Below are positions 1 through 45,107 of a stretch of 45,107 nucleotides of DNA, piece by piece. Each line of letters starts with the position of its first letter. Within the stretch, counting starts at the first letter, position 1. The stretch comes from a virus, in IMG/VR virus record IMGVR_UViG_3300036828_000984, positions 1 to 45,107 of that record; one strand, 5' to 3'. The position numbers were made by a program, and so were the translations under genes. The notes beneath the pieces were generated by a model that made no database searches, had not been told where the DNA came from, and saw only the letters and a list, made by a program, of their open reading frames with translations.

Positions 1-119
1 CGATTGTCAGAGAAAATCGAGTGACAGGTCGAACGTCCGATGTCGAGCGCTCGCGCGCGGGCATCAAGCGAGGTGGCGCCAACAGCGTCGAGCGCCGCCC
101 GAATCTCAGGAATGGTCAT
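1..119 (-). CDS. HTH-like protein, N-terminal fragment cut by window edge
   Basis: The visible 39 residues begin MTIPEIRAALDAVGATSLDA and continue RARALDIGRSTCHSIFSDN. The second part has the A-x-x-L-x-I-G-R-S-T pattern of a helix-turn-helix recognition segment, so a small DNA-binding regulator is likely. The start at 119 is fixed by the leader shared by this operon: GGAG eight bases upstream and a CTTGCAA-loop hairpin before it. It is the last gene of the minus-strand cluster seen here. The C-terminus lies outside the window, so the family cannot be named. Confidence 0.6.
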   Translation of the reverse strand, partial: MTIPEIRAALDAVGATSLDARARALDIGRSTCHSIFSDN

Positions 120-185
120 TGGGTGACTCCATTTTGGTAACGCGTGTTGCAAGCACGCGATCGGTAACATAGGCCACCGGGGCCT
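120..185 (-). promoter_or_regulatory. Triple-hairpin leader, copy 1
   Basis: Read on the minus strand: a hairpin AGGCC/GGCCT (171-185), then CGCGTG-CTTGCAA-CACGCG (141-159), then AAAATGGAGTCACCC and ATG. GGAG is the Shine-Dalgarno sequence. The ATG inside ATGGAGTCA is out of frame here and opens an eight-codon reading frame (MESPNDHS) that overlaps the true start. Confidence 0.7.
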
Positions 186-237
186 AGGGCGCAAGGGATT
201 TTTCGGCGGTGAAGAAAATCGCGCCAGCTTCCTCATA

Positions 238-318
238 TCAATCGAGAACTCTGCCGTATTGGGCGGAGTTGCGCGCAGAGCGTTTCATGCCTAGAATAAT
301 ACCCTGCTGCGACGCCAT
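238..318 (-). CDS. Possible 26-aa small protein
   Basis: The reading frame starts at ATG 318 and gives MASQQGIILGMKRSARNSAQ followed by YGRVLD. It is preceded by a degenerate copy of the operon leader (an AGCC/GGCT hairpin with TTTGCAA in its loop at 346-361, then AATGGAGTC) and lies just downstream of a strong minus-strand terminator. The GGAG to ATG spacing of 13 is long. No family is recognised; the leader is the main reason to list it. Confidence 0.25.
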   Translation of the reverse strand: MASQQGIILGMKRSARNSAQYGRVLD

Positions 319-361
319 GGCTGGCGTTCGACTCCATTCTCGCCAAGCCTTGCAAATGGCT
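319..361 (-). promoter_or_regulatory. Degenerate leader, copy 8
   Basis: On the minus strand a four-base stem AGCC/GGCT encloses ATTTGCAA, followed by TGGCGAG and AATGGAGTC. This matches the last hairpin and Shine-Dalgarno block of the other seven leaders, but the stem is short and the GGAG to ATG distance differs. Confidence 0.35.
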
Positions 362-370
362 GCCGCGCAT

Positions 371-409
371 AAAAAAACCCCGGCGCAGGAAGTTAATCCT
401 GAGCCGGGG
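371..409 (-). terminator. Rho-independent terminator (minus strand)
   Basis: On the minus strand CCCCGGC pairs with GCCGGGG, with an inner CAGGA/TCCTG stem, and is followed directly by seven T. This is a textbook intrinsic terminator. It ends transcripts arriving from the two-hairpin block at 448-544. Confidence 0.85.
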
Positions 410-436
410 TTTCATCGTCGCGTGTTTTAGCTGCCG

Positions 437-495
437 AAAAAGGGTGCGAGCCCGGCAGCCGGCCGCTGGGTGACACAATGCGCTTGGCCGGGCTC
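437..495 (+). repeat. 30-nt-loop hairpin, copy 7a
   Basis: Stem GAGCCCGGC (448-456) pairs perfectly with GCCGGGCTC (487-495). The loop is exactly 30 nt, starts with A, ends with TG and has TGGGTGACA at loop positions 11-19. Read on the minus strand the hairpin is followed, after GCACCC, by five T (437-441), so it may also terminate the minus-strand transcript of the membrane protein gene. Confidence 0.8.
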
Positions 496-499
496 GCGT

Positions 500-544
500 G
501 CGGTCGCAGTCCAATTTGGGTGACACGAGGACGTTGGCGACCGC
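500..544 (+). repeat. 30-nt-loop hairpin, copy 7b
   Basis: Stem GCGGTCGC (500-507) pairs with GCGACCGC (537-544) around a 29-nt loop that starts with A, ends with TG and contains TTGGGTGACA. It is in tandem with copy 7a, four bases apart, with an unrelated stem. The two stems differ in sequence while both are fully paired, which is covariation. Confidence 0.8.
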
Positions 545-639
545 GCGGCCAGCGTAAACCGAAAGCGCGAGGTGGCACAAGCAAGGCCGGCCGGCGGTGG
601 GGCCGCTGGTCGGCAATGCGCTGCTCATCGTTTCTGGGC

Positions 640-1368
640 TCAACGCTTGTCATCAAGAGCCGAGAGATCGGTCCAATAACAAGTGTTACGGACAGGCTTG
701 TAATCTGAAGGCAGCGTTTCCGGTGCAATCATGTACAGAGTGATGGCAACGCAGGCGAGCTTGATCGTACGTGGTCCGTCAATCGTGCGCTCTGCTTTGT
801 CCTCAAACCAGACTTTTTGTCCGACCTCAATCCGCTGACAATGATTATTGGCAAAGTCTACCGCCGATCGAGCGGCTTTCGGTGATGGCCGGGAATCGTA
901 TGCGATCGCCATGTTTGCGAGTTGCACATAATCATCGGCCAGCAAGCACGCTGGTCGACTCTTGATCACTGTGGTCAGAGACCTCTGCGGCACTGTCGCG
1001 GTACCGACCGGGCCAACCGGCGGATGACTCGGCGGCGGTATGTCAGAAGAAGCAGCCGAAGGATGAGTGGGCTCGATTGGCGCGCTAACGTTTGGTGTTG
1101 GCACGCCAGATGTACTGCCGATGACATATACGGCGAAGAAAAAGATGGCGATGAATATCGCCAAGCCTTGCCGTCTCTTTGCTTCGCGTGCAGGTCTCGC
1201 CAGTTCTTCAGCAAGAAGTTTTCTTGCCGCTGAGTCTTGCGGCGCCGTCGCCTCGATCGCTGCAAGCTTGGCGATATCATCAAGTGGATTCTTGCGCGTA
1301 CGAGTAATGCCGGTCACCAGCCAAACGATCAGCACGATGAGCAGCAAACCAAATATGAGACTTAACAT
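640..1368 (-). CDS. Two-membrane-segment protein, unknown
   Basis: 242 aa from the leader-defined ATG at 1368. Residues 2-20 (LSLIFGLLLIVLIVWLVTGI) are a membrane segment or signal anchor. A charged stretch follows, then a second hydrophobic segment (GLAIFIAIFFFAVYVIGS, about residues 72-89), a Pro/Ser-rich linker and a C-terminal domain with Cys residues (PACLL, NNHCQR, KLACVA, NTCYW). With two segments both ends should lie on the same side. The role is unknown; a membrane-associated accessory or lysis-timing function is only a guess. A longer frame reaches 1476 but crosses the leader, so it is rejected. Confidence 0.65.
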   Translation of the reverse strand: MLSLIFGLLLIVLIVWLVTGITRTRKNPLDDIAKLAAIEATAPQDSAARKLLAEELARPAREAKRRQGLAIFIAIFFFAVYVIGSTSGVPTPNVSAPIEPTHPSAASSDIPPPSHPPVGPVGTATVPQRSLTTVIKSRPACLLADDYVQLANMAIAYDSRPSPKAARSAVDFANNHCQRIEVGQKVWFEDKAERTIDGPRTIKLACVAITLYMIAPETLPSDYKPVRNTCYWTDLSALDDKR

Positions 1369-1453
1369 TGTAGTGACTCCATTTTCAGATGACCCGCTGC
1401 AAGCGCGGGGCAGCATGATTGCTGCGGCGAGAGCGGCACCATGTAGGTGCCGC
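1369..1453 (-). promoter_or_regulatory. Triple-hairpin leader, copy 2
   Basis: Minus-strand order: GCGGCACC/GGTGCCGC (1433-1453), GCAGC/GCTGC (1410-1425), CCCGC-GCTTGCA-GCGGG (1393-1409), then AAAATGGAGTCACTACA and ATG. The upstream ATG reads MESLQC and stop, out of frame with the gene. Confidence 0.75.
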
Positions 1454-1472
1454 CCCCGCAACAATCTCAGAT

Positions 1473-1706
1473 TCACACGTCTTCGAGCTTACTGATACGA
1501 TCACTGAGCTTGTCGAAATGAGTGGCGATCCGTGCGATTTGCACGTGCGTCGCACGTAGCTCTGTCAACAATGCTCCCATCGTTCCATCAATACGCATCA
1601 CCATTGCCGAGAAAACAGCCATATCGTCGCGTTGCCTCGCGGCATCATCGATCAATCGGTCGAGTCTTCTGGCGATGAAATTCAGATCGATAGTTTCATC
1701 AGTCAT
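1473..1706 (-). CDS. Small protein, probable coiled coil
   Basis: 77 aa, MTDETIDLNFIARRLDRLID and onward, ending FDKLSDRISKLEDV. Hydrophobic residues recur at heptad spacing through most of its length, so it is probably helical and oligomeric. The start at 1706 comes from the leader (GGAG, then ATG). It lies between the VWA gene and the membrane-protein gene in one transcription unit. No family is recognised. Confidence 0.6.
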   Translation of the reverse strand: MTDETIDLNFIARRLDRLIDDAARQRDDMAVFSAMVMRIDGTMGALLTELRATHVQIARIATHFDKLSDRISKLEDV

Positions 1707-1785
1707 TTGGTGACTCCATTTTTGAGACCCGCCTGCAAGGCAGGGCAGCGATTGCTGCGGCGTGACGGGCTCCCATGTGGAGCCC
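1707..1785 (-). promoter_or_regulatory. Triple-hairpin leader, copy 3
   Basis: Minus-strand order: GGGCTCC/GGAGCCC (1767-1785), GCAGC/GCTGC (1745-1758), CCTGCC-TTGCA-GGCGGG (1728-1744), then AAAATGGAGTCACCAA and ATG. The upstream ATG gives a short out-of-frame MESPND reading frame. Confidence 0.75.
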
Positions 1786-1797
1786 GCCCCGCAACAA

Positions 1798-3357
1798 TCA
1801 GGTAGGCCGGACTTCGATTCCGGGGGCGTTCCACGGCGTGGCGGCGAGGTACCGCTTGACGCTTGCGGGGAAACCGACGCACGCCCAAAGCACCGGGCAT
1901 GCGGGCTCCGGGCCAAGCTCGGCTTCGGGCTCGATTTCAAGATCGGTGAAGCACACGATCAGCGACGCGTCGCTCAATTCCGTTCGCACGTAATCGAACA
2001 ACGGCGCCATGCACGTGCCGCCACCGCCCTTCGGGTCGAACTCGATGTCGTCGCCACAGCGATACTCGTCGATTCGCGTAGGCGCGACGTCGCCGTAGAT
2101 AACGACCAGCTCGTCGATGATCCGCTCATCAAGCGCCGCCTGACATTCGAGCTTGATCGCTTCCAGCGCGCCCGGATACCAAGTCACCGAGCCCGACGTG
2201 TCGATCAGGAAGACGGCCTTATTGATGCCATCGCGCATCGTGCCGGGCAGATAAAGCCCGGACGAAACGAACCGGCGATTAGGCCTATTCCACGTCTCTT
2301 GAGTCGTGGCGCCGTGATCGAACCAAGCGCGCAGAACCTCCCGCCAGTCTTGCGGTGGGTGATCGGCCCGCTCGATTTCGCGGGCCACGTGACCGGGAGC
2401 GGTGCCACGCTTCGCCGCCAACATGGCGGCTTGGCGGAAAACGCGTTCCCACTTGGCGTCTTCGTTCGCGATCTCGCCGAGATCGTCGGAGGCATCGAGC
2501 ACTTCGCCGCAGCCGCCGGGATCTCCGGACGACCGTGGGTCGCGACCTTCGCCTTCGGCTGGCATGCCGCCGGCGCCCGTGCCGTCGCCGCTGCCGTCGC
2601 CTTCGGCCTCGCCCTTGGTCTCGCCAGCGCCTTCGCCGGTGCCTTCGCCCGGCTGGCCATCGTCGCCGCCCGGAGCGTCGCCGCCCTGGTCGCCGTCGCC
2701 TTCCTGTCCGGGAGTGTCGCCACCTTGTTCGCCCTCGCCGTCCTCATCGGATTTTTCTTCGTCACCCGACTGGTCGGCGCCCTCCTGCGCATCGGCGTTT
2801 CCTTCAGCGTCATCGGCATCGTTGCCGTCGTCGCTTTCGTCGTCGTTTTCATCTTCGCTTTCGTCCGGGGACTGCTCAGGAGATGACTCGTCTTCGGCTT
2901 CCTCCTGCCGTTTCCGTGCTTCTTCCGCTTCCTCGATTTCGAGGGTCCGGTAAACGTCTTCCGCGGACATGCCGCGAAACCGCTCATCGAGAAAAGCATC
3001 TTCGGGCAACGTGACGCCCGAATCGACGAGATCGATGTTGATCGCAAAGTCGGTCGCCTTGTTCCAGCGCATCGAGTCACGGCTGCCGCGCCGCGTATGA
3101 TGGCGGCGAACGTCGTGTTCGTTTTCGTGGAGTTGGACGCCGACGGTTTCATCAAACGACATGCCGTTGATGAATTCGGGATTGAAGTAGTGGACCTTGC
3201 CGTTTGTTGCCATCGTCGGAAACTGCCGACTCGGCTTCGGCTCGACCTGTCCAAGTGCGACGCCGTAGAACGTATTTGTGAGAACGATCTCGGCGCGCGC
3301 TCGCGCGATGCGCTCAATCGCTTTCACCGTAGCTTCATCATGGATGAAGTTTTTCAT
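1798..3357 (-). CDS. Metallopeptidase-like / VWA protein (DUF2201 type)
   Basis: 519 aa. The N-terminal part carries VQLHENEHDVRRHH, an HExxH zinc-binding motif at residues 77-81, in the context of the putative metallopeptidase domain of DUF2201 proteins. A very acidic, Glu/Asp/Gly-rich spacer (roughly residues 155-290) follows. The C-terminal domain contains FLIDTSGSV near residue 385, the MIDAS-like D-x-S-x-S of a von Willebrand A fold. Proteins of this type pair with MoxR ATPases as a metal-dependent chaperone or remodelling pair, and a MoxR gene lies two genes upstream. The substrate in this phage is unknown. The leader fixes the start at 3357. Confidence 0.85.
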   Translation of the reverse strand: MKNFIHDEATVKAIERIARARAEIVLTNTFYGVALGQVEPKPSRQFPTMATNGKVHYFNPEFINGMSFDETVGVQLHENEHDVRRHHTRRGSRDSMRWNKATDFAINIDLVDSGVTLPEDAFLDERFRGMSAEDVYRTLEIEEAEEARKRQEEAEDESSPEQSPDESEDENDDESDDGNDADDAEGNADAQEGADQSGDEEKSDEDGEGEQGGDTPGQEGDGDQGGDAPGGDDGQPGEGTGEGAGETKGEAEGDGSGDGTGAGGMPAEGEGRDPRSSGDPGGCGEVLDASDDLGEIANEDAKWERVFRQAAMLAAKRGTAPGHVAREIERADHPPQDWREVLRAWFDHGATTQETWNRPNRRFVSSGLYLPGTMRDGINKAVFLIDTSGSVTWYPGALEAIKLECQAALDERIIDELVVIYGDVAPTRIDEYRCGDDIEFDPKGGGGTCMAPLFDYVRTELSDASLIVCFTDLEIEPEAELGPEPACPVLWACVGFPASVKRYLAATPWNAPGIEVRPT

Positions 3358-3444
3358 TGTTGACTCCATTTCGAGTTGACCGCGCGTTGCAAGCGCGCGG
3401 AGTGCAGTGAACCGCACTACGAGGCGGCGCGCTTAGGCGCCGCC
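3358..3444 (-). promoter_or_regulatory. Triple-hairpin leader, copy 4
   Basis: Minus-strand order: GGCGGCGC/GCGCCGCC (3423-3444), AGTGC/GCACT (3401-3418), CCGCGCG-CTTGCAA-CGCGCGG (3380-3400), then AAATGGAGTCAACA and ATG. Here the upstream ATG is in frame and would add MEST. Confidence 0.8.
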
Positions 3445-3456
3445 CTTAGTGCCGTC

Positions 3457-4347
3457 TTAGCCAAGCAATGCCTCGACATCTTTCAGAATGTCGTCGGCGC
3501 TCTTGGCAACCGATTCGCGAACCGTCTCATGCTCGCGAAGCGTCTTGACGTCTTCGACCGTTAGCTCGCTCCTGATCCGAGCGACAACCTTGTCAAAGTC
3601 CGGGTTTTCGTCGAAGTTGAAATGCGGCAGCATCTCTGCCAATTCGGCGACGTGCTCGACAGTGCTCTTGTTGAAGAAGCACTTTTTGCCGTCGGCCGAC
3701 TTGCCGTAGCTTTTCAACTTCATCGCGAGATGGCCGACCACTTCCTTGATCTGATCGACCGAATGTTGGAAGGCGTCGCGCTTAACCGCGGCCATCGACT
3801 CTTCCACCTCGCGCTTGATGTCTGCGATGGTGTTAGCGTCGAGAACGTCGGCGCGGAAGTCTTCGGCATCGGGGAGAGGCAGCGTCCGCAAGCTCAGCTT
3901 GAATTTTTCGCGGATCTCTGAAGGAGTTGGATAATCCTTCGGATCAAACATGCCGTTGAGCTTGGCTTTGCGCTCGGCGACGTAGGTTGGATATTCGCGG
4001 CAAAACTCATCGACCACGTCCTCAAATTCGCGGGCGATCTTGCGGAACTTGCTGGCGAATTCCTCGTGCAACGCGTTCGGCAGAATGCCAACGCCCTCGC
4101 TCCACGGCTTCGTATAGGTGTGGAGCAGCTCGCGCGCGCTGCCAGTGGCACGGGTGACCGCTTCGAGCCGATGGGCTTCGAGGAGGAGCTTGTTGTAGCG
4201 GCCCGCGTCTTGCGAGGCGCCGTGTTGATCGTTCACCTCTTTGGTGATCTTCCGATCAAGCTTTCGCGCCGTCCAAGCGGAGGTCTTAACCTCGACCAGC
4301 ACCGCCTTGCGGCGAAGCGGAGAGGCAACTTTGTTGGTGTTCGTCAT
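3457..4347 (-). CDS. DUF3150-like protein
   Basis: 296 aa beginning MTNTNKVASPLRRKAVLVEV, then KTSAWTARKLDRKITKEV. The N-terminal pattern (a basic head, V-x-x-W-x-A-R-K-x-D) and the long helical body resemble DUF3150 proteins, which often sit beside MoxR and VWA genes in phages. It probably works with those two neighbours; no catalytic motif is visible. The start at 4347 follows the leader. An in-frame ATG at 4362 lies inside the Shine-Dalgarno block and is less likely. Confidence 0.6.
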   Translation of the reverse strand: MTNTNKVASPLRRKAVLVEVKTSAWTARKLDRKITKEVNDQHGASQDAGRYNKLLLEAHRLEAVTRATGSARELLHTYTKPWSEGVGILPNALHEEFASKFRKIAREFEDVVDEFCREYPTYVAERKAKLNGMFDPKDYPTPSEIREKFKLSLRTLPLPDAEDFRADVLDANTIADIKREVEESMAAVKRDAFQHSVDQIKEVVGHLAMKLKSYGKSADGKKCFFNKSTVEHVAELAEMLPHFNFDENPDFDKVVARIRSELTVEDVKTLREHETVRESVAKSADDILKDVEALLG

Positions 4348-4436
4348 AGTATGTGACTCCATTTTTCAGAACGCCCCTGCAAGGGGGGCGAGTGCTCGGA
4401 TTGAACACTGCAAGGCCGCCCCGGTTTAGAGGCGGC
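4348..4436 (-). promoter_or_regulatory. Triple-hairpin leader, copy 5
   Basis: Minus-strand order: GCCGCC/GGCGGC (4415-4436), AGTGTTC/GAGCACT with one mismatch (4391-4409), CGCCCC-CCTTGCA-GGGGCG (4372-4390), then AAAATGGAGTCACATACT and ATG. The upstream ATG is in frame (MESHT). Confidence 0.75.
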
Positions 4437-4460
4437 AATGCGCTGCTCGTCCATTTGTTG

Positions 4461-4500
4461 AAAAAGGGCGCCCGGCCAAGGGTTGAATTTGGCCGGGCGC
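4461..4500 (-). terminator. Rho-independent terminator with ATTCAACCC loop
   Basis: On the minus strand GCGCCCGGCCAA pairs with TTGGCCGGGCGC (12 bp) and is followed by CC and five T. It ends the MoxR transcript. Its loop, GGGTTGAAT on the plus strand, resembles the conserved loop of the 30-nt-loop hairpins and matches the loop of the terminator at 19932-19964. Confidence 0.85.
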
Positions 4501-4501
4501 A

Positions 4502-4547
4502 GCGGTCGCAATCACCGTATGGTTGACATTGGGCCGTTGGCAACCGC
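4502..4547 (+). repeat. 30-nt-loop hairpin, copy 8
   Basis: Stem GCGGTCGC (4502-4509) pairs with GCAACCGC (4540-4547) with one C/A mismatch, around a loop of exactly 30 nt that starts with A and ends with TG. The core is TGGTTGACA instead of TGGGTGACA, at the same loop position. It lies between the stop codon of the MoxR gene and its terminator, with the loop motif on the plus strand, opposite to the gene. Confidence 0.7.
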
Positions 4548-4553
4548 ATGCCG

Positions 4554-5600
4554 TCAAGCGGCACTCTGAAGGATATACGCCTGATGGTTGACCGTCCAGT
4601 CACCATAAGCGGCCGTGTTCTTCAGCGAGTCGTCGCGCGTCACCGCATCGTGCACAAGTAGCAAGGGGTAGTCGCCGGTGAGGCGATCAGCGTACTTGCA
4701 GATATTCGCGAAGTTGGCGCGCGTTGCCATCCGGGCGAGCCCGGTGCAGGTCGCGTACAGTTGCGAGCGGTCGGTCGGTATCGGCGCATTCGATGGATTT
4801 TTTATGATCGCATCAAGCGAGCCGATCGACTGATAGAGCTGAATGAACCCATTCAACTCGCCGGCAACGTCGGCGCCGATCAGTCCCGCGAAAAGCTTTT
4901 GCCGCAGCGCCACGTTGGCGACGGCGACGTACTTGGAGCATTTCGCAAGCGAGCGGGGAGTCGGAAAGGCATTCTCATCCCCTCGCGGCATCCGGTGCAA
5001 AATCTCTTCGCGCCGGAACCTGACAAACGCGACCAACTCTGGCGCGATGCCGTTCGAATTCGCCCACTTCACCCACGCATCCACGGTCGGCACGCAAGTG
5101 ATATGCGCAAACCGGTTTCGCGCCTGCGTCGGCATGCGCTGGGCGCTGGCGCGGTCGATCATGCGGTTGCCGGCCGCGATGACGCGCCAGCCCGGAGGCA
5201 GGCGATAATCGCCGACGGTGCCGTACAGGATCAAGCCGCCGAGCACCGCCTGCATTTGCGGGGACGCTTGGTTGTACTCATCGCAGAACAGGTACCCTTC
5301 GGGACCGTCACGATCTTCGCGCGGCAGTTCGTCCGGCACCAACCATTTAGTCGTGTTGGTTTTCAGATCGGCGACCGGAATGCCGCGAAGGTCCACTGTG
5401 TCGCGTAGTGCGGCGTGGAATTCGATCATCGGGCGGGTTTTCTTTGCCGCCAATTGCCGACCAAGGTCGGTTTTGCCGATGCCCGGAGCGCCCCACAGAA
5501 AGACGTTGTCGCCCGCGTCGAGGTAAGCTTCGAGCAGTTCGGCCGCTTCGTCCATCGCGACCGGAATCTCGGTCGATGGGACAAGTGCGGTAGTCGTCAT
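4554..5600 (-). CDS. MoxR-family AAA+ ATPase
   Basis: 348 aa. Walker A GAPGIGKT is at residues 37-44, Walker B YLFCDE at about 103-108, and a sensor-1 asparagine lies in AAGNR near residue 150. The body fits the MoxR/CobS group of AAA+ ATPases, which remodel or insert metals into partner proteins together with a VWA protein. The partner is probably the VWA protein encoded two genes downstream. It is cytoplasmic, with no signal or membrane segment. The start at 5600 follows the shared leader. Its transcript ends at the terminator at 4461-4500. Confidence 0.9.
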   Translation of the reverse strand: MTTTALVPSTEIPVAMDEAAELLEAYLDAGDNVFLWGAPGIGKTDLGRQLAAKKTRPMIEFHAALRDTVDLRGIPVADLKTNTTKWLVPDELPREDRDGPEGYLFCDEYNQASPQMQAVLGGLILYGTVGDYRLPPGWRVIAAGNRMIDRASAQRMPTQARNRFAHITCVPTVDAWVKWANSNGIAPELVAFVRFRREEILHRMPRGDENAFPTPRSLAKCSKYVAVANVALRQKLFAGLIGADVAGELNGFIQLYQSIGSLDAIIKNPSNAPIPTDRSQLYATCTGLARMATRANFANICKYADRLTGDYPLLLVHDAVTRDDSLKNTAAYGDWTVNHQAYILQSAA

Positions 5601-5681
5601 TGTTGACTCCATTTTTAGGTGACCGCGTTGCAAGCGCGGCGTGTTCGATGAACACGGAAAGGCCCCGGCCGAAGCCGGGGC
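5601..5681 (-). promoter_or_regulatory. Triple-hairpin leader, copy 6
   Basis: Minus-strand order: GCCCCGGC-TTCG-GCCGGGGC (5662-5681), GTGTTC-ATC-GAACAC (5641-5655), CCGCG-CTTGCAA-CGCGG (5623-5639), then AAAATGGAGTCAACA and ATG. The upstream ATG is in frame (MEST). Confidence 0.8.
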
Positions 5682-5696
5682 AGATCGGTGATCACT

Positions 5697-5987
5697 TTAG
5701 AGGGTTATGCGACCGGCTGCGATCGCTTCTTTCCGAGCTTTCGCGCACATCTCGACCCACCGTTCGGGCGAGACGCCCGGCAGTGTGCCGTTGTTGCCCT
5801 TTCGATTGCTGATCGACGGCGTGTGATATTTCATTCTGTAGTTAGGATCGAATGACGCGCCGTAGGGCTTGCCAATCGCGTTCAAGCCAAGGGTCGGCTT
5901 TGGTGCGGTCGGCTTGCGTGCGCGCGGCTTGGTGACGCGGTAGCCCGCGGCTTTTACCACCGTCAACGCATGTTCAAGATTTGTCAT
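5697..5987 (-). CDS. Unknown basic protein, first gene of minus operon
   Basis: 96 aa, MTNLEHALTVVKAAGYRVTK, then an Arg/Lys/Pro-rich stretch (PRARKPTAPKPT) and a C-terminal part with GVSPERWVEMCAKARKEAIA. It is rich in basic residues and could bind nucleic acid, but no domain is recognised. The C-terminal part looks like a short helical module. The start is set by the leader at 5988-6065. Confidence 0.6.
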   Translation of the reverse strand: MTNLEHALTVVKAAGYRVTKPRARKPTAPKPTLGLNAIGKPYGASFDPNYRMKYHTPSISNRKGNNGTLPGVSPERWVEMCAKARKEAIAAGRITL

Positions 5988-6065
5988 TGGTGACTCCATT
6001 TTTAGAACCCCGTTGCAAGCGGGGCGCGTTCGGCATGAACACGGAAAATCCGGCGCGCGAGCGCC
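5988..6065 (-). promoter_or_regulatory. Triple-hairpin leader, copy 7
   Basis: Minus-strand order: GGCGC-TCGC-GCGCC (6052-6065), GTTC-ATGCC-GAAC (6028-6040), CCCCG-CTTGCAA-CGGGG (6008-6024), then AAAATGGAGTCACCA and ATG. The upstream ATG is in frame (MESP). Confidence 0.8.
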
Positions 6066-6139
6066 AACATTTTCGGTATTCACTTTGCCTCTCCGCCCGG
6101 TGTGCCAAAGATCGTCGCGACGTCGATAAAGGCTTAGGC

Positions 6140-6424
6140 TAAGCCCCTCGCGCCAAAGTCGCGCCCGATCTCACCGGGTGGAGTTTCGTGTTCTGATGAA
6201 CACGGGAGAGCCGGCGCGTTGTCGCGTCGGCAAACCTGTATTCACGTGATTTGAATCCCAAGCGCTGGGGCGCTTGCCTCAAATCGAACTCCCGCAGGAG
6301 CGGCGCGACGGAATTGCTGGGGTCTTTATCTTTCGGGGACCCGCGCCGTGCGTTTGGACCGCATCGGCTTCCGAAGTCGGCTTTGTCTGCCTTGAACCGG
6401 GAGGAACTCGCCTCCCTCACCACC
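6140..6424 (-). other. Stem-loop-rich transcribed region, no convincing gene
   Basis: It lies between the candidate promoter and the first leader. Visible structures are GGGAGG/CCTCCC right at the predicted transcript start (6399-6416), a two-part hairpin with ATTTGA/TCAAAT and CAAGCGC/GCGCTTG arms (6249-6284), GCCG-CGCG arms at 6211-6232 and GTGTTC/GAACAC at 6187-6203. The last two resemble the first two hairpins of the leaders, but no CTTGCAA hairpin follows. A 94-codon frame (6139-6423, GTG start) crosses it but has no recognisable protein character. It could be a structured leader or a small RNA. Confidence 0.4.
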
Positions 6425-6425
6425 T

Positions 6426-6454
6426 AATATAGGCCTGACAGGCCTAGTGTACAA
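6426..6454 (-). promoter_or_regulatory. Candidate sigma70-type promoter with operator in spacer
   Basis: On the minus strand TTGTAC (6449-6454) and TATATT (6426-6431) are 17 bases apart. A second TTGTAC lies directly upstream (6455-6460). A 17-base inverted repeat, TAGGCCT-GAC-AGGCCTA (6430-6446), sits between the two boxes, where a repressor would block the polymerase. It is well placed to drive the whole minus-strand cluster. Confidence 0.55.
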
Positions 6455-6483
6455 GTACAAACCATAAATAAATCCATATGGGA

Positions 6484-6505
6484 AACCCATTGAAATCAAT
6501 GGGTT
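6484..6505. promoter_or_regulatory. Perfect inverted repeat before minor capsid gene
   Basis: AACCCATTGA and TCAATGGGTT are perfect arms separated by two bases, 19 bases upstream of the first plus-strand gene. There is no T-run, so it is more likely an operator or a leader hairpin than a terminator. Confidence 0.5.
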
Positions 6506-6524
6506 ATAGCCGAGAATACCAGCC

Positions 6525-7610
6525 ATGACCCAGCAAATCGCCAGATTGGTACCGGAAACCCAGTCTTTTGCGCGGCCAAATCCAGGGCTTTCGATCGCCC
6601 GCGCGGCCATCGCAACTGGGATGACGCGCATCGATCGCTCGAAGAGTGCCACAGAGCACGCGTTGCAGCTTTGGCCGTTCGATCAAACGGCGGCCATCCT
6701 CACGCGCGCGGCCACGGCGCCGTTGACGCTCTCTGGGACCGGGCTGGTCGAAGTTGCCACCGCCGTGTTGCCGGCGCTTGTGCCGGTTTCGGCCGCAGCG
6801 AAAGTCTTTTCGGCTGGGCTCAGCCTTGCTTGGGACGGTGCGGGAGCGATCATCATTCCCAACGTTGCGCCACCAAATACGGGAGTGAGTGCGTTCGTTG
6901 CCGAAGGGATGCCGAAGCCGGTCGTGATGGGCGCCACCACGGGCGCGCGCCTCGACCCGCACAAAATTGCGCCGATCGCGGTGATCAGCTCGGAGCTGTT
7001 TTCGCAGGCATCGATCGAAACGATAATGCAACGCATGCTCGCGGAGGTCGCCGCGGTCTCGCTCGACACCGCGTTGTTTTCCAACGCGCCCGCCGACGCC
7101 ACGCGGCCGGCCGGTTTGTTGAATGGGATTACGCCGATCACGGCATCTACAAATGCCGATCTGACTGAGGCGATGACCGCAGACATCATTGCGCTCGGCA
7201 GCGCCATCGCGCCGGTCGCCGGCGGCAGCAACATCGTGTTCGTAACAAACATGGGGCAGGCCCTCGCGCTCCAACTGAGAACCTATGGTAGCTTCGGCAC
7301 GTACGGGGAATTTGGGTCTGCCGTTTTTACAAGCTCGGTGATTCCGCCCGGCACCGTGATCGCGATTGCGATCAATGCGCTTGTGAGCATCTTCGGCGTT
7401 CCGTCATTCGAGACATCAACGCAGGCAACGCTGCATCTCGAAGGCACGACGCCGCTGCAAATCGGTACGCCCGGAAGTCCGCCGACCGTGGCGGCGCCGA
7501 CGCAATCGATGTTCCAAAGCGCGAACATCGGCATCAAACTGTATCAGCCGGTAACCTGGGCACTTCGGTCGCCGCAAGCGGTCGCGGTCGTCGCAGGAAC
7601 GAAGTGGTGA
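6525..7610 (+). CDS. Minor capsid protein (HK97-fold paralogue)
   Basis: 361 aa. Its C-terminal two thirds align by eye with the major capsid protein encoded at 12856-14292: both have R-P-x-G-L-L-N-G-x-T-P-x-T-A and Q-A-T-L-H-x-E-x-T-T-P-L-Q-I-G-T-P-G, both have VAAP-x-Q-S, and both end near a W. It therefore has the HK97 capsid fold but lacks a protease domain and most of the N-terminal helix-rich arm. A second capsid paralogue may form vertices or a minor shell position, as gp24 does beside gp23 in T4; that role is inference. The start ATG has only a weak Shine-Dalgarno sequence. Confidence 0.8.
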   Translation: MTQQIARLVPETQSFARPNPGLSIARAAIATGMTRIDRSKSATEHALQLWPFDQTAAILTRAATAPLTLSGTGLVEVATAVLPALVPVSAAAKVFSAGLSLAWDGAGAIIIPNVAPPNTGVSAFVAEGMPKPVVMGATTGARLDPHKIAPIAVISSELFSQASIETIMQRMLAEVAAVSLDTALFSNAPADATRPAGLLNGITPITASTNADLTEAMTADIIALGSAIAPVAGGSNIVFVTNMGQALALQLRTYGSFGTYGEFGSAVFTSSVIPPGTVIAIAINALVSIFGVPSFETSTQATLHLEGTTPLQIGTPGSPPTVAAPTQSMFQSANIGIKLYQPVTWALRSPQAVAVVAGTKW

Positions 7611-7618
7611 TGAGGAGC

Positions 7619-7688
7619 GGCCCCGGACACTTCGTTCCTGGGTGACAATGGTAGGATGGTCCGGGGCCTTGATCGCGGTTCGCACCGC
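7619..7688 (+). repeat. 30-nt-loop hairpin, copy 1, with tail hairpin
   Basis: Stem GGCCCCGGAC (7619-7628) pairs with GTCCGGGGCC (7659-7668) around a 30-nt loop that begins with A, ends with TG and carries TGGGTGACA at loop positions 11-19. A short hairpin GCGGT-TCGC-ACCGC (7675-7688) follows. It lies nine bases after the minor capsid stop codon. There is no T-run on either side. Confidence 0.85.
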
Positions 7689-7718
7689 AACCGCCGAATA
7701 AATTAGAGCGGAATTCCT

Positions 7719-8660
7719 ATGGAGGCAATCGCGCTCGAAGGCGGCGAGGCGCGGCAAGCGGCGTGGGCGGCCGTCCGCGCGCGGGCAATCGCCGAATTGG
7801 GAAAGGCAGGAGGAGGCGGCCACGACGTCGCCGACGAACCGCGCGACGAGCATGGCAGATGGACCGACGGCGGCGGCGAAGGCGAAGGCGGGAGCGCAGC
7901 CGAAGTCGCAGCCGCGCATGTTCGCTCCGTCTTGCAAACCGGTCGCGCGGTAGCAAAAGCACTCGGGTATGACGCGAGCAAAGTGTCGATTGGCGCCCAG
8001 GAATCTCCGGATTCCAAATTCACGCTTAATGGTAAGGAATATCTGGCGGCAGGATTGGCTTATACTCACGGACCAAACAAGGGGATGATCAAGCTTTTCC
8101 CAACACGAATAACTGAGGAGTTTACGAAAGGGGTTGCTGCACACGAGGTCGAGCATCAGAAGTTTCAGGATGCGCTCGATAAATATCAGGAAGATGTGAA
8201 AAAAATTTCGGCCGATCCCGGTCCGCCGCCTGATCCAAACGGCCAATACTATTGGCAACGAAACGGCGGCACGGATGCAATGATGACTGCGGACGGGAAG
8301 TTGCGGCCGCCTTACGACAAAAAATATCCGTACTATTCAGCGTTGCACGAAGCGTATTTTCAGCATTCGATTAGCGATCATTTTGCCGCTTCCGATGGTG
8401 TCTCTGATTACAGCTTCGAATATTGGAAAGGATTTAAGGCTGGCACTGTGAATACAGAACTCGCCATGCACGAAACGCTCGCGGAGATGGGTCGCATCAA
8501 ATACACCACTGGGAAATTTCCTGATCACATTGGCGAGCGCATCATTTCCTATCGCGGCGAGGACAAGCCGAAGCCGTCGCAGGCAACAATGGACGCCAAT
8601 GCAAAACTCTGGCGCGATCTCTATCGCACCGTCGAAAAGGTTTATCAGGACAAGGTATGA
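7719..8660 (+). CDS. Putative zincin-type metallopeptidase, head-associated
   Basis: 313 aa. After an N-terminal helix (QAAWAAVRARAIAEL) comes DEPRDEHGRWTDGGG at residues 39-53, a motif typical of phage head proteins. The body has AAHEVEHQKF with HExxH at residues 142-146, and further His/Glu candidates in SALHEAYFQHS (near 207) and MHETLAEM (250-257), so a zinc peptidase is plausible. The gene overlaps the next one by ATGA and follows hairpin copy 1. By analogy with polyvalent phage proteins, I infer that it is packaged in the head and injected. The peptidase call rests on the motif only. Confidence 0.55.
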   Translation: MEAIALEGGEARQAAWAAVRARAIAELGKAGGGGHDVADEPRDEHGRWTDGGGEGEGGSAAEVAAAHVRSVLQTGRAVAKALGYDASKVSIGAQESPDSKFTLNGKEYLAAGLAYTHGPNKGMIKLFPTRITEEFTKGVAAHEVEHQKFQDALDKYQEDVKKISADPGPPPDPNGQYYWQRNGGTDAMMTADGKLRPPYDKKYPYYSALHEAYFQHSISDHFAASDGVSDYSFEYWKGFKAGTVNTELAMHETLAEMGRIKYTTGKFPDHIGERIISYRGEDKPKPSQATMDANAKLWRDLYRTVEKVYQDKV

Positions 8661-11488
8661 TCCAAAGCGCAACAGTGGATGACCGACCAGCGCTGATTGC
8701 GTTTCTCGACAACAAATTCGAAATTGTTGCCGACGAACATTCCGCGAGCTTGATCAAGGTTACCTTCACCGATGATCAGGGCGGGAATGTCTTCCTCCAG
8801 CCAGACAAGCCAAGTGAAAGCAAGGCGCTAAAAGCTTTCGATCCCGATGAGCCCCGCGACGAGGAAGGCAAGTGGACGTCCGGCGGCGGCAGCGACGATG
8901 GTAAGGGCGAGCATCCCGGCGAGGGATATTCCAAGCATGCGTATGTCGACAAGCACGGCGTAATTCACACCTCGAACGTCTATGACGCGCAGCGCGCGTT
9001 GTTTGAAAATCGCAAGGTTGAACTAAAACAACCGAAGCAGATTTCGACTCTGATCAAGCGGCTGGGAGAGACCGCGGCCGAGATGGCCGAACACGGCGAA
9101 GCAGCGCCGGTCTTCAATCTCTGCAACGTGAGCGTCGAGGGGACTAACCTATTTTGCTCTGAGCAAAAGGGCATTCCCCGTGCGGAAATGCCGGTCATCC
9201 CGGCCAAGCAAACCAAAAAGTTCATCAAATATTTGAAGGAGGAAGGCTACAAGGTCGAAAAGGATAACGAGTACGCTGCCAATCTTCGCGCGACGCAATC
9301 CGAGATCGATGGCGCGAAGGTCGCGACCCAGATGGCGCGCATCGAAAAGGACGGGTTCTACAAGCGGCTGGTGATCTCGAAGGACGATTACATTCTCGAC
9401 GGTCACCACACGTGGGCGGGCGCGCTGGGCATCGATGCGCAGGACAACAATTTGCATGATGATAAGCTCATCAAGATCGCGCGCGTCAATATCAGCATCA
9501 CGAAGCTGCTCGAAGAAGCTGAGAAGTGGACCAAAGCGCACGGCATAGCGAAGAAGCCCGCGGGCCAGAAGAGTGAGGCGGCCCCGGACAGGCCAATTTT
9601 GGGTGACACGCGTACTCTGGTCCGGGGCCGGATCGCGGGTCGCACCGCGACACCCGATAATGCGGGACGGCAACAAGAATGGCAAGCCGTCCGCGCCCGC
9701 GCGCTGGCGGCGCTGCGCGAGTTCGACGAGAGCAAACACCCACGCGTGCCCGCGGGCTCGCCCGAAGGTGGTCAGTTCGGCACGAGCGGCGGCGGAGGCG
9801 AAGGCGCTGCGAGCGCGGAAGAACCGAAGCTCGATCCCGAAGTCATCAACGTCGGCGGCGACGAATGGAATAGGGCCACTGCGCGGAAGCTCGAAAGAGA
9901 ATATCAGAGCGTGCGCCCGAAGCTCGAAACGATCGCCGCGGAATCGGTCGGCCAATCGGCGGCACAAGCGGCGCCGGCGGGCGATGATGACGAGGAAGCC
10001 GACGGCGATCCGCCGTATGAGCCCGAAGAGTGGGACGCGCTGAGCAACAGCGCTCAGTCGCAGGTCGAAGAAGCGTACGTCTCTTGGGCCAAGAGCGACT
10101 ACGAGAGCAGCGAAAGCGATTATTGGTACGAAGAGTATGCGCCGCACGAAGCGCGCGAGAAGATTGCAGAAGAATTCAACGATGGGAGCGACCGGGAATG
10201 GGCGGAGGATGCATTAGCGAAGCTAGATCTCCCAGAGCGTGGACCGTTCACCAATGAGCAAATTCTCAAAGCGGTGACGATCAACTTCGAGGGCAACCCA
10301 GGCGGCTCGCTGAAGGATCCGGAATTTGAATGGGATGATAAATATCTCGACGAGCTGAAGTCGCCAGATCCGGCGCAAATCAATTTGCCGGGCTTCGAAA
10401 CAGTCGAGGGGCACGAGCTGTTGACCGACGACATGCGAGCCAAAATCGAAAAGGTGCTTGAGAAGGCATTCGATAAGAAGGGCAACGACGTGAGCGGTTC
10501 AATGGATGTGCCGCAATGGGTCTCGGAGAACGCCGCAGAGTCGGCTGGGGAGGGCTTCGGCCAAATGGACGACGCTGAAAAGTTTGAGTGGGCAAAGGCA
10601 CATACGAGCATCATCGAGGATGAGACGACGCCGGGCACCGGTGATTATGCGGAGGTGCCGGCCGAAGTCGCCGGCATGGAAATCGATGCTCTGCCGAAGA
10701 ATTTCGATCCGCTGAATGAATCGGATGGCACGGATTATCGGCGGACGCAGAAGCTCGCGCGCTATCTCTCGGTCGAGCGCACCATGCAGGTGCTCAATGA
10801 GCGCAAGCTGCCGGAACAGTTCGGGCACGGCGAGATCGGGCAAAATCAGTTGCGCGCGCGCATCGCAAAGATTGACAGCAAATTGTGGGGCGCGTGGAAG
10901 GACAGCTCGGTCGCGGACGATGGCAAGCTGCTGCAACTGGCAACGTCGGACGAACTGGGCGGCCGGATGAATCTGAGAACAGCCACAGATCTTGATCCGG
11001 GCGGCATCAAGGCCCGTGCAAATAAATACTACGAAGACATCGGCGGCTATGCCGGCATCAAGGCCTATGTCCGCGCGAAATGGGAAACAACACAATATTT
11101 GCTCGACAAGGGTCACATTCAGACGCTCGATCTCTATCGCGGGATCGATATGGAGCCGGAAAAATACAACAAGACCTTCAGGCATTATCCTGCGCATCAG
11201 CAGATTCAAGGCTACAGATACATGCCGACACTGCCGGTCGAGCGCAACGGCGCGGCTTCGACCACGACCGACGTCAGTGTTGCAAACAATTGGAAGGCTA
11301 CCCGTACAACGCAAATCACCTTGCGCGCGCAAGTGCCGCGCACCGCTGCGGTCTCGGTTCCAGCTTACGGAATCAACGTTCACAGTGAACACGAAGTTGT
11401 CGTGGCCGGAACCGCTTGGCGCGGCTGGGATGCGTGGGCCGGAAAGGCTCCGCCATTCCACATCGTTCCGTTGCAGCATGCGGCATGA
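8657..11488 (+). CDS. ParB-like / ADP-ribosyltransferase-like polyvalent protein
   Basis: 943 aa in one open frame. DEPRDEEGKWTSGGG lies at about residues 63-77. A ParB/sulfiredoxin-like domain is marked by YILDGHHTW (residues 245-253). Hairpin copy 2 is then read through in frame (about 309-325), followed by a second head-protein motif (KHPRVPAGSPEGGQFG, about 360-376) and a long acidic region. The C-terminal domain has the R-S-ExE layout of arginine-type ADP-ribosyltransferases: R828 in LYRG, S868 in AASTTT, and E911-x-E913 in HSEHEVVV. T4 Alt and ModA are the known precedents for phage ARTs. It may be one fused protein or two products. It overlaps its neighbours by ATGA at both ends. Confidence 0.7.
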   Translation: MIQSATVDDRPALIAFLDNKFEIVADEHSASLIKVTFTDDQGGNVFLQPDKPSESKALKAFDPDEPRDEEGKWTSGGGSDDGKGEHPGEGYSKHAYVDKHGVIHTSNVYDAQRALFENRKVELKQPKQISTLIKRLGETAAEMAEHGEAAPVFNLCNVSVEGTNLFCSEQKGIPRAEMPVIPAKQTKKFIKYLKEEGYKVEKDNEYAANLRATQSEIDGAKVATQMARIEKDGFYKRLVISKDDYILDGHHTWAGALGIDAQDNNLHDDKLIKIARVNISITKLLEEAEKWTKAHGIAKKPAGQKSEAAPDRPILGDTRTLVRGRIAGRTATPDNAGRQQEWQAVRARALAALREFDESKHPRVPAGSPEGGQFGTSGGGGEGAASAEEPKLDPEVINVGGDEWNRATARKLEREYQSVRPKLETIAAESVGQSAAQAAPAGDDDEEADGDPPYEPEEWDALSNSAQSQVEEAYVSWAKSDYESSESDYWYEEYAPHEAREKIAEEFNDGSDREWAEDALAKLDLPERGPFTNEQILKAVTINFEGNPGGSLKDPEFEWDDKYLDELKSPDPAQINLPGFETVEGHELLTDDMRAKIEKVLEKAFDKKGNDVSGSMDVPQWVSENAAESAGEGFGQMDDAEKFEWAKAHTSIIEDETTPGTGDYAEVPAEVAGMEIDALPKNFDPLNESDGTDYRRTQKLARYLSVERTMQVLNERKLPEQFGHGEIGQNQLRARIAKIDSKLWGAWKDSSVADDGKLLQLATSDELGGRMNLRTATDLDPGGIKARANKYYEDIGGYAGIKAYVRAKWETTQYLLDKGHIQTLDLYRGIDMEPEKYNKTFRHYPAHQQIQGYRYMPTLPVERNGAASTTTDVSVANNWKATRTTQITLRAQVPRTAAVSVPAYGINVHSEHEVVVAGTAWRGWDAWAGKAPPFHIVPLQHAA
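9580..9649 (+). repeat. 30-nt-loop hairpin, copy 2, inside an ORF
   Basis: Stem GGCCCCGGAC (9580-9589) pairs with GTCCGGGGCC (9620-9629), with a 30-nt loop carrying TTGGGTGACA. A tail hairpin CGCGG/CCGCG follows (9634-9649). The whole block is translated in frame as AAPDRPILGDTRTLVRGR within the ParB/ART ORF, exactly between the two domain halves. Confidence 0.85.
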
Positions 11489-11805
11489 AAACAACAAAGC
11501 CAAAGATCGAGCCCGAGCCCATCGACATCTTGCAGATGGAGCTGGATGAAAAGCTTCCATATTGGCTCTCGCCGGCCGCCAGATACGGCGATAGCGAGGA
11601 AGCACGGAAGAAGCGGCGCAAGCTCTATCAGCAAAAGTGGGCAGAGCGCGGAAAGGGCAAGGGCAAAAAGAAGGGTGACGAAAAGGCGGCCCCGGACAGG
11701 CGAGCATTGGGTGACACGGTGACACTGGTCCGGGGCCGCCATGTTGATCGCGGCTCGCGTCGCGACGCCGGTAAAGTGCAGCAAAATTCGCGAGGAGGCA
11801 AGATC
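11485..11805 (+). CDS. Small charged protein or N-terminal extension of protease ORF
   Basis: Starts MKTTKPKIEPEPIDILQMEL at an ATGA overlap with the preceding stop. It continues with a basic stretch (EEARKKRRKLYQQKWAERGK, then a Lys/Gly-rich run). No stop codon occurs before hairpin copy 3, which reads AAPDRRALGDTVTLVRGR, nor before the next start at 11806, so its end is undefined. The feature end is the base before that start. It may be a separate small gene that lost its stop when the hairpin arrived, or a real 107-residue extension of the protease. The strong Shine-Dalgarno sequence at 11806 argues for the first view. Confidence 0.45.
11688..11767 (+). repeat. 30-nt-loop hairpin, copy 3, inside an ORF
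   Basis: Stem GGCCCCGGAC (11688-11697) pairs with GTCCGGGGCC (11728-11737), with a 30-nt loop carrying CATTGGGTGACA. Those first 11 bases, CATTGGGTGAC, are identical to the plus strand of leader copy 1 (117-127). A weak tail hairpin (TCGCG/CGCGA) follows. It is translated in the same frame as copy 2 (AAPDR, then LGDT, then LVRGR). Confidence 0.85.
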
Positions 11806-14292
11806 ATGCCGCTACGCAAACCGAAGAAAGGCGAGAGCCAAGACGCCTGGATGCAATATTGCATGCACGAATTGGCGACGAGCGAGACCGATCGCCCGCA
11901 AGACCAAATGGTCGCGATCTGTCTGACGCAATGGCGCGAGCGCGACAAAAAGGCGTTGGCCGATGCGCCGAAGCCGACGAAGGGCGAGACTTACGACGGC
12001 TTTATGTCCCGCTGCAAAAAGCAGAGCGACGAGCACTCCTGCGAGACGCGCTGGAATGAACATGCGCGCGAACAGGAGCAACATCCCGGTCCATGGGAAC
12101 CGTCAGAGAAAGTCGCGCGCATCCTAAAACAGATCGATCCGCCCGACGATGATGAATCGCACGAAGACTTTTTAGATCGCTGTATGGATCAGCTTTCCGA
12201 TGACGAACCGGAAATGAGCGACGATGATGCGCAAGAGGCATGTCAGATGATATGGGAAGATCGCAGCGCGAAGAAGATCGTGCACAAAGTCCACGCCGCG
12301 CCGGTGCAGGGCCGTGCTTTCATTCTATCAGATGAAACGCCGGATCGCCTTGGCGATATCATCAGCACGGAGGGCTGGCAGGTCGAGGCGTTCCGGCAGA
12401 ACCCCATAGCTTTATTCAATCATAATTCGAATTTTCCGATCGGAAGATGGCACGACGTCCGCGTCGATAACAAAGCATTGCGCGGCGAGCTTGAACTTGC
12501 CGCCGAAGGCATTTCCCCGCGCATAGATGAGATCAGGAAGCTCGTGGATGCCGGCATTCTGAAAGCGGTCAGCGTCGGTTTTCGTCCGAGCAAAAGCGAG
12601 CCTCTCAATCAGGCAGATACATCGTTCTTTGCTCCGCAACGCTATCTACAACAAGAACTGGTCGAGTGTTCGCTCGTATCGGTTCCCGCCAATCCCAATG
12701 CGCTGGCCGTGGCCAAATCGCTTGGGCTCTCTCCCGCAACGCTGGATATCGTCTTTGCCGAGCTAGGCACTAAGGACGGTCGATCCAGGCGTCGCGGCTT
12801 AACCGGCGAGCATGCCGCACATCGTCGTACGCAACAGAAAGAAAGGACGAGCGCCATGTCTACGCTCGGTCAAAGAATAGCGGAAACTCAGACCCGCGTT
12901 ACAGCTCTGAGGGACGAACTCGATGAGCATCTTAACTCCTTGGACGACACCAATATCAGCGACAAGGATCTCGAAACGACCAACGATCTGACGATGCAGT
13001 TGGGTCAGGTCAACAAGCAGCTTGCTTCGTATCAGGAAGCCGAGCGGCAGATTGCCGGCACCATGAACGGCGGCGGCTCACGTCAGGTTGCGGTTCGCAC
13101 CGCAGAGCCCCCACGGCCGGCGGCGGCTGGCGGTAACGGTCAAGCGGACCCGACGCCAGCACGGGCGACCGTGTTTGCCGCGCCGGGGAGCCCCGAGCCC
13201 AAGCCTCTTGATCTGATGGTGCGGGCCGGCGTCGTGATGCTGCGGGCGAAGGTCTTCCAGCGTACTCCAGAAGACGAATGCCGCCGCAGCTACGGTGAGC
13301 ACGAGCCTACGATGCGGACGGTCGAGTGGATGATCCGCGCGGCCAGCGCACCGGCGATGACCAACGTACCCGGATGGGCGCAGGAATTGGTCACCCAGAT
13401 CCAGGGGCCGTACATGGACCTGCTCTATCCGAAGTCGGTGTATCCACGGCTCGCGGGCATGGGCATGTCGCTTGACTTCGGCCGGAATGGACGCATCGTC
13501 ATCCCGACCAGAGCGGCCGTGCCGACCATCGCCGGATCGTTTGTTGGAGAAGGCCAACCGATCCCGGTAAGGCAGGGGCACTTCACCTCCGTCACGCTGA
13601 CCCCGAAAAAGTTGGCCGTGATTTCAAGCTACACCAAAGAAATGGAGGACTTCAGCACGCCCGCGATCGAGGCGCTGCTGCGTGACGCGATCCAGAACGA
13701 CACCGCCATCTCTCTGGACAGCGTCTTGTTAGATGCCAATCCGGCGACCACCGTTCGGCCACCCGGATTGCTCAACGGCGTGACCCCGCTCACCGCGACG
13801 GCCGGCGGCGGCTTCCTCGCGATCATCGGCGACATCAAACTGCTCACGACCGCATTGCTCACGCCGACGCGCGGCAATGTTCGCAATCCGGTCTGGTTGA
13901 TGAACCCGGTTCAGGTCAATTCTCTGAAGCTCACGGTCGCTCCAAACACGGGCGACTTCGTGTTCGCGGAGCAAATGGCAGCGGGAGGACTCAACGGTTA
14001 TCCGGTGATCGATTCCGGTACCGTGCCGCCCGGAAGTGTCACGTTGTTGGACGCTGCGGACTTCGTGGCAGTGGGTGCAGAGGCCCCACGCTTCGAGCTG
14101 AGCGACCAAGCGACATTGCATTTTGAAGACACCACGCCGTTGCAGATCGGCACACCGGGAACGCCTCCGGTTGTTGCTGCGCCGGTGCAATCGCTCTGGC
14201 AAACAGATAGCCTCGCGTTGAGGTTGATCATGCGCCTCAACTGGTACGTCCGAAGGCCGGTCGTTGCAAATATCGCAGCAGTGACGTGGTAA
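11806..14292 (+). CDS. Prohead protease fused in frame to major capsid protein
   Basis: 828 aa from ATG 11806, which follows GAGGAGGCAAGATC. Residues 1-150 hold three repeats of a D-x-(F/W)-M/L-x-x-C ... C-x-x-x-W pattern (DAWMQYC, DGFMSRC, EDFLDRC). The protease is of the HK97 gp4 (peptidase S78) type: catalytic His206 in LFNHN, Ser256 in KAVSVGF, and a conserved acidic residue in LVECSLVSVP. It is followed by a coiled-coil delta-like region and the HK97-fold capsid. The protease should cleave itself and the scaffold region during head maturation. An internal start at 12856 probably supplies free capsid protein. Confidence 0.85.
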   Translation: MPLRKPKKGESQDAWMQYCMHELATSETDRPQDQMVAICLTQWRERDKKALADAPKPTKGETYDGFMSRCKKQSDEHSCETRWNEHAREQEQHPGPWEPSEKVARILKQIDPPDDDESHEDFLDRCMDQLSDDEPEMSDDDAQEACQMIWEDRSAKKIVHKVHAAPVQGRAFILSDETPDRLGDIISTEGWQVEAFRQNPIALFNHNSNFPIGRWHDVRVDNKALRGELELAAEGISPRIDEIRKLVDAGILKAVSVGFRPSKSEPLNQADTSFFAPQRYLQQELVECSLVSVPANPNALAVAKSLGLSPATLDIVFAELGTKDGRSRRRGLTGEHAAHRRTQQKERTSAMSTLGQRIAETQTRVTALRDELDEHLNSLDDTNISDKDLETTNDLTMQLGQVNKQLASYQEAERQIAGTMNGGGSRQVAVRTAEPPRPAAAGGNGQADPTPARATVFAAPGSPEPKPLDLMVRAGVVMLRAKVFQRTPEDECRRSYGEHEPTMRTVEWMIRAASAPAMTNVPGWAQELVTQIQGPYMDLLYPKSVYPRLAGMGMSLDFGRNGRIVIPTRAAVPTIAGSFVGEGQPIPVRQGHFTSVTLTPKKLAVISSYTKEMEDFSTPAIEALLRDAIQNDTAISLDSVLLDANPATTVRPPGLLNGVTPLTATAGGGFLAIIGDIKLLTTALLTPTRGNVRNPVWLMNPVQVNSLKLTVAPNTGDFVFAEQMAAGGLNGYPVIDSGTVPPGSVTLLDAADFVAVGAEAPRFELSDQATLHFEDTTPLQIGTPGTPPVVAAPVQSLWQTDSLALRLIMRLNWYVRRPVVANIAAVTW
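12856..14292 (+). CDS. Major capsid protein from internal start
   Basis: 478 aa beginning MSTLGQRIAETQTRVTALRD. AAAGGA lies eight bases before the ATG, inside the protease-capsid frame. The first 100 residues are a coiled-coil delta-like domain, likely removed by the protease. A Pro/Ala-rich linker follows, then the HK97 capsid body with RPPGLLNGVTPLTA and ATLHFEDTTPLQIGTPGTPP. The ratio of capsid to protease needed in a head makes internal initiation sensible, but whether both starts are used cannot be seen from sequence alone. Confidence 0.7.
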   Translation: MSTLGQRIAETQTRVTALRDELDEHLNSLDDTNISDKDLETTNDLTMQLGQVNKQLASYQEAERQIAGTMNGGGSRQVAVRTAEPPRPAAAGGNGQADPTPARATVFAAPGSPEPKPLDLMVRAGVVMLRAKVFQRTPEDECRRSYGEHEPTMRTVEWMIRAASAPAMTNVPGWAQELVTQIQGPYMDLLYPKSVYPRLAGMGMSLDFGRNGRIVIPTRAAVPTIAGSFVGEGQPIPVRQGHFTSVTLTPKKLAVISSYTKEMEDFSTPAIEALLRDAIQNDTAISLDSVLLDANPATTVRPPGLLNGVTPLTATAGGGFLAIIGDIKLLTTALLTPTRGNVRNPVWLMNPVQVNSLKLTVAPNTGDFVFAEQMAAGGLNGYPVIDSGTVPPGSVTLLDAADFVAVGAEAPRFELSDQATLHFEDTTPLQIGTPGTPPVVAAPVQSLWQTDSLALRLIMRLNWYVRRPVVANIAAVTW

Positions 14293-14328
14293 ATTAGATC
14301 ACGTCAAACAGAGAAAGGTAACTAACAA

Positions 14329-14622
14329 ATGGCAGAAGAGAAAGAAGAGAAAGCGGCGGCGCCGCAAGCGGACTCCAAGCCGACGCCGACGCAGGACGAA
14401 AACGACTCCGCGGCGATGGGCGAGCATGTCATGGACAAAGAGCCGGACGGAAGCCCGGAAGAAGAGTCGCCCATGGTAGCGCAGCAAAAGCGCGACGAGG
14501 CCCGGAAAGAGAAAACCAAGAGCAAGCAGTCGGAAGCGAGGCCGGCCCAGTCGGGCTATCAGACCCGCGCGGCCCAACCGCAGCACCGGCCGACGCCGCC
14601 ACCGCGCAGCAGCGGCGAGTAA
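14329..14622 (+). CDS. Small charged disordered protein
   Basis: 97 aa, MAEEKEEKAAAPQADSKPTP, rich in Glu, Lys, Pro and Gln, with no hydrophobic core. GAAAGG lies 10 bases before the ATG. It sits between the capsid gene and a strong terminator, so it is expressed with the head genes. It could be a scaffold-like or internal head protein; no family is recognised. Confidence 0.55.
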   Translation: MAEEKEEKAAAPQADSKPTPTQDENDSAAMGEHVMDKEPDGSPEEESPMVAQQKRDEARKEKTKSKQSEARPAQSGYQTRAAQPQHRPTPPPRSSGE

Positions 14623-14636
14623 TTACTCCCTGACCT

Positions 14637-14679
14637 TGGGGATCTTCGGTTTGCGGAAATCGGAGATCCCCATCTTTTT
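14637..14679 (+). terminator. Rho-independent terminator after head genes
   Basis: TGGGGATCT pairs with AGATCCCCA, with an inner CGGTTT/AAATCG stem (one G/U pair), followed by TCTTTTT. It separates the capsid unit from the portal gene and should let capsid mRNA exceed the downstream mRNA. Confidence 0.85.
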
Positions 14680-14702
14680 CCAAATAAGAGCAACGCGAGC
14701 CG

Positions 14703-16139
14703 ATGAATCCCAAGGGCCTTGCGGCACGCGTTCTCGCGCCGATCTTGCGCGCCGCTGAAGGCGCGTTTCGTCCAGGCCCCTATTATCTGCCCGTCAGCGG
14801 AGGCTGGTTATCGGCCGAGGCTGGCGCCAATATGAATTGGTGGCAGTGCGGCCACTCCCTGTGGGGCGGCGAGCGCTCGGCTGTTGTTGAAGCCTGCATT
14901 AGCGCCTACTCACAAACAATAGCGATCTGTCCAGGGGACCATTGGCGATCTAACACCAAAGGCGGCAAGACGCGCATCACGAATTCTGCGGTCTCGCGCA
15001 TTCTGCGCAAGCCGAACGCCTATCAGACAATCAGCGATTTTCTGCTCAATCTCACGGACTCATTGTATCGCGAGGGCAACGCCTACGCCCTGGCATTGCG
15101 CAACGATCGGTTTGAGGTTTCCGAACTGCATCTGATGAATGCGCGCTACAGCAGACCGCAACTCGCGGTGACGGGAGACATTTTCTACAGGTTGGGCGGC
15201 AACGACGTTATCGCCCAGCAGCTCGGCAATCAGCAAATCATCGTGCCGCAACGCGACGTGCTGCATGTCAGATTGCGCACCGACTACCGCGTGCCGCGGC
15301 CGCTGATCGGGGAATCGCCGTTGATGGCCGCGATGAGCGACATCATCGCCACCGATGCGATCTTGCAGCAGCAGATTTCGTTCTATCACAATGAGGCGCG
15401 GCCCAGCGCCGTGCTGTTGACGGATGAGACACTCGACAAGGATCAAATTCAATTCTTGCGCGATCGATGGGATGAACAAACTCGTGGAATAAATCAAGGC
15501 AAGACGCCAATCTTAACTCAAAAGGTAAAACTCCAGCCATGGGCAACGTCCGGCGGAAAAGACACTCAGATCGCTGAAATTGCCAAGATCTCAGATCAAC
15601 GCATCGCGCTCGCCTTTCGCATTCCGTTGCAGATTCTCGGCATCGGCGGAACGCCATATTCGTCGGCCGAATTGTTGATGGCGAGTTGGATTGCGCTCGG
15701 TCTTGGATTTGCTCTCAATCACGTCGAGGAAGCGTTCGGACTCTTATTTGGTTTGAATGGGCAACCCGAGGATTACATCGAGTTTGATACCGATGCATTG
15801 CTGCGATCCGCTCTGAAAGATCGTATCGATGCACTGGTGAAGGGAGTTCAAGGCGGAATTTACGCACCTAATGAGGCGAGAGCGATCGAGGGATATGACG
15901 CAGTGCCTTACGGCGATTCGCCTCGCGTGCAAGCCCAGGTCGTCCCGCTCGAATTCGCTGGCAAGGTGCCTCCCGCACCAACACCAGGAACACCGCCGTC
16001 AACACCAGCCACGCCTCAACCCGCGAAAGAACAACCCGCGAAAGAACAGCCCGCGAAAGATTATCATGCAACAGCCAAACGGGAAGCAACACGACTCATT
16101 GATTCCGCCGCCCGAGCCAGACGGCGATTTGTTGCTTGA
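14703..16139 (+). CDS. Portal protein, HK97 type
   Basis: 478 aa. The body has features of the HK97-family portal: a conserved core with [53 protein letters not shown], and the stem-helix region [21 protein letters not shown]. It forms the dodecameric DNA gate at the special vertex. The C-terminal tail holds a short tandem repeat ([14 protein letters not shown]) and is Pro-rich. Its last 74 bases overlap the start of the collagen-like gene in another frame. The start ATG follows the terminator closely and has only a weak Shine-Dalgarno sequence. Confidence 0.9.
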
Positions 16140-17628
16140 TGTTTGGCGCGAGGCCCTCGCCGAAACGCTCGCACAAGAACAGGAGCGGTGGCATCGCGAG
16201 CGCGCGAAACAACAAGAGCAATGGCAGCGTGAACGGGCGCTGATAGAGGCGCAGGCCGCTCGCATAATTGCCGAGTTGCGGGCGGAGAACATAGAGCAGC
16301 GCGCCAGATGCGACGCGGCGATTAACGCCAAGCTTGGCGAATTGACTACAATGGTGATCGAGCGGCTAGCGCTGGTGCGCGACGGCGCTGAAGGGATAGC
16401 CGGCCTTGACGGCAAGGACGGCCGTGACGGAGTCGACGGCGCTCCCGGAGCGGTCGGCATGAGAGGGGAGCAAGGGATCGCCGGCGAGAAGGGCGAGAAG
16501 GGCGATCCGGGCGCGGTCGGCCTACCCGGAGAGCGCGGCCCGAAAGGCGATCTTGGCGAGTCGATTGAGGGGCCGCCCGGCCCGACGGGTGAGCGGGGTC
16601 CGCCGGGCGAATCGATTGCCGGACCCCAAGGCCCTCCTGGGGAAAGTGTCATCGGCCCTCCCGGTCCAGTCGGACCGCAAGGCGAGCCGGGACTGCTCGG
16701 GGAACGCGGTTTGCAGGGACTTCGCGGCGTGCAGGGAATGCGCGGCGAGCGCGGCGAGCCCGGCGAGAGTGGTCCTGCCGGCGCGGCTGGATTGCCTGGG
16801 GAGCGCGGAGAGCGCGGAGAAAGGGGCATCGTAGGCCCTCACGGCCCGAGCGGAGATTTCGGCCCGCCCGGCCCCATGGGACAGCCTGGGCTCGTGGGTG
16901 AGAGAGGCGAGCGCGGGGAGAGGGGCGAGACGGTAGTCGGCCCACAGGGCGAGCGCGGCGAGCGCGGCGAGAGCGTTATCGGACCGCCGGGGCTCGTGGG
17001 CGCAAGAGGTGAGAAGGGCGAAAAGGGTGACTCGATCACCGGCCAGCGCGGGGAGAAGGGCGAATCCATCGTCGGCCCGCGAGGACCGGAGGGACCGATC
17101 GGGAAGTTGTCAAAGGTGAAAGAATATGCGCCCGACGCGGTCCATTACAGCGCAGACGTGGTCACATATGACGGCTCGACCTATCAGGCGGCACGCGACA
17201 CCAAGCACGCGCCGCCGCACGCGGATTGGGCTTGCCTCGCGGCGGCAGCCCCGCCGGCGCGGGGGCTGACCATCAAGGGCACCTACATCGAGACAGGGAT
17301 TTACGATGCGTTGGATATCGTGGCCCGCAACGGTGGGGCCTTCGTCGCCCGTAAGGACAAGCCGGGAATCTGCCCCGGTCCGGACTGGCAGCAGATCGCC
17401 CAGCCTGGGAAGGCTGGACCCCGCGGCGATCGGGGCGAGGCTGGCGCGCCCGGAGCGGCCGGACCGGCCGGCAGGAGCGGCGAGCCCGGCAGATCGGCCC
17501 CCATGCTGCGTGAATGGAAGCTCGATCGGAAAACCTATACCGCGACCCCGATCATGAGCGACGGCAGTGAAGGGCCGCCGTTGCCGTTGCGCGGGCTGTT
17601 CGAGCAATTCATCGCCGAAGCCAAGTGA
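16066..17628 (+). CDS. Collagen-like virion protein with carbohydrate-binding-like modules
   Basis: 520 aa from ATG 16066; the open frame upstream belongs to the portal overlap. Residues 1-105 are a charged coiled coil ([19 protein letters not shown]) suited to trimerisation. Gly-X-Y repeats run from about 107 to 346, with many GERGERGE and GPPGP units. Two modules follow that resemble CBM5/12-type domains ([20 protein letters not shown]; then [20 protein letters not shown]), and a second short Gly-X-Y block lies near 449-476. It is probably a trimeric fibre or head decoration that binds polysaccharide; its place next to the portal suggests the head or neck. The long opposite-strand frames over it are artefacts of the repeats. 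Confidence 0.8.
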
Positions 17629-17697
17629 GGCTAACTCGTTGAATTGGCCGAGATATTACATAATATTGATTCCAGAATACGATTAAAATGGAAGGGC

Positions 17698-18030
17698 CTA
17701 AGCGTAAACCCGCCTGTATCCCTTCGCAGCGCGTAGAAACGGCCGCGCCTCGTTGAGCCATTCGCGCTCGATGTTGCGGATCGTGCCGTTCTTCAAGGCA
17801 AAGGCGTTCTCTATCTTCTCGCACATTTTATCCCCGAGGGTGATCAGGCCAGTGCGGTTGTGAAAATAGACACCGAGTAGAGCACGGTTCAAAACCTGAT
17901 CGCCGCCCATTTGGGCTGTAAGGTCCGACGTCTTCCAGCGCCGCTTTCCCATTTCGGACCAAATGAATTCGCGCGGGTGCCGCGTCTTGGTCTGCAAAAT
18001 CCGTAGACGGTTCCGATGGTAAGCGCGCAT
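17698..18030 (-). CDS. HTH (XRE-like) regulator, inverted
   Basis: 110 aa from MRAYHRNRLRILQTKTRHPR. The region RRWKTSDLTAQMGGDQVLN, then LLGVYFHNRTGLITLGDKMCEKIENAFAL, resembles an XRE/Cro-type helix-turn-helix, ending in the usual final helix before a basic tail. It lies on the minus strand inside the plus-strand head cluster and has its own candidate operator (16-bp palindrome) at the start codon, as expected for a self-regulated inserted gene. No Shine-Dalgarno sequence is evident, so it may be leaderless. A longer frame to 18120 is less likely. Confidence 0.55.
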   Translation of the reverse strand: MRAYHRNRLRILQTKTRHPREFIWSEMGKRRWKTSDLTAQMGGDQVLNRALLGVYFHNRTGLITLGDKMCEKIENAFALKNGTIRNIEREWLNEARPFLRAAKGYRRVYA

Positions 18031-18045
18031 TGTTTCATGAAACAA
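18030..18045. promoter_or_regulatory. 16-bp perfect palindrome, candidate operator
   Basis: TTGTTTCATGAAACAA is perfectly symmetrical and touches the start codon of the inverted HTH gene, 18 bases before the start of the Ig-like gene on the other strand. Binding by the HTH protein would control both directions. Confidence 0.55.
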
Positions 18046-18063
18046 GCGTGAAAGGCTTTGAAC

Positions 18064-18453
18064 ATGGCAGTGAACCCGACAGGGACGCAAGCGGAAAACG
18101 ACTTGGCTGCCACAGGTCACACCGTGGTCAGCAAGGTTGCGGACGGTTCCCCGCTCGATCCCAACACCCCGTCATGGCTGCAAGCGCTGCCGGCCAATCT
18201 GACGCTGCCGGTCGTCACTGGGTCGGCGACCGTCGGCTCGACGCTCCAATGCTCGACCGGATCGTGGAACTACGGCGGCCTGACGTACGCCTATCAATGG
18301 TTGCGCGCGGGCGCGAACATCGCCGGCGCTACTTCGAGCAGCTACGTCGTCGTGACCGCCGACAAGACCAACGCCCTCAGTTGCACGGTGATGGCGACCA
18401 ACGCGAAGGGATCGACACCCGCAACTTCGGCGGCGACGGCGGTGGTGCCATAA
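18064..18453 (+). CDS. Ig-like domain virion protein
   Basis: 129 aa. After about 45 residues comes an Ig-like module with a typical core: LQCSTGSWNY, YAYQWLRAGANIAGATSSSY, and ALSCTVMATNAKGST, with two Cys at the usual spacing. Such domains are used as surface decorations that bind carbohydrate weakly (compare Hoc-like proteins). It lies between the portal/collagen block and the connector gene. The ATG at 18064 has GAAAGG upstream; a TTG six bases earlier is less likely. Confidence 0.7.
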   Translation: MAVNPTGTQAENDLAATGHTVVSKVADGSPLDPNTPSWLQALPANLTLPVVTGSATVGSTLQCSTGSWNYGGLTYAYQWLRAGANIAGATSSSYVVVTADKTNALSCTVMATNAKGSTPATSAATAVVP

Positions 18454-18459
18454 GACGAA

Positions 18460-18489
18460 GCGGCCCCCGGACTTGGCCCCGGAGGCCGC
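18460..18489 (+). other. GC hairpin preceding copy 6
   Basis: GCGGCC and GGCCGC form the outer stem, with CCGG/CCGG inside. It lies seven bases after the Ig-like gene stop codon and directly before the 30-nt-loop hairpin copy 6. In copies 1-5 the accessory hairpin follows instead. Confidence 0.6.
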
Positions 18490-18494
18490 CCCTA

Positions 18495-18544
18495 TGATCG
18501 CGGCAACGCAGGGCTGGGTGACAAGAGTGGAATGGCCGCGATCA
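18495..18544 (+). repeat. 30-nt-loop hairpin, copy 6 (different stem)
   Basis: Stem TGATCGCGGC (18495-18504) pairs perfectly with GCCGCGATCA (18535-18544). The loop is exactly 30 nt, starts with A, ends with TG and contains CTGGGTGACA at the same position as in copies 1-5, whose stem is unrelated. This stem replacement with a fixed loop is strong evidence for selected structure. Confidence 0.85.
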
Positions 18545-18576
18545 ATTCCATTATGACGACAATGAGCTGAAAGACA

Positions 18577-19221
18577 ATGGCTGACGTAGACGTCATCGTC
18601 ATCGATCCCGCGACCTCGATCGATCTCATAACGCTCGACGAGTGCAAACTCCTGTGCGGAATTCTTCCGACGGACACGTCGCACGATGACTATTTGACGC
18701 TACAGATCAGTATCCAATCGGAGATGATCTTCAAGATGTGCCATCGGGTTTTCGCGCGCGAAACCGTTGAAGAGAGCTGGCGCGAGATGTACACGAGCGA
18801 GTCAGGAACACGGTTATTCCTGACCCACTGGCCGGTTGACCCCGCCGACATCCAGACGGTGACCGTGAACGGCGAAGTCCTCGATCCAACGCTATGGAGC
18901 CTTGAGCCGAATTCCGGCAAGCTTTCGAATTACGCCGGATGGGTCGAGCCCGCCGTCGTCACCTACACCGGGGGCTACGTGTTGCCCGATGACGCCCCGT
19001 TGCCGTTGAAACATGCAGCGGCGTTGCTGGTGAACGAGGCGCGCCGGCAAGTGATACTTCAGAGCATGGAGGGCATTCGCAGTCTCTCTCATAAGAGCGC
19101 GCGCGTGCAATTCTTTGATCCAAACGCATTGCTGCTGAAGACAATTAGCGCCGGCGGCAACACCGCGGCGCAAATCGCCGTGGCTCGCATCCTTTCAAGA
19201 TACATGCAGACGTACGTCTGA
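18577..19221 (+). CDS. Head-tail connector (gp6-like)
   Basis: 214 aa. The N-terminal pattern LITLDECKLLCGILPTDTSH, then DDYLTLQISIQSEMIFKMC, is typical of phage gp6-like head-tail connector proteins (QLR-type helix pairs). A mid-domain has FLTHWPVDPADIQTVTVNGE and a C-terminal helix has PLPLKHAAALLVNEARRQ. It should form the ring below the portal. The next gene overlaps by one base. Confidence 0.8.
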   Translation: MADVDVIVIDPATSIDLITLDECKLLCGILPTDTSHDDYLTLQISIQSEMIFKMCHRVFARETVEESWREMYTSESGTRLFLTHWPVDPADIQTVTVNGEVLDPTLWSLEPNSGKLSNYAGWVEPAVVTYTGGYVLPDDAPLPLKHAAALLVNEARRQVILQSMEGIRSLSHKSARVQFFDPNALLLKTISAGGNTAAQIAVARILSRYMQTYV

Positions 19222-19562
19222 TGCTGAAAATCGAATTGAATACGTCGCGCGTCGAAGCCAGACTTGCGAAGATGCTGGATGGCATCAAACAATTTGGCAG
19301 CGAGGACATGTCGGCCGAACTGATGGCGTGGCAAGTCGATGACGTGCATCGCCGCTTTCCGCACGTCGAGCAGACCGACCAGCAGACCGTGGAAACATCG
19401 ATTCAGACGCACTCTCACGTCATGGCGGTAGCGCAATCATCGCGGACGCCGCGACCGCCGCGACCGACGGTCGTGCACCGACCGGTCGTGCGACCGCAAC
19501 TGATCGATCGGCTCCGCGAGCGGATGGTCGCCAAGGCGCAGGAAAAGATCACATGGCGGTAG
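19221..19562 (+). CDS. Putative tail-completion protein (gp10-like)
   Basis: 113 aa, MLKIELNTSRVEARLAKMLD, with an Arg/Pro-rich segment (SSRTPRPPRPTVVHRPVVRP) near the C-terminus. Its size, its position between connector and head-tail joining protein, and the N-terminal helix pattern fit HK97 gp10-like completion proteins, but similarity is weak. It overlaps both neighbours (1 and 10 bases), so translation is coupled. Confidence 0.5.
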   Translation: MLKIELNTSRVEARLAKMLDGIKQFGSEDMSAELMAWQVDDVHRRFPHVEQTDQQTVETSIQTHSHVMAVAQSSRTPRPPRPTVVHRPVVRPQLIDRLRERMVAKAQEKITWR

Positions 19563-19924
19563 ATTTCTCGGCATTAGACTATGCGCCGAATTTTGACATG
19601 TGGGCGCGTACGATCACGGTCACTCCCGTCGTGTCCGCGCCGGGTGCCGGCAGCTATCAGATGCGCGGCATTTACGACACCGACGAAAGACTGATCCAAG
19701 GATTGGATGGCGTGTCGATCATTTCCGATCAGAAAACGGAACTTGATATTCTCGAATCGGAATTCGTTGCCAGCGGGTACGCGGTTCCGGTGCAGGGCGA
19801 TATCGTCGATATCCCGCAAGAGAACAACATTCCGGCGCGCGGCCCCTTTGAGATCGTCGATAGCAAAGATAACGGCGGCGGCGAGATCACGCTTGTTATA
19901 CGATTGTTGGAAGTTGCACCGTGA
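19553..19924 (+). CDS. Putative head-tail joining protein
   Basis: 123 aa, MAVDFSALDYAPNFDMWART, mostly beta-strand pattern, with GIYDTDERLIQGLDG and VPVQGDIVDIPQEN. The arrangement resembles phage head-tail attachment proteins of the lambda FII type. It follows the connector genes and ends before a minus-strand terminator that belongs to the inverted gene downstream. Confidence 0.5.
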   Translation: MAVDFSALDYAPNFDMWARTITVTPVVSAPGAGSYQMRGIYDTDERLIQGLDGVSIISDQKTELDILESEFVASGYAVPVQGDIVDIPQENNIPARGPFEIVDSKDNGGGEITLVIRLLEVAP

Positions 19925-19931
19925 CCCTACG

Positions 19932-19964
19932 AAAAAGGCCGTCCCCGGTTGAATGGGGACGGCC
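19932..19964 (-). terminator. Rho-independent terminator with ATTCAACC loop
   Basis: On the minus strand GGCCGTCCCC pairs with GGGGACGGCC (10 bp, perfect), followed by five T. The loop matches that of the terminator at 4461-4500. It ends the inverted gene at 20031-20414. Confidence 0.85.
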
Positions 19965-19970
19965 AGTTAT

Positions 19971-19999
19971 TTGCGACACAGGATCGACTCTGGTCGCAA
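19971..19999 (+). repeat. Half-length relative of the 30-nt-loop hairpin, copy 9
   Basis: TTGCGAC pairs with GTCGCAA around a 15-nt loop that also starts with A and ends with TG. The stretch GACAC, then ACTCTGG, matches copy 2 with the middle missing. It is placed, as in copy 8, between a minus-strand stop codon and a terminator. Confidence 0.55.
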
Positions 20000-20030
20000 T
20001 GGCGGCGGCGGATTGTCGAATTTGCCCTCT

Positions 20031-20414
20031 TCAATCCGCCGTCGTTGCCTTCGTCGTAAGCTGATCGATCACGTCTTCCCAGGAGTCTCCCTGCGCTTTC
20101 ACGTGAAAGAACATCCCGTTTGATGTGCCTACGGTGAACCTGTAGTGGTGACATTTACAGGCGAGTTGATCCTCAATTTTCTGTGCCGCTTTGTGGGCGG
20201 CTGCAAGCTCTTGATATTCTTGATCGGCATCAAGAATAGCTCGATAGCGTGCATCCCGTTTTCTCAGTGCTTCAGCGCGAACTAATCTTGCTTCGGCCAG
20301 CTCTGCTTTTGCCTCCGCTCGTTGCTCGGCGTCCGGTGCTTTTGGATCAACCCTGTACCCGAGCGTCTTGCCAAGAATTTTGGCAAGCTTCTTTACTGCT
20401 ACTACTCTTTCCAT
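20031..20414 (-). CDS. Inverted coiled-coil protein, unknown
   Basis: 127 aa from ATG 20414, which has GAGG nine bases upstream; a TTG at 20435 is an alternative. It starts MERVVAVKKLAKILGKTLGY. A long charged helix (EQRAEAKAELAEARLVRAEA and onward) is followed by a small C-terminal domain with CKCHHYRFTVGTSNGMFFHV that could bind metal through its two Cys and two His, and a WEDVIDQLTTKAT tail. It has its own promoter-like site and terminator, so it is a moron-type gene inserted against the direction of the tail operon. Confidence 0.65.
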   Translation of the reverse strand: MERVVAVKKLAKILGKTLGYRVDPKAPDAEQRAEAKAELAEARLVRAEALRKRDARYRAILDADQEYQELAAAHKAAQKIEDQLACKCHHYRFTVGTSNGMFFHVKAQGDSWEDVIDQLTTKATTAD

Positions 20415-20475
20415 TTTGTAGTCCTCACTTTTCAAACAGCCTACGAAGCCGGACTATTCCGACCCGCACATCTAA

Positions 20476-20484
20476 TATATAGCA
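20476..20484 (-). promoter_or_regulatory. Extended -10 promoter candidate for inverted gene
   Basis: On the minus strand TGCTATATA (TGn plus TATATA), about 60 bases upstream of the ATG at 20414. No good -35 box is present; instead the region holds a tandem TTCCGGCTTT repeat (20492-20511 on the plus strand), which may bind an activator. Confidence 0.4.
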
Positions 20485-20672
20485 AACGCACTTCCGGCTT
20501 TTCCGGCTTTTCGTATGTAACAAACAAATCAACATAGATGGAACGCGCACATCTTTATCAGATCGTGCAGGTCTTGACACGATGGTTGCTGATCTGATCG
20601 CGAACTATCTGATAGATGCGATCAGAGATCTGCCTGCGGTGTGCTGGTCAAAATTATTTTTATGGGAAGGGT
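20485..20672. other. Intergenic region with short repeats
   Basis: Contains the TTCCGGCTTT tandem repeat, a short frame (ATG 20538, about 19 codons) and several overlapping GATCTGATC/GATCAGATC words between 20555 and 20635. No convincing gene is visible. A 128-codon frame beginning at 20582 crosses hairpin copy 4 and is only open by chance; its C-terminal part is the membrane protein listed separately. Confidence 0.4.
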
Positions 20673-20740
20673 GGCCCCGGACATGTTTGTTTTGGGTGAC
20701 AAGCATCGATTGGTCCGGGGCCGTCCAGTCGCCTGGACGG
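20673..20740 (+). repeat. 30-nt-loop hairpin, copy 4, with perfect tail hairpin
   Basis: Stem GGCCCCGGAC (20673-20682) pairs with GTCCGGGGCC (20713-20722); the 30-nt loop carries TTTTGGGTGACA. The tail hairpin CCGTCCAG-TCGC-CTGGACGG (20721-20740) is a perfect eight-base stem with a TCGC loop, the clearest of the set. Confidence 0.85.
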
Positions 20741-20785
20741 CACAGCCAAGCACAAACGATTGCGGGGCGCAATAGAGCCGATGTG

Positions 20786-20968
20786 ATGGCGTTTCGAATT
20801 TTGCTGGTCGTCGCCATGTTGGCCGGGTTTATCTTGGTTGCAATTTCGGTACGGCAGGAATCGCTGGCCACGATGCCGACGCTCTCGATCTACATGTTTG
20901 TCGGCGGGCTCGGCATTATCCTCACTGCGCTGATCCTCAGTGTCATCTTGGTCATCATGAGCGAATGA
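20786..20968 (+). CDS. Small two-segment membrane protein
   Basis: 60 aa, MAFRILLVVAMLAGFILVAI, a short polar turn (SVRQESLATM), then IYMFVGGLGIILTALILSVI. Two membrane segments in 60 residues with little else is holin-like in shape, but the position among neck genes does not prove a lysis role. The ATG at 20786 is the first usable start after hairpin copy 4. Confidence 0.55.
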   Translation: MAFRILLVVAMLAGFILVAISVRQESLATMPTLSIYMFVGGLGIILTALILSVILVIMSE

Positions 20969-20974
20969 AGCGCT

Positions 20975-21355
20975 ATGGCTGTATCGTATGTCCCATCCTT
21001 GAAGTCGACGCGCATGCAGGCGGTCATCGATGAGATCGACTCCGACGTGAATCCGGGCTTCGTCGAGATCGGGACGTCCGGCATGGGGACGGTGTTGGTG
21101 GCCATCACGCTTGCGAAGCCTTCCTTCTCAGAGGACGGTGAGGGAACCATCACGATGCTCGGCACGCCGGTGTCCGGCTCTGCTGCGGCCGCTGGCAAGG
21201 CCGCCAGCGCCACCATCATGAACGGTTCCGGTGCCGAGGTCGTCACCGGGCTCACGGTGGATCTCGCCGATGCCGACATCCTCATCAGCAACGTGGATAT
21301 CGCGCAGGGCGACTCCGTGCCGATTATCTCAGGCGTGATCAGGCACGCCCCATGA
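20975..21355 (+). CDS. Conserved phage structural protein, unknown
   Basis: 126 aa, MAVSYVPSLKSTRMQAVIDE, then VNPGFVEIGTSGMGTVLVAI. The pattern (S-L-K-x-x-R-M-Q-A-V, then E-I-G-T-x-G-M) is one I recognise from hypothetical proteins in phage structural operons. It is a beta-rich small domain, probably a virion component at the neck or head surface. It overlaps the next gene by ATGA. Confidence 0.6.
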   Translation: MAVSYVPSLKSTRMQAVIDEIDSDVNPGFVEIGTSGMGTVLVAITLAKPSFSEDGEGTITMLGTPVSGSAAAAGKAASATIMNGSGAEVVTGLTVDLADADILISNVDIAQGDSVPIISGVIRHAP

Positions 21356-22140
21356 CCGCAACCCTCGACGCAACCGAGGCGCCGGATTCGTGTCTCGTAA
21401 GAATAAGCGGAATCGGCCACGACATCCCGTGGACCGAGGGCGGTGGCATAACCGAGGTTCAAAGCTATCCGTGGCTGGTCGTGAATGCCATCTACAACAG
21501 GCTCACGACGATGACGTTGTTCCGCGGCTGGACGATAAGGCGCATCAACCGCGCGCTGCCGATCGAGAGCGGAATTCATATTCCCTTCCTGGGCATCTAT
21601 CAGAGAGACGAGACCCTTGGCCCCGATGGTGACTACAACCTGGGAGACATCAGGTTCACCAACACGGTCAACATCGGCTTTCAGATCGTCATCAAGAACA
21701 ACGATCCGGTCGCGTGCCTGCAAATGCTGGATCGGTGCTCGACCTACCTGATCAATCAGATTCTACGCGACAACACGTTGACCAATCTTTATCAGGCTGC
21801 GGCCATGCCGGATGGAGGGCCTGCGCTTCAAGGCTTTCCTCGCGGTCGCATCATGGAGCGCTGGGGCACCGTCGGGCAGCGCAACGAGACGCCCGTCGGA
21901 GAGCGGCTGGTCGAGCTGTCGTTCGTGTTCAAGACGGGATTCTATCCGACCGAGTTTCCTGATCTCGAACGCATCGCCATGCAGACCGGATGGCCTGTCG
22001 GCGGCGATGCGGATGACGTCGCCGGTGTTCATCAAGTCTCGATCGTCTACGACTTCGCCCGCGACACCGGGGCCTCTGTTCCATATCCGCTTCCGCCAGA
22101 CGCCGAGTCGCCGCTGCCGTTCCCACCCATGTCGGATTGA
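21352..22140 (+). CDS. Neck/tail structural protein, unknown
   Basis: 262 aa starting MTATLDATEAPDSCLVRISG. Segments such as FRGWTIRRINRALPIESGIH, IPFLGIYQRDETLGPDGDYN and ELSFVFKTGFYPTEFPDLER suggest a soluble beta-rich protein. From its position directly before the sheath block it may be a tail terminator or neck protein. No catalytic motif is seen. Confidence 0.55.
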   Translation: MTATLDATEAPDSCLVRISGIGHDIPWTEGGGITEVQSYPWLVVNAIYNRLTTMTLFRGWTIRRINRALPIESGIHIPFLGIYQRDETLGPDGDYNLGDIRFTNTVNIGFQIVIKNNDPVACLQMLDRCSTYLINQILRDNTLTNLYQAAAMPDGGPALQGFPRGRIMERWGTVGQRNETPVGERLVELSFVFKTGFYPTEFPDLERIAMQTGWPVGGDADDVAGVHQVSIVYDFARDTGASVPYPLPPDAESPLPFPPMSD

Positions 22141-22154
22141 TAGGAGAGATCAAA

Positions 22155-22610
22155 ATGTCAGACGAGTCGAACACATCGCGTTCTCGTTACAGCTCGCAGC
22201 GCAGCAGGGTACCCGCCAGAGAGGAGCGCATTCGCGGTCCGCAGCCGCAGCCCGCTCCTGCTGGACGAACTCCAACCGTGGCGGCGCCGGTTCTGGAGCC
22301 GCATCAGTATCGCGACATCCGGGCCAAGAAATTGGCCGCAGAAGCAAAGGCGCAACCGCAAGCCGCCGCGGCAGCGGTGCCGAGAGTGGATGAGCGAGCG
22401 CAGGCGCGACAAGCTCGGCTGGCACGCATCAAGGCCATGGTGCCCGATCAGACCGTGCGCGTGAAGCCGCGCGACGAGAGCATACGCAAGCTGCTGCGCC
22501 ATCCGCTGCGCGGCCGTGGTTTCCCGTCCACCGGCTCGGTCGAGTGGCCGCTCGATACCTTCACCCGGCGGCGCATCCGTGACGGCGACGTCACGGTTGA
22601 GGGAAGCTAG
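22155..22610 (+). CDS. Basic disordered protein, unknown
   Basis: 151 aa from MSDESNTSRSRYSSQRSRVP, with GGAGA nine bases upstream. The N-terminal 100 residues are Arg/Pro/Ala/Gln-rich and look disordered. The C-terminal 50 residues are more ordered (PRDESIRKLLRHPLRGRGFP and EWPLDTFTRRRIRDGDV). Its role is unknown; it is co-transcribed with the neck genes. Confidence 0.55.
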   Translation: MSDESNTSRSRYSSQRSRVPAREERIRGPQPQPAPAGRTPTVAAPVLEPHQYRDIRAKKLAAEAKAQPQAAAAAVPRVDERAQARQARLARIKAMVPDQTVRVKPRDESIRKLLRHPLRGRGFPSTGSVEWPLDTFTRRRIRDGDVTVEGS

Positions 22611-22623
22611 ATCATAGGAGACA

Positions 22624-22665
22624 ATGCGGGCTGACTCGCCGGATCCAACGGCGCGCCAGCCCTGA
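22624..22665 (+). CDS. Thirteen-codon ORF in a hairpin before endonuclease gene
   Basis: AGGAGA followed by ATG 22624 reads MRADSPDPTARQP and stop. Most of it lies in a hairpin with GGGCTG/CAGCCC and CCG/CGG stems (22627-22662). It may be a leader peptide or simply the remains of an initiation region displaced by the endonuclease insertion. Evidence is limited to the Shine-Dalgarno sequence and the structure. Confidence 0.25.
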   Translation: MRADSPDPTARQP

Positions 22666-22692
22666 CCACCAAAGTCTGATGTGGAGACTCCA

Positions 22693-23391
22693 ATGGCTGC
22701 GAAAAATATAAGTGCGCCTGAGTGCGTCGTCTATTGGCTCTATGATGATCAATGCATTTGCCCGTGGCGGCACGGCTACGTCGGGGTAACCTTCGAATGG
22801 CGGAAACGAATGGAGCGACACCGACGAAGGTTCGGTGCGCACATTCGCGTACAAGTTCTGTTTCGTGGAAACAAAAAGGAATGCTTGAATTTGGAATGGC
22901 GCTTGCGTCCACGCGCAGAGATCGGCTGGAACAAACATCCCGGCGGCTCAATGCACAGATTAGGTGCAAAGATGAGCCCAGAGAGCCGCAAGAAAATGAG
23001 CGAGGCTGGTAAACGACGGCCGCCAATTACAGAAGAGACCAGAGAGAAACAACGTATTAGGATGCTTGGAACAACTAATAGAGGGCGTATCGGGCAGCAA
23101 AAATCTGAGAAAGAAAAAGCGAAGATTGCTGCGGCTCATACAGGCATGAAGGCCAGCGCCGAAACTCTTCGTAAGCAGTCAGCACGGATGATCGGCACTC
23201 AATTGCATCTCGGATATACGCATAGCGCTGAAACGAAAGAGCGTATCAGATTGCAAAAAATCGGCGTTCCGGTCCACTCAGAAGAACACAAACAAAAATT
23301 GTCCGAACGCTGGAAAGGCAACAGTCTAACTAAAGGTCGTCCGTGGTCCGCTGCGAGACGGCTTCGATGGCTAACAAAATCTGCACGATAG
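22693..23391 (+). CDS. GIY-YIG homing endonuclease with NUMOD3 repeats
   Basis: 232 aa. The N-terminal part has VVYWLYDDQ then HGYVGVT, a GIY-YIG variant, with following Arg residues (EWRKRMERHRRR) in the usual position. From residue 100 on there are several NUMOD3-type DNA-binding repeats (SPESRKKMSEAGKRR, KEKAKIAAAHTGMKAS, SAETKERIRLQKIG, SEEHKQKLSERWKG). It is a free-standing mobile gene inserted between neck and sheath genes. GGAG lies six bases before the ATG. The DNA target cannot be told, but these enzymes usually cut near their own insertion site. Confidence 0.8.
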   Translation: MAAKNISAPECVVYWLYDDQCICPWRHGYVGVTFEWRKRMERHRRRFGAHIRVQVLFRGNKKECLNLEWRLRPRAEIGWNKHPGGSMHRLGAKMSPESRKKMSEAGKRRPPITEETREKQRIRMLGTTNRGRIGQQKSEKEKAKIAAAHTGMKASAETLRKQSARMIGTQLHLGYTHSAETKERIRLQKIGVPVHSEEHKQKLSERWKGNSLTKGRPWSAARRLRWLTKSAR

Positions 23392-23421
23392 TCGTGTGGA
23401 TTAAACAGAGGAGTGCGTGTC

Positions 23422-25758
23422 ATTCCAATTTCGTTCGCCGCGATTCCATCCGACATCAAGGTGCCGTTGTACTGGGTCGAAGTAGATCCGAGCATGGCCG
23501 GGCTACCAATGATTCACTTGCGATCATTGCTGGTCGGCACGATGCTTCCGAGCGGCACGGCGGATCCAGACATTCCAGTGATCATCGGCACACAAGCTCA
23601 GGTCGATGAGAAGTTTGGAATCGGTTCTGAGATTGCGCGAATGTTTAAGGCGTTCTTTTCTAACAACTTTGCGAATGAGGTGTGGGCGGGGCCAGTTTCA
23701 GAACCGGCTGGGAGTCCTGCGGCCGCGCAAGGCGCCATTGTTGTTACGGCGCCTCCGGAGCAGCCGGGTACGATTCATCTGTACATCGGCGGGCAGCATG
23801 TTGCTGTGAACCACGGCATCGATACGACTCAGCAGATTGCGCAAGAGATCCGTGATGCGATCATGGCGACGGGTGCCTATGCTGGTCAGATCGATGATCT
23901 TCCGGTGTCGGCTGCTATCGTTCAAGCGGCAACCGGTACCGGCGACGCCGTATCGTCCGGAATCAATCTGAGGGTGCAGTCGATAATTCCGGGGACGTCT
24001 CCCGGCATTGTGATTGGTGACTTGATAGCTGGTACCGGTATTCCGGCGGGCACGATTGTCACCTCGCAACTGAATGGCGTGACGGGCCAAGACGGCGACT
24101 ACACGTGCAGTCAGGACATGACGTCGGCGGTGACCGACTTCGATCTCAACTTGACGGCAACGGGTGACATCACGGCTGCGACTGGCGCCACCACGATCAC
24201 GGTCACGGGCGTGACGGCTTCCGGCGGCACGATCGAGAACGGTCGCAGCATACTTGCGGCAACCGGGAACGCGCCGCCGACCGGCATTCCAGCAGGCACG
24301 ACGATCGTCTCGCAGCTCACCGGCAACCCGCAGGGCGATGGTATTTATACGATCAGTCATGCGACGACTGCTGCAATAGCCACTCCCGTGGCCGTAAAAT
24401 TTGGTGTCACGGCGCAAGGTGTTGGAATCTCCTGGGGTCAAATCCTCGACGTGACCGGCGCCACCGGTACGATCGCCATTGGCGGGCAAGTGTCGGGGAC
24501 CGGCATTCCGCCGACGCCGCCGACCTTCGTCATGTCACAGACGTCCGGCACGCCGGGAGGTGATGGCACCTACATCATCAGCCAGGACGCTGATTGCGGC
24601 CCGGCGACCAGCCCCGTTCCCGTGACCTTCGCCGCGAGCGGCAATGCGGTGATTTTGACGTGCAACTGGAGAGGTGTCAGCGGCAACGACATCAGGATTG
24701 ATTTGAACTACTACGGCAAGATCGGTGGCGAAACGCTGGCGCCGGGTTTGCAGATCTCGTTGCCTCCTTCAAACTTCCTGACTCTGGGTTCCGGAACGCC
24801 CGATTTCACCAAGCTCATCACCAACATGGGTGAGACGGAATTCGAGTACGTGGCGATGCCATATACCGACGCGACCAGTTTGAATGCCTGGGAAGTGGAA
24901 TATGGATTTTCGGACAACGGACGCTGGGGTTGGAAACGTCAGCACTTCGGCCACGTCTTCTCGGCTCGACGTGGTGCGTTCTCTGATTTGATCGCGTTCG
25001 GCAACTCGCGCAACAGCGGTGTCGTCTCGGTGATGGCATTCGAGGAGACCGTGCCTACGCCGGTGTATGAGACGGCGGCGGCTTATACCGCAAAGGCGCA
25101 GCGATCGCTGAGCAATGATCCGGCACGGCCGTTGCAGACGTTGCAACTGCTCGGTTGTCTGCCGGCGCCGTTCCATGAACAGTTCAACTGGCTCGAAATA
25201 AACGATCTGGCCTGGAACGGAATGGCGATCCAAAAAGTCTGGCCCGGCAGTGGTTACCCGCAGATCGCCCGAGAACAGACGACTTATCAGCTCAACAACT
25301 ACGGGTACAGCGATGACGCCTACGAGCTTGTCACCACGCTGGCGACGCTGGCATTGCTGATTCGCAATCAGCGTTACAACATCACCAGCAAATTCCCGCG
25401 CCACAAATTGGCCGACGACGGTACGCGTTTTGGGCCGGGGCAGGCAATTGTGACTCCGGGCATTCTCAAGGCCGAGCTGGTGTCGGAGTATTACATCGAT
25501 GAGTACAATGGTCTCGTCGAAAACGCCTCGGCTTTTGTACAGAACCTAATCGTGGAAAGGGATCCAAATAACCCGAACCGGGTGAACGTCCTGTATCCGC
25601 CTGATCTGATCAATCAGCTCCGCATCTTCGCCGTGCTGGCACAGTTCCGGCTCCAGTACGATCGTGGTGTCGATGCAGAGATAATCGGGCCGAGTTCGCA
25701 ATACTACAGCGGCAGCGCTCAGGCATCGACATTGCCGCCCCTGACGTTCGGCGCGTGA
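23422..25758 (+). CDS. Tail sheath protein (Mu gpL-like) with inserted modules
   Basis: 778 aa if translation begins at ATT 23422 (IPISFAAIPSDIKVPLYWVE), which follows GAGGAG at good spacing. A GTG at 23413 overlaps that Shine-Dalgarno sequence. The N-terminal and C-terminal parts fit Mu-type contractile sheaths (SFAAIPSDIKVPLYW; TTYQLNNYGYSDDAYELVTT; RFRLQYDRGVD-like tail). Between about residues 195 and 403 lie three related beta modules with a G-I-P-x-G-T-x-x-x-S-Q pattern (GTGIPAGTIVTSQLNG, GIPAGTTIVSQLTGNPQGDG, SGTGIPPTPP) inserted in the outer domain. It forms the contractile tube jacket. Confidence 0.85.
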   Translation: MPISFAAIPSDIKVPLYWVEVDPSMAGLPMIHLRSLLVGTMLPSGTADPDIPVIIGTQAQVDEKFGIGSEIARMFKAFFSNNFANEVWAGPVSEPAGSPAAAQGAIVVTAPPEQPGTIHLYIGGQHVAVNHGIDTTQQIAQEIRDAIMATGAYAGQIDDLPVSAAIVQAATGTGDAVSSGINLRVQSIIPGTSPGIVIGDLIAGTGIPAGTIVTSQLNGVTGQDGDYTCSQDMTSAVTDFDLNLTATGDITAATGATTITVTGVTASGGTIENGRSILAATGNAPPTGIPAGTTIVSQLTGNPQGDGIYTISHATTAAIATPVAVKFGVTAQGVGISWGQILDVTGATGTIAIGGQVSGTGIPPTPPTFVMSQTSGTPGGDGTYIISQDADCGPATSPVPVTFAASGNAVILTCNWRGVSGNDIRIDLNYYGKIGGETLAPGLQISLPPSNFLTLGSGTPDFTKLITNMGETEFEYVAMPYTDATSLNAWEVEYGFSDNGRWGWKRQHFGHVFSARRGAFSDLIAFGNSRNSGVVSVMAFEETVPTPVYETAAAYTAKAQRSLSNDPARPLQTLQLLGCLPAPFHEQFNWLEINDLAWNGMAIQKVWPGSGYPQIAREQTTYQLNNYGYSDDAYELVTTLATLALLIRNQRYNITSKFPRHKLADDGTRFGPGQAIVTPGILKAELVSEYYIDEYNGLVENASAFVQNLIVERDPNNPNRVNVLYPPDLINQLRIFAVLAQFRLQYDRGVDAEIIGPSSQYYSGSAQASTLPPLTFGA

Positions 25759-25788
25759 TCTTCTAAACAGTCTCGATCCCGGAGAGCC

Positions 25789-25835
25789 CTGTCGCTCGAC
25801 GACAGTAATCAGGGAAGGGCCGTGTAAGTCGGCCC
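25789..25835 (+). promoter_or_regulatory. Two hairpins between sheath and tube genes
   Basis: CTGTCG/CGACAG (25789-25805) and GGGCC/GGCCC (25817-25835, followed by ACACTTTT). The second could be a weak terminator or mRNA-stability element that adjusts tube against sheath expression. Confidence 0.45.
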
Positions 25836-25863
25836 ACACTTTTGGAAAAAGGAGGACACTTCG

Positions 25864-26229
25864 ATGGCTATAAGATTCGCTGGCGTGGCGTTCGTCATGG
25901 TTGATGGCGCGCAGGAGCCGCTGCGCGGGGATCTCACGATTTCCCCGAACAGCTTGGAAAGAACGATGATCGCGGGCCAAGACGGAATTCACGGATATCA
26001 GGAGTTGCCGCGGGTGCCGTACATCGAGTGCAGTTTGAGCACATTGCCGCAGGTCTCGGTGGATGCGCTCGAACAGCAAACGAATGTGACCGTGGTCGCA
26101 CAGCTTGCCAACGGGAAGCAATATTCCCTGCAAGAGGCAACTTGCAAGGGAGGCATCGAGATCAACGCCCGTGACGGCCAGATGCGCGTGAGATGGGAGG
26201 GGACTCGCTGCAATGAGATGGGATTCTAA
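25864..26229 (+). CDS. Tail tube protein (Mu gpM-like)
   Basis: 121 aa, MAIRFAGVAFVMVDGAQEPL, with the conserved pattern RGDLTISPNSLERTMIAGQD, then GYQELPRVPYIE, of Mu-type tail tube proteins. It polymerises into the inner tail tube under the sheath. A strong GGAGG lies eight bases before the ATG. The sheath-tube order matches Mu-like tails. Confidence 0.9.
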   Translation: MAIRFAGVAFVMVDGAQEPLRGDLTISPNSLERTMIAGQDGIHGYQELPRVPYIECSLSTLPQVSVDALEQQTNVTVVAQLANGKQYSLQEATCKGGIEINARDGQMRVRWEGTRCNEMGF

Positions 26230-26231
26230 GA

Positions 26232-26750
26232 ATGAACAAGCCAATCCGTGAGGGTTTCATCCAACAAGAGACGGTCGAAGTAGAGGTGTCGACGGAAGAA
26301 GCTCCGCCGCCGGCATCGGTGGTGGTGGAAGCGGAGGACGTATCGGAAAAGCCGTCCTATGAGGAACTGGAAGCGGAGGTCAAGCGGCTGCGCGAGCGGC
26401 TTGCGCCTCCGCCGGACGCGTGGCCGCTGGTGATCAAGCTTCGCCATCGGCCGATCAAGGCGCCTGGGAAAGACGGCAAGGAGGTAATGATAAACGAGCT
26501 GTCATTCCGCGAACCGCGAGCGAACGATATGATCAAAGCTGGCGGCAATCCCGTGCGCGTCGCATTCATGGGCGTCGTCGATGGGCAGTCCAACTACGAT
26601 TATATGATCGACGATCATCGCATGACGAAGGTCATGGCAAATTTGATGGGCATTCAGGATGCTTATTTGCTGGCCCTCGATCCTCGCGACTATGCTTCCG
26701 CGGCGTACAGGTTGCGCCGTTTTTTTATCTCGGATCAGGGGCTGTGGTAG
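26232..26750 (+). CDS. Tail assembly chaperone, short form (Mu gp41-like)
   Basis: 172 aa. A disordered acidic N-terminus with a short coiled coil (YEELEAEVKRLRERLA) precedes the conserved Mu gp41-type domain (WPLVIKLRHRPIKAPGKDGK, INELSFREPRANDMI, then MGIQDAYLLALDPRDY). Its reading frame carries T-TTT-TTT at 26720-26726, where ribosomes can slip back one base to make the long form. It acts in tail tube and tape-measure assembly and is usually absent from the virion. Confidence 0.85.
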   Translation: MNKPIREGFIQQETVEVEVSTEEAPPPASVVVEAEDVSEKPSYEELEAEVKRLRERLAPPPDAWPLVIKLRHRPIKAPGKDGKEVMINELSFREPRANDMIKAGGNPVRVAFMGVVDGQSNYDYMIDDHRMTKVMANLMGIQDAYLLALDPRDYASAAYRLRRFFISDQGLW

Positions 26751-26914
26751 ACCCGGACGAATTCATTCTGAATTGCTACCGGCTCGCTGATCGCTACCAC
26801 ATGGATCCAGAATATTTGTTAGACATGCCGATGTCGCGCGTCGCGATGCACGTCCACTACACCGTCAAGCTCATCGAGGCGCAGGCGCGCGCTCGCGGGA
26901 AGAGTGATGGCTGA
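26232..26914 (+). CDS. Tail assembly chaperone, -1 frameshift long form
   Basis: Slipping at T-TTT-TTT (26720-26726) joins codons 1-165 of the short form to a second frame reading YLGSGAVVDPDEFILNCYRL and ending ARARGKSDG, about 227 aa in total. The second part has no good start of its own. This copies the gpG/gpGT arrangement of lambda and related pairs in Mu-like phages. The end overlaps the tape-measure start. Confidence 0.8.
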
Positions 26915-29585
26915 GCAAGAAGAACTTCAGCTTCGCGTAACGCTGGACGATCAGGCAAGTGCGCAGCTTTCCGCGTTGCGTGGCCAGCTTGATCAGATGC
27001 GCCAAGCTGGTCCCGTCACTGCGCAAGTGCAGCAGGCATCTCCGCAGATCGTTGCTGCCATCGGTGACGTGGTGAAGCAACTCAGCGCGATGGCGCAACA
27101 GATTGGTCAACTGCCAGCGCAAATTACTACGGCAATGTCTTCGGCCGTGCAGGGATTGCAGCAGGTACAGACCCAACTGACGCAAATTGGCACGCAAGTG
27201 CAGCAGAATGCGCAAGCGGTCGCAGCCGTGCCCGGACATGTGGCTCATGGCGCGCAAGCGCTCGGCTCGGCAATTCGGCAGGCTGGCTTCTTTGGTGGCA
27301 TCGCGGCTGGCGTTACCACGGAGTTCATCGGTCAACTTAAGGCACTTGGTAACAATCTCCTCGAACGTGCCACCGACTTCAAGGGCCTCGCCAACTCGAT
27401 GGAGAATCTTGAGACTCATGCCCGCGGCGTCGGCCAGACAATGACGGGATATAAGGGGCTAACGGAGCAACTCCAATTAGGAGGTATGAGCGCAGAGCAA
27501 GCGCAAAAAGTGGTCAGTCAATTTTCTGATCTGAGTTTGGAATTGAAACAATACGGTGCGGAGAACGCGCCGACTACCCATCGGCTCATACAGGATACTG
27601 ATCCGGCAACCACAAACTACATCTTGAAGACGATGAAGGCGATGGAGGGCGCCCCGATAGAGAAGCAGATCAATCTGTGGACCGAGCTGCGGGAGAACAT
27701 GCAGCAGACGATGCAGGCGGCGGGCAAGGGTGAGGGATTCGAGGCGGCGTGGAAGGAAATTTCGCAGCGCGCGGGCATTGATCCTGAAGCGTTTGAAAGA
27801 CTGAAGCAGGGCGTACGCCTTAAGAAAGAACTTGATGCGCCGGGACGTGAGGCAAATTATCAGGCGCGTACGGAGGAAACGAAGAAGTTTACTTATGAGA
27901 GCGCGAAAGCGCAATTGCTCTGGAAAGACATCGGGGAAAGCATTGCCGCGAGCCTGTTGCATGGTCTCGGACTCAACAATGCCATGGGCGAGTTGAATAC
28001 TTGGTTAGAACGTATTCGTGTTGATGCTGAAGCATTTGAAAAAGCGTGGCGAGATGTTGATTTTGATCACGCATTGGAACAGCTCGGGAAGATGGAACCG
28101 GCGATCAAGCCATTCCTAGATGAGATCAGGACATTCGTTACAAAGGATCTAAAAGACCTTGAGAAAAGTCTTAATAGCATTCTGGAATGGGAACACGGCA
28201 TTGGCAAAGCCAGCAAGGAACCCGATGTAGGAACCAAGATCCAACGTCGCGAACTGGAACAGCGTGGGTGGAGTGATGAGCAGATAGATGAATACTTTAA
28301 GAAGCATCCGTTGCCGCCTGATGCTCGAAAGCCATATACCTACGACGATTTGAAAAAGTGGTTGCATGGAGGAAAAGAAGCATCGCCGCAGTCACAGGAG
28401 CCCAGCGCTATAGAGAAATATTTTGGACGCAAATTTGGTCCTCGGACAGGTGTGCCTGAAAGCGACATACGCGAGTACGAAGGCGCGGCTCCTCCGGCTC
28501 CTCCGACTCCTCCGACTCCTCCGACTCCTCGGACTCCTCCGACGTCGTCAACAGATTTGACAGCGGAGCAACAAGAAAGATTGCAGCGTCGCTACACGCG
28601 AGGCGGGGCAGGGGCGCCACCTCCGCAGCAGCCGACGGGGACAGAGCTGACACCAGAGCAACAAGAGCAATTGCAGCGTGGCGGAGGCGAGGCACCTCAG
28701 CAGCCGACGCAGGGCAAGCCAATCATCGTTCCTCCAATCGATGTGAAACCGCAGCAACCACGCCCCCCGCGCGATCACACACCGCACTCATTGCGCGAGC
28801 GGCAGAAACGTGAGGAGGAAGAGCAGCAAAAGCGGGAGCAAGATGAGCGAGAGCCAGAGCTTAAACCTTTAGGGCCATTTGATCCAATCCCGACTCCGCC
28901 TCCTCCCGGTCCGAACGAGGGGAGGGCTGCTAATGTTGATCCATCACAAAGGTTTCCTCAGTTTCCTAGATCGAGCCGCGTCGAGGATTATCGGCCTCCT
29001 GGCGGCGGTGAATATCATTCCATGCTTGATCCCGATGCCACAGCGAAACAGCAGCAATTTCTCAAGGAGTATAACGAGCGACTGAAAATGCCAGAGGGAC
29101 AAGCTTGGCTGAATACGAAAGAACCGAGCTTTCCTACTGGGTCGCCGCTTGAAAAGCTCATAGAAGGAGCAGACAAATATATCAAAGGTGCGGTTGCGCA
29201 CAGTAGTCGTCGTCGCCTTGAGTCTTGGGGAAAGGCGTCGTCATCGCAGTTCGTGGGGACGGATGAAGCAGCAGATCAACCGTCGAGCTTTGAAAACCGG
29301 TTCGGCGTATGGCCTGGGATGGGCGCCGATAAATTGGATCAGACATCCGCGAAGCTCGACGAAGCCGCCAATCAAAACGTCAACATCAGCGGAGCTGGTA
29401 AAATTCAAGTCGATGTGCGCGCCCCGCCGGGTACCAGCGTTGCCGCGCAAAGCGACGGATTCTTCAAATCGACTGAGATCACTAGAATGACACAGATGAT
29501 GCCGGCGGACTTCGGGCCGGGGCCGGTGACGGGGGTAAGCGCTGGCCAAGGGGTCGCCGCCAACGGGACCGTGGGGGCTGCATAG
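26907..29585 (+). CDS. Tape-measure protein
   Basis: 892 aa from ATG 26907. The N-terminal 120 residues are Gln-rich helices with repeated QLPAQI/QVQTQLTQIG-type heptads. A hydrophobic segment follows (AGFFGGIAAGVTTEFIGQ, about residues 130-147), then long helical regions. The C-terminal third is unusual: a Pro/Thr block (PAPPTPPTPPTPRTPPTS), a repeated LT-A/P-EQQE-R/Q-LQR unit and a highly charged Arg/Glu/Gln stretch. Position after the frameshifted chaperone is diagnostic. It sets tail length and passes into the host envelope with the DNA. Confidence 0.8.
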   Translation: MAEQEELQLRVTLDDQASAQLSALRGQLDQMRQAGPVTAQVQQASPQIVAAIGDVVKQLSAMAQQIGQLPAQITTAMSSAVQGLQQVQTQLTQIGTQVQQNAQAVAAVPGHVAHGAQALGSAIRQAGFFGGIAAGVTTEFIGQLKALGNNLLERATDFKGLANSMENLETHARGVGQTMTGYKGLTEQLQLGGMSAEQAQKVVSQFSDLSLELKQYGAENAPTTHRLIQDTDPATTNYILKTMKAMEGAPIEKQINLWTELRENMQQTMQAAGKGEGFEAAWKEISQRAGIDPEAFERLKQGVRLKKELDAPGREANYQARTEETKKFTYESAKAQLLWKDIGESIAASLLHGLGLNNAMGELNTWLERIRVDAEAFEKAWRDVDFDHALEQLGKMEPAIKPFLDEIRTFVTKDLKDLEKSLNSILEWEHGIGKASKEPDVGTKIQRRELEQRGWSDEQIDEYFKKHPLPPDARKPYTYDDLKKWLHGGKEASPQSQEPSAIEKYFGRKFGPRTGVPESDIREYEGAAPPAPPTPPTPPTPRTPPTSSTDLTAEQQERLQRRYTRGGAGAPPPQQPTGTELTPEQQEQLQRGGGEAPQQPTQGKPIIVPPIDVKPQQPRPPRDHTPHSLRERQKREEEEQQKREQDEREPELKPLGPFDPIPTPPPPGPNEGRAANVDPSQRFPQFPRSSRVEDYRPPGGGEYHSMLDPDATAKQQQFLKEYNERLKMPEGQAWLNTKEPSFPTGSPLEKLIEGADKYIKGAVAHSSRRRLESWGKASSSQFVGTDEAADQPSSFENRFGVWPGMGADKLDQTSAKLDEAANQNVNISGAGKIQVDVRAPPGTSVAAQSDGFFKSTEITRMTQMMPADFGPGPVTGVSAGQGVAANGTVGAA
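28495..28545 (+). repeat. CTCCGA microsatellite in tape-measure gene
   Basis: About eight tandem copies of a six-base unit close to CTCCGA, coding for the PPT/PPR block. Slippage would change the length of the Pro-rich linker without shifting the frame. Confidence 0.7.
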
Positions 29586-29611
29586 GGCTGGCGTCCCGGC
29601 GTGAATAAAGT

Positions 29612-29680
29612 GGCCCCGGACACGGTGTAACTGGGTGACAGAACTGATGTGGTCCGGGGCCTGATCGTGGTCTTACACGA
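29612..29680 (+). repeat. 30-nt-loop hairpin, copy 5, with tail hairpin
   Basis: Stem GGCCCCGGAC (29612-29621) pairs with GTCCGGGGCC (29652-29661); the 30-nt loop carries ACTGGGTGACA. A tail hairpin TCGTG/CACGA (29665-29680) follows. It lies 26 bases after the tape-measure stop codon and fills the intergenic space before the gpN genes. Confidence 0.85.
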
Positions 29681-29724
29681 CGCCCTGATCCTTCACCCGC
29701 GGGCGCGGCAATGCAAGTGCAAAT

Positions 29725-30222
29725 ATGAGCCAGATAACCGACATCCACAATCCATGGCGCGATTCGTTCCAACCTGCGAACTTCGACGGCGCGCAATTCT
29801 TCTGCGAGATCGGCGCGTACGAATGCGGCCAGCGCATCGTGATTCATGAGTTTCCAAAAAAGGATGAATGCTATACGGAGTTGATGGGGCGGCGCTATTA
29901 CGCTTTCACCGTTCGCGGGTACTGCATCCAGAGCAGCAAGGAGCCGGACTACCGGACGAAGCGCGACGCGCTGCGCGACAAGCTCGACGAAGGGCAGGCC
30001 GGGGATCTGACTCTCCCGTTCATGAAGCCGAAGCACGTCATCTGCCGGCAATATCGATTGACCGAAGATGAGCATCTCGGTGGCTACTGCGTGTTTGATA
30101 TGACTTTCGCGGAAGCCTCAACGCCGCCGTTCAAGCCGACGCCGGCGCCAGATTATTTGTTGCTTCAGGCGGCCGATACGCTGCAAGCGCGCACGCTGAG
30201 CATCATGGCGGGAGGCGTGTAG
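29725..30222 (+). CDS. gpN-like (DNA circularisation family) N-terminal half
   Basis: 165 aa. The pattern NPWRDSFQPANFDGAQFFCE, then GYCIQSSKEPDYRTKRDALR, then LEDGQ-like and CRQYRLTEDEHLGGYCVFDM, matches the N-terminal domain of Mu gpN-type proteins, which link the tape measure to the baseplate hub. In most phages this is one longer protein; here a TAG ends the frame directly before the ATG of the next gene in the same frame. Confidence 0.8.
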   Translation: MSQITDIHNPWRDSFQPANFDGAQFFCEIGAYECGQRIVIHEFPKKDECYTELMGRRYYAFTVRGYCIQSSKEPDYRTKRDALRDKLDEGQAGDLTLPFMKPKHVICRQYRLTEDEHLGGYCVFDMTFAEASTPPFKPTPAPDYLLLQAADTLQARTLSIMAGGV

Positions 30223-30891
30223 ATGTTTAGAGAGGACTCTCTAGAGGCGCAGCCAATCGTCGATGCTGCGCTGGTGGCGCTGCTCTCGTGGGCGCCGACG
30301 CGGGGGCGTGATGGTGCCAATCTGCGAGAGCAAGTGAACTCGGTGCGGGCGCAGGCTGTCACGCTTTTGCAAGCGGATGCGATCGGTGATGATCTTGCCG
30401 CGTGCTTCGATCTCGCTGTGACGACCGGGATCAATCTTCAACAGGTCGAGCGCGTGCGGCAGATCGCAGAGGCTACCGCCCCGACGACTCCTGGGGCGCA
30501 GATGATCAAGGACTCGCTTATACAGCTCGCGTTTTGCACTCAGGCGCGTCTCATTGTTGCCATGACGTTTGTCAGCCGCACGGACGTTGAGAACGTGCGC
30601 GCGATGATAAACGCCAGCTTCGCTCCGGCGGAAGAAGCGATGGCCGATCAGATGGACGCAATGACGTATAGGGCAGTGCTTTCTTTGCATGCCGCGATCT
30701 CATTCTTTCTGACCCAGACGGCGCGTCCGCTGCCGCAAATGCTCACCTATCGATTCTCCTATCCGAGATCTACACTGGCGATCGCGCAGCGACTTTACTC
30801 GGATGCCACGCGAGCAGACGAGATACTGAACGAAAATCAAATCGTTCATCCGCTCTTTGCTCCGATGATGGGAAGGGCCTTATCGGCTTAA
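30223..30891 (+). CDS. gpN-like C-terminal half
   Basis: 222 aa, helical, MFREDSLEAQPIVDAALVAL. It lies in the same frame as the gene before, separated only by TAG. GGGAGG lies seven bases before the ATG, inside the end of the upstream gene, so re-initiation is efficient. It ends with YPRSTLAIAQRLYSDATRAD, followed by a short C-terminal tail typical of the end of gpN-like proteins. Read together the halves give the usual full length of this family. Confidence 0.7.
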   Translation: MFREDSLEAQPIVDAALVALLSWAPTRGRDGANLREQVNSVRAQAVTLLQADAIGDDLAACFDLAVTTGINLQQVERVRQIAEATAPTTPGAQMIKDSLIQLAFCTQARLIVAMTFVSRTDVENVRAMINASFAPAEEAMADQMDAMTYRAVLSLHAAISFFLTQTARPLPQMLTYRFSYPRSTLAIAQRLYSDATRADEILNENQIVHPLFAPMMGRALSA

Positions 30892-30896
30892 AAAAC

Positions 30897-32021
30897 ATGC
30901 CAGCCAAGAGCAGCGAAAAAGTAACGCTGAGCGTTGACGGAGACAACTTCGAAGATTTTGAGACAGTGTGGGTGCAGCAGACTTCGGGCGATACGTTTCA
31001 TCAGTTCAAGTTTACATGCGCCGAGCGCGTTGGCGGCAAACAATTCAAGCCGGGTGCCAAGTGCAAGGTGAACCTTGCCGGACAAGTTGCGATCGCTGAT
31101 GGCATAATCCTGAGCCGCCAAGTCGCCTATGACGCTTATCGCCATGGGGTTATGATTTGGGGGGTCAGCAGACCATGGGCCGCCGTGCGTTCGTCGATTA
31201 ACCATGGGACGAACAGTTTTGACGACAAGGACATCAAGGCAATAGCTGATGAAATTCTCAAGCCTACGGGAGTCAAATGCGAAACCTTAGGGAATATTGA
31301 TCTCACCAAATGGCCGTACATGCATGCCATGCCTGGGGAATCGATCCATGCATTCATCGAGCGCCTTGCGCGTGATCGCAATGTAACTTTTACCTGCAAC
31401 AAAGAGGGCAATCTGGTTCTCGTCTCTCAGGATTACGATGCTGGAAATCAGGGACAGCTAATCGAGGGGCAGAACATTCTCAAGATGCAGTGCGAGATGA
31501 GTAAGAAGAATGCATTCAGCAAATACATATTGGACAGTTCGACGCCAGCCGACAACAAGATGAACATGAAAGCCGCTGCGGAGCAAAGGAAGACGGCGGA
31601 TGGCACGCTGGAGCAATACAGCGTTCGCAAGATCCCCATGGAGCAGCCGGTTCGGACGCCGGCGGAAGTGCAGAAGCGGGCCGATGCCGAAAAGGCGTTT
31701 GCGGAATCGCAGGAATTACAGGCAACAGTCACGGTGCAGGGGTGGCAACCGGGAGGAGCGCAAGGAGGCGGTGAGCTTTGGCAACCTAGGAAGAAGGTGA
31801 AAGTAACCTCACCAATGGCGGCGCTCGATGATCAACTGGCTATCCAACAAGTGACGTTCACGCAGGATAATCAAAGCGGATCGTTGACGACGCTCGTTTT
31901 GGTGCAGCCGTATAAGATCGGGCAAGCCAAGGGGCAACTTAGCGGCTCGCCCGGGGGCGTGGGTGGGGGCAAAGGCGGAACGACTCAAGAGGCCGGCGCT
32001 ATCCCAGGCAATGTAGGGTAG
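30897..32021 (+). CDS. Baseplate hub protein (Mu gpP / gp44-like)
   Basis: 374 aa. Features are an N-terminal beta domain (LSVDGDNFEDFETVWVQQTS), the LSRQVAYDAYRHGVMIWGVS region, ADEILKPTGVKCE, and the strongly conserved MPGESIHAFIERLARDRN, then GNLVLVSQDY. This is the hub ring at the end of the tail tube. The C-terminus has a Gly-rich tail. The start has no close Shine-Dalgarno sequence. Confidence 0.85.
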   Translation: MPAKSSEKVTLSVDGDNFEDFETVWVQQTSGDTFHQFKFTCAERVGGKQFKPGAKCKVNLAGQVAIADGIILSRQVAYDAYRHGVMIWGVSRPWAAVRSSINHGTNSFDDKDIKAIADEILKPTGVKCETLGNIDLTKWPYMHAMPGESIHAFIERLARDRNVTFTCNKEGNLVLVSQDYDAGNQGQLIEGQNILKMQCEMSKKNAFSKYILDSSTPADNKMNMKAAAEQRKTADGTLEQYSVRKIPMEQPVRTPAEVQKRADAEKAFAESQELQATVTVQGWQPGGAQGGGELWQPRKKVKVTSPMAALDDQLAIQQVTFTQDNQSGSLTTLVLVQPYKIGQAKGQLSGSPGGVGGGKGGTTQEAGAIPGNVG

Positions 32022-32031
32022 GGAAAGACCA

Positions 32032-33375
32032 ATGCAGCGCGCTACTCCTGTTGACAGCTCAATTCGCGGTTACAGTGCCGGTGGAGCGCGCGGCCTCGTG
32101 CATGAGGCCGACGATACGCAGTATATGCAGGAGCTTAAAGTAAACTATCTAAAGTATGAGACCAGGAAGAAGGTCGAGCATCCGCAGAACTATGGTTTCA
32201 GCTCCTACTGTCGCAAGGCCGAATACGGCAGCGACGATTCCGGTGATAAGCCGGACAGTGGGACTCCAGACAAGCCGATCAAGAACTCCGCCGAGCACTT
32301 CGGGCAGTTCATGGGAGGTAATCGCGCGTTCCCCGTGATCGAAGTGTTGGACGATCGCCGCTATCGGCTGTTCAACAATCAAGAGGGCGAGGTCTGGGTC
32401 TACGATGATCAGCAGCAGAAGGTCCAGATCAAGCGCAATCTGATACTGACCCGCAGTCAGTTCAAGATCGTGCACCGCATAATCAAGGATGAGCAGCAGG
32501 CCGACAAGACGAAGACTCGCGATCAGTCCAAGCAGGACATCGACGACGCGAAGCAAGATCAGCAGCAAGGTCAGCAGCAGCAATCCGGCGGCGGCGGCGG
32601 CCTCCAATCCAGCGACAACGGCGTCGAGCAGTCGGGAACGCAGGACAAGCCGTGGAAGCCGTTGTCAACCTATGCCGCCGACAAGGATTCAGTTGTTCTC
32701 GTGCGGCAGAAGGACAACGATGACGGTGATCTGCTCTCCAAGCTTTGGTTGACCGACGGCCAAGGTGACGCGACGCCGAAGGGGCAGAAGCAGAAGCCGA
32801 AGGGGCCGCTCCTAGAAGGAAAGTTCGATGAGAGCAAGCAGACGATCAACTTCACGGTCTATTATCCGCCGACCAGTGATCAGCAACAGCCCAGGTTGGT
32901 GTTCACGCAGGACGGCGAAGACGATTACTTGGAGATGCAGGCGCTCGATCAGCAAGGCAACCTGACATTGTGGTTCCGGATGGATCAAGGGGGGAAGATG
33001 ATCACGCTGCAAACTCTGGATCAGGGCACGCCAAAGCAGACCGTGCAGTTGGACAACAATAAGCATCAAATTCATCAGTTCACTGACAACACCGATTTGC
33101 TTCTAAACGAAGATCAGCAACAAATAATCGTGTCGGCGAAGAAGAAAGTTCTGGTGGGGGACAACACCGCGAACACGCCAGCGGCTATGCGTGGATCAAT
33201 CGACAGCAAGGGTCATCGCATCGTGGCGCACGTTTGTCCCAAAGTGTTGCTGCCGGAAGGTGCTGGCGGCGGTGGCAGCGGCGGCAACAGCGGTTCTCCA
33301 CCAACAAGCTCTCCGCCTCCCAGCACAGGAACGGGCAGCGGAGGGTCTGGCGCGGGCGGCGTGATTGAGGCATGA
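32032..33375 (+). CDS. Baseplate spike protein (Mu gp45-like)
   Basis: 447 aa, starting MQRATPVDSSIRGYSAGGAR. The OB-like N-terminal part is followed by a Gln/Asp-rich low-complexity insert (KQDIDDAKQDQQQGQQQQSG), a beta-helix-like middle (DDYLEMQALDQQGNLTLWFR, then GKMITLQTL and QTVQLDNNKHQIHQFTDNT) and a Gly/Ser-rich tail. Mu gp45 is the membrane-piercing spike. The insert makes this protein longer than is usual for the family. No terminal HxH iron-binding motif was identified by eye. Confidence 0.75.
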   Translation: MQRATPVDSSIRGYSAGGARGLVHEADDTQYMQELKVNYLKYETRKKVEHPQNYGFSSYCRKAEYGSDDSGDKPDSGTPDKPIKNSAEHFGQFMGGNRAFPVIEVLDDRRYRLFNNQEGEVWVYDDQQQKVQIKRNLILTRSQFKIVHRIIKDEQQADKTKTRDQSKQDIDDAKQDQQQGQQQQSGGGGGLQSSDNGVEQSGTQDKPWKPLSTYAADKDSVVLVRQKDNDDGDLLSKLWLTDGQGDATPKGQKQKPKGPLLEGKFDESKQTINFTVYYPPTSDQQQPRLVFTQDGEDDYLEMQALDQQGNLTLWFRMDQGGKMITLQTLDQGTPKQTVQLDNNKHQIHQFTDNTDLLLNEDQQQIIVSAKKKVLVGDNTANTPAAMRGSIDSKGHRIVAHVCPKVLLPEGAGGGGSGGNSGSPPTSSPPPSTGTGSGGSGAGGVIEA

Positions 33376-33379
33376 TCTT

Positions 33380-34252
33380 GTGGATTTTGTCATCGCGACT
33401 TTCGAAGGCGTCGTCTCGATCGACAATCAGCCTCTTGGCGTGGACACCACGAGCTTGCCGGCCAACGTCGCCGTCGTCGCCTATGATTGCAGCAGTGGTG
33501 CCGGCAACATCGAGTACAATGACCGCCTTCGCATCCTAGAGCCGCTGCTCGATCCTACGCCCTATCAGGTGGTGTTGAACAATTGGCTGAAAGTTGCGGC
33601 CGCATTGACCGCGATGCCGGTTACGCTGGTGCAGGCCAAGCACGTCAAGATCGGGATCGTCAACGGCATCTATAACGGCAAGCGGCAGTTGCCGGTCACG
33701 GCAATTGGCCACACCTGGGACGCGAGCGATACGGCCTACGCGGACATGCAGGCCGCGATCACGTCAGCCACTCCTGGCATGATCGATTCTCTCACCATTC
33801 AAGCAAACACGTCGATACACAGCGATACTCCAGTTCAATCAACTCCGGCGCAATCTCAAGGTGCCTATGCGTCTGCCGGTGGTTCCGCCACCTATGTCAC
33901 CGGTGGCACTCAGTCCACCGGGATTCCATACACGGTCTCTCTTTACACTGCATCTTCGAGCTTTGTCACCGCCGTGGCCGGTGGACAGATTTCGCAGCAG
34001 CCTCAATATGTCATCAGCAATCCAACACAGATCATATCACCAAACCAGAACACGACCGCAAATTTCACTCCGCTGAATGAGACAACGGCACTGACTCTCA
34101 CCGTTGGTCAGATAGGCCAGATCGTCGCGACCATTCAAGGACGCCGCTCTGCACTACAAACTGTTAAAGTGAACAAGACGAACTCGATCAATGCACTCAC
34201 GACGGTAAACGCGGTGATCTCTTACGACGCAACAACAGGTTGGCCTTCATAG
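33380..34252 (+). CDS. Baseplate-associated protein, unknown
   Basis: 290 aa if GTG 33380 is used (TTGAGG upstream); TTG 33365 is an alternative. The N-terminal half is globular (FVIATFEGVVSIDNQPLGVD, and LPVTAIGHTWDASDTAYADM, which recalls the DUF4376 theme of fibre proteins). The C-terminal half is Ser/Thr/Gln-rich with repeated beta-strand patterns. It sits between spike and gp46-like genes. The function is not known. Confidence 0.55.
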   Translation: MDFVIATFEGVVSIDNQPLGVDTTSLPANVAVVAYDCSSGAGNIEYNDRLRILEPLLDPTPYQVVLNNWLKVAAALTAMPVTLVQAKHVKIGIVNGIYNGKRQLPVTAIGHTWDASDTAYADMQAAITSATPGMIDSLTIQANTSIHSDTPVQSTPAQSQGAYASAGGSATYVTGGTQSTGIPYTVSLYTASSSFVTAVAGGQISQQPQYVISNPTQIISPNQNTTANFTPLNETTALTLTVGQIGQIVATIQGRRSALQTVKVNKTNSINALTTVNAVISYDATTGWPS

Positions 34253-34291
34253 TTATTCCGTGGCGTCGACAACATCGAAAGGGGAATCGCC

Positions 34292-34837
34292 ATTCCTGAT
34301 ATCAGGCTGATTCAGAACACGCTGTTTCCCGGTCAGGGCGTTGTCCAGATCGACTGGAACTTGCTTGCCAACGGCACGCTGGACGATACGCAAGCGCTGG
34401 CGACGGCGGTCGTCGTGGCTCTCGGCACCGATCGGCTGGCAAACCCGGGAGACGTCCTTCCCGATCCTGACGACACCAACCGGCGCGGATGGTGGGGCGA
34501 CGCCGATGCTGAGGAGATATGGGATGGCTGGCCGATCGGAACGCGGCTGTGGCTCATGCGCCGCGAGAAGATCGTCGAGTCTGGCGCGCAGCAGGGCGCG
34601 ACCACTGTTCGCATAGAGAACTACATCCGCGAGGCGATCCAGCCATTCTTGGATCTTCGCATCGGCTCCAGGATGGACGTCGTCGTGACGCGTGTCGATG
34701 TACAGCGCATCGACGCTCTCGTTCGCATCTACAGGGGTCCGATTTTGGAGATCGATCTTAGATATCAAATATTGTGGGACGGAATAATCGACCAAAGTGA
34801 TTTTGCCGACATAGGCTCCCCGCAACACCAGCTCTGA
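34292..34837 (+). CDS. Mu gp46-like baseplate protein, AUU start
   Basis: 181 aa if it begins at ATT 34292 (IPDIRLIQNTLFPGQGVVQI), which follows AAAGGGGA at six bases. The frame is open from 34253 but contains no ATG, GTG or TTG until TTG 34361, which would cut off the conserved N-terminus. Conserved Mu gp46 features are ATAVVVALGTDRLANPGDVL and NRRGWWGDADAE. It joins the inner baseplate. Confidence 0.75.
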   Translation: MPDIRLIQNTLFPGQGVVQIDWNLLANGTLDDTQALATAVVVALGTDRLANPGDVLPDPDDTNRRGWWGDADAEEIWDGWPIGTRLWLMRREKIVESGAQQGATTVRIENYIREAIQPFLDLRIGSRMDVVVTRVDVQRIDALVRIYRGPILEIDLRYQILWDGIIDQSDFADIGSPQHQL

Positions 34838-34857
34838 AGAAAAAGCTTCGACCAGAT

Positions 34858-35550
34858 ATGGCAAAACACGACTGGGACAAAGCGCACCCTGAGAAACTGC
34901 TAGAAGCTCGACGACGATGGCGAGAGAAAAACCGCGAAAAACTCCGGAAAGAAAGTCTGGCTCGGTACTACGCAAATCGAGAATACTATTCAAACAATCT
35001 TCGTAAGTGGAGAGCGGAAAATCCCGAAAAATTGCGCGCACAAAGGCGTAGGCATGATGCAAAGCCACATCGTAAAAAGACCCAGCGCGGCGACTTCAAA
35101 GAGAGACGGCGCAGATACAACGAAAAGCACATTGATCGTATTCGCCTTGGAAGGATCGCGTTTGAACGGCGACGGAGATCTGATCCGATACAACGTGTTG
35201 TTGATTCAATCCGGCGTCGCATCCGTCATGTTATTAAAGGGGGGAAATCGAAGGGGCTTTTCATTCTGTTAGGATATTCTGGCGACGAGTTGCGCCAGCA
35301 TATTGAGTCCCTTTTCCAGACGGGCATGACCTGGGAGAATTATGGGCTCTATGGCGAGCGGTGGCACCTCGATCACAAGCGACCTGTGTCATCGTTCAAT
35401 CTGCCAGAGCAGTTACTAGAATGCTTCGCGCTGAAAAATATGCAACCGCTTTGGGCTAAAGATAACTTGTCCAAGCATTCAACATGGGAGGCGGCCTATT
35501 CCTTGGCAGACCCCGGATCTCAAAACAGTTCGATCGCTTGTTCGCGATAG
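34858..35550 (+). CDS. HNH homing endonuclease
   Basis: 230 aa. A long basic helix-rich N-terminus (several YN/RRR segments, including ERRRRYNEKHIDRIRLGRIA) is followed by the HNH-type core WHLDHKRPVSSFN, then CFALKNMQPLWAKDNLSKHS. It lies between the gp46-like and gp47-like genes, and its last 53 bases overlap the start of the latter. A separate short C-terminal tail (AADYS-like AYSLADPGSQNSSIACSR) is coded by the gp47 start region, so the endonuclease ends in the tail gene. It is a free-standing mobile gene. Confidence 0.8.
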   Translation: MAKHDWDKAHPEKLLEARRRWREKNREKLRKESLARYYANREYYSNNLRKWRAENPEKLRAQRRRHDAKPHRKKTQRGDFKERRRRYNEKHIDRIRLGRIAFERRRRSDPIQRVVDSIRRRIRHVIKGGKSKGLFILLGYSGDELRQHIESLFQTGMTWENYGLYGERWHLDHKRPVSSFNLPEQLLECFALKNMQPLWAKDNLSKHSTWEAAYSLADPGSQNSSIACSR

Positions 35551-36604
35551 CATTCAAGCGTACTTGCCCGGCGCCGATGCCATGGTGCCTAATTCGGTCT
35601 TGCGTGTCCTGTCGGACAATCAGGGTGCAGTCTGCCATCTCACCTTGCAGTATCTCGATTGGCTTGCGCTGCAACTCCTTCCGGACACTGCTGAGCAGGA
35701 ATGGCTCGATCGTCACGGCGACATCTGGCTGGTCAACGCCGATGGTTCCACGGGAAGAAAGTCTTCCACATTTACGACTGGCACGGTGACCTTGACCGGC
35801 GTGGCTGGAACGTTGGTCCCGGTCAACACTCAGCTCACCTACCCCACCACTCTCTTCGGCTACGAGACGACGCAGCAGGTCTTTCTTGCGGAGTCCAACT
35901 CTGACACTCCGGTGACGGTTCGTGCCCTCGACCCTGGATCGCTCGGCAATCTTGAAGCTGGCACTTCGTTAGATGTTACCACCGCCATAGATGGACTCGA
36001 CGGCACCGCCACGGTCGTCGCCCTGGAAACCGGAACGGACGAAGAGACCGACGATGATCTTCGCATCCGCGTGCTGGAGCGAATTCGTCAACCGCCGATG
36101 GGCGGCGCAAGCTATGACTATGTCGCGTGGGCGAAGGCCGTCGGCGGCGTGACGCGTGCCTGGGCGAACGTCGAGATGGGAATTGGCACCATCACGGTCC
36201 GGTTCATGTGCGACATTCTTCGCGCGTCCAACAACGGCTTTCCTCTGGATACCGATGTTCAGAGCGTGACGGACTACATCAACTTCAAGCGACCGGTCAC
36301 GGTGAAAGACTTCTGGGTCTACTCTCCCATTCCACAATTCATCGACGTCAAGATAGCCAACCTGAATCCGAACGACGAGGCGACGCGAGCTGCGATTCAG
36401 CAGAGTTTGCTGGACATGCTTCTTTTACGCGCGGCTCCCGGTCAGACGATCTTCTCGGCTTGGAAGTACTACGCCATCATGCAGGTCGCCAACGTTATCT
36501 CATTCGATCTACAAGACGCGAGTGACGATTTCATGCCAAGCATCGGTCACATGGCCGTTCTCAGGAATGTGTTCTACGATGCAACCACAACAGTTATCTC
36601 CTGA
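35498..36604 (+). CDS. Mu gp47-like baseplate wedge protein (gpJ type), AUU start
   Basis: 368 aa from ATT 35498 (IPWQTPDLKTVRSLVRDSIQ), with GGGAGG six bases before. Homologues usually start MPWQTP. The first standard start in frame is TTG 35564, which would remove 22 conserved residues. The body has LPGADAMVPNSVLRVLSDNQ, LTLQYLDWLALQLLPDTAEQ, EWLDRHGDIWLVNADGSTGR and DDLRIRVLERIRQPPMGGAS, all standard for the family. It overlaps the HNH gene at the start and the gp48-like gene at the end. Confidence 0.85.
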   Translation: MPWQTPDLKTVRSLVRDSIQAYLPGADAMVPNSVLRVLSDNQGAVCHLTLQYLDWLALQLLPDTAEQEWLDRHGDIWLVNADGSTGRKSSTFTTGTVTLTGVAGTLVPVNTQLTYPTTLFGYETTQQVFLAESNSDTPVTVRALDPGSLGNLEAGTSLDVTTAIDGLDGTATVVALETGTDEETDDDLRIRVLERIRQPPMGGASYDYVAWAKAVGGVTRAWANVEMGIGTITVRFMCDILRASNNGFPLDTDVQSVTDYINFKRPVTVKDFWVYSPIPQFIDVKIANLNPNDEATRAAIQQSLLDMLLLRAAPGQTIFSAWKYYAIMQVANVISFDLQDASDDFMPSIGHMAVLRNVFYDATTTVIS

Positions 36605-37295
36605 TAAGCATCTGCGTCGCAGCGGCGATGACTATGCTCAGCAATATCTCGAATTACTGCCGACTGGGCAGGCATGGCCGCGCGAGCCGGGCTCCGTTCT
36701 CGTCAATGCATGCTTTGGGCTCAATGAATACTGGGGCTTCGTTGACGGCCGCGCTGGCGATCTCCTTGAGATAGAGAGCGACCCGCGAACAACGACGGAG
36801 TTGCTGCCAGACTGGGAGCGCGCGTGGGGCTTGCCGGATCCGTGTTATCCCGGCGCGTCCACGCTCGACGAGCGCCGAAAAATGCTGGTCTTGCAGATGA
36901 CTCTGCTTGGCGAGCAGTCGCGCGATTTCTTTATCAGGACGGCGGCTTGGGTCGGCCATGACATCAAGATCACCGAGCACGCGCCGTTCATGGTTGGCGT
37001 GTCAAGCGTCGGCGACACGCGCCAGCAAAATCTTCTGCACGGGGAAGACAACGTTCATTTCCGTTGGGAGATTGGGCCACCTGAGATTAGATACTACTGG
37101 ACGGCCCACGCTGGTCAGGCGCGGCTCATATGGTTTCGATGCTCTGTCAGCCAATGCGGCGTCGATCCGCATCTGCGCATCGGCGTCGAGTCCGATCTCG
37201 AATGTTTGTTGAATCGATGGCGTCCAGCTCATACAGTGCTGGTGTACGATTATTCTAGCCTATTTTTTGGTGGCTCAATGGCAGGGACACCGTGA
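36579..37295 (+). CDS. Mu gp48-like baseplate protein (DUF2313)
   Basis: 238 aa from ATG 36579, overlapping the preceding gene. The start MQPQQLSPDKHLRRSGDDYA, then QQYLELLPTGQAWPREPGS and DPRTTTELLPDWERAWGLPD, followed by TLDERRKMLVLQM, is typical of Mu gp48-like proteins. It connects the wedge to the fibres at the baseplate periphery. Confidence 0.85.
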   Translation: MQPQQLSPDKHLRRSGDDYAQQYLELLPTGQAWPREPGSVLVNACFGLNEYWGFVDGRAGDLLEIESDPRTTTELLPDWERAWGLPDPCYPGASTLDERRKMLVLQMTLLGEQSRDFFIRTAAWVGHDIKITEHAPFMVGVSSVGDTRQQNLLHGEDNVHFRWEIGPPEIRYYWTAHAGQARLIWFRCSVSQCGVDPHLRIGVESDLECLLNRWRPAHTVLVYDYSSLFFGGSMAGTP

Positions 37296-37362
37296 GCGTC
37301 GCCTTGCTTCGATCAATCGCGATCCAAAAACAGGTCGTCTCATTTCCAAGAAAGCACAGGTA
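37291..37362 (+). CDS. Possible 23-aa ORF
   Basis: GTG 37291 overlaps the previous stop (GTGA) and reads VSVALLRSIAIQKQVVSFPR, then KHR and stop. GGGA lies four bases upstream. It may be only a coupling device for the fibre gene. There is no other support. Confidence 0.2.
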
Positions 37363-37367
37363 ATCCC

Positions 37368-39110
37368 ATGAAATATCAGGCCCCTTGGGGAGTGAGTGAT
37401 TCAAATGCGGGGTACGTGAACGGCAACCCGCAAACTGGGGTGCAGGGATCGATTCCGCCGGCTGCGAGCATAGAGTATCCGCAGCGCGAGATCGTCAACC
37501 TGATCAATTCCAGCAAGATCATTCCGGCAGACAACGACCTATTCCAGTTAGCCGAGGGGACCAGAAGTCAGGCGATGAACTTTGCCGCCGACACCGGGGC
37601 GGTCAACGCTCTCGTCGTTGCTTTTTCTCCTGCGATCACAGCTTATACGCTCGGGCTTCCGTTGCGCGTTCGCGTGCTTCATGACAATCTTGTTGATGTA
37701 ACTCACACATCAATGACGCTCGATGCCGGGGCGGGTGCTGCTCCGATCCGCAAGATGGATGGATCGAGTCCTGGCAACGCAGAGATACGCGCCGGCTCGA
37801 TCATCGAGGTGTGTTGGGACGGTACCGCGTGGCAGCTCGTCAACTTCGGCGGCGCGGGCGGCGGCGGGACCATAAACTACGTCAACGTCAACATTCCGTA
37901 TGTGGTGGATGTTGGCACTGTCAACAACATCGTCGGCCCGTTCAGCCCTGCAATAACCGTGATGAACGCTGGCTTCGTTTGCCTCGTCAAGGTCGCCAAC
38001 AGCGTCACCGACGTGACCACACTCACGGTCAATGCGCTTCCTCCGAAACCGGTCAAGGCACCGGATGGCAGCGATCTTCTTCCTGGTGATATTGTTCAAG
38101 GCGACGTGGTCGAGTTCAATTATGACGGCACGAATTTCTATGTCCGGCCCAATCCGTCAATAGGGGCTGATTGTACGTTCAACGTTCCATCTACGCGCTG
38201 GACTACAGTTGCATCGGTGATGACGGCGCTCACGCGCAAGGCAATCTCTCCCACTGCGCATGTGACGATTCAACTGGCGACGAACTCGTCGCCCTATCTG
38301 CCGTTCTCCATCTATCATCGTGATGCCGATCAGATCATCATCAAGGGGACGATGAAGGCTGCGGCCCCGCTTTACAGCGACTTCTTTGCAACTGGGGCGG
38401 CTTCGGATTCGGCCAACAACATCGCCATGTTGCGAACGCGCTATGGCACGGAGATCGCGGTGGTGCAGCCGCGTGACGTTGGCAATAGCCTTCCTGGCTA
38501 CGCTACCGGCATCACCAATCTTGGTCCTGGCGCTCCGCAACTTCAGGACATCCTGATAACAGGCGACAACATATACCCTCCCGCTAACTCCCAATATCGC
38601 ACAAATGGCGTCTTCGTAAACGCCACGTCGATCAGGATAAGCAACATTGCGTGCTGGGGGTTGATTGAAGCTTTTAGTTGCATCAACGGCGGTTACATTC
38701 GATGCATGACCATGTGTTCGTGTTCTAGCAGCCAGATCGTCGGTTGGGTTGCAAGTCAGGGTGGTCACATTCGCATTGAGCGGGGCATCATATCAATTGG
38801 TGCCACCTGGGGTACTGGCGTATCCTCCGGTGGCTCTTCATGCATCTACATCGTGCCGCCTGTATCCGGACAACCGCCATCAAACATCAACTTCAATGGT
38901 CTTGGCGTCGGCTCTGGTCAGGGTGCCTCTGCCGGGATTTATGGGGCCAACATTCTCGGCAACAACATTGTCGACGTTCAGGCCGGGGTCAACGGAATCC
39001 TTTACGTCAACGGCTGCAACTTCAACTATAGCTCGCCAGTGCTGAACACGGTTGGAAATTCCGGTGGGTTCATCAGCTATTCCGCAGGCTACTTCCCAGG
39101 GCCGGTGTAA
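37368..39110 (+). CDS. Tail fibre protein
   Basis: 580 aa. The N-terminus MKYQAPWGVSDSNAGYVNGN, then PQTGVQGSIPPAASIEYPQR, is the attachment region seen in fibre proteins of similar phages. Two copies of a beta domain follow (AFSPAITAYTLGLPLRVRVL and PFSPAITVMNAGFVCLVKV, each followed by a GSIIEV/GDVVEF-type strand). The C-terminal half is a Gly/Ser/Ile/Asn-rich region with a beta-helix pattern, likely the receptor-binding part. CAGG lies seven bases before the ATG. Confidence 0.75.
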   Translation: MKYQAPWGVSDSNAGYVNGNPQTGVQGSIPPAASIEYPQREIVNLINSSKIIPADNDLFQLAEGTRSQAMNFAADTGAVNALVVAFSPAITAYTLGLPLRVRVLHDNLVDVTHTSMTLDAGAGAAPIRKMDGSSPGNAEIRAGSIIEVCWDGTAWQLVNFGGAGGGGTINYVNVNIPYVVDVGTVNNIVGPFSPAITVMNAGFVCLVKVANSVTDVTTLTVNALPPKPVKAPDGSDLLPGDIVQGDVVEFNYDGTNFYVRPNPSIGADCTFNVPSTRWTTVASVMTALTRKAISPTAHVTIQLATNSSPYLPFSIYHRDADQIIIKGTMKAAAPLYSDFFATGAASDSANNIAMLRTRYGTEIAVVQPRDVGNSLPGYATGITNLGPGAPQLQDILITGDNIYPPANSQYRTNGVFVNATSIRISNIACWGLIEAFSCINGGYIRCMTMCSCSSSQIVGWVASQGGHIRIERGIISIGATWGTGVSSGGSSCIYIVPPVSGQPPSNINFNGLGVGSGQGASAGIYGANILGNNIVDVQAGVNGILYVNGCNFNYSSPVLNTVGNSGGFISYSAGYFPGPV

Positions 39111-39127
39111 GAGGGAGCATCACGAAC

Positions 39128-39610
39128 ATGCAAGTCTTCGTCAAGACGCTCGTGCAAAATGGCGACAGCCCGATCGTGGCTGTTTATGAGGAGAACGTGA
39201 CGCTGCCGCCGGGTGCGCACGTTACTTCTCCGGATGGTACCGTTCCGGTCTACATGCGAGGGATCGATCAGCAATACATCAACTTTGGACCCCCGATGAT
39301 GCTGATGCAGAATTGGCGGGATCAATTCAACGACGTAGTTGACAGCGAGGCGCTGCGACGCATCAACGTGGCATTTCCTGCCACGATGCAAGCCTCTGCC
39401 TCCCTGCTGCGACAGAACGACATCATCTCCTACGGCTCCGACGTGACGAATTGGCCTCCCGATCAGCAAAACAAGAACACCGAGATCCAGCGCGGCACCG
39501 ATTACATCACGGCGGTGAACGCGGCGGCCGACACGGTCAAGACGAATGCACCTGTCAATCCCTGCGATGATCAATACTGGCCAGCTCCGATTACTCCGAT
39601 CTCGCTCTGA
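39128..39610 (+). CDS. Fibre-associated protein, unknown
   Basis: 160 aa, MQVFVKTLVQNGDSPIVAVY. It has AFPATMQASASLLRQNDIIS, and ends in a Pro-rich tail. GGGAG lies 10 bases before the ATG. It may be a fibre chaperone or accessory. It is placed between the two fibre genes. Confidence 0.5.
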   Translation: MQVFVKTLVQNGDSPIVAVYEENVTLPPGAHVTSPDGTVPVYMRGIDQQYINFGPPMMLMQNWRDQFNDVVDSEALRRINVAFPATMQASASLLRQNDIISYGSDVTNWPPDQQNKNTEIQRGTDYITAVNAAADTVKTNAPVNPCDDQYWPAPITPISL

Positions 39611-39622
39611 GCCACATGAGCT

Positions 39623-40021
39623 ATGACCAACATCCTCGCATTGCCGTTGACGCAGATGTCGATCCTCACCGGCAACAACGAGGATATGGTCGAGTCCATT
39701 CTGTTTCAGGTCGGCGGCACAGGATCGCCGACGATGGGCATTGCGCCAGAGCAGCTCGATCTTCGCGGGATCAACTTCACCATGTACGTGCGCAGGAGCG
39801 CGTCGGACAATGAGGTGCTGCTCACCGCCTCGACCAGCGATCAAACGCTATCGGTGGGAGCCTTCCCGAACTACGGCTTCCTGCTGTTCGCCATTCCTGT
39901 AGAGACCATGCAGCAGCGCTTGCCGGGGACATATGTCGCCGACGTCGTCGCAACCGCCGACGACATCACGCGTCGCTGCCTTGTGATTGAACTGAGCATC
40001 GTTGAAGGCATCACGAGATAA
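39623..40021 (+). CDS. Fibre-associated beta protein, unknown
   Basis: 132 aa, MTNILALPLTQMSILTGNNE. An immunoglobulin-like strand pattern is visible (INFTMYVRRSASDNEVLLTA, RCLVIELSIVEGITR). Proteins like this often precede the collar of a long fibre. It is separated by only five bases from the long fibre gene. Confidence 0.5.
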   Translation: MTNILALPLTQMSILTGNNEDMVESILFQVGGTGSPTMGIAPEQLDLRGINFTMYVRRSASDNEVLLTASTSDQTLSVGAFPNYGFLLFAIPVETMQQRLPGTYVADVVATADDITRRCLVIELSIVEGITR

Positions 40022-40026
40022 ACGAG

Positions 40027-43000
40027 ATGATCACCTCGATCACGCCATCGCTGGAACCGAGCGCGATAGTCGTCGCGGCGCCATACGCGCCGAGCGGTCA
40101 AATCATATCCGGGACGAGCGAGACAGCAATCACCATCCCGACGGCGCCGCCGTTTGGGAACTACGTCTGGACGATCGTCGAGACAAATATCGGCTTTCGC
40201 ATTGGCATGCGCGTGCGCGCGGCCGCAGTCGATGCGACCGCCGGGACCACCACGTGGATGGAAGGCGTCATCATCGCGTGGGACGAAACTAATGTAACCC
40301 TAGCGGTCGATCTGGTCAGCGGCTTCGGCCTGCACAACGCCTGGAACGTCAACGTAACGGGGCAGCCCGGTCTGGCCGGTCAGCCAGGAATTCAGGGGCC
40401 TCCCGGAATTCAGGGGCCGGCTTGGGGAACCGGCGTCCCCATCGACTCTCCGATCTTTACCGGAGTGCCGACCTCGCTGTTCACGCCCGGTCAGGGCACG
40501 ACGCACGCGGCCGACAGCACGCTCGCCACCACGCTGTTCGCCACGACCGCCGTCAACGCTGCAAAGATCGACACGGTCCTTACCGGAAATCCGACCTCGC
40601 CGACGCAACCAGCGACCGACAATAGCACCCACATTAGCACGACTGCCTTCGTGACAACGGCTGTCAACGGCGCAAAAATCGACACGGCTCTGACCGGAAA
40701 TCCAACCGCACCAACGCCGCCGGTCGGCGACAACGACACGAGCATAGCGACCACGGCGTTCGTGACGGCATCGTTCGCGCCGCTCAACAATCCAATCTTT
40801 ATCGGCGATCCGCGCGCGCCGACACCGGCGACGGCCGACAGCGATACCTCGATCGCCACGACGGCCTTCGTCAAGGCGGTGACGATATCGCTGGCGCCGC
40901 TGATCTCACCGGCATTCACTGGATCGCCGACCTCCGTCACGCCTGTTGCCGGCAGCAATGACGCGTCGCTTGCCACCACGGCATTCGTCTTCAACGCGCT
41001 GCTGCCGATGGCGACGCTGATCTCTCCGCACTTCACCGGCGCTCCGCAGGCGCCGACACCGGCCGTCACCAGCTTTGACTCATCGATCGCCACCACGGCG
41101 TTCGTGAAGACAGTCACGGCGCAACTCGCGCCACTGACCTCTCCGACTTTCACCGGCACGCCGCAAGCCCCGACGCAGCCGCCGGCAACGTATGATTCGA
41201 GTTTGGCGACAACGGCCTTCGTGCAAACAAAGATCAGCGGCGTGCAACCGCTCAACAGTGATCTAACGGCTCTCTCCAATCTCACCGGTTCTGGCGTCTT
41301 CTACTACCGATCTGGTCCTGGCGTCTGGGCTCCGGTGGAGATGGGCGCCAACATGACGTTCGATTCCGGCACATTGTCTTCAGCGGGCGGCACCGGCGGT
41401 GGCACCGGAGGCATCGAGGAAGCTCCGGTCACCGGCACCTACTTCGCTCGCCGCAACGCGACCTGGGCGGCCTCGCCGATACAGTCAGACGCCCCAAGCG
41501 ATAGCACGCCGTACATTCGCCAGAACGCGAACTGGATCGGTCTCAGCGGCTCGCTGGCTGCATATGCACCGATCAACGCGCCTACGTTCACCGGCGATGC
41601 CAAGGCAGTCACGCCGGCACCCGGTGACAACGACACCTCGATCGCCACGACGGCGTTCGTCGTGAATGCGCTACTCCCCTACGCGCCATTGGCTGGGCCA
41701 GCGTTGACCGGTGTTCCAACAGCACCGACGCCGGCAGCCGCGAGCAACGATAGCACGCTCGCCACCACTGCCTTCGTGAAGACCGCGATCTCGCCACTAG
41801 CGCCACTCGCCAATCCGACCTTCACCGGTGACCCAAAAGCGCCGACACCCACCGCGGGCGACAACGATACGAGCATCGCGACCACGGCGTTCGTCACCAC
41901 GGCGATCGCGGGCAAGGCTGACACCAGCGCGGTGGCAGCGACCTACGCTCCGCTAAACGCGCCGACGTTCACTGGCGACGCTCGCGCCGTCACGCCGTCG
42001 GTCGGCGACAATGATACCAGCATCGCCACGACCGCGTTTGTCGCATCGTCGTTCGCTCCGCTCAACAATCCAGTATTGACCGGCGTTCCAAAGGCGCCGA
42101 CGGCCGCGGCGGCCACCAACGACACCACGATCGCCTCGACCGCGTTCGTGCAGACCGCGATGTCATCTGCCGGCGGAGCCACCATTCCGCACGTGCAGAT
42201 ATTCACGGCATCCGGCACCTACGTGCCGACGGCGAACTTGCTGTTCGCGATCATCGAGGTCGTGGCCAGTGGCGGCGGCGGCGGCGGCACGCAGGGTGTA
42301 GGCGGTTTTATTTATTGCGGCGGCGGCGGCGGGTCTGGCGGCTACTCGCGCGCCTATCGCACCGCAGCCGCGATAGGCGCCTCTGTGGCGATCGGCATCG
42401 GCGCTCCGGGAGCGGGAGGCACAGGTAACACCAATGGAGGAGATGGCAACGACTGCTCCTTCGGCGCGATCTGCATCGCCAAGGGCGGCAAGGGTGGCGC
42501 AACTTATCCAGGCGGAGGCTCGTTCCTTCCTGGCGCTGGTGGCGTTCCTGGCACCGGAGACATCGTCGCTTCCGGCAACTCCGGTGAGTGCGGTGGTTGG
42601 TTCAACAATAGCAGCAGCTCTGCCTCCAGTTACACAGGACGTGGTGGACCCAGCGCTCTCGGCGGCTCGTCTGTGATCGTTTTGAATGCGACAGGCGCCG
42701 CAGGAGCCAACTATGGCGCTGGCGGAAATGGCGCAGTTTCAACGAGCGCAGCTCAAGGCGGCGGCAACGGCGCCCCCGGCATCGTCATCGTCACGGAGTT
42801 CGTCAGCGTCAACGCGCTGGCTCCAGGCGCCCCTGTCACGCCGCCAGCCGCAGTGACCGGCGGAATTCTGAGCTGGGTCAGCCCCACCGCGTTGAATTTC
42901 TTGCCGTACAAGGGCAACCAGATCGTCATCAATGGCGCGATCTATGCCATTCCGCCGACCACCGGCATCGCGGGGCTCACCAACACCGGAGTGTGGATCG

Positions 43001-43665
43001 ATACCGTATCGGGCCAGAACCTCCTTCCAGATACCACGTATTACGTCTATGCCTTCAACAACGGCGGCGTGGTCACGGCGGCTTTCTCCACCACCGGTCA
43101 CGTCACGTCTACCACGACCGGCAACATCGGAACCGAGATCAAAAGCGGTGACGACAGCCGGAGTCTGATCGGGATAATTCGCACCACCTCCGCCACTCCA
43201 GGCCCCGGTGGGCAGTTCGTTGATACCGAGCAGCAGCGCTATGTCCGCTCGTGGTTCAACCGTAGGCGATCGACGCTCAACAACTGGTTCACGCAGACGC
43301 GTTCCACGACCTCGAACACGTACGCCGAACTCAACAATGAGATCAGGATTAACTGGGTGTCGTTCGCCGATGATACTATCTCGTTCTCGTTCAGTGGCTC
43401 CTGCTCTTCTACAACCGCCACCAATCTCTTTACGTCAATGGGGATCGATTCTGCAACGGTGTGCCAAGATGTTTATTCGGTTATGCAAAATTATGCCGAC
43501 GGCCATTCCCAGAATGCTGCATTCACTCACAATGTGTTGGGACTGGCCGAGGGATGGCATTGGGCCACGATATTGGGCTCGATTGCCGCTGGCTCTCTCC
43601 TCTATAATCCAGTCATTACCAACACTCCAGGCGCCAGACCCACGTTCAAGGCGGTGATCGGATGA
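40027..43665 (+). CDS. Long tail fibre with 12 repeats
   Basis: 1212 aa. An N-terminal domain of about 110 residues and a short collagen-like stretch (QPGLAGQPGIQGPPGIQGPA) are followed by twelve units of about 35-50 residues. Each unit ends in a variant of DNDTSIATTAFV and contains P-x-F-T-G-x-P-x-A-P-T-P. An interruption separates units 7 and 8. The C-terminal part begins with a Gly-rich region (GGGGGTQGVGGFIYCGGGGG) and ends in a globular domain with SWFNRRRSTLNNWFTQTRST, probably the receptor-binding tip. The repeated DNA at 40440-42170 favours recombination and length change. Confidence 0.85.
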   Translation: MITSITPSLEPSAIVVAAPYAPSGQIISGTSETAITIPTAPPFGNYVWTIVETNIGFRIGMRVRAAAVDATAGTTTWMEGVIIAWDETNVTLAVDLVSGFGLHNAWNVNVTGQPGLAGQPGIQGPPGIQGPAWGTGVPIDSPIFTGVPTSLFTPGQGTTHAADSTLATTLFATTAVNAAKIDTVLTGNPTSPTQPATDNSTHISTTAFVTTAVNGAKIDTALTGNPTAPTPPVGDNDTSIATTAFVTASFAPLNNPIFIGDPRAPTPATADSDTSIATTAFVKAVTISLAPLISPAFTGSPTSVTPVAGSNDASLATTAFVFNALLPMATLISPHFTGAPQAPTPAVTSFDSSIATTAFVKTVTAQLAPLTSPTFTGTPQAPTQPPATYDSSLATTAFVQTKISGVQPLNSDLTALSNLTGSGVFYYRSGPGVWAPVEMGANMTFDSGTLSSAGGTGGGTGGIEEAPVTGTYFARRNATWAASPIQSDAPSDSTPYIRQNANWIGLSGSLAAYAPINAPTFTGDAKAVTPAPGDNDTSIATTAFVVNALLPYAPLAGPALTGVPTAPTPAAASNDSTLATTAFVKTAISPLAPLANPTFTGDPKAPTPTAGDNDTSIATTAFVTTAIAGKADTSAVAATYAPLNAPTFTGDARAVTPSVGDNDTSIATTAFVASSFAPLNNPVLTGVPKAPTAAAATNDTTIASTAFVQTAMSSAGGATIPHVQIFTASGTYVPTANLLFAIIEVVASGGGGGGTQGVGGFIYCGGGGGSGGYSRAYRTAAAIGASVAIGIGAPGAGGTGNTNGGDGNDCSFGAICIAKGGKGGATYPGGGSFLPGAGGVPGTGDIVASGNSGECGGWFNNSSSSASSYTGRGGPSALGGSSVIVLNATGAAGANYGAGGNGAVSTSAAQGGGNGAPGIVIVTEFVSVNALAPGAPVTPPAAVTGGILSWVSPTALNFLPYKGNQIVINGAIYAIPPTTGIAGLTNTGVWIDTVSGQNLLPDTTYYVYAFNNGGVVTAAFSTTGHVTSTTTGNIGTEIKSGDDSRSLIGIIRTTSATPGPGGQFVDTEQQRYVRSWFNRRRSTLNNWFTQTRSTTSNTYAELNNEIRINWVSFADDTISFSFSGSCSSTTATNLFTSMGIDSATVCQDVYSVMQNYADGHSQNAAFTHNVLGLAEGWHWATILGSIAAGSLLYNPVITNTPGARPTFKAVIG
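40440..42170 (+). repeat. Twelve imperfect fibre repeats
   Basis: The units are degenerate at DNA level (ACCGGCGATCC-type starts, GCCACGACGGCGTTCGT-type ends) with the third codon base varying, so they have diverged but keep the protein pattern. Confidence 0.8.
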
Positions 43666-44171
43666 CCGATGTATTAGGACCAACCTTCGGCGACGAGGTG
43701 ATAGCGGTCGGGCTCGGCGGCTTGCCGTTTTCGTGGGGGCCGGACGGCGACATTCAGGGCCGGGAGCGTCTCACGCCCGAGCAGAACGCCACGCTCGACG
43801 CGGTCGTCGCCGCGCACGATCCGACCAAGACGGCGGTGCCGCCGCAGATCAGCGATCGCCAGTTCTATCAGGCGCTGGCCACGCCACAGCCTGAGACCGC
43901 GTCGCACGACAAGCCGGGTGGATTGAAGCCGAAGCCTCCCAAGATCACGCAAGACGAGGCCTTGAAGGCAGTCAAGACCGGAGAGCTGCCGTCGGATATA
44001 GTCGCTGCGATCAAGGCATTGCCACCGGAGGAGCAATTCGGCGCCGAGATGATGATGGCTGGCGCTGGCGGGTTCGAGCGCAGTCATCCTTCGACCAACA
44101 CGCTGATGGCGTCGCTCGGCTACACGCCAGAGGAAGTAGACGATCTCTGGCGACACGCGGCCACGCTATGA
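43662..44171 (+). CDS. Fibre-linked assembly-type protein
   Basis: 169 aa. The C-terminal region has ISDRQFYQALATPQ, DEALKAVKTGELPSDIVAAI, LPPEEQFGAEMMMAGAGGFE and RSHPSTNTLMASLGYTPEEV, a pattern common after tail-fibre genes. It overlaps the fibre stop by ATGA. It may help fibre folding or attachment; this is inferred from position. Confidence 0.65.
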   Translation: MTDVLGPTFGDEVIAVGLGGLPFSWGPDGDIQGRERLTPEQNATLDAVVAAHDPTKTAVPPQISDRQFYQALATPQPETASHDKPGGLKPKPPKITQDEALKAVKTGELPSDIVAAIKALPPEEQFGAEMMMAGAGGFERSHPSTNTLMASLGYTPEEVDDLWRHAATL

Positions 44172-44365
44172 GCTGCAAGCACTGCGCGGAAATACGAGCT
44201 GCGATGCTCCGTCTCGGAGATGAGTTTGCCGCCCGCTTGCGGCAAGCCAAATACGGGAAGATCAGACAATCACTGTATCTGGACAGCCTACGCGCGGACC
44301 GGCCGGCGTCGGCGCCAAGATCTCCTCGCGCTCGCCCACATACTCGCCCAGTCCATAGTAGGTGA
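44168..44365 (+). CDS. Small CxxC protein, uncertain
   Basis: 65 aa, MSCKHCAEIRAAMLRLGDEF, which overlaps the previous stop by ATGA. A CKHC motif near the N-terminus could bind metal. The second half (from about residue 42) lies antisense to the hydrolase gene and is Arg/Pro/Ser-rich, so it may be an artefact and the true gene end may differ. Confidence 0.4.
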   Translation: MSCKHCAEIRAAMLRLGDEFAARLRQAKYGKIRQSLYLDSLRADRPASAPRSPRARPHTRPVHSR

Positions 44366-45002
44366 CCGACATTTCCGTATATCCGGCCGCTTCTTCGGCT
44401 ATTCGTTCTGCCCAATCGCGCCCGCTGCCGAAGGCCACAAACCAGACCGGCAGCTCGGGCTTGCCTGCCTCAACCCGAATTCGATCCATCAAATCAGGCG
44501 TCCCGCAATTGCGCTCGACGATGACGCCGCACACCGCGGGATGACGCAGGTAGGTCGCCGGCTCCGAGCACAGCGCGGCGTTTTTCGCGAGCGTCATCCG
44601 AATGCCGGACGCGAACATGCGATCGATCGCATCGACAACGTCGCTTGTGACATACGCATCCGGGTTGTCGAGTTCGATGATCCGAAAACCCTGCGCCCGC
44701 CGGCGCGCGAACTGCTCATCGAGATTGCGGTTCCAACCTTGCCCTTCCGGATCGATCTGGCCCTCGTTGTACTCATCTGCGACGTCGGACGTGTGGAGAT
44801 AAGGCGCATATTTGGCGCGCTCGGCTTCGCTTTGGTCGGCGTATTTCTCGTTGAACAGGTTGCAGTAGCCGGCGCTCCTGCCATTCTCGCACGGTGCGGT
44901 CGCATCATAGCCAACGACCGTCAGCTCGCCATCGGCGCCAAAACCGGGCCAGTTGCGCCCGATGAAATAAGCGAGAGACAGACCTGCGAGCGGGTTGTTC
45001 AT
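44262..45002 (-). CDS. Putative GH114-like glycoside hydrolase
   Basis: 246 aa from ATG 45002, with GGAGG 10 bases upstream. A longer frame reaches 45095. The region GFRIIELDNPDAYVTSDVVD, then RMFASGIRMTLAKN, follows the E-x-D-N-x-D ... G-L/I-x-x-x-L-K-N pattern of the GH114 (alpha-1,4-polygalactosaminidase type) TIM barrel, with an Asp-rich strand upstream (GYDATAPC). It could cleave an exopolysaccharide of the host. It lies on the minus strand at the end of the fibre cluster. Similarity is by motif only. Confidence 0.45.
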   Translation of the reverse strand: MNNPLAGLSLAYFIGRNWPGFGADGELTVVGYDATAPCENGRSAGYCNLFNEKYADQSEAERAKYAPYLHTSDVADEYNEGQIDPEGQGWNRNLDEQFARRRAQGFRIIELDNPDAYVTSDVVDAIDRMFASGIRMTLAKNAALCSEPATYLRHPAVCGVIVERNCGTPDLMDRIRVEAGKPELPVWFVAFGSGRDWAERIAEEAAGYTEMSVTYYGLGEYVGEREEILAPTPAGPRVGCPDTVIV

Positions 45003-45036
45003 GGAAAGAGCGCCTCCACCGAAGGATAAAACTACC

Positions 45037-45107
45037 ATGAACCCAGGTGCGCTTGAAGAAGGAGCAAGGGCTGCGGGTACCTTCATGACCATCATGAAGG
45101 AGCAACC
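45037..45107 (+). CDS. Start of small membrane-type protein, cut by window edge
   Basis: The first 23 codons read MNPGALEEGARAAGTFMTIM, then KEQ. GGA lies nine bases before the ATG. The start resembles small phage proteins with an N-terminal amphipathic helix followed by one membrane segment, but the rest is not in the window. Confidence 0.4.
   Translation, partial: MNPGALEEGARAAGTFMTIMKEQ

Follow-up and report, generated by a model that had tools for sequence, protein, structure and literature searches.

A repeated intercistronic RNA with two competing helices in an uncultivated phage group: a possible gene-by-gene processing or switching element

We can say with high confidence that the gene cluster described here carries a repeated, intercistronic structured RNA that acts at the RNA level and can form either of two mutually exclusive helices. 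The window, a 45,107-nt stretch of DNA, is an IMG/VR myovirus fragment. The element occupies about 95 nt, spanning the stop codon of the upstream gene to the Shine-Dalgarno (SD) sequence of the next. At the upstream stop codon, segment a pairs with segment b to form helix P1, which encloses the first hairpin, H1. Segment b is also the 5′ arm of the second hairpin, H2, in which it pairs with segment c. Since P1 and H2 have b in common, only one of them can exist at a time. A third hairpin, H3, directly abuts H2.

The element apparently allows each gene on a shared message to be cut out, protected or switched individually. Our lead mechanism, to which we assign a probability of roughly 0.4, is an RNase III-style cut followed by b:c refolding, with H2 and H3 protecting the new 5′ end. 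More tentatively, we speculate that the element is a modular cis-acting RNA of a class not described before. It would act as a gene-by-gene 'cut-and-refold' or ribosome-gated switch in which strand b serves two covarying helices, while a phage-specific hairpin and its co-evolving trans-acting reader would form a private post-transcriptional regulon. Phage operons usually pack their genes stop-to-start; this uncultivated group devotes about 95 nt before each cluster gene to a conserved RNA with two folds. If the model is correct, the element is a compact and repeatable part that yields independently stable, translated messages from one transcript.

Occurrence of the element in the window

A sequence-only reading had described a hairpin leader repeated on the minus strand, and this repeat is real: the pattern TTGCAR-N-AATGGAGTC has eight matches in the window, all on the minus strand, where none are expected from 100 dinucleotide shuffles. 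Seven copies and a degenerate eighth are present, and RNA folding of the seven leaders, compared with dinucleotide shuffles, yields z-scores between -1.9 and -4.5. The stems quoted in that reading (CGCGTG/CACGCG, CCGCGCG/CGCGCGG, CCCCG/CGGGG and CGCCCC/GGGGCG) do pair. Of the three consecutive stem-loops described, the middle one has no convincing counterpart in the copy at 119. The supposedly invariant loop CTTGCAA is found in four copies, and its place is taken by (C)CTTGCA(G) in those at 4360, 1717 and 1380; relatives add CTAGCA, CCGCAAC, CTGCAA, CTTGCT and CTCGCA. Segment a, which competes for one arm of H2, had been overlooked.

All features below lie on the minus strand. Copy 1 (5990..6083; covariance model score 75.8 bits, fold z -2.67) precedes a 96-aa ORF with no family (5697..5987) and comprises a (6083-6074), H1 (6067-6050), H2 (6041-6027) and H3 (6027-6005), with the loop CTTGCAA at 6019-6013 and the SD motif GGAGTCAC at 5997-5990. 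Copy 2 (5603..5695; 72.5 bits, z -3.43) precedes a MoxR/AAA_5-type ATPase (phrog_1297; 4554..5600, ATG at 5600), and its parts are a (5695-5686), H1 (5681-5662), H2 (5656-5640), H3 (5640-5622, loop CTTGCAA) and the SD (5610-5603). Ahead of a DUF3150-like protein (3457..4347, ATG at 4347), copy 3 (4353..4446; 50.6 bits, z -2.91) has H1 (4436-4415), H2 (4409-4391), H3 (4390-4372, loop (C)CTTGCA) and the SD (4360-4353); its a:b pairing is weak, and the upstream stop lies 117 nt 5′ of H1. Copy 4 (3360..3456; 42 bits, z -3.63) stands before a DUF2201 metallopeptidase-like and VWA protein (phrog_1314; 1798..3357, ATG at 3357), with a (GACGGCACTA, 3456-3447), H1 (3445-3422), H2 (3418-3401), H3 (3400-3380, loop CTTGCAA) and the SD (3367-3360).

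In copies 5 and 6, the first hairpin is nested within an outer GATTGTTGCGG/CCGCAGCAATC helix. Copy 5 (1710..1799; 27 bits, z -4.52), ahead of a 77-aa ORF (1473..1706, ATG at 1706), has a at 1799-1789, b at 1760-1750, a short H2 (1757-1746), H3 (1746-1726) and the SD (1717-1710). The corresponding parts of copy 6 (1373..1466; 41.8 bits, z -4.50), which precedes a 242-aa ORF with no family (640..1368, ATG at 1368), are a at 1466-1456, b at 1427-1417, H2 (1423-1412), H3 (1412-1390) and the SD (1380-1373). Copy 7 (123..190; 32.3 bits, z -1.91), before an ORF that starts at 119 and runs off the contig, has an H1-like TAGGCC/GGCCTA stem (186-170), H3 (159-141, loop CTTGCAA) and the SD (130-123), with no convincing H2. 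The degenerate eighth copy (330..364) consists of TTTGCAAGG followed by GAATGGAGTCG, and a similarly degenerate homologue is retained in the relative L030 (8298-8323). A remnant at 6187..6246 keeps a, H1 and H2 (6205-6187) without H3 or SD; the relative G007 has an intact counterpart with a similar a-H1-H2 sequence. A probable remnant at 580..632 comprises an a-like GATGAGCAGCGCATTGCCG and part of H1, and lacks H2, H3 and SD.

Distribution among related phages

Searching with a covariance model gives about 140 copies (E<0.01) among 65 loci from uncultivated phage contigs, with several copies per phage. Nearly all are intercistronic, between consecutive genes of the cluster around the MoxR-ATPase/DUF3150/VWA trio. 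The idea of a dedicated leader was to fail if relatives kept the Shine-Dalgarno sequence alone, and the outcome is mixed: at least 20 related records retain the hairpins, and the more distant G003, L244-246 and L252 have a single terminator-like hairpin and a plain Shine-Dalgarno sequence. Presence in closer records and absence from distant ones indicate that the element is lineage-specific. The covariance model has no match in G026, G027, G028 and G034. In L220 and L221, as in the copy at 119, H2 is absent and H3 and the SD motif are kept, so that the parts of the element are separable.

The 14 pattern matches in bacterial genome contigs lack the stems and look like chance. In cultured phages, the matches to DUF3150 are limited to three cyanophage records (31% identity), and DNA searches gave nothing close. 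No family in Rfam 15 exceeds its gathering threshold in the window or in ten relatives (110 kb), where there are sub-threshold matches only, and the open-access literature searched gave no account of such an element. It represents a new family for Rfam.

Two covarying helices in a sense-strand RNA

Covariation indicates that P1 and H2 are both conserved. All 12 base pairs of H2 and H3 covary, with changes on both sides. Of the H2/H3 alignment cells, 95.2% are paired (69.4% in shuffles), and the covariation score of 0.514 compares with 0.137±0.008 in shuffles and at most 0.056 in slid controls. For a:b, pairing energy within a leader is -8.39 kcal/mol, as against -7.00±0.22 kcal/mol when segments are swapped within the same phage (p=0.0002). 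Pairing of b with c is likewise better in its own leader than when swapped, and controls with neighbouring segments are not significant. Segment b takes 42 distinct forms as a 10-mer, AACTTTTCTA:TAGAGAAGTT being one example.

The hairpins might instead work as DNA, as promoters of the N4 type, which a phage RNA polymerase reads in single-stranded form. A short, GC-rich hairpin whose loop is conserved, placed before each gene, does recall the N4 early promoters (PMC4496689), but we consider this very improbable. On the sense strand, G·U pairs outnumber A·C mismatches by 37 to 6 in H2 and by 29 to 5 in H1, an excess which argues that these hairpins act as sense-strand RNA. H3 alone shows no such bias (4 G·U, 8 A·C), making the test uninformative for this hairpin, which it does not exclude as a DNA element. 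The H3 loop is typically 6-9 nt (111 leaders), compared with 3 in N4 promoters, and the near-complete G009 has no giant ORF of polymerase size, its largest called ORF being 949 aa. A search with PF00940 gave no match, but neither did its positive control.

A phage-specific loop and Shine-Dalgarno flank

The H3 loop and the flank of the Shine-Dalgarno sequence are nearly uniform inside one phage and vary between phages. Identity of the H3 loop is 0.913 within and 0.780 between phages, and phage specificity is greatest in this loop (z 12) and in the motif after the SD (z 8), compared with a z of 1.5 for the H2 arms. Among such dialects, copies in L209 combine CTAGCA with GGAGTCT, and all six copies in L218 have AAAGGTCAC. 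In the MoxR leaders of G009 and G013, GAGTCAC persists although GGAG has been lost. Uniformity within phages and difference between them suggest a trans-acting reader, and a putative factor of this kind probably recognises the H3 loop together with the SD flank. The same pattern makes the search for the reader directly testable. Kissing of the H3 loop with the SD region (d) or the linker was considered and rejected, there being no within-phage signal.

These dialects support another reading, in which the element is a leader whose H3 loop and GGAGTCAC-type motif are bound by a phage or host protein, while the other hairpins only present or space the site. We regard this as unlikely, though live. 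It does not account for P1 and H2, which covary and exclude each other, and no gene family tracks the presence of the leader, or is universal as a marker of leader-bearing phages, across the large contigs examined. A regulator-binding leader is nevertheless compatible with cut-and-refold and does not exclude it.

Possible mechanisms: cut and refold, or a ribosome-gated switch

In the lead mechanism, P1 and H1 together would form a helix of about 19 bp with a 2x2 internal loop, a candidate substrate for host RNase III or another endonuclease that cuts double strands. The combined P1+H1 measures 18.7±1.6 bp with a median internal loop of 2x2, and so has the form of an RNase III site, namely an intergenic hairpin of about two turns with an internal loop. 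On the model of T7 intergenic sites, the 3′ side would be cut where H1 gives way to b. Once freed, b could pair with c to form H2, and the downstream message would then begin with two stacked hairpins just 5′ of a strong, open Shine-Dalgarno sequence. Every cistron would end up as a separate, protected mRNA.

Masking a in folding predictions raises the probability of H2 from 0.44 to 0.86 and leaves predicted SD accessibility unchanged (0.32 in both states, p=0.76), as would be expected if the rearrangement serves processing and not SD gating. Pairings of a or c with d show no covariation either, and sequestration of the SD by a or c, including an SD-sequestering coupler, was rejected on both grounds. 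Against the lead mechanism, T7 R1.1 has a larger internal loop than the 2x2 one here, the copy at 4353 combines weak a:b pairing with a distant stop, and H3 and SD occur without H2 in the copy at 119, L220 and L221.

A two-state switch without any cut could also account for both helices. A ribosome finishing the upstream gene would cover a and so favour H2, whereas without a ribosome a:b would form around H1; the fold would report upstream translation, and couple or insulate expression of the next gene. The stop codon lies within a or just 5′ of it, usually 7-17 nt 5′ of H1, with H1 usually 70-80 nt from the SD. On this position of a, ribosome gating fits at least as well as cut-and-refold, and the predicted gain of H2 when a is masked is in keeping with it. 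In a synthetic operon, re-initiation was limited by stable structure just after stop codons (PMC7518266); the unfolding of RNA has been proposed as one way in which translation is coupled (PMC12548453). However, the unchanged SD accessibility and the lack of covarying SD-region pairings speak against such gating, and copy 1 of the window keeps a:b though no long ORF ends within 70 nt upstream. We hold ribosome gating to be a live but minority reading.

Mere shielding, in which GC-rich hairpins would occupy the untranslated stretch and deny access to Rho or RNase E without any switching, seems improbable. The roughly 95 nt of untranslated RNA are densely filled with stable hairpins, and these are not terminators, as a U-rich tract behind H1 (five or more U within 8 nt) is present in only 3 of 98 elements. 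Nor are terminator-like sites in excess in positions 1-6600 (10, against 8.4±2.4 in shuffles). Generic shielding, however, requires neither covarying alternative helices nor phage-specific loops.

The sequence-only reading had offered an RNA-binding regulator, mRNA processing or a ribosome-recruiting element. The RNA level common to these is borne out by the G·U bias, covariation and intercistronic position. For a, H1 and H2 the data favour processing or switching, and the H3 loop is consistent with being read by a putative factor encoded by host or phage.

Comparison with known systems

Attenuators and riboswitch-type RNAs have one segment common to two mutually exclusive helices. The element here differs in having no terminator, predicted SD sequestration or ligand-type core, and in being repeated before each gene. 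The hairpin promoters of the N4 virion RNA polymerase are also short, GC-rich and placed ahead of early genes with a conserved loop; they operate as DNA, with a 3-base loop and a giant virion polymerase (PMC4496689), whereas here loops are larger and the bias is towards sense RNA. HK022 put RNA, whose stem-loops suppress termination through an action on RNA polymerase, is alike in part, with two adjacent phage stem-loops of about 70 nt (PMC9378689). HK022 carries a single put RNA for each of its two early promoters; here there are several copies, each belonging to one gene, capable of alternative pairing and with an attached SD. Ribosome termination structures likewise place stable RNA right after a stop codon (PMC7518266), but they act as a generic stability signal and are depleted within operons, and the present element is a conserved, covarying multi-helix structure inside a gene cluster.

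In the early region of T7, RNase III sites likewise separate consecutive genes by an intercistronic hairpin that contains an internal loop; R1.1, between genes 1.0 and 1.1, has a 4/5-nt internal loop (PMC6121014). In the present element the internal loop is smaller and RNase III cleavage is a putative step. Compared with R1.1, it adds H2 and H3, a pair whose 5′ arm doubles as a strand of the upstream helix, and H3 loops and SD motifs that are nearly uniform within each phage.

A repeated leader in a myovirus gene cluster

The window is an IMG/VR virus record (45,107 bases), and its genes for sheath, baseplate, portal and capsid proteins mark it as a myovirus. Besides small ORFs, the minus-strand cluster contains genes for a MoxR-type ATPase and for DUF3150 and DUF2201/VWA proteins. 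The sequence-only reading proposed a hairpin leader repeated before these genes, and this is borne out: the window contains TTGCAR-N-AATGGAGTC eight times, always on the minus strand, against 0 expected from shuffles, and the seven leaders have fold z-scores of -1.9 to -4.5 in RNA folding. Terminator-like hairpins bearing T-runs also lie within the cluster, at 4470-4498, 447-496 and 371-412, adjoining copy 3 (before the DUF3150 gene) and the degenerate copy.

The order of parts was taken from about 100 leaders, with ORF calling and segmentation by custom scripts. The upstream stop codon usually lies 7-17 nt 5′ of hairpin H1 (~9 bp), which is located between segment a (typically GTGATCACTA, often including the stop TGA) and segment b (typically TAGTGTTCAT). 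H2 arises when b pairs with a third segment, c (typically GAACACT). H3, with a loop around TTGCA, usually abuts H2 directly, followed by a spacer of ~11 nt, GGAGTCAC and the start codon; the Shine-Dalgarno (SD) motif is usually 70-80 nt from the start of H1. In two related phage contigs, G009 (locus L182, 12815-12848) and G013 (L198, 4480-4512), an identical GACTCCATGACAGTGTGACAATACTTAGG precedes the first cluster element. A possible short ORF ends there just before a, and GGAGTC lies on the opposite strand.

Two mutually exclusive helices

When 53 leaders were folded as RNA, a recurrently paired with b, enclosing H1 in a helix (P1), in place of the b:c pairing. P1 and H1 together comprise 18.7±1.6 bp. 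We swapped partners among leaders of the same phage, using 94 distinct leaders from 28 records after excluding 17 mis-segmented or nested-type leaders by inspection. Own pairing was superior for both a:b (-8.39 versus -7.00±0.22 kcal/mol, p=0.0002) and b:c (-7.47 versus -5.67±0.20, p=0.0002), values that shared leader ancestry may inflate. Within-phage swaps of control segments (upstream of a, SD linker, SD region d, a:c and c:d) gave no signal. In an ungapped ten-position a:b test covering 42 different b sequences, the score was 16.48; swapping within phages gave 13.60±0.38, and shuffling a gave 8.24. Examples are AACTTTTCTA:TAGAGAAGTT in locus L209 and ATACATCAAA:ATTGATGCAT in L219. Thus a, b and c hold two mutually exclusive pairings despite letter changes, which shows the element to be an RNA between cistrons whose two helices covary and exclude each other.

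Among 133 distinct aligned sequences, H2 and H3 pairs were formed in 95.2% of cells versus 69.4% in shuffles, both-side changes occurred at 12/12 H2/H3 pairs, and the covariation score was 0.514 versus 0.137±0.008 (slid partners, 0.025-0.056); fitting the alignment to the model biases it toward structure, a bias from which the per-leader swap tests are free. In a scoring that gave G·U and A·C equal weight, G·U exceeded A·C in H2 (37 versus 6) and H1 (29 versus 5), as for a structure in sense-strand RNA, while H3 (4 versus 8) was uninformative on strand.

A candidate cut-and-refold process

From the two helices we infer a process of cutting and refolding. The P1-H1 helix would serve as an RNase III-type intergenic site, with the cut falling between H1 and b. 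Once freed, b would refold with c, and the next message would start with an H2-H3 cap close to an open SD. Such a sequence of events would account for b serving both helices. The main rival to cutting is ribosome gating, for which known re-initiation-limiting structures downstream of stop codons (PMC7518266) offer a precedent. Masking a raised the predicted H2 probability from 0.44 to 0.86 yet left predicted SD access unchanged, so simple SD gating is unsupported by these folding programs, which leave out ribosomes, proteins and tertiary contacts.

Cutting and refolding aside, the loops vary by phage. H3 loop likeness was 0.913 within and 0.780 between phages (z 12), and the post-SD motif was likewise phage-specific (z 8). 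H1 and H3 arms showed weaker effects (z 5.4 and 6.5), and H2 arms no phage-specificity (z 1.5). Copies in L209 carry CTAGCA and GGAGTCT, L218 has AAAGGTCAC in 6/6 copies, L211/L212 have CCGCAAC and L247 has CTCGCA; MoxR leaders of G009 and G013 have lost GGAG and kept GAGTCAC. Descent alone could produce uniform loops. The conservation of loops on diverging stems, however, points to a common reader that selects for them; no gene family tracked the presence of leaders among the contigs compared.

Distribution and possible mobility

Relatives were gathered through protein and pattern searches. A covariance model spanning H2-H3-SD, built from 12 leaders, gave about 140 matches at E<0.01 in 65 loci, several overlapping or near-identical; copy counts are not independent events, as several contigs are fragments and some near-duplicates. 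Matches were on the gene strand wherever strand was checked, and grouped in one region of whole contigs. Four related phages with DUF3150 (G026, G027, G028, G034) had no matches and another relative, G025, one marginal match. The sequence-only reading expected relatives to keep the hairpins and not the SD alone; this held at covariance-model-matched loci and failed in part in the relative G003, which has one hairpin and plain AAAGGAGCATCC, as do, similarly, L244-246 and L252. The element is therefore, on this sequence comparison, a lineage trait. In element-less relatives at the same gene (L240 of G003, L244-L246, L232-L234), a T-rich stretch follows a single post-stop hairpin; an intergenic terminator may thus have given rise to H1.

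The MoxR/DUF3150/VWA trio and its RNA elements (window 1798-5600; homologues in G009, G012 and G013) are shared by phages that are only distant relatives in their structural proteins (~27-34%), and the cluster thus appears to move as a module. The G009 contig (L181-L184; 64,226 bases) appears to represent a near-complete genome that is circularly permuted, since a terminase-like gene is split over its ends: a single 525-aa G013 protein is matched by both 1-758 and 63206-64156. Cultured phages yielded nothing closely related to the DUF3150 protein. Relatives of ~30% identity are carried by Burkholderiaceae and related plasmids, some conjugative (e.g. NZ_CP017565.2, NZ_CP027670.1).

Comparison with known systems

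HK022 put (PMC9378689) and the N4 promoters (PMC4496689) are each like parts of the element, but differ from it in copy number, position, loop size or nucleic acid. The P1-H1 helix resembles T7 R1.1, an intergenic RNase III site with a 4/5-nt internal loop (PMC6121014), whereas the internal loop of the element has a median of 2x2.

What the first reader, a model, noticed from the sequence alone, without database searches (positions are those of the whole stretch)
437..29680. A family of hairpins with a fixed 30-nt loop carrying TGGGTGACA
Eight hairpins have a loop of exactly 30 nt (29 in copy 7b) that starts with A, ends with TG and holds TGGGTGACA, or TGGTTGACA in copy 8, near the middle. Five share the stem GGCCCCGGAC/GTCCGGGGCC. 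The others use unrelated stems (GAGCCCGGC, GCGGTCGC, TGATCGCGGC) that still pair. A fixed loop with changing, pairing stems is strong evidence of selected structure. The copies lie at 7619, 9580, 11688, 20673, 29612, 18495, 448, 500 and 4502 (5' end of each stem; 500 and 4502 share a stem core). I do not recognise the element. Large-loop RNAs such as the skipping-rope motif should be compared.
Basis: seen in the sequence. Interest (0 to 1): 0.92.

Follow-up and report, generated by a model that had tools for sequence, protein, structure and literature searches.

The report
Scattered phage guide RNAs targeting rival phages
The repeated hairpins are predicted two-part guide RNAs of the newly described TIGR-Tas kind, scattered singly through a phage genome instead of lined up in an array, and most of them match the same spot in closely related phages but not in their own genome, which gives a first lead to what such guides are naturally used for.

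Summary
The hairpins are real: nine copies, all with the reported geometry. The RNA is most likely the opposite strand of the one reported. Read there, each copy is stem-CCA-N9-UGUCACCCA-N9-UG-stem, the anatomy of a stem-loop TIGR guide RNA: two 9-nt spacers between box C (CCA) and box D (UG). The invariant "30-nt loop" is thus two fully variable spacers plus fixed boxes.

Same-type hairpins occur around genes for Nop-domain TasA proteins. Twelve of 34 hairpin-bearing phage records carry such a gene, against 0 of 34 controls. In 61 TasA loci, 83 units run in the direction of tas and 1 against.

In the window the units are dispersed over 29 kb and no tas gene is present. Sister phages have swapped spacers inside conserved flanks. 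Thirteen of 16 units from four related phages match another sister phage with at most 2 mismatches over 17 bp (shuffled spacer pairs: 2.5), and one more matches 18/18. Most of these targets lie within about 2 kb of the unit's own syntenic position. The own genome carries at least 2 mismatches or indels at every alignable site. Many sister alleles lack the unit.

Best reading: RNA-guided homing or exclusion between related phages; the mechanism is inferred.

The parts
448..495 (-). stem-loop guide unit; spacers A AGCGCATTG / B GCGGCCGGC; second unit of a two-unit mini-array
500..544 (-). stem-loop guide unit; spacers ACGTCCTCG / AATTGGAC (8 nt); first unit of the mini-array
371..412 (-). intrinsic terminator (G+C-rich hairpin plus T7) just downstream of the two-unit mini-array, as at the end of TIGR arrays
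   Evidence: sequence read; analogy PMC12045711
4502..4547 (-). stem-loop guide unit; spacers ACGGCCCAA / TACGGTGAT; loop UGUCAACCA
7619..7668 (-). stem-loop guide unit; spacers TCCTACCAT / GGAACGAAG
9580..9629 (-). stem-loop guide unit inside ORF 8657-11488; within a ~120-bp segment (9565-9687) absent from sister phages L255 and L258; spacers GAGTACGCG / AAATTGGCC
11688..11737 (-). stem-loop guide unit; spacers GTGTCACCG / ATGCTCGCC; sister phages L096 and L167 keep the flanks but carry other spacers
18495..18544 (-). stem-loop guide unit; spacers TTCCACTCT / GCCCTGCGT; sister phages keep flanks, other spacers
20673..20722 (-). stem-loop guide unit; spacers ATCGATGCT / AAACAAACA; 18/18 target in sister phages L255 and L258
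29612..29661 (-). stem-loop guide unit; spacers CATCAGTTC / GTTACACCG
606..622 (.). diverged self copy of the target of unit 448 (3 mismatches; sister L260/L139 has 1)
7596..7612 (.). diverged self copy of the target of unit 7619 (4 mismatches), 7 nt from the unit
9269..9285 (.). diverged self copy of the target of unit 9580 (2 mismatches; sisters L257 and L258 have 1)
12797..12813 (.). diverged self copy of the target of unit 11688 in the major head protein gene (3 mismatches; sisters L255, L256, L257 have 1)
20521..20541 (.). diverged self copy (indels) of the intergenic target of unit 20673
29870..29886 (.). diverged self copy of the target of unit 29612 (5 mismatches; sisters L010 and L012 have 2)

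Best explanation
Each hairpin is a single stem-loop TIGR-type guide RNA gene, transcribed from the - strand. A dimer of a Nop-domain Tas protein would bind the box C/box D motifs (CCA and UG), and the two 9-nt spacers would pair with opposite strands of a 17-bp (sometimes 18-bp) DNA target; in the 17-bp form the ninth bases of both spacers meet on one shared central base pair. The phage carries these guides scattered next to the loci they address. The addressed sequence is the orthologous site of a related, competing phage; the guide's own genome has a mismatched version and is spared. In a co-infected cell this would attack or block the rival allele. If the rival is cut, or recombines there, repair from the guide-bearing genome would copy guide and resistant site together: RNA-guided homing or linked exclusion. 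Shown by computation: guide anatomy, association with Tas, spacer replacement, sister-phage targets, presence/absence of units. Inferred: expression, Tas binding, cleavage or blocking, homing. The Tas gene serving this phage has not been found.
For: [quoted passage not shown] units). TasA: 12/34 hairpin-bearing records have a homologue of the L094 TasA, 0/34 control records do. A profile of these proteins hits 9mty at E 3.7e-22 (331 aa, the length the paper gives for TaTasR; identity with that TasR is inferred) and TasH (21kl) at E 2.4e-11. In 61 TasA loci fetched without using the hairpin, 83 units lie in tas sense, 1 against, 0 in reversed control. Spacers are replaced while flanks stay 87-91% identical. 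Targets: matches with at most 2 mismatches over 17 bp, 34 against 2.9 for shuffled pairs, a peak found only at a 1-nt overlap. Per unit: 9/16 at most 1 mismatch (shuffled 0.6), 13/16 at most 2 (2.5) in non-self phages. Perfect syntenic targets: unit 20673 in L255 and L258 (18/18), L096 unit 7831 in L255, L260 unit 8234 in L255 and L259. Independent of any target: ninth bases of the spacers are complementary in 20/32 window-family units (8.5 expected, p=2e-5, best of 81 position pairs). Alleles with at most 1 mismatch mostly lack the unit (15/17, against 16/29 of the others; Fisher p=0.02, hand-compiled, not independent).
Against: No tas gene in the 45-kb window or in the held sister fragments, even with a Tas profile from about 50 loci. 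Known TIGR guides sit in arrays beside tas; here they are dispersed. The Tas relatives found near units look nuclease-free (TasA), so cleavage is not implied. The 17-bp overlapping geometry differs from the 18-bp TasR target, was found by trying 11 offsets, and one unit fits 18 bp instead. Self is not significantly worse matched than the average sister (p=0.14); it is only worse than the best sister (11 of 14 alignable cases). An exact search for the predicted target of unit 7619 found nothing in IMG/VR. Units of other phage families gave no targets in the sequence held. Strand support from G-U pairs is inconclusive.
Confidence: 0.7

Rival explanations
1. The units are TIGR-type guides used for plain exclusion of related phages: Tas binding (TasA, no nuclease) blocks transcription or replication of the rival. 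Nothing homes; guide and target are linked only so that recombination does not part the guide from its resistant allele.
For: Tas proteins next to such units look nuclease-free. Same target data as the main reading. The TIGR paper proposes inter-MGE competition by blocking.
Against: Units show presence/absence at fixed syntenic sites, and the best-matched alleles mostly lack the unit, as expected for homing; this also fits simple gain and loss.
Confidence: 0.22
2. The guides act on their own genome, as TasA-directed regulators of late genes or of genome structure, and the mismatches to self are tolerated.
For: Degenerate self matches lie within 40 bp to about 2.2 kb of many units.
Against: Self sites carry 2-5 mismatches or indels, and sister sites are better in 11 of 14 alignable cases, including perfect matches.
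Confidence: 0.05
3. The element is an ordinary cis-acting mRNA structure on the + strand (protein-binding hairpin, terminator or processing site).
For: Several copies sit between late + strand genes.
Against: Both 9-mers are fully variable and are replaced between sisters; co-direction with tas is on the other strand; both half-sites match opposite DNA strands.
Confidence: 0.02
4. The phage is a user of a Tas protein supplied in trans by the host, a prophage or a co-infecting phage, the units being orphan guides. This can hold together with the main reading.
For: No tas in any held window-family contig.
Against: All these records are fragments; absence is weak evidence.
Confidence: 0.15

Closest known systems
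TIGR-Tas, stem-loop array type (Faure et al. 2025, PMC12045711)
   Same: Two ~9-nt spacers between box C (CCA) and box D (UG), variable palindromic stem, Nop-domain TasA with adjacent units in related records, terminator after the mini-array
   Different: In the window units are dispersed singly over 29 kb and mostly antisense to the late genes; tas is not in the fragment; targets are inferred; target seems 17 bp with a shared central base instead of 18 bp
TIGR-Tas, dual-repeat array type (TasR, TasH)
   Same: 9-nt loop repeat beginning UG and ending CCA; dual-strand targeting logic
   Different: No edge repeats, no array, no nuclease domain seen in the linked Tas proteins
Homing endonucleases and intron-encoded nucleases in phage-phage competition (e.g. 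PMC11620839)
   Same: Element polymorphic at fixed sites, attacks the element-less or rival allele, own allele resistant
   Different: Specificity would be in an RNA; the element is ~50 bp and encodes no protein
IS110 bridge RNA
   Same: Nop/IS110-C-type partner, split guide with two half-sites
   Different: One hairpin with two spacers for one target; no transposase or donor loop
Box C/D snoRNA
   Same: Dispersed single guide genes with box C/D motifs
   Different: No K-turn seen; DNA half-sites on both strands instead of an RNA target

Membership tests
[quoted passage not shown]
   All nine window units, 9+9 nt (one 9+8), CCA/UG boxes
TIGR guide RNA, stem-loop type | variable but palindromic flanks in place of edge repeats | tested here: met
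   Covarying stems
TIGR guide RNA, stem-loop type | tandem array beside a tas gene | tested here: not met
   Window: one two-unit mini-array, the rest dispersed, no tas. Met in relatives: L094, L126, L214, L330
TIGR-Tas system | Nop-domain Tas protein encoded by the same element | tested here: inconclusive
   Absent from the window fragment and sister fragments; present in 12 of 34 records with the same hairpins, related to 9mty and TasH
TIGR-Tas system | guide processed into small RNA bound by Tas | not testable with these tools
   No RNA data
TIGR-Tas system | spacer A and spacer B pair with opposite strands of adjacent DNA | tested here: met
   Computed only: enrichment at the tandem geometry with 1-nt overlap, 34 against 2.9; ninth-base complementarity
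IS110 bridge RNA | adjacent IS110 transposase with DEDD domain and donor/target loops | tested here: not met
   Linked proteins fit Tas far better (9mty 3.7e-22, IS621 0.05); single loop
Rfam families incl. skipping-rope | match to covariance model | tested here: not met
   No hit on any copy even at E 10
Homing element | presence/absence at a fixed site, with sensitive element-less alleles | tested here: inconclusive
   pattern fits, p=0.02, non-independent data
Homing element | super-Mendelian transfer in co-infection | not testable with these tools
   Needs crosses

The most novel reading that the evidence does not exclude
A protein-free, ~50-bp RNA-guided homing element: dispersed dual-spacer guides that direct a Tas protein to the orthologous locus of related phages, copy themselves there together with a resistant target, and evolve by swapping spacers in a fixed scaffold.
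Probability: 0.4. Interest if true: 0.97.

Novelty: new variant of a known kind. Interest (0 to 1): 0.92.

Why it matters
The discoverers of TIGR-Tas could not identify genuine natural targets and left the biological role open (PMC12045711). Here spacer-target pairs appear among sister phages, with own-genome mismatches and linkage of guide and target. That makes the role of TIGR guides directly testable, adds a dispersed, snoRNA-like arrangement, and suggests an RNA-guided counterpart of homing endonucleases in phage conflict.

Tried and rejected
(1) Rfam at curated thresholds and at E up to 10: nothing on the hairpins. (2) + strand reading: rejected because units in tas loci are co-directional on the other strand. 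(3) Strand from wobble pairs: 15 A-C against 10 G-T on +, inconclusive; the later G-U excess is biased by the scan. (4) Spacer 9-mers against own flanks one at a time: null. (5) 18-bp non-overlapping targets against all contigs: at chance level, except unit 20673. (6) Exact IMG/VR search for the predicted target of unit 7619: no hit. (7) Tas gene in the window family by BLAST, profile and larger HMM: none. (8) Targets of 88 units from other phage families in 3.5 Mb: chance level, which also serves as a negative control. (9) Self worse than average sister: not significant. (10) Rhizobium phage RHph_X2_25 has a Tas homologue but no units by my scan. (11) Tas homologue in plasmids: none.

Full report
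WHAT IS THERE. The window is an IMG/VR phage fragment of 45,107 bases with portal, head, contractile-tail and Mu-type baseplate genes. Column counts show the apparent loop is C-A, nine free positions, TGGNTGACA, nine free positions, TG-G. Stem pairs covary heavily. Rfam knows none of it.

STRAND AND ANATOMY. Read on the reverse strand, a unit is stem-CCA-N9-UGUCACCCA-N9-UG-stem. The published TasR consensus is repeats that begin UG and end CCA, boxes D and C, around 9-nt spacers; a second published form replaces the edge repeat with variable palindromic stems (PMC12045711). The first C of CCA pairs with the G of UG at the base of the stem in all 77 units. In the window all nine units are on the - strand. 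The pair at 448 and 500 forms a two-unit mini-array followed by a strong terminator (371-412), downstream of a - strand gene. The units at 7619-29661 are antisense to the late genes.

LINK TO TAS. One hairpin-rich record, L094, has a 353-aa protein flanked by at least seven units; it hits PDB 9mty. That chain is 331 aa long and deposited under an IS110 name; I infer it is the TaTasR of the TIGR paper from its length. With 11 homologues as a profile the hits are 9mty (3.7e-22), TasH (2.4e-11) and only weakly IS621 (0.05). Homologues occur in 12 of 34 hairpin-bearing records and in 0 of 34 control records. Nearly all of these tas genes have units within about 1.5 kb, co-directional with tas in the UGUCACCCA reading; L245 showed none by that scan. 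A fresh set of 61 TasA loci, fetched by protein, has 83 units in tas sense, one against, none in reversed control; 33 loci have units. Isolates include Rhodoplanes elegans DSM 11907 and Magnetospirillum molischianum DSM 120. The window and its sister fragments have no detectable tas.

SPACERS ARE REPLACED. Orthologous units in sister phages keep flanks and stems but not spacers. Window 11688 against L096 and L167: flanks 78-89% identical, spacers 22-33%, the level of unrelated 9-mers. Window 18495 against L096: flanks 87 and 91%, spacers 22%. Window 29612 against L013 keeps most of both spacers. Hypervariable 9-mers in a conserved scaffold are what guides look like.

TARGETS. The paper gives an 18-bp target, spacers A and B pairing with opposite strands, 8-nt 3' overhangs; from this I derived the order target = spacer B followed by reverse complement of spacer A. 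At no overlap the scan over all contigs was at chance, but unit 20673 matched a site in sister L096 at the syntenic position. Own flanks showed too many near-matches, several with a one-base deletion at the junction. Testing offsets from -5 to +5, only an overlap of one base stood out: 34 hits with at most 2 mismatches against 2.9 for shuffled spacer pairs. For 16 units of four phages, counting only other phages, 9 have a match with at most 1 mismatch (0.6 by shuffling) and 13 with at most 2 (2.5); unit 20673 fits the 18-bp form perfectly. An intrinsic check without targets agrees: the ninth bases of the two spacers are complementary in 20 of 32 window-family units against 8.5 expected, the strongest of 81 position pairs. 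Perfect matches: unit 20673 in L255 and L258 (18/18), L096 unit 7831 in L255, L260 unit 8234 in L255 and L259 (17/17). Most lie from ~130 bp to ~2.2 kb from the unit's own syntenic position, mainly in structural genes. Units of other phage families show nothing above chance in the same sequence.

SELF AND SISTER. Every own-genome site that could be aligned has at least two mismatches or indels. Self is worse than the best sister in 11 of 14 alignable cases; compared with the average sister the difference is not significant (p=0.14). Sister phages L255, L256, L257 and L259 have no unit in the sequence held; around the 9580 site a ~120-bp segment is missing in L255 and L258. Sister alleles with at most one mismatch usually lack the unit at that site (15 of 17, against 16 of 29 of the rest, p=0.02, hand-compiled and not independent).

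READING. That the hairpins are TIGR-type guides is, in my judgement, about 95% certain. That the syntenic sister-phage sites are their natural targets, about 90%. That the result is homing is inference (about 40%); linked exclusion of rivals is the main alternative. Linkage of guide and resistant target is expected under both, because recombination would otherwise expose the guide's own genome. The missing tas gene is the largest gap.

LIMITS. All genomes are metagenomic fragments, sister numbers are small and shared ancestry makes cases dependent. The 17-bp geometry was chosen after seeing the data, though the ninth-base test supports it independently. The one prospective exact search failed. 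No RNA or protein experiment was possible. In the PubMed Central library I found no report of natural TIGR targets; subscription papers and preprints are largely not held there.

Noticed in passing
L255 13430-13990, L257 5821-6055 and 3675-3907, L258 1737-1968: At several of the same intergenic sites, sister phages carry another dispersed element: a terminator-like hairpin (GGGGCACCG..CGGTGCCCC) followed by an array of pentamers NNGCC with variable NN. I do not recognise it.
   Followed up: no
window 8657-11488: The unit at 9580 lies in frame inside a long ORF whose PHROG match ends just before it; sisters lack the ~120-bp segment, so the ORF would be altered by gain or loss of the unit.
   Followed up: partly
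window 7671-7690, 9631-9650, 11746-11765, 29661-29681: On the 5' side (RNA sense) of several units lies a second small palindrome (TCGCGG..CCGCGA type) whose sequence resembles the stem of unit 18495; possibly a promoter, processing or insertion signal.
   Followed up: no
window 120, 1373, 1707, 3354, 4350, 5597, 5984: The - strand early genes share a leader ending AAAATGGAGTCAC just before their starts, found as direct repeats.
   Followed up: no
window 6525-7610 and 11416-14292: Two copies of a major head protein domain (PHROG 617); the second ORF also matches head maturation protease families.
   Followed up: no
window 40509-42167: Tandem repeats, often 117 nt apart, inside a 1212-aa ORF with a glycine-rich domain.
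   Followed up: no
window 1798-5633 (- strand): DUF2201 metallopeptidase/VWA, DUF3150 and AAA ATPase genes in a row, resembling a MoxR-VWA type cluster.
   Followed up: no

Follow-up and report, generated by a model that had tools for sequence, protein, structure and literature searches.

Three tail genes of a phage with a Mu-like tail are best read as starting at AUU, two of them directly behind inserted endonuclease genes

Three structural genes of a Mu-like contractile-tail phage carry ATT where their relatives carry ATG, that is, the tail sheath gene (23422), a GP46-type gene (34292) and a Baseplate_J/gp47-type gene (35498); the reading that the sequence best supports is that all three are translated from AUU. 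The sheath and gp47 ATTs stand directly behind endonuclease genes that are inserted at the old start, an arrangement that was absent from the first-pass annotation of this DNA. The window is the whole stretch that we analysed, the 45,107 nucleotides of IMG/VR record IMGVR_UViG_3300036828_000984, and its relevant features are the following.

22624..22626, + strand: ATG preceded by GGAG (22617-22620) and lying beyond the stop of the upstream gene; candidate relic of the old sheath start
22693..23391, + strand: inserted endonuclease gene preceding the sheath gene; NUMOD3 motif; PHROG 'homing endonuclease'; open frame extends upstream to GTG 22681
23408..23413, + strand: sheath Shine-Dalgarno (SD) sequence GAGGAG, 8 nt before the ATT
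23413..23415, + strand: in-frame GTG overlapping the sheath SD
23422..25758, + strand: tail sheath gene, ATT start (IPISFAAIPSD...); Pfam Phage_sheath_1 4e-13, Phage_sheath_1C; PHROG sheath 2e-138
34278..34285, + strand: gp46 SD AAAGGGGA, 6 nt before the ATT
34292..34837, + strand: GP46-type baseplate wedge gene, ATT start (IPDIRLIQ...); Pfam GP46 1.6e-21
34858..35550, + strand: HNH/endonuclease VII-like gene between gp46 and gp47; PHROG endonuclease VII 1.4e-10, no Pfam HNH match
35486..35491, + strand: gp47 SD GGGAGG, 6 nt before the ATT, within the coding sequence of the HNH gene near its 3' end
35498..36604, + strand: Baseplate_J/gp47-type gene, ATT start (IPWQTPDL...); Pfam Baseplate_J 4e-51

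ATT at the homologous start position

When the three genes are aligned with those of relatives, each ATT occupies exactly the column of the relatives' ATG, with an SD at a spacing of 8 (sheath), 6 (gp46) and 6 nt (gp47); the positions, codons and SDs agree with the first-pass annotation. Its statement that gp46 and gp47 have no standard start that spares conserved residues also stands: the first in-frame canonical codons are TTG 34361 and TTG 35564, located 23 and 22 codons, respectively, inside the conserved proteins. The sheath gene does have the in-frame GTG at 23413 that had been described as overlapping its SD; this codon is unconserved, being GTA in a relative that is 93% identical (L081) and keeps the ATT, so the L081 sheath gene is without an upstream canonical start. 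ATT at the homologous start position, a properly spaced SD and the lack of a usable in-frame canonical start (none in gp46 and gp47, an unconserved codon within the SD in the sheath gene) are the properties of AUU-initiated genes of the infC type.

The same codon is also ATT or ATC in independent relatives. The sheath start column contains 68 ATG, 1 ATT and 1 misaligned GGG (70 aligned rows of relatives). The gp46 start is ATT in L033/L002 (one contig), ATG in L034 and others, and ATC in L050; in Bordetella phage PBb001, whose gp46 is unannotated, the gene has an ordinary ATG. For gp47, the nearest relative (L033, 92%) has ATG and others have ATT or ATC; the start column contains 64 ATG, 4 ATT, 3 TTG, 3 GTG and 2 GCC (76 aligned rows, some contigs twice; in the GCC rows ATG sits one codon earlier), and the 98 distinct gp47 genes, a partly pattern-sampled set, include 70 with ATG, 14 with ATT, 6 with ATC, 4 with GTG and 3 with TTG. 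The gp47 tree requires at least 16 start codon changes, and among genes sampled blind to the start codon ATT is about as frequent as GTG or TTG. With a fibre gene, four tail genes in the group have ATT/ATC starts.

In a survey of SD-bearing starts, ATT accounts for 8/380 vs 0/481 in control phages, which derive mostly from a Pseudomonas phage sheath query and are less diverse than the survey set (the Mu gp47 and Bordetella phage gp47 queries gave few loci each). The first-pass annotation had called three AUU starts in one phage striking; the three ATTs are there, and since ATT recurs within the phage's own group, they are less extreme than they would be against bacteria at large. Predicted anti-SD pairing before gp47 is stronger for ATT than for ATG (mean -8.7 vs -4.95 kcal/mol, p = 0.002, from 5 ATT and 49 ATG distinct contexts including the window, with kinship ignored in the p value); independent pairs, with pattern loci left out, gave no support for this link (2 pairs only).

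One gp47 gene with ATC, that of the provirus L407/G581, is nested among Bradyrhizobium prophages on the tree. A search of the Bradyrhizobium genus group (265 genomes) for gp47 genes started at ATH gave a single match, a membrane permease-like protein with in-frame ATGs upstream, that was discarded.

Endonuclease genes at the sheath and gp47 starts

The NUMOD3 endonuclease gene before the sheath gene is missing at the corresponding place in L080, L082 and L084, and the phage collection gave no match to it. The ATG at 22624-22626 is probably the leftover of the former sheath start, cut off from codon 2 by the insertion. In L081 the last codons of the endonuclease (K-S-A-R-stop) are preserved before the ATT-started sheath gene.

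At gp47, comparison of the window with L033 shows that the HNH gene begins in the segment that forms the leader and ATG of gp47 in L033. The former gp47 ATG seems to serve as the start of the HNH gene, whose frame overlaps gp47 by 53 nt. Relatives of the HNH gene are found in L395, L373/L412 and L387, the last with the layout of the window, that is, the gp46 stop, the HNH gene directly after it and then an ATT-started gp47. Five regions that carry a relative of this HNH gene were retrieved from annotated phages; in the one whose junction was read, Rhizobium phage 16-3, the downstream gene starts at ATG with an SD near the endonuclease end.

These genes share two attributes with free-standing homing endonucleases: an endonuclease domain (NUMOD3 and PHROG matches; HNH_5 in L053 and L163) and an insertion that is missing in otherwise collinear relatives. 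The fibre gene of L053 has ATT directly behind its HNH_5 gene; the fibre gene of L163, a prophage of Bradyrhizobium erythrophlei GAS478, has TTG behind its HNH_5 insert. The ATC starts in L184 and L198 and a CTG start in L053 are uncertain.

In the set sampled blind to the start, ATT/ATC occurs behind an insert or remnant in 4/9 start columns vs 10/778 elsewhere (p = 8e-6; exceptions missed by the automated scoring were entered manually). With the window rows left out, the counts are 2/7 vs 9/763 (p = 0.004); when this comparison is limited to intact inserts, p is 0.056. ATT is not an obligatory consequence of an insert: ATG follows an intact insert at the sheath genes of L143 and L104 and a remnant at the L138 sheath gene and at gp47 of L231, and the L163 fibre gene has TTG. 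The ATT-started gp47 genes sampled without a pattern, other than that of the window, have no detectable insert; the six other gp47 genes that do follow an insert or remnant were sampled through a pattern requiring GGAG, a motif that such inserts supply. No insert adjoins the gp46 ATT, which may be either a point change or an unrecognised scar.

Initiation factor 3, tRNA and host infC

The suggested search for a phage-encoded initiation factor found no IF3 in 20 records, and tRNA genes, including initiator tRNA, were absent from the window and 34 relative loci; these absences are weak because the records are fragments. In the candidate host family, infC starts with ATT behind an upstream GGAG in 17/17 genomes; the host genes around infC have no ATT among 47 start columns, too few to judge AUU use elsewhere.

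Proposed explanation and alternatives

We consider it likely that the three genes are initiated at AUU by the ordinary initiator tRNA, which the well-placed SDs would make possible, and that endonuclease insertion lies behind the sheath and gp47 AUUs. The endonuclease genes would have entered directly behind the old start codon, ahead of codon 2, leaving the old ATG stranded upstream in the sheath case and converting it to the endonuclease's own start in the gp47 case. The displaced tail gene would then start at an AUY codon provided by the 3' edge of the insert, with its SD in or just after the last codons of the endonuclease, and the AUY start may outlast decay of the insert (L081, L381). 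On this proposal the insertion would have come first, and use of AUU would lower the yield and make the genes IF3-sensitive like infC.

A further step, which we offer as speculation and judge rather improbable, is that at least three endonuclease families home to the ATG/codon 2 junction of essential tail genes, take or strand the ATG and impose their own SD and AUY. The start codon would be one of the few freely variable bases in a protein-constrained target, so its change would also protect the carrier from cleavage, as well as descendants after the insert is lost, and the tail gene would become dependent on the 3' end of its parasite.

The AUUs could instead be ordinary point changes of ATG, tolerated because of strong SDs, with the endonuclease genes as bystanders that also favour gene edges. 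We regard this as doubtful but credible: 10 of the 14 ATT/ATC starts in the start-blind set are insert-free, including both gp46 ATT cases and counting L184 and L198, whereas the enrichment of ATT/ATC behind inserts and the presence of scars argue against it. The gp47 clade of L395, L046, L043 and L399 keeps ATT with an intact insert only in L395, but this retention is insignificant, given that 20/111 fourfold columns are equally invariant; we therefore dropped the proposal that selection maintains ATT in this clade. Selection of AUU as a regulator, tying the tail genes to IF3 supply like infC for late or IF3-short translation, seems to us quite unlikely. It would fit the ATT of host-family infC, and published reports have AUU/AUA starts yielding ~10% of AUG in S. 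aureus (PMC13009471), a GTC start repressed by IF3 in Streptomyces (PMC5472188) and M13 hindered by surplus IF3 (PMC2268962); however, most relatives' copies of these genes have ATG, and a weak start would be odd for the abundant sheath.

That the true starts lie elsewhere (sheath GTG 23413, internal TTG/ATG), or that ribosomes enter the three frames by a frameshift in the upstream gene, is very unlikely. The sheath gene has its in-frame GTG and 8/20 ATT/ATC-started gp47 genes have some in-frame upstream NTG, but 12/20 have none between the upstream stop and the start, the GTG is GTA in L081 and internal starts would sacrifice conserved residues; moreover, conservation begins one codon after the ATT/ATC, with mean amino-acid identity in these 20 genes rising from 0.13 in the 10 codons upstream of the start to 0.68 in the 10 downstream. 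Self-splicing introns that join the old ATG to codon 2 in the mRNA would explain the order of old ATG, insert and codon 2 at the sheath gene; we find this extremely improbable, as the inserts are nearly all coding and neither a group I/II intron core by an endonuclease frame nor any Rfam intron match (E up to 5) was found in the window. The window is an IMG/VR contig, so a sequencing or assembly error had to be considered; it is effectively excluded because unrelated assemblies also have ATT or ATC at the corresponding codon, including the ATC of L407/G581, and for that reason raw reads are very unlikely to show ATG.

Relation to known systems and significance

Like infC and other bacterial genes initiated at AUU, AUC or GUC, the three tail genes combine a near-cognate start with a good SD; unlike the published infC-type cases, which are mostly regulatory with a conserved odd start, they encode structural proteins of the virion, and their start varies among close relatives. 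A study of how bacterial start codons switch (Belinky et al., 2017; PMC5622118) has described a tendency of weaker start codons to be accompanied by stronger SDs; in that report AUG changed to AUU in 1/61,358 ancestral AUG starts, whereas ATT in gp47 is about as frequent as GTG or TTG. The endonuclease genes resemble the free-standing seg and mob homing endonucleases of T4-like phages (intronless homing) in being wedged between essential phage genes, and some T4 inserts are reported to bring promoters for the downstream gene (PMC2988022); here, with homing putative, the insert differs in lying at the start codon itself and giving the downstream gene an SD and AUY start. Searches of the open-access literature (subscription papers were outside their scope) gave no recognisable report of AUU starts in structural genes of phages, or of start codons replaced in connection with an endonuclease gene.

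In phages of this kind, gene callers restricted to ATG, GTG and TTG would shorten or overlook virion genes that are essential. Synthesis of an abundant structural protein from AUU would challenge the view that AUU is kept for low, IF3-controlled expression. If the link to endonucleases is true, a selfish gene can settle on a start codon and leave the phage viable, and the group would offer, within a single gene, naturally occurring ATG/ATT/ATC switches suited to tests of start codon selection.

Start codons of the sheath, gp46 and gp47 genes

Mu-like contractile-tail genes are present in the window, a 45,107-base IMG/VR record (G000); relatives of its gp47 in named genomes are found chiefly in Bradyrhizobium and Methylobacterium. 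The features are:

22693-23391, endonuclease gene directly upstream of the sheath gene
23422-25758, sheath gene, ATT at 23422
34292, ATT of the GP46-type gene (gp46)
34858-35550, HNH endonuclease gene directly upstream of gp47
35498, ATT of the Baseplate_J/gp47-type gene (gp47)

The first-pass annotation had placed these three starts at ATT; on re-reading, the codons, their Shine-Dalgarno (SD) sequences and the spacing were confirmed in all three genes, and in alignments with relatives the window ATT falls exactly on the relatives' ATG codon. In the aligned start columns, in which some contigs are counted twice, gp47 (76 rows) has 64 ATG, 4 ATT, 3 TTG, 3 GTG and 2 GCC, and the sheath (70 rows) has 68 ATG, 1 ATT and 1 GGG (misaligned); gp46 (63 rows) has 35 ATG, with ATT in two rows that come from a single relative contig (L033 and L002), ATC in L050, and a start up- or downstream of the aligned column in several other rows. 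The sheath ATT is common to relative locus L081, from which the window's in-frame GTG is absent. By far the best reading of these sequences is that all three genes would initiate at AUU. Control of these starts by IF3, and a protective effect against homing, are possible further roles.

The window sheath protein has 778 residues, compared with about 520-530 in many relatives; the extra stretch is mid-protein and rich in Gly and Thr.

Frequency of ATT starts

Stop-to-stop frames were compared between the window and its relatives, and the start was scored at the alignment position that is ATG in most homologs. Starts with an SD sequence comprise 326 ATG, 35 GTG, 11 TTG and 8 ATT (10 listed minus 2 with ATG one codon earlier; the sheath ATTs are outside the 8), compared with 475 ATG, 6 GTG and 0 ATT in 104 control loci (Mu-like neighborhoods from other hosts; Fisher p 0.0014 for the ATT excess, kinship ignored). 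A pattern scan of IMG/VR (GGAG, 4-9 bases, ATT/ATC/ATA, gp47 N-terminus) gave 33 stretches; gp47 was confirmed in 22 of the candidates read (14 ATT, 8 ATC, 0 ATA), some of them copies of one phage. The pooled distinct gp47 proteins (n = 98) have 70 ATG, 14 ATT, 6 ATC, 4 GTG, 3 TTG and 1 GCC with ATG before it, and the gp47 tree requires at least 16 switches between ATT/ATC/ATA and ATG/GTG/TTG-type starts. Because the scan selected ATT/ATC/ATA, the fair rate for gp47 comes from the start-blind set, in which distinct contexts have ATT in four relatives and the window vs 49 ATG, 3 TTG and 3 GTG. For bacteria, PMC5622118 gives AUG to AUU in 1 of 61,358 ancestral AUG starts.

ATT starts also occur in fibre genes of three relatives (L003, L053, L390). 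The L053 phage has, in addition, an apparent CTG start behind GGGAGG in a gp48-type gene (from about 4536), and a 1,099-residue gene of L198 (G014, minus strand, 14957) has an apparent ATC start behind GAGGAG.

Predicted initiation at AUU

SD pairing before gp47 starts is stronger for ATT than for ATG; the kinship-aware comparison has only two pairs, too few to tell. In host-family genomes infC has ATT behind GGAG (17/17), so at least one AUU start is evidently in use in the hosts; elsewhere in the hosts, ATT was found at 0 of 47 start columns, a small sample. In S. aureus, near-cognate starts give up to about 10% of AUG output, according to PMC13009471. A phage-encoded initiation factor, which the first-pass annotation had thought worth seeking, did not emerge: the IF3 domain was not found in 20 records. 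The window and 34 relative loci also yielded no tRNA genes.

Probable insertion junctions

The window and L033, its nearest relative at gp47, have the gp46 end and leader in common. In L033 the leader continues into gp47 ATG-CCATGG; in the window it runs on into the HNH gene's ATG, with gp47 restarting at ATT-CCTTGG behind that gene. HNH-gene relatives are upstream of ATT-started gp47 at L373/L412, L387 and L395, with a C-terminal remnant at L381 and inverted remnants at L369 and L385; the resemblance of further ATT/ATC leaders (L407, L382, L394, L383) to endonuclease 3' ends is suggestive only. In Rhizobium phage 16-3 (L490, 2030-2046), AGGAGG is located in the end of the HNH-type p100, shortly upstream of the next gene's ATG; this SD-supplying layout is that of the window, but the downstream start is normal.

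At the sheath, GGAG and an ATG (22624) are left 13 bases past the stop of the preceding gene (22610), and the sheath body restarts at ATT-CCA some 800 bases beyond that ATG. L081 lacks the endonuclease gene here, yet its last codons and leader are kept before the ATT. In L083, L088, L096, L102 and L145, relatives of this endonuclease gene lie immediately upstream of the sheath gene and are encoded on the other strand, which suggests that the sheath's upstream edge is a hot spot for these genes, whichever way they point. An HNH_5 gene, different from the window's HNH gene, is upstream of the fibre genes of L053 (ATT) and L163 (TTG).

In the start-blind set, the script counted an insert in front of 4/14 ATT/ATC starts (the L081 scar entered by hand; two of the 14, L184 and L198, uncertain; shadow-frame ATC row L062 removed beforehand) vs 2/772 ATG/GTG/TTG-type starts. 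With L104, L138 and L231 added by hand (all ATG; missed by the script or outside the set), the counts are 4/14 vs 5/773 (p 8e-6); they are 2/11 vs 5/759 (p 0.004) with the window excluded and 1/11 vs 3/759 (p 0.056) with remnants also excluded. For gp47 including pattern loci, the 7/21 vs 1/78 is inflated by the pattern requiring GGAG. Given the exceptions, this inflation, and tests picked only after the link was noticed, the link between endonuclease inserts and ATT/ATC starts is probable, not proven. It gives no explanation for the gp46 AUU. Of the explanations for the other two, sheath and gp47, the most informative is that their ATTs arose at insertion junctions.
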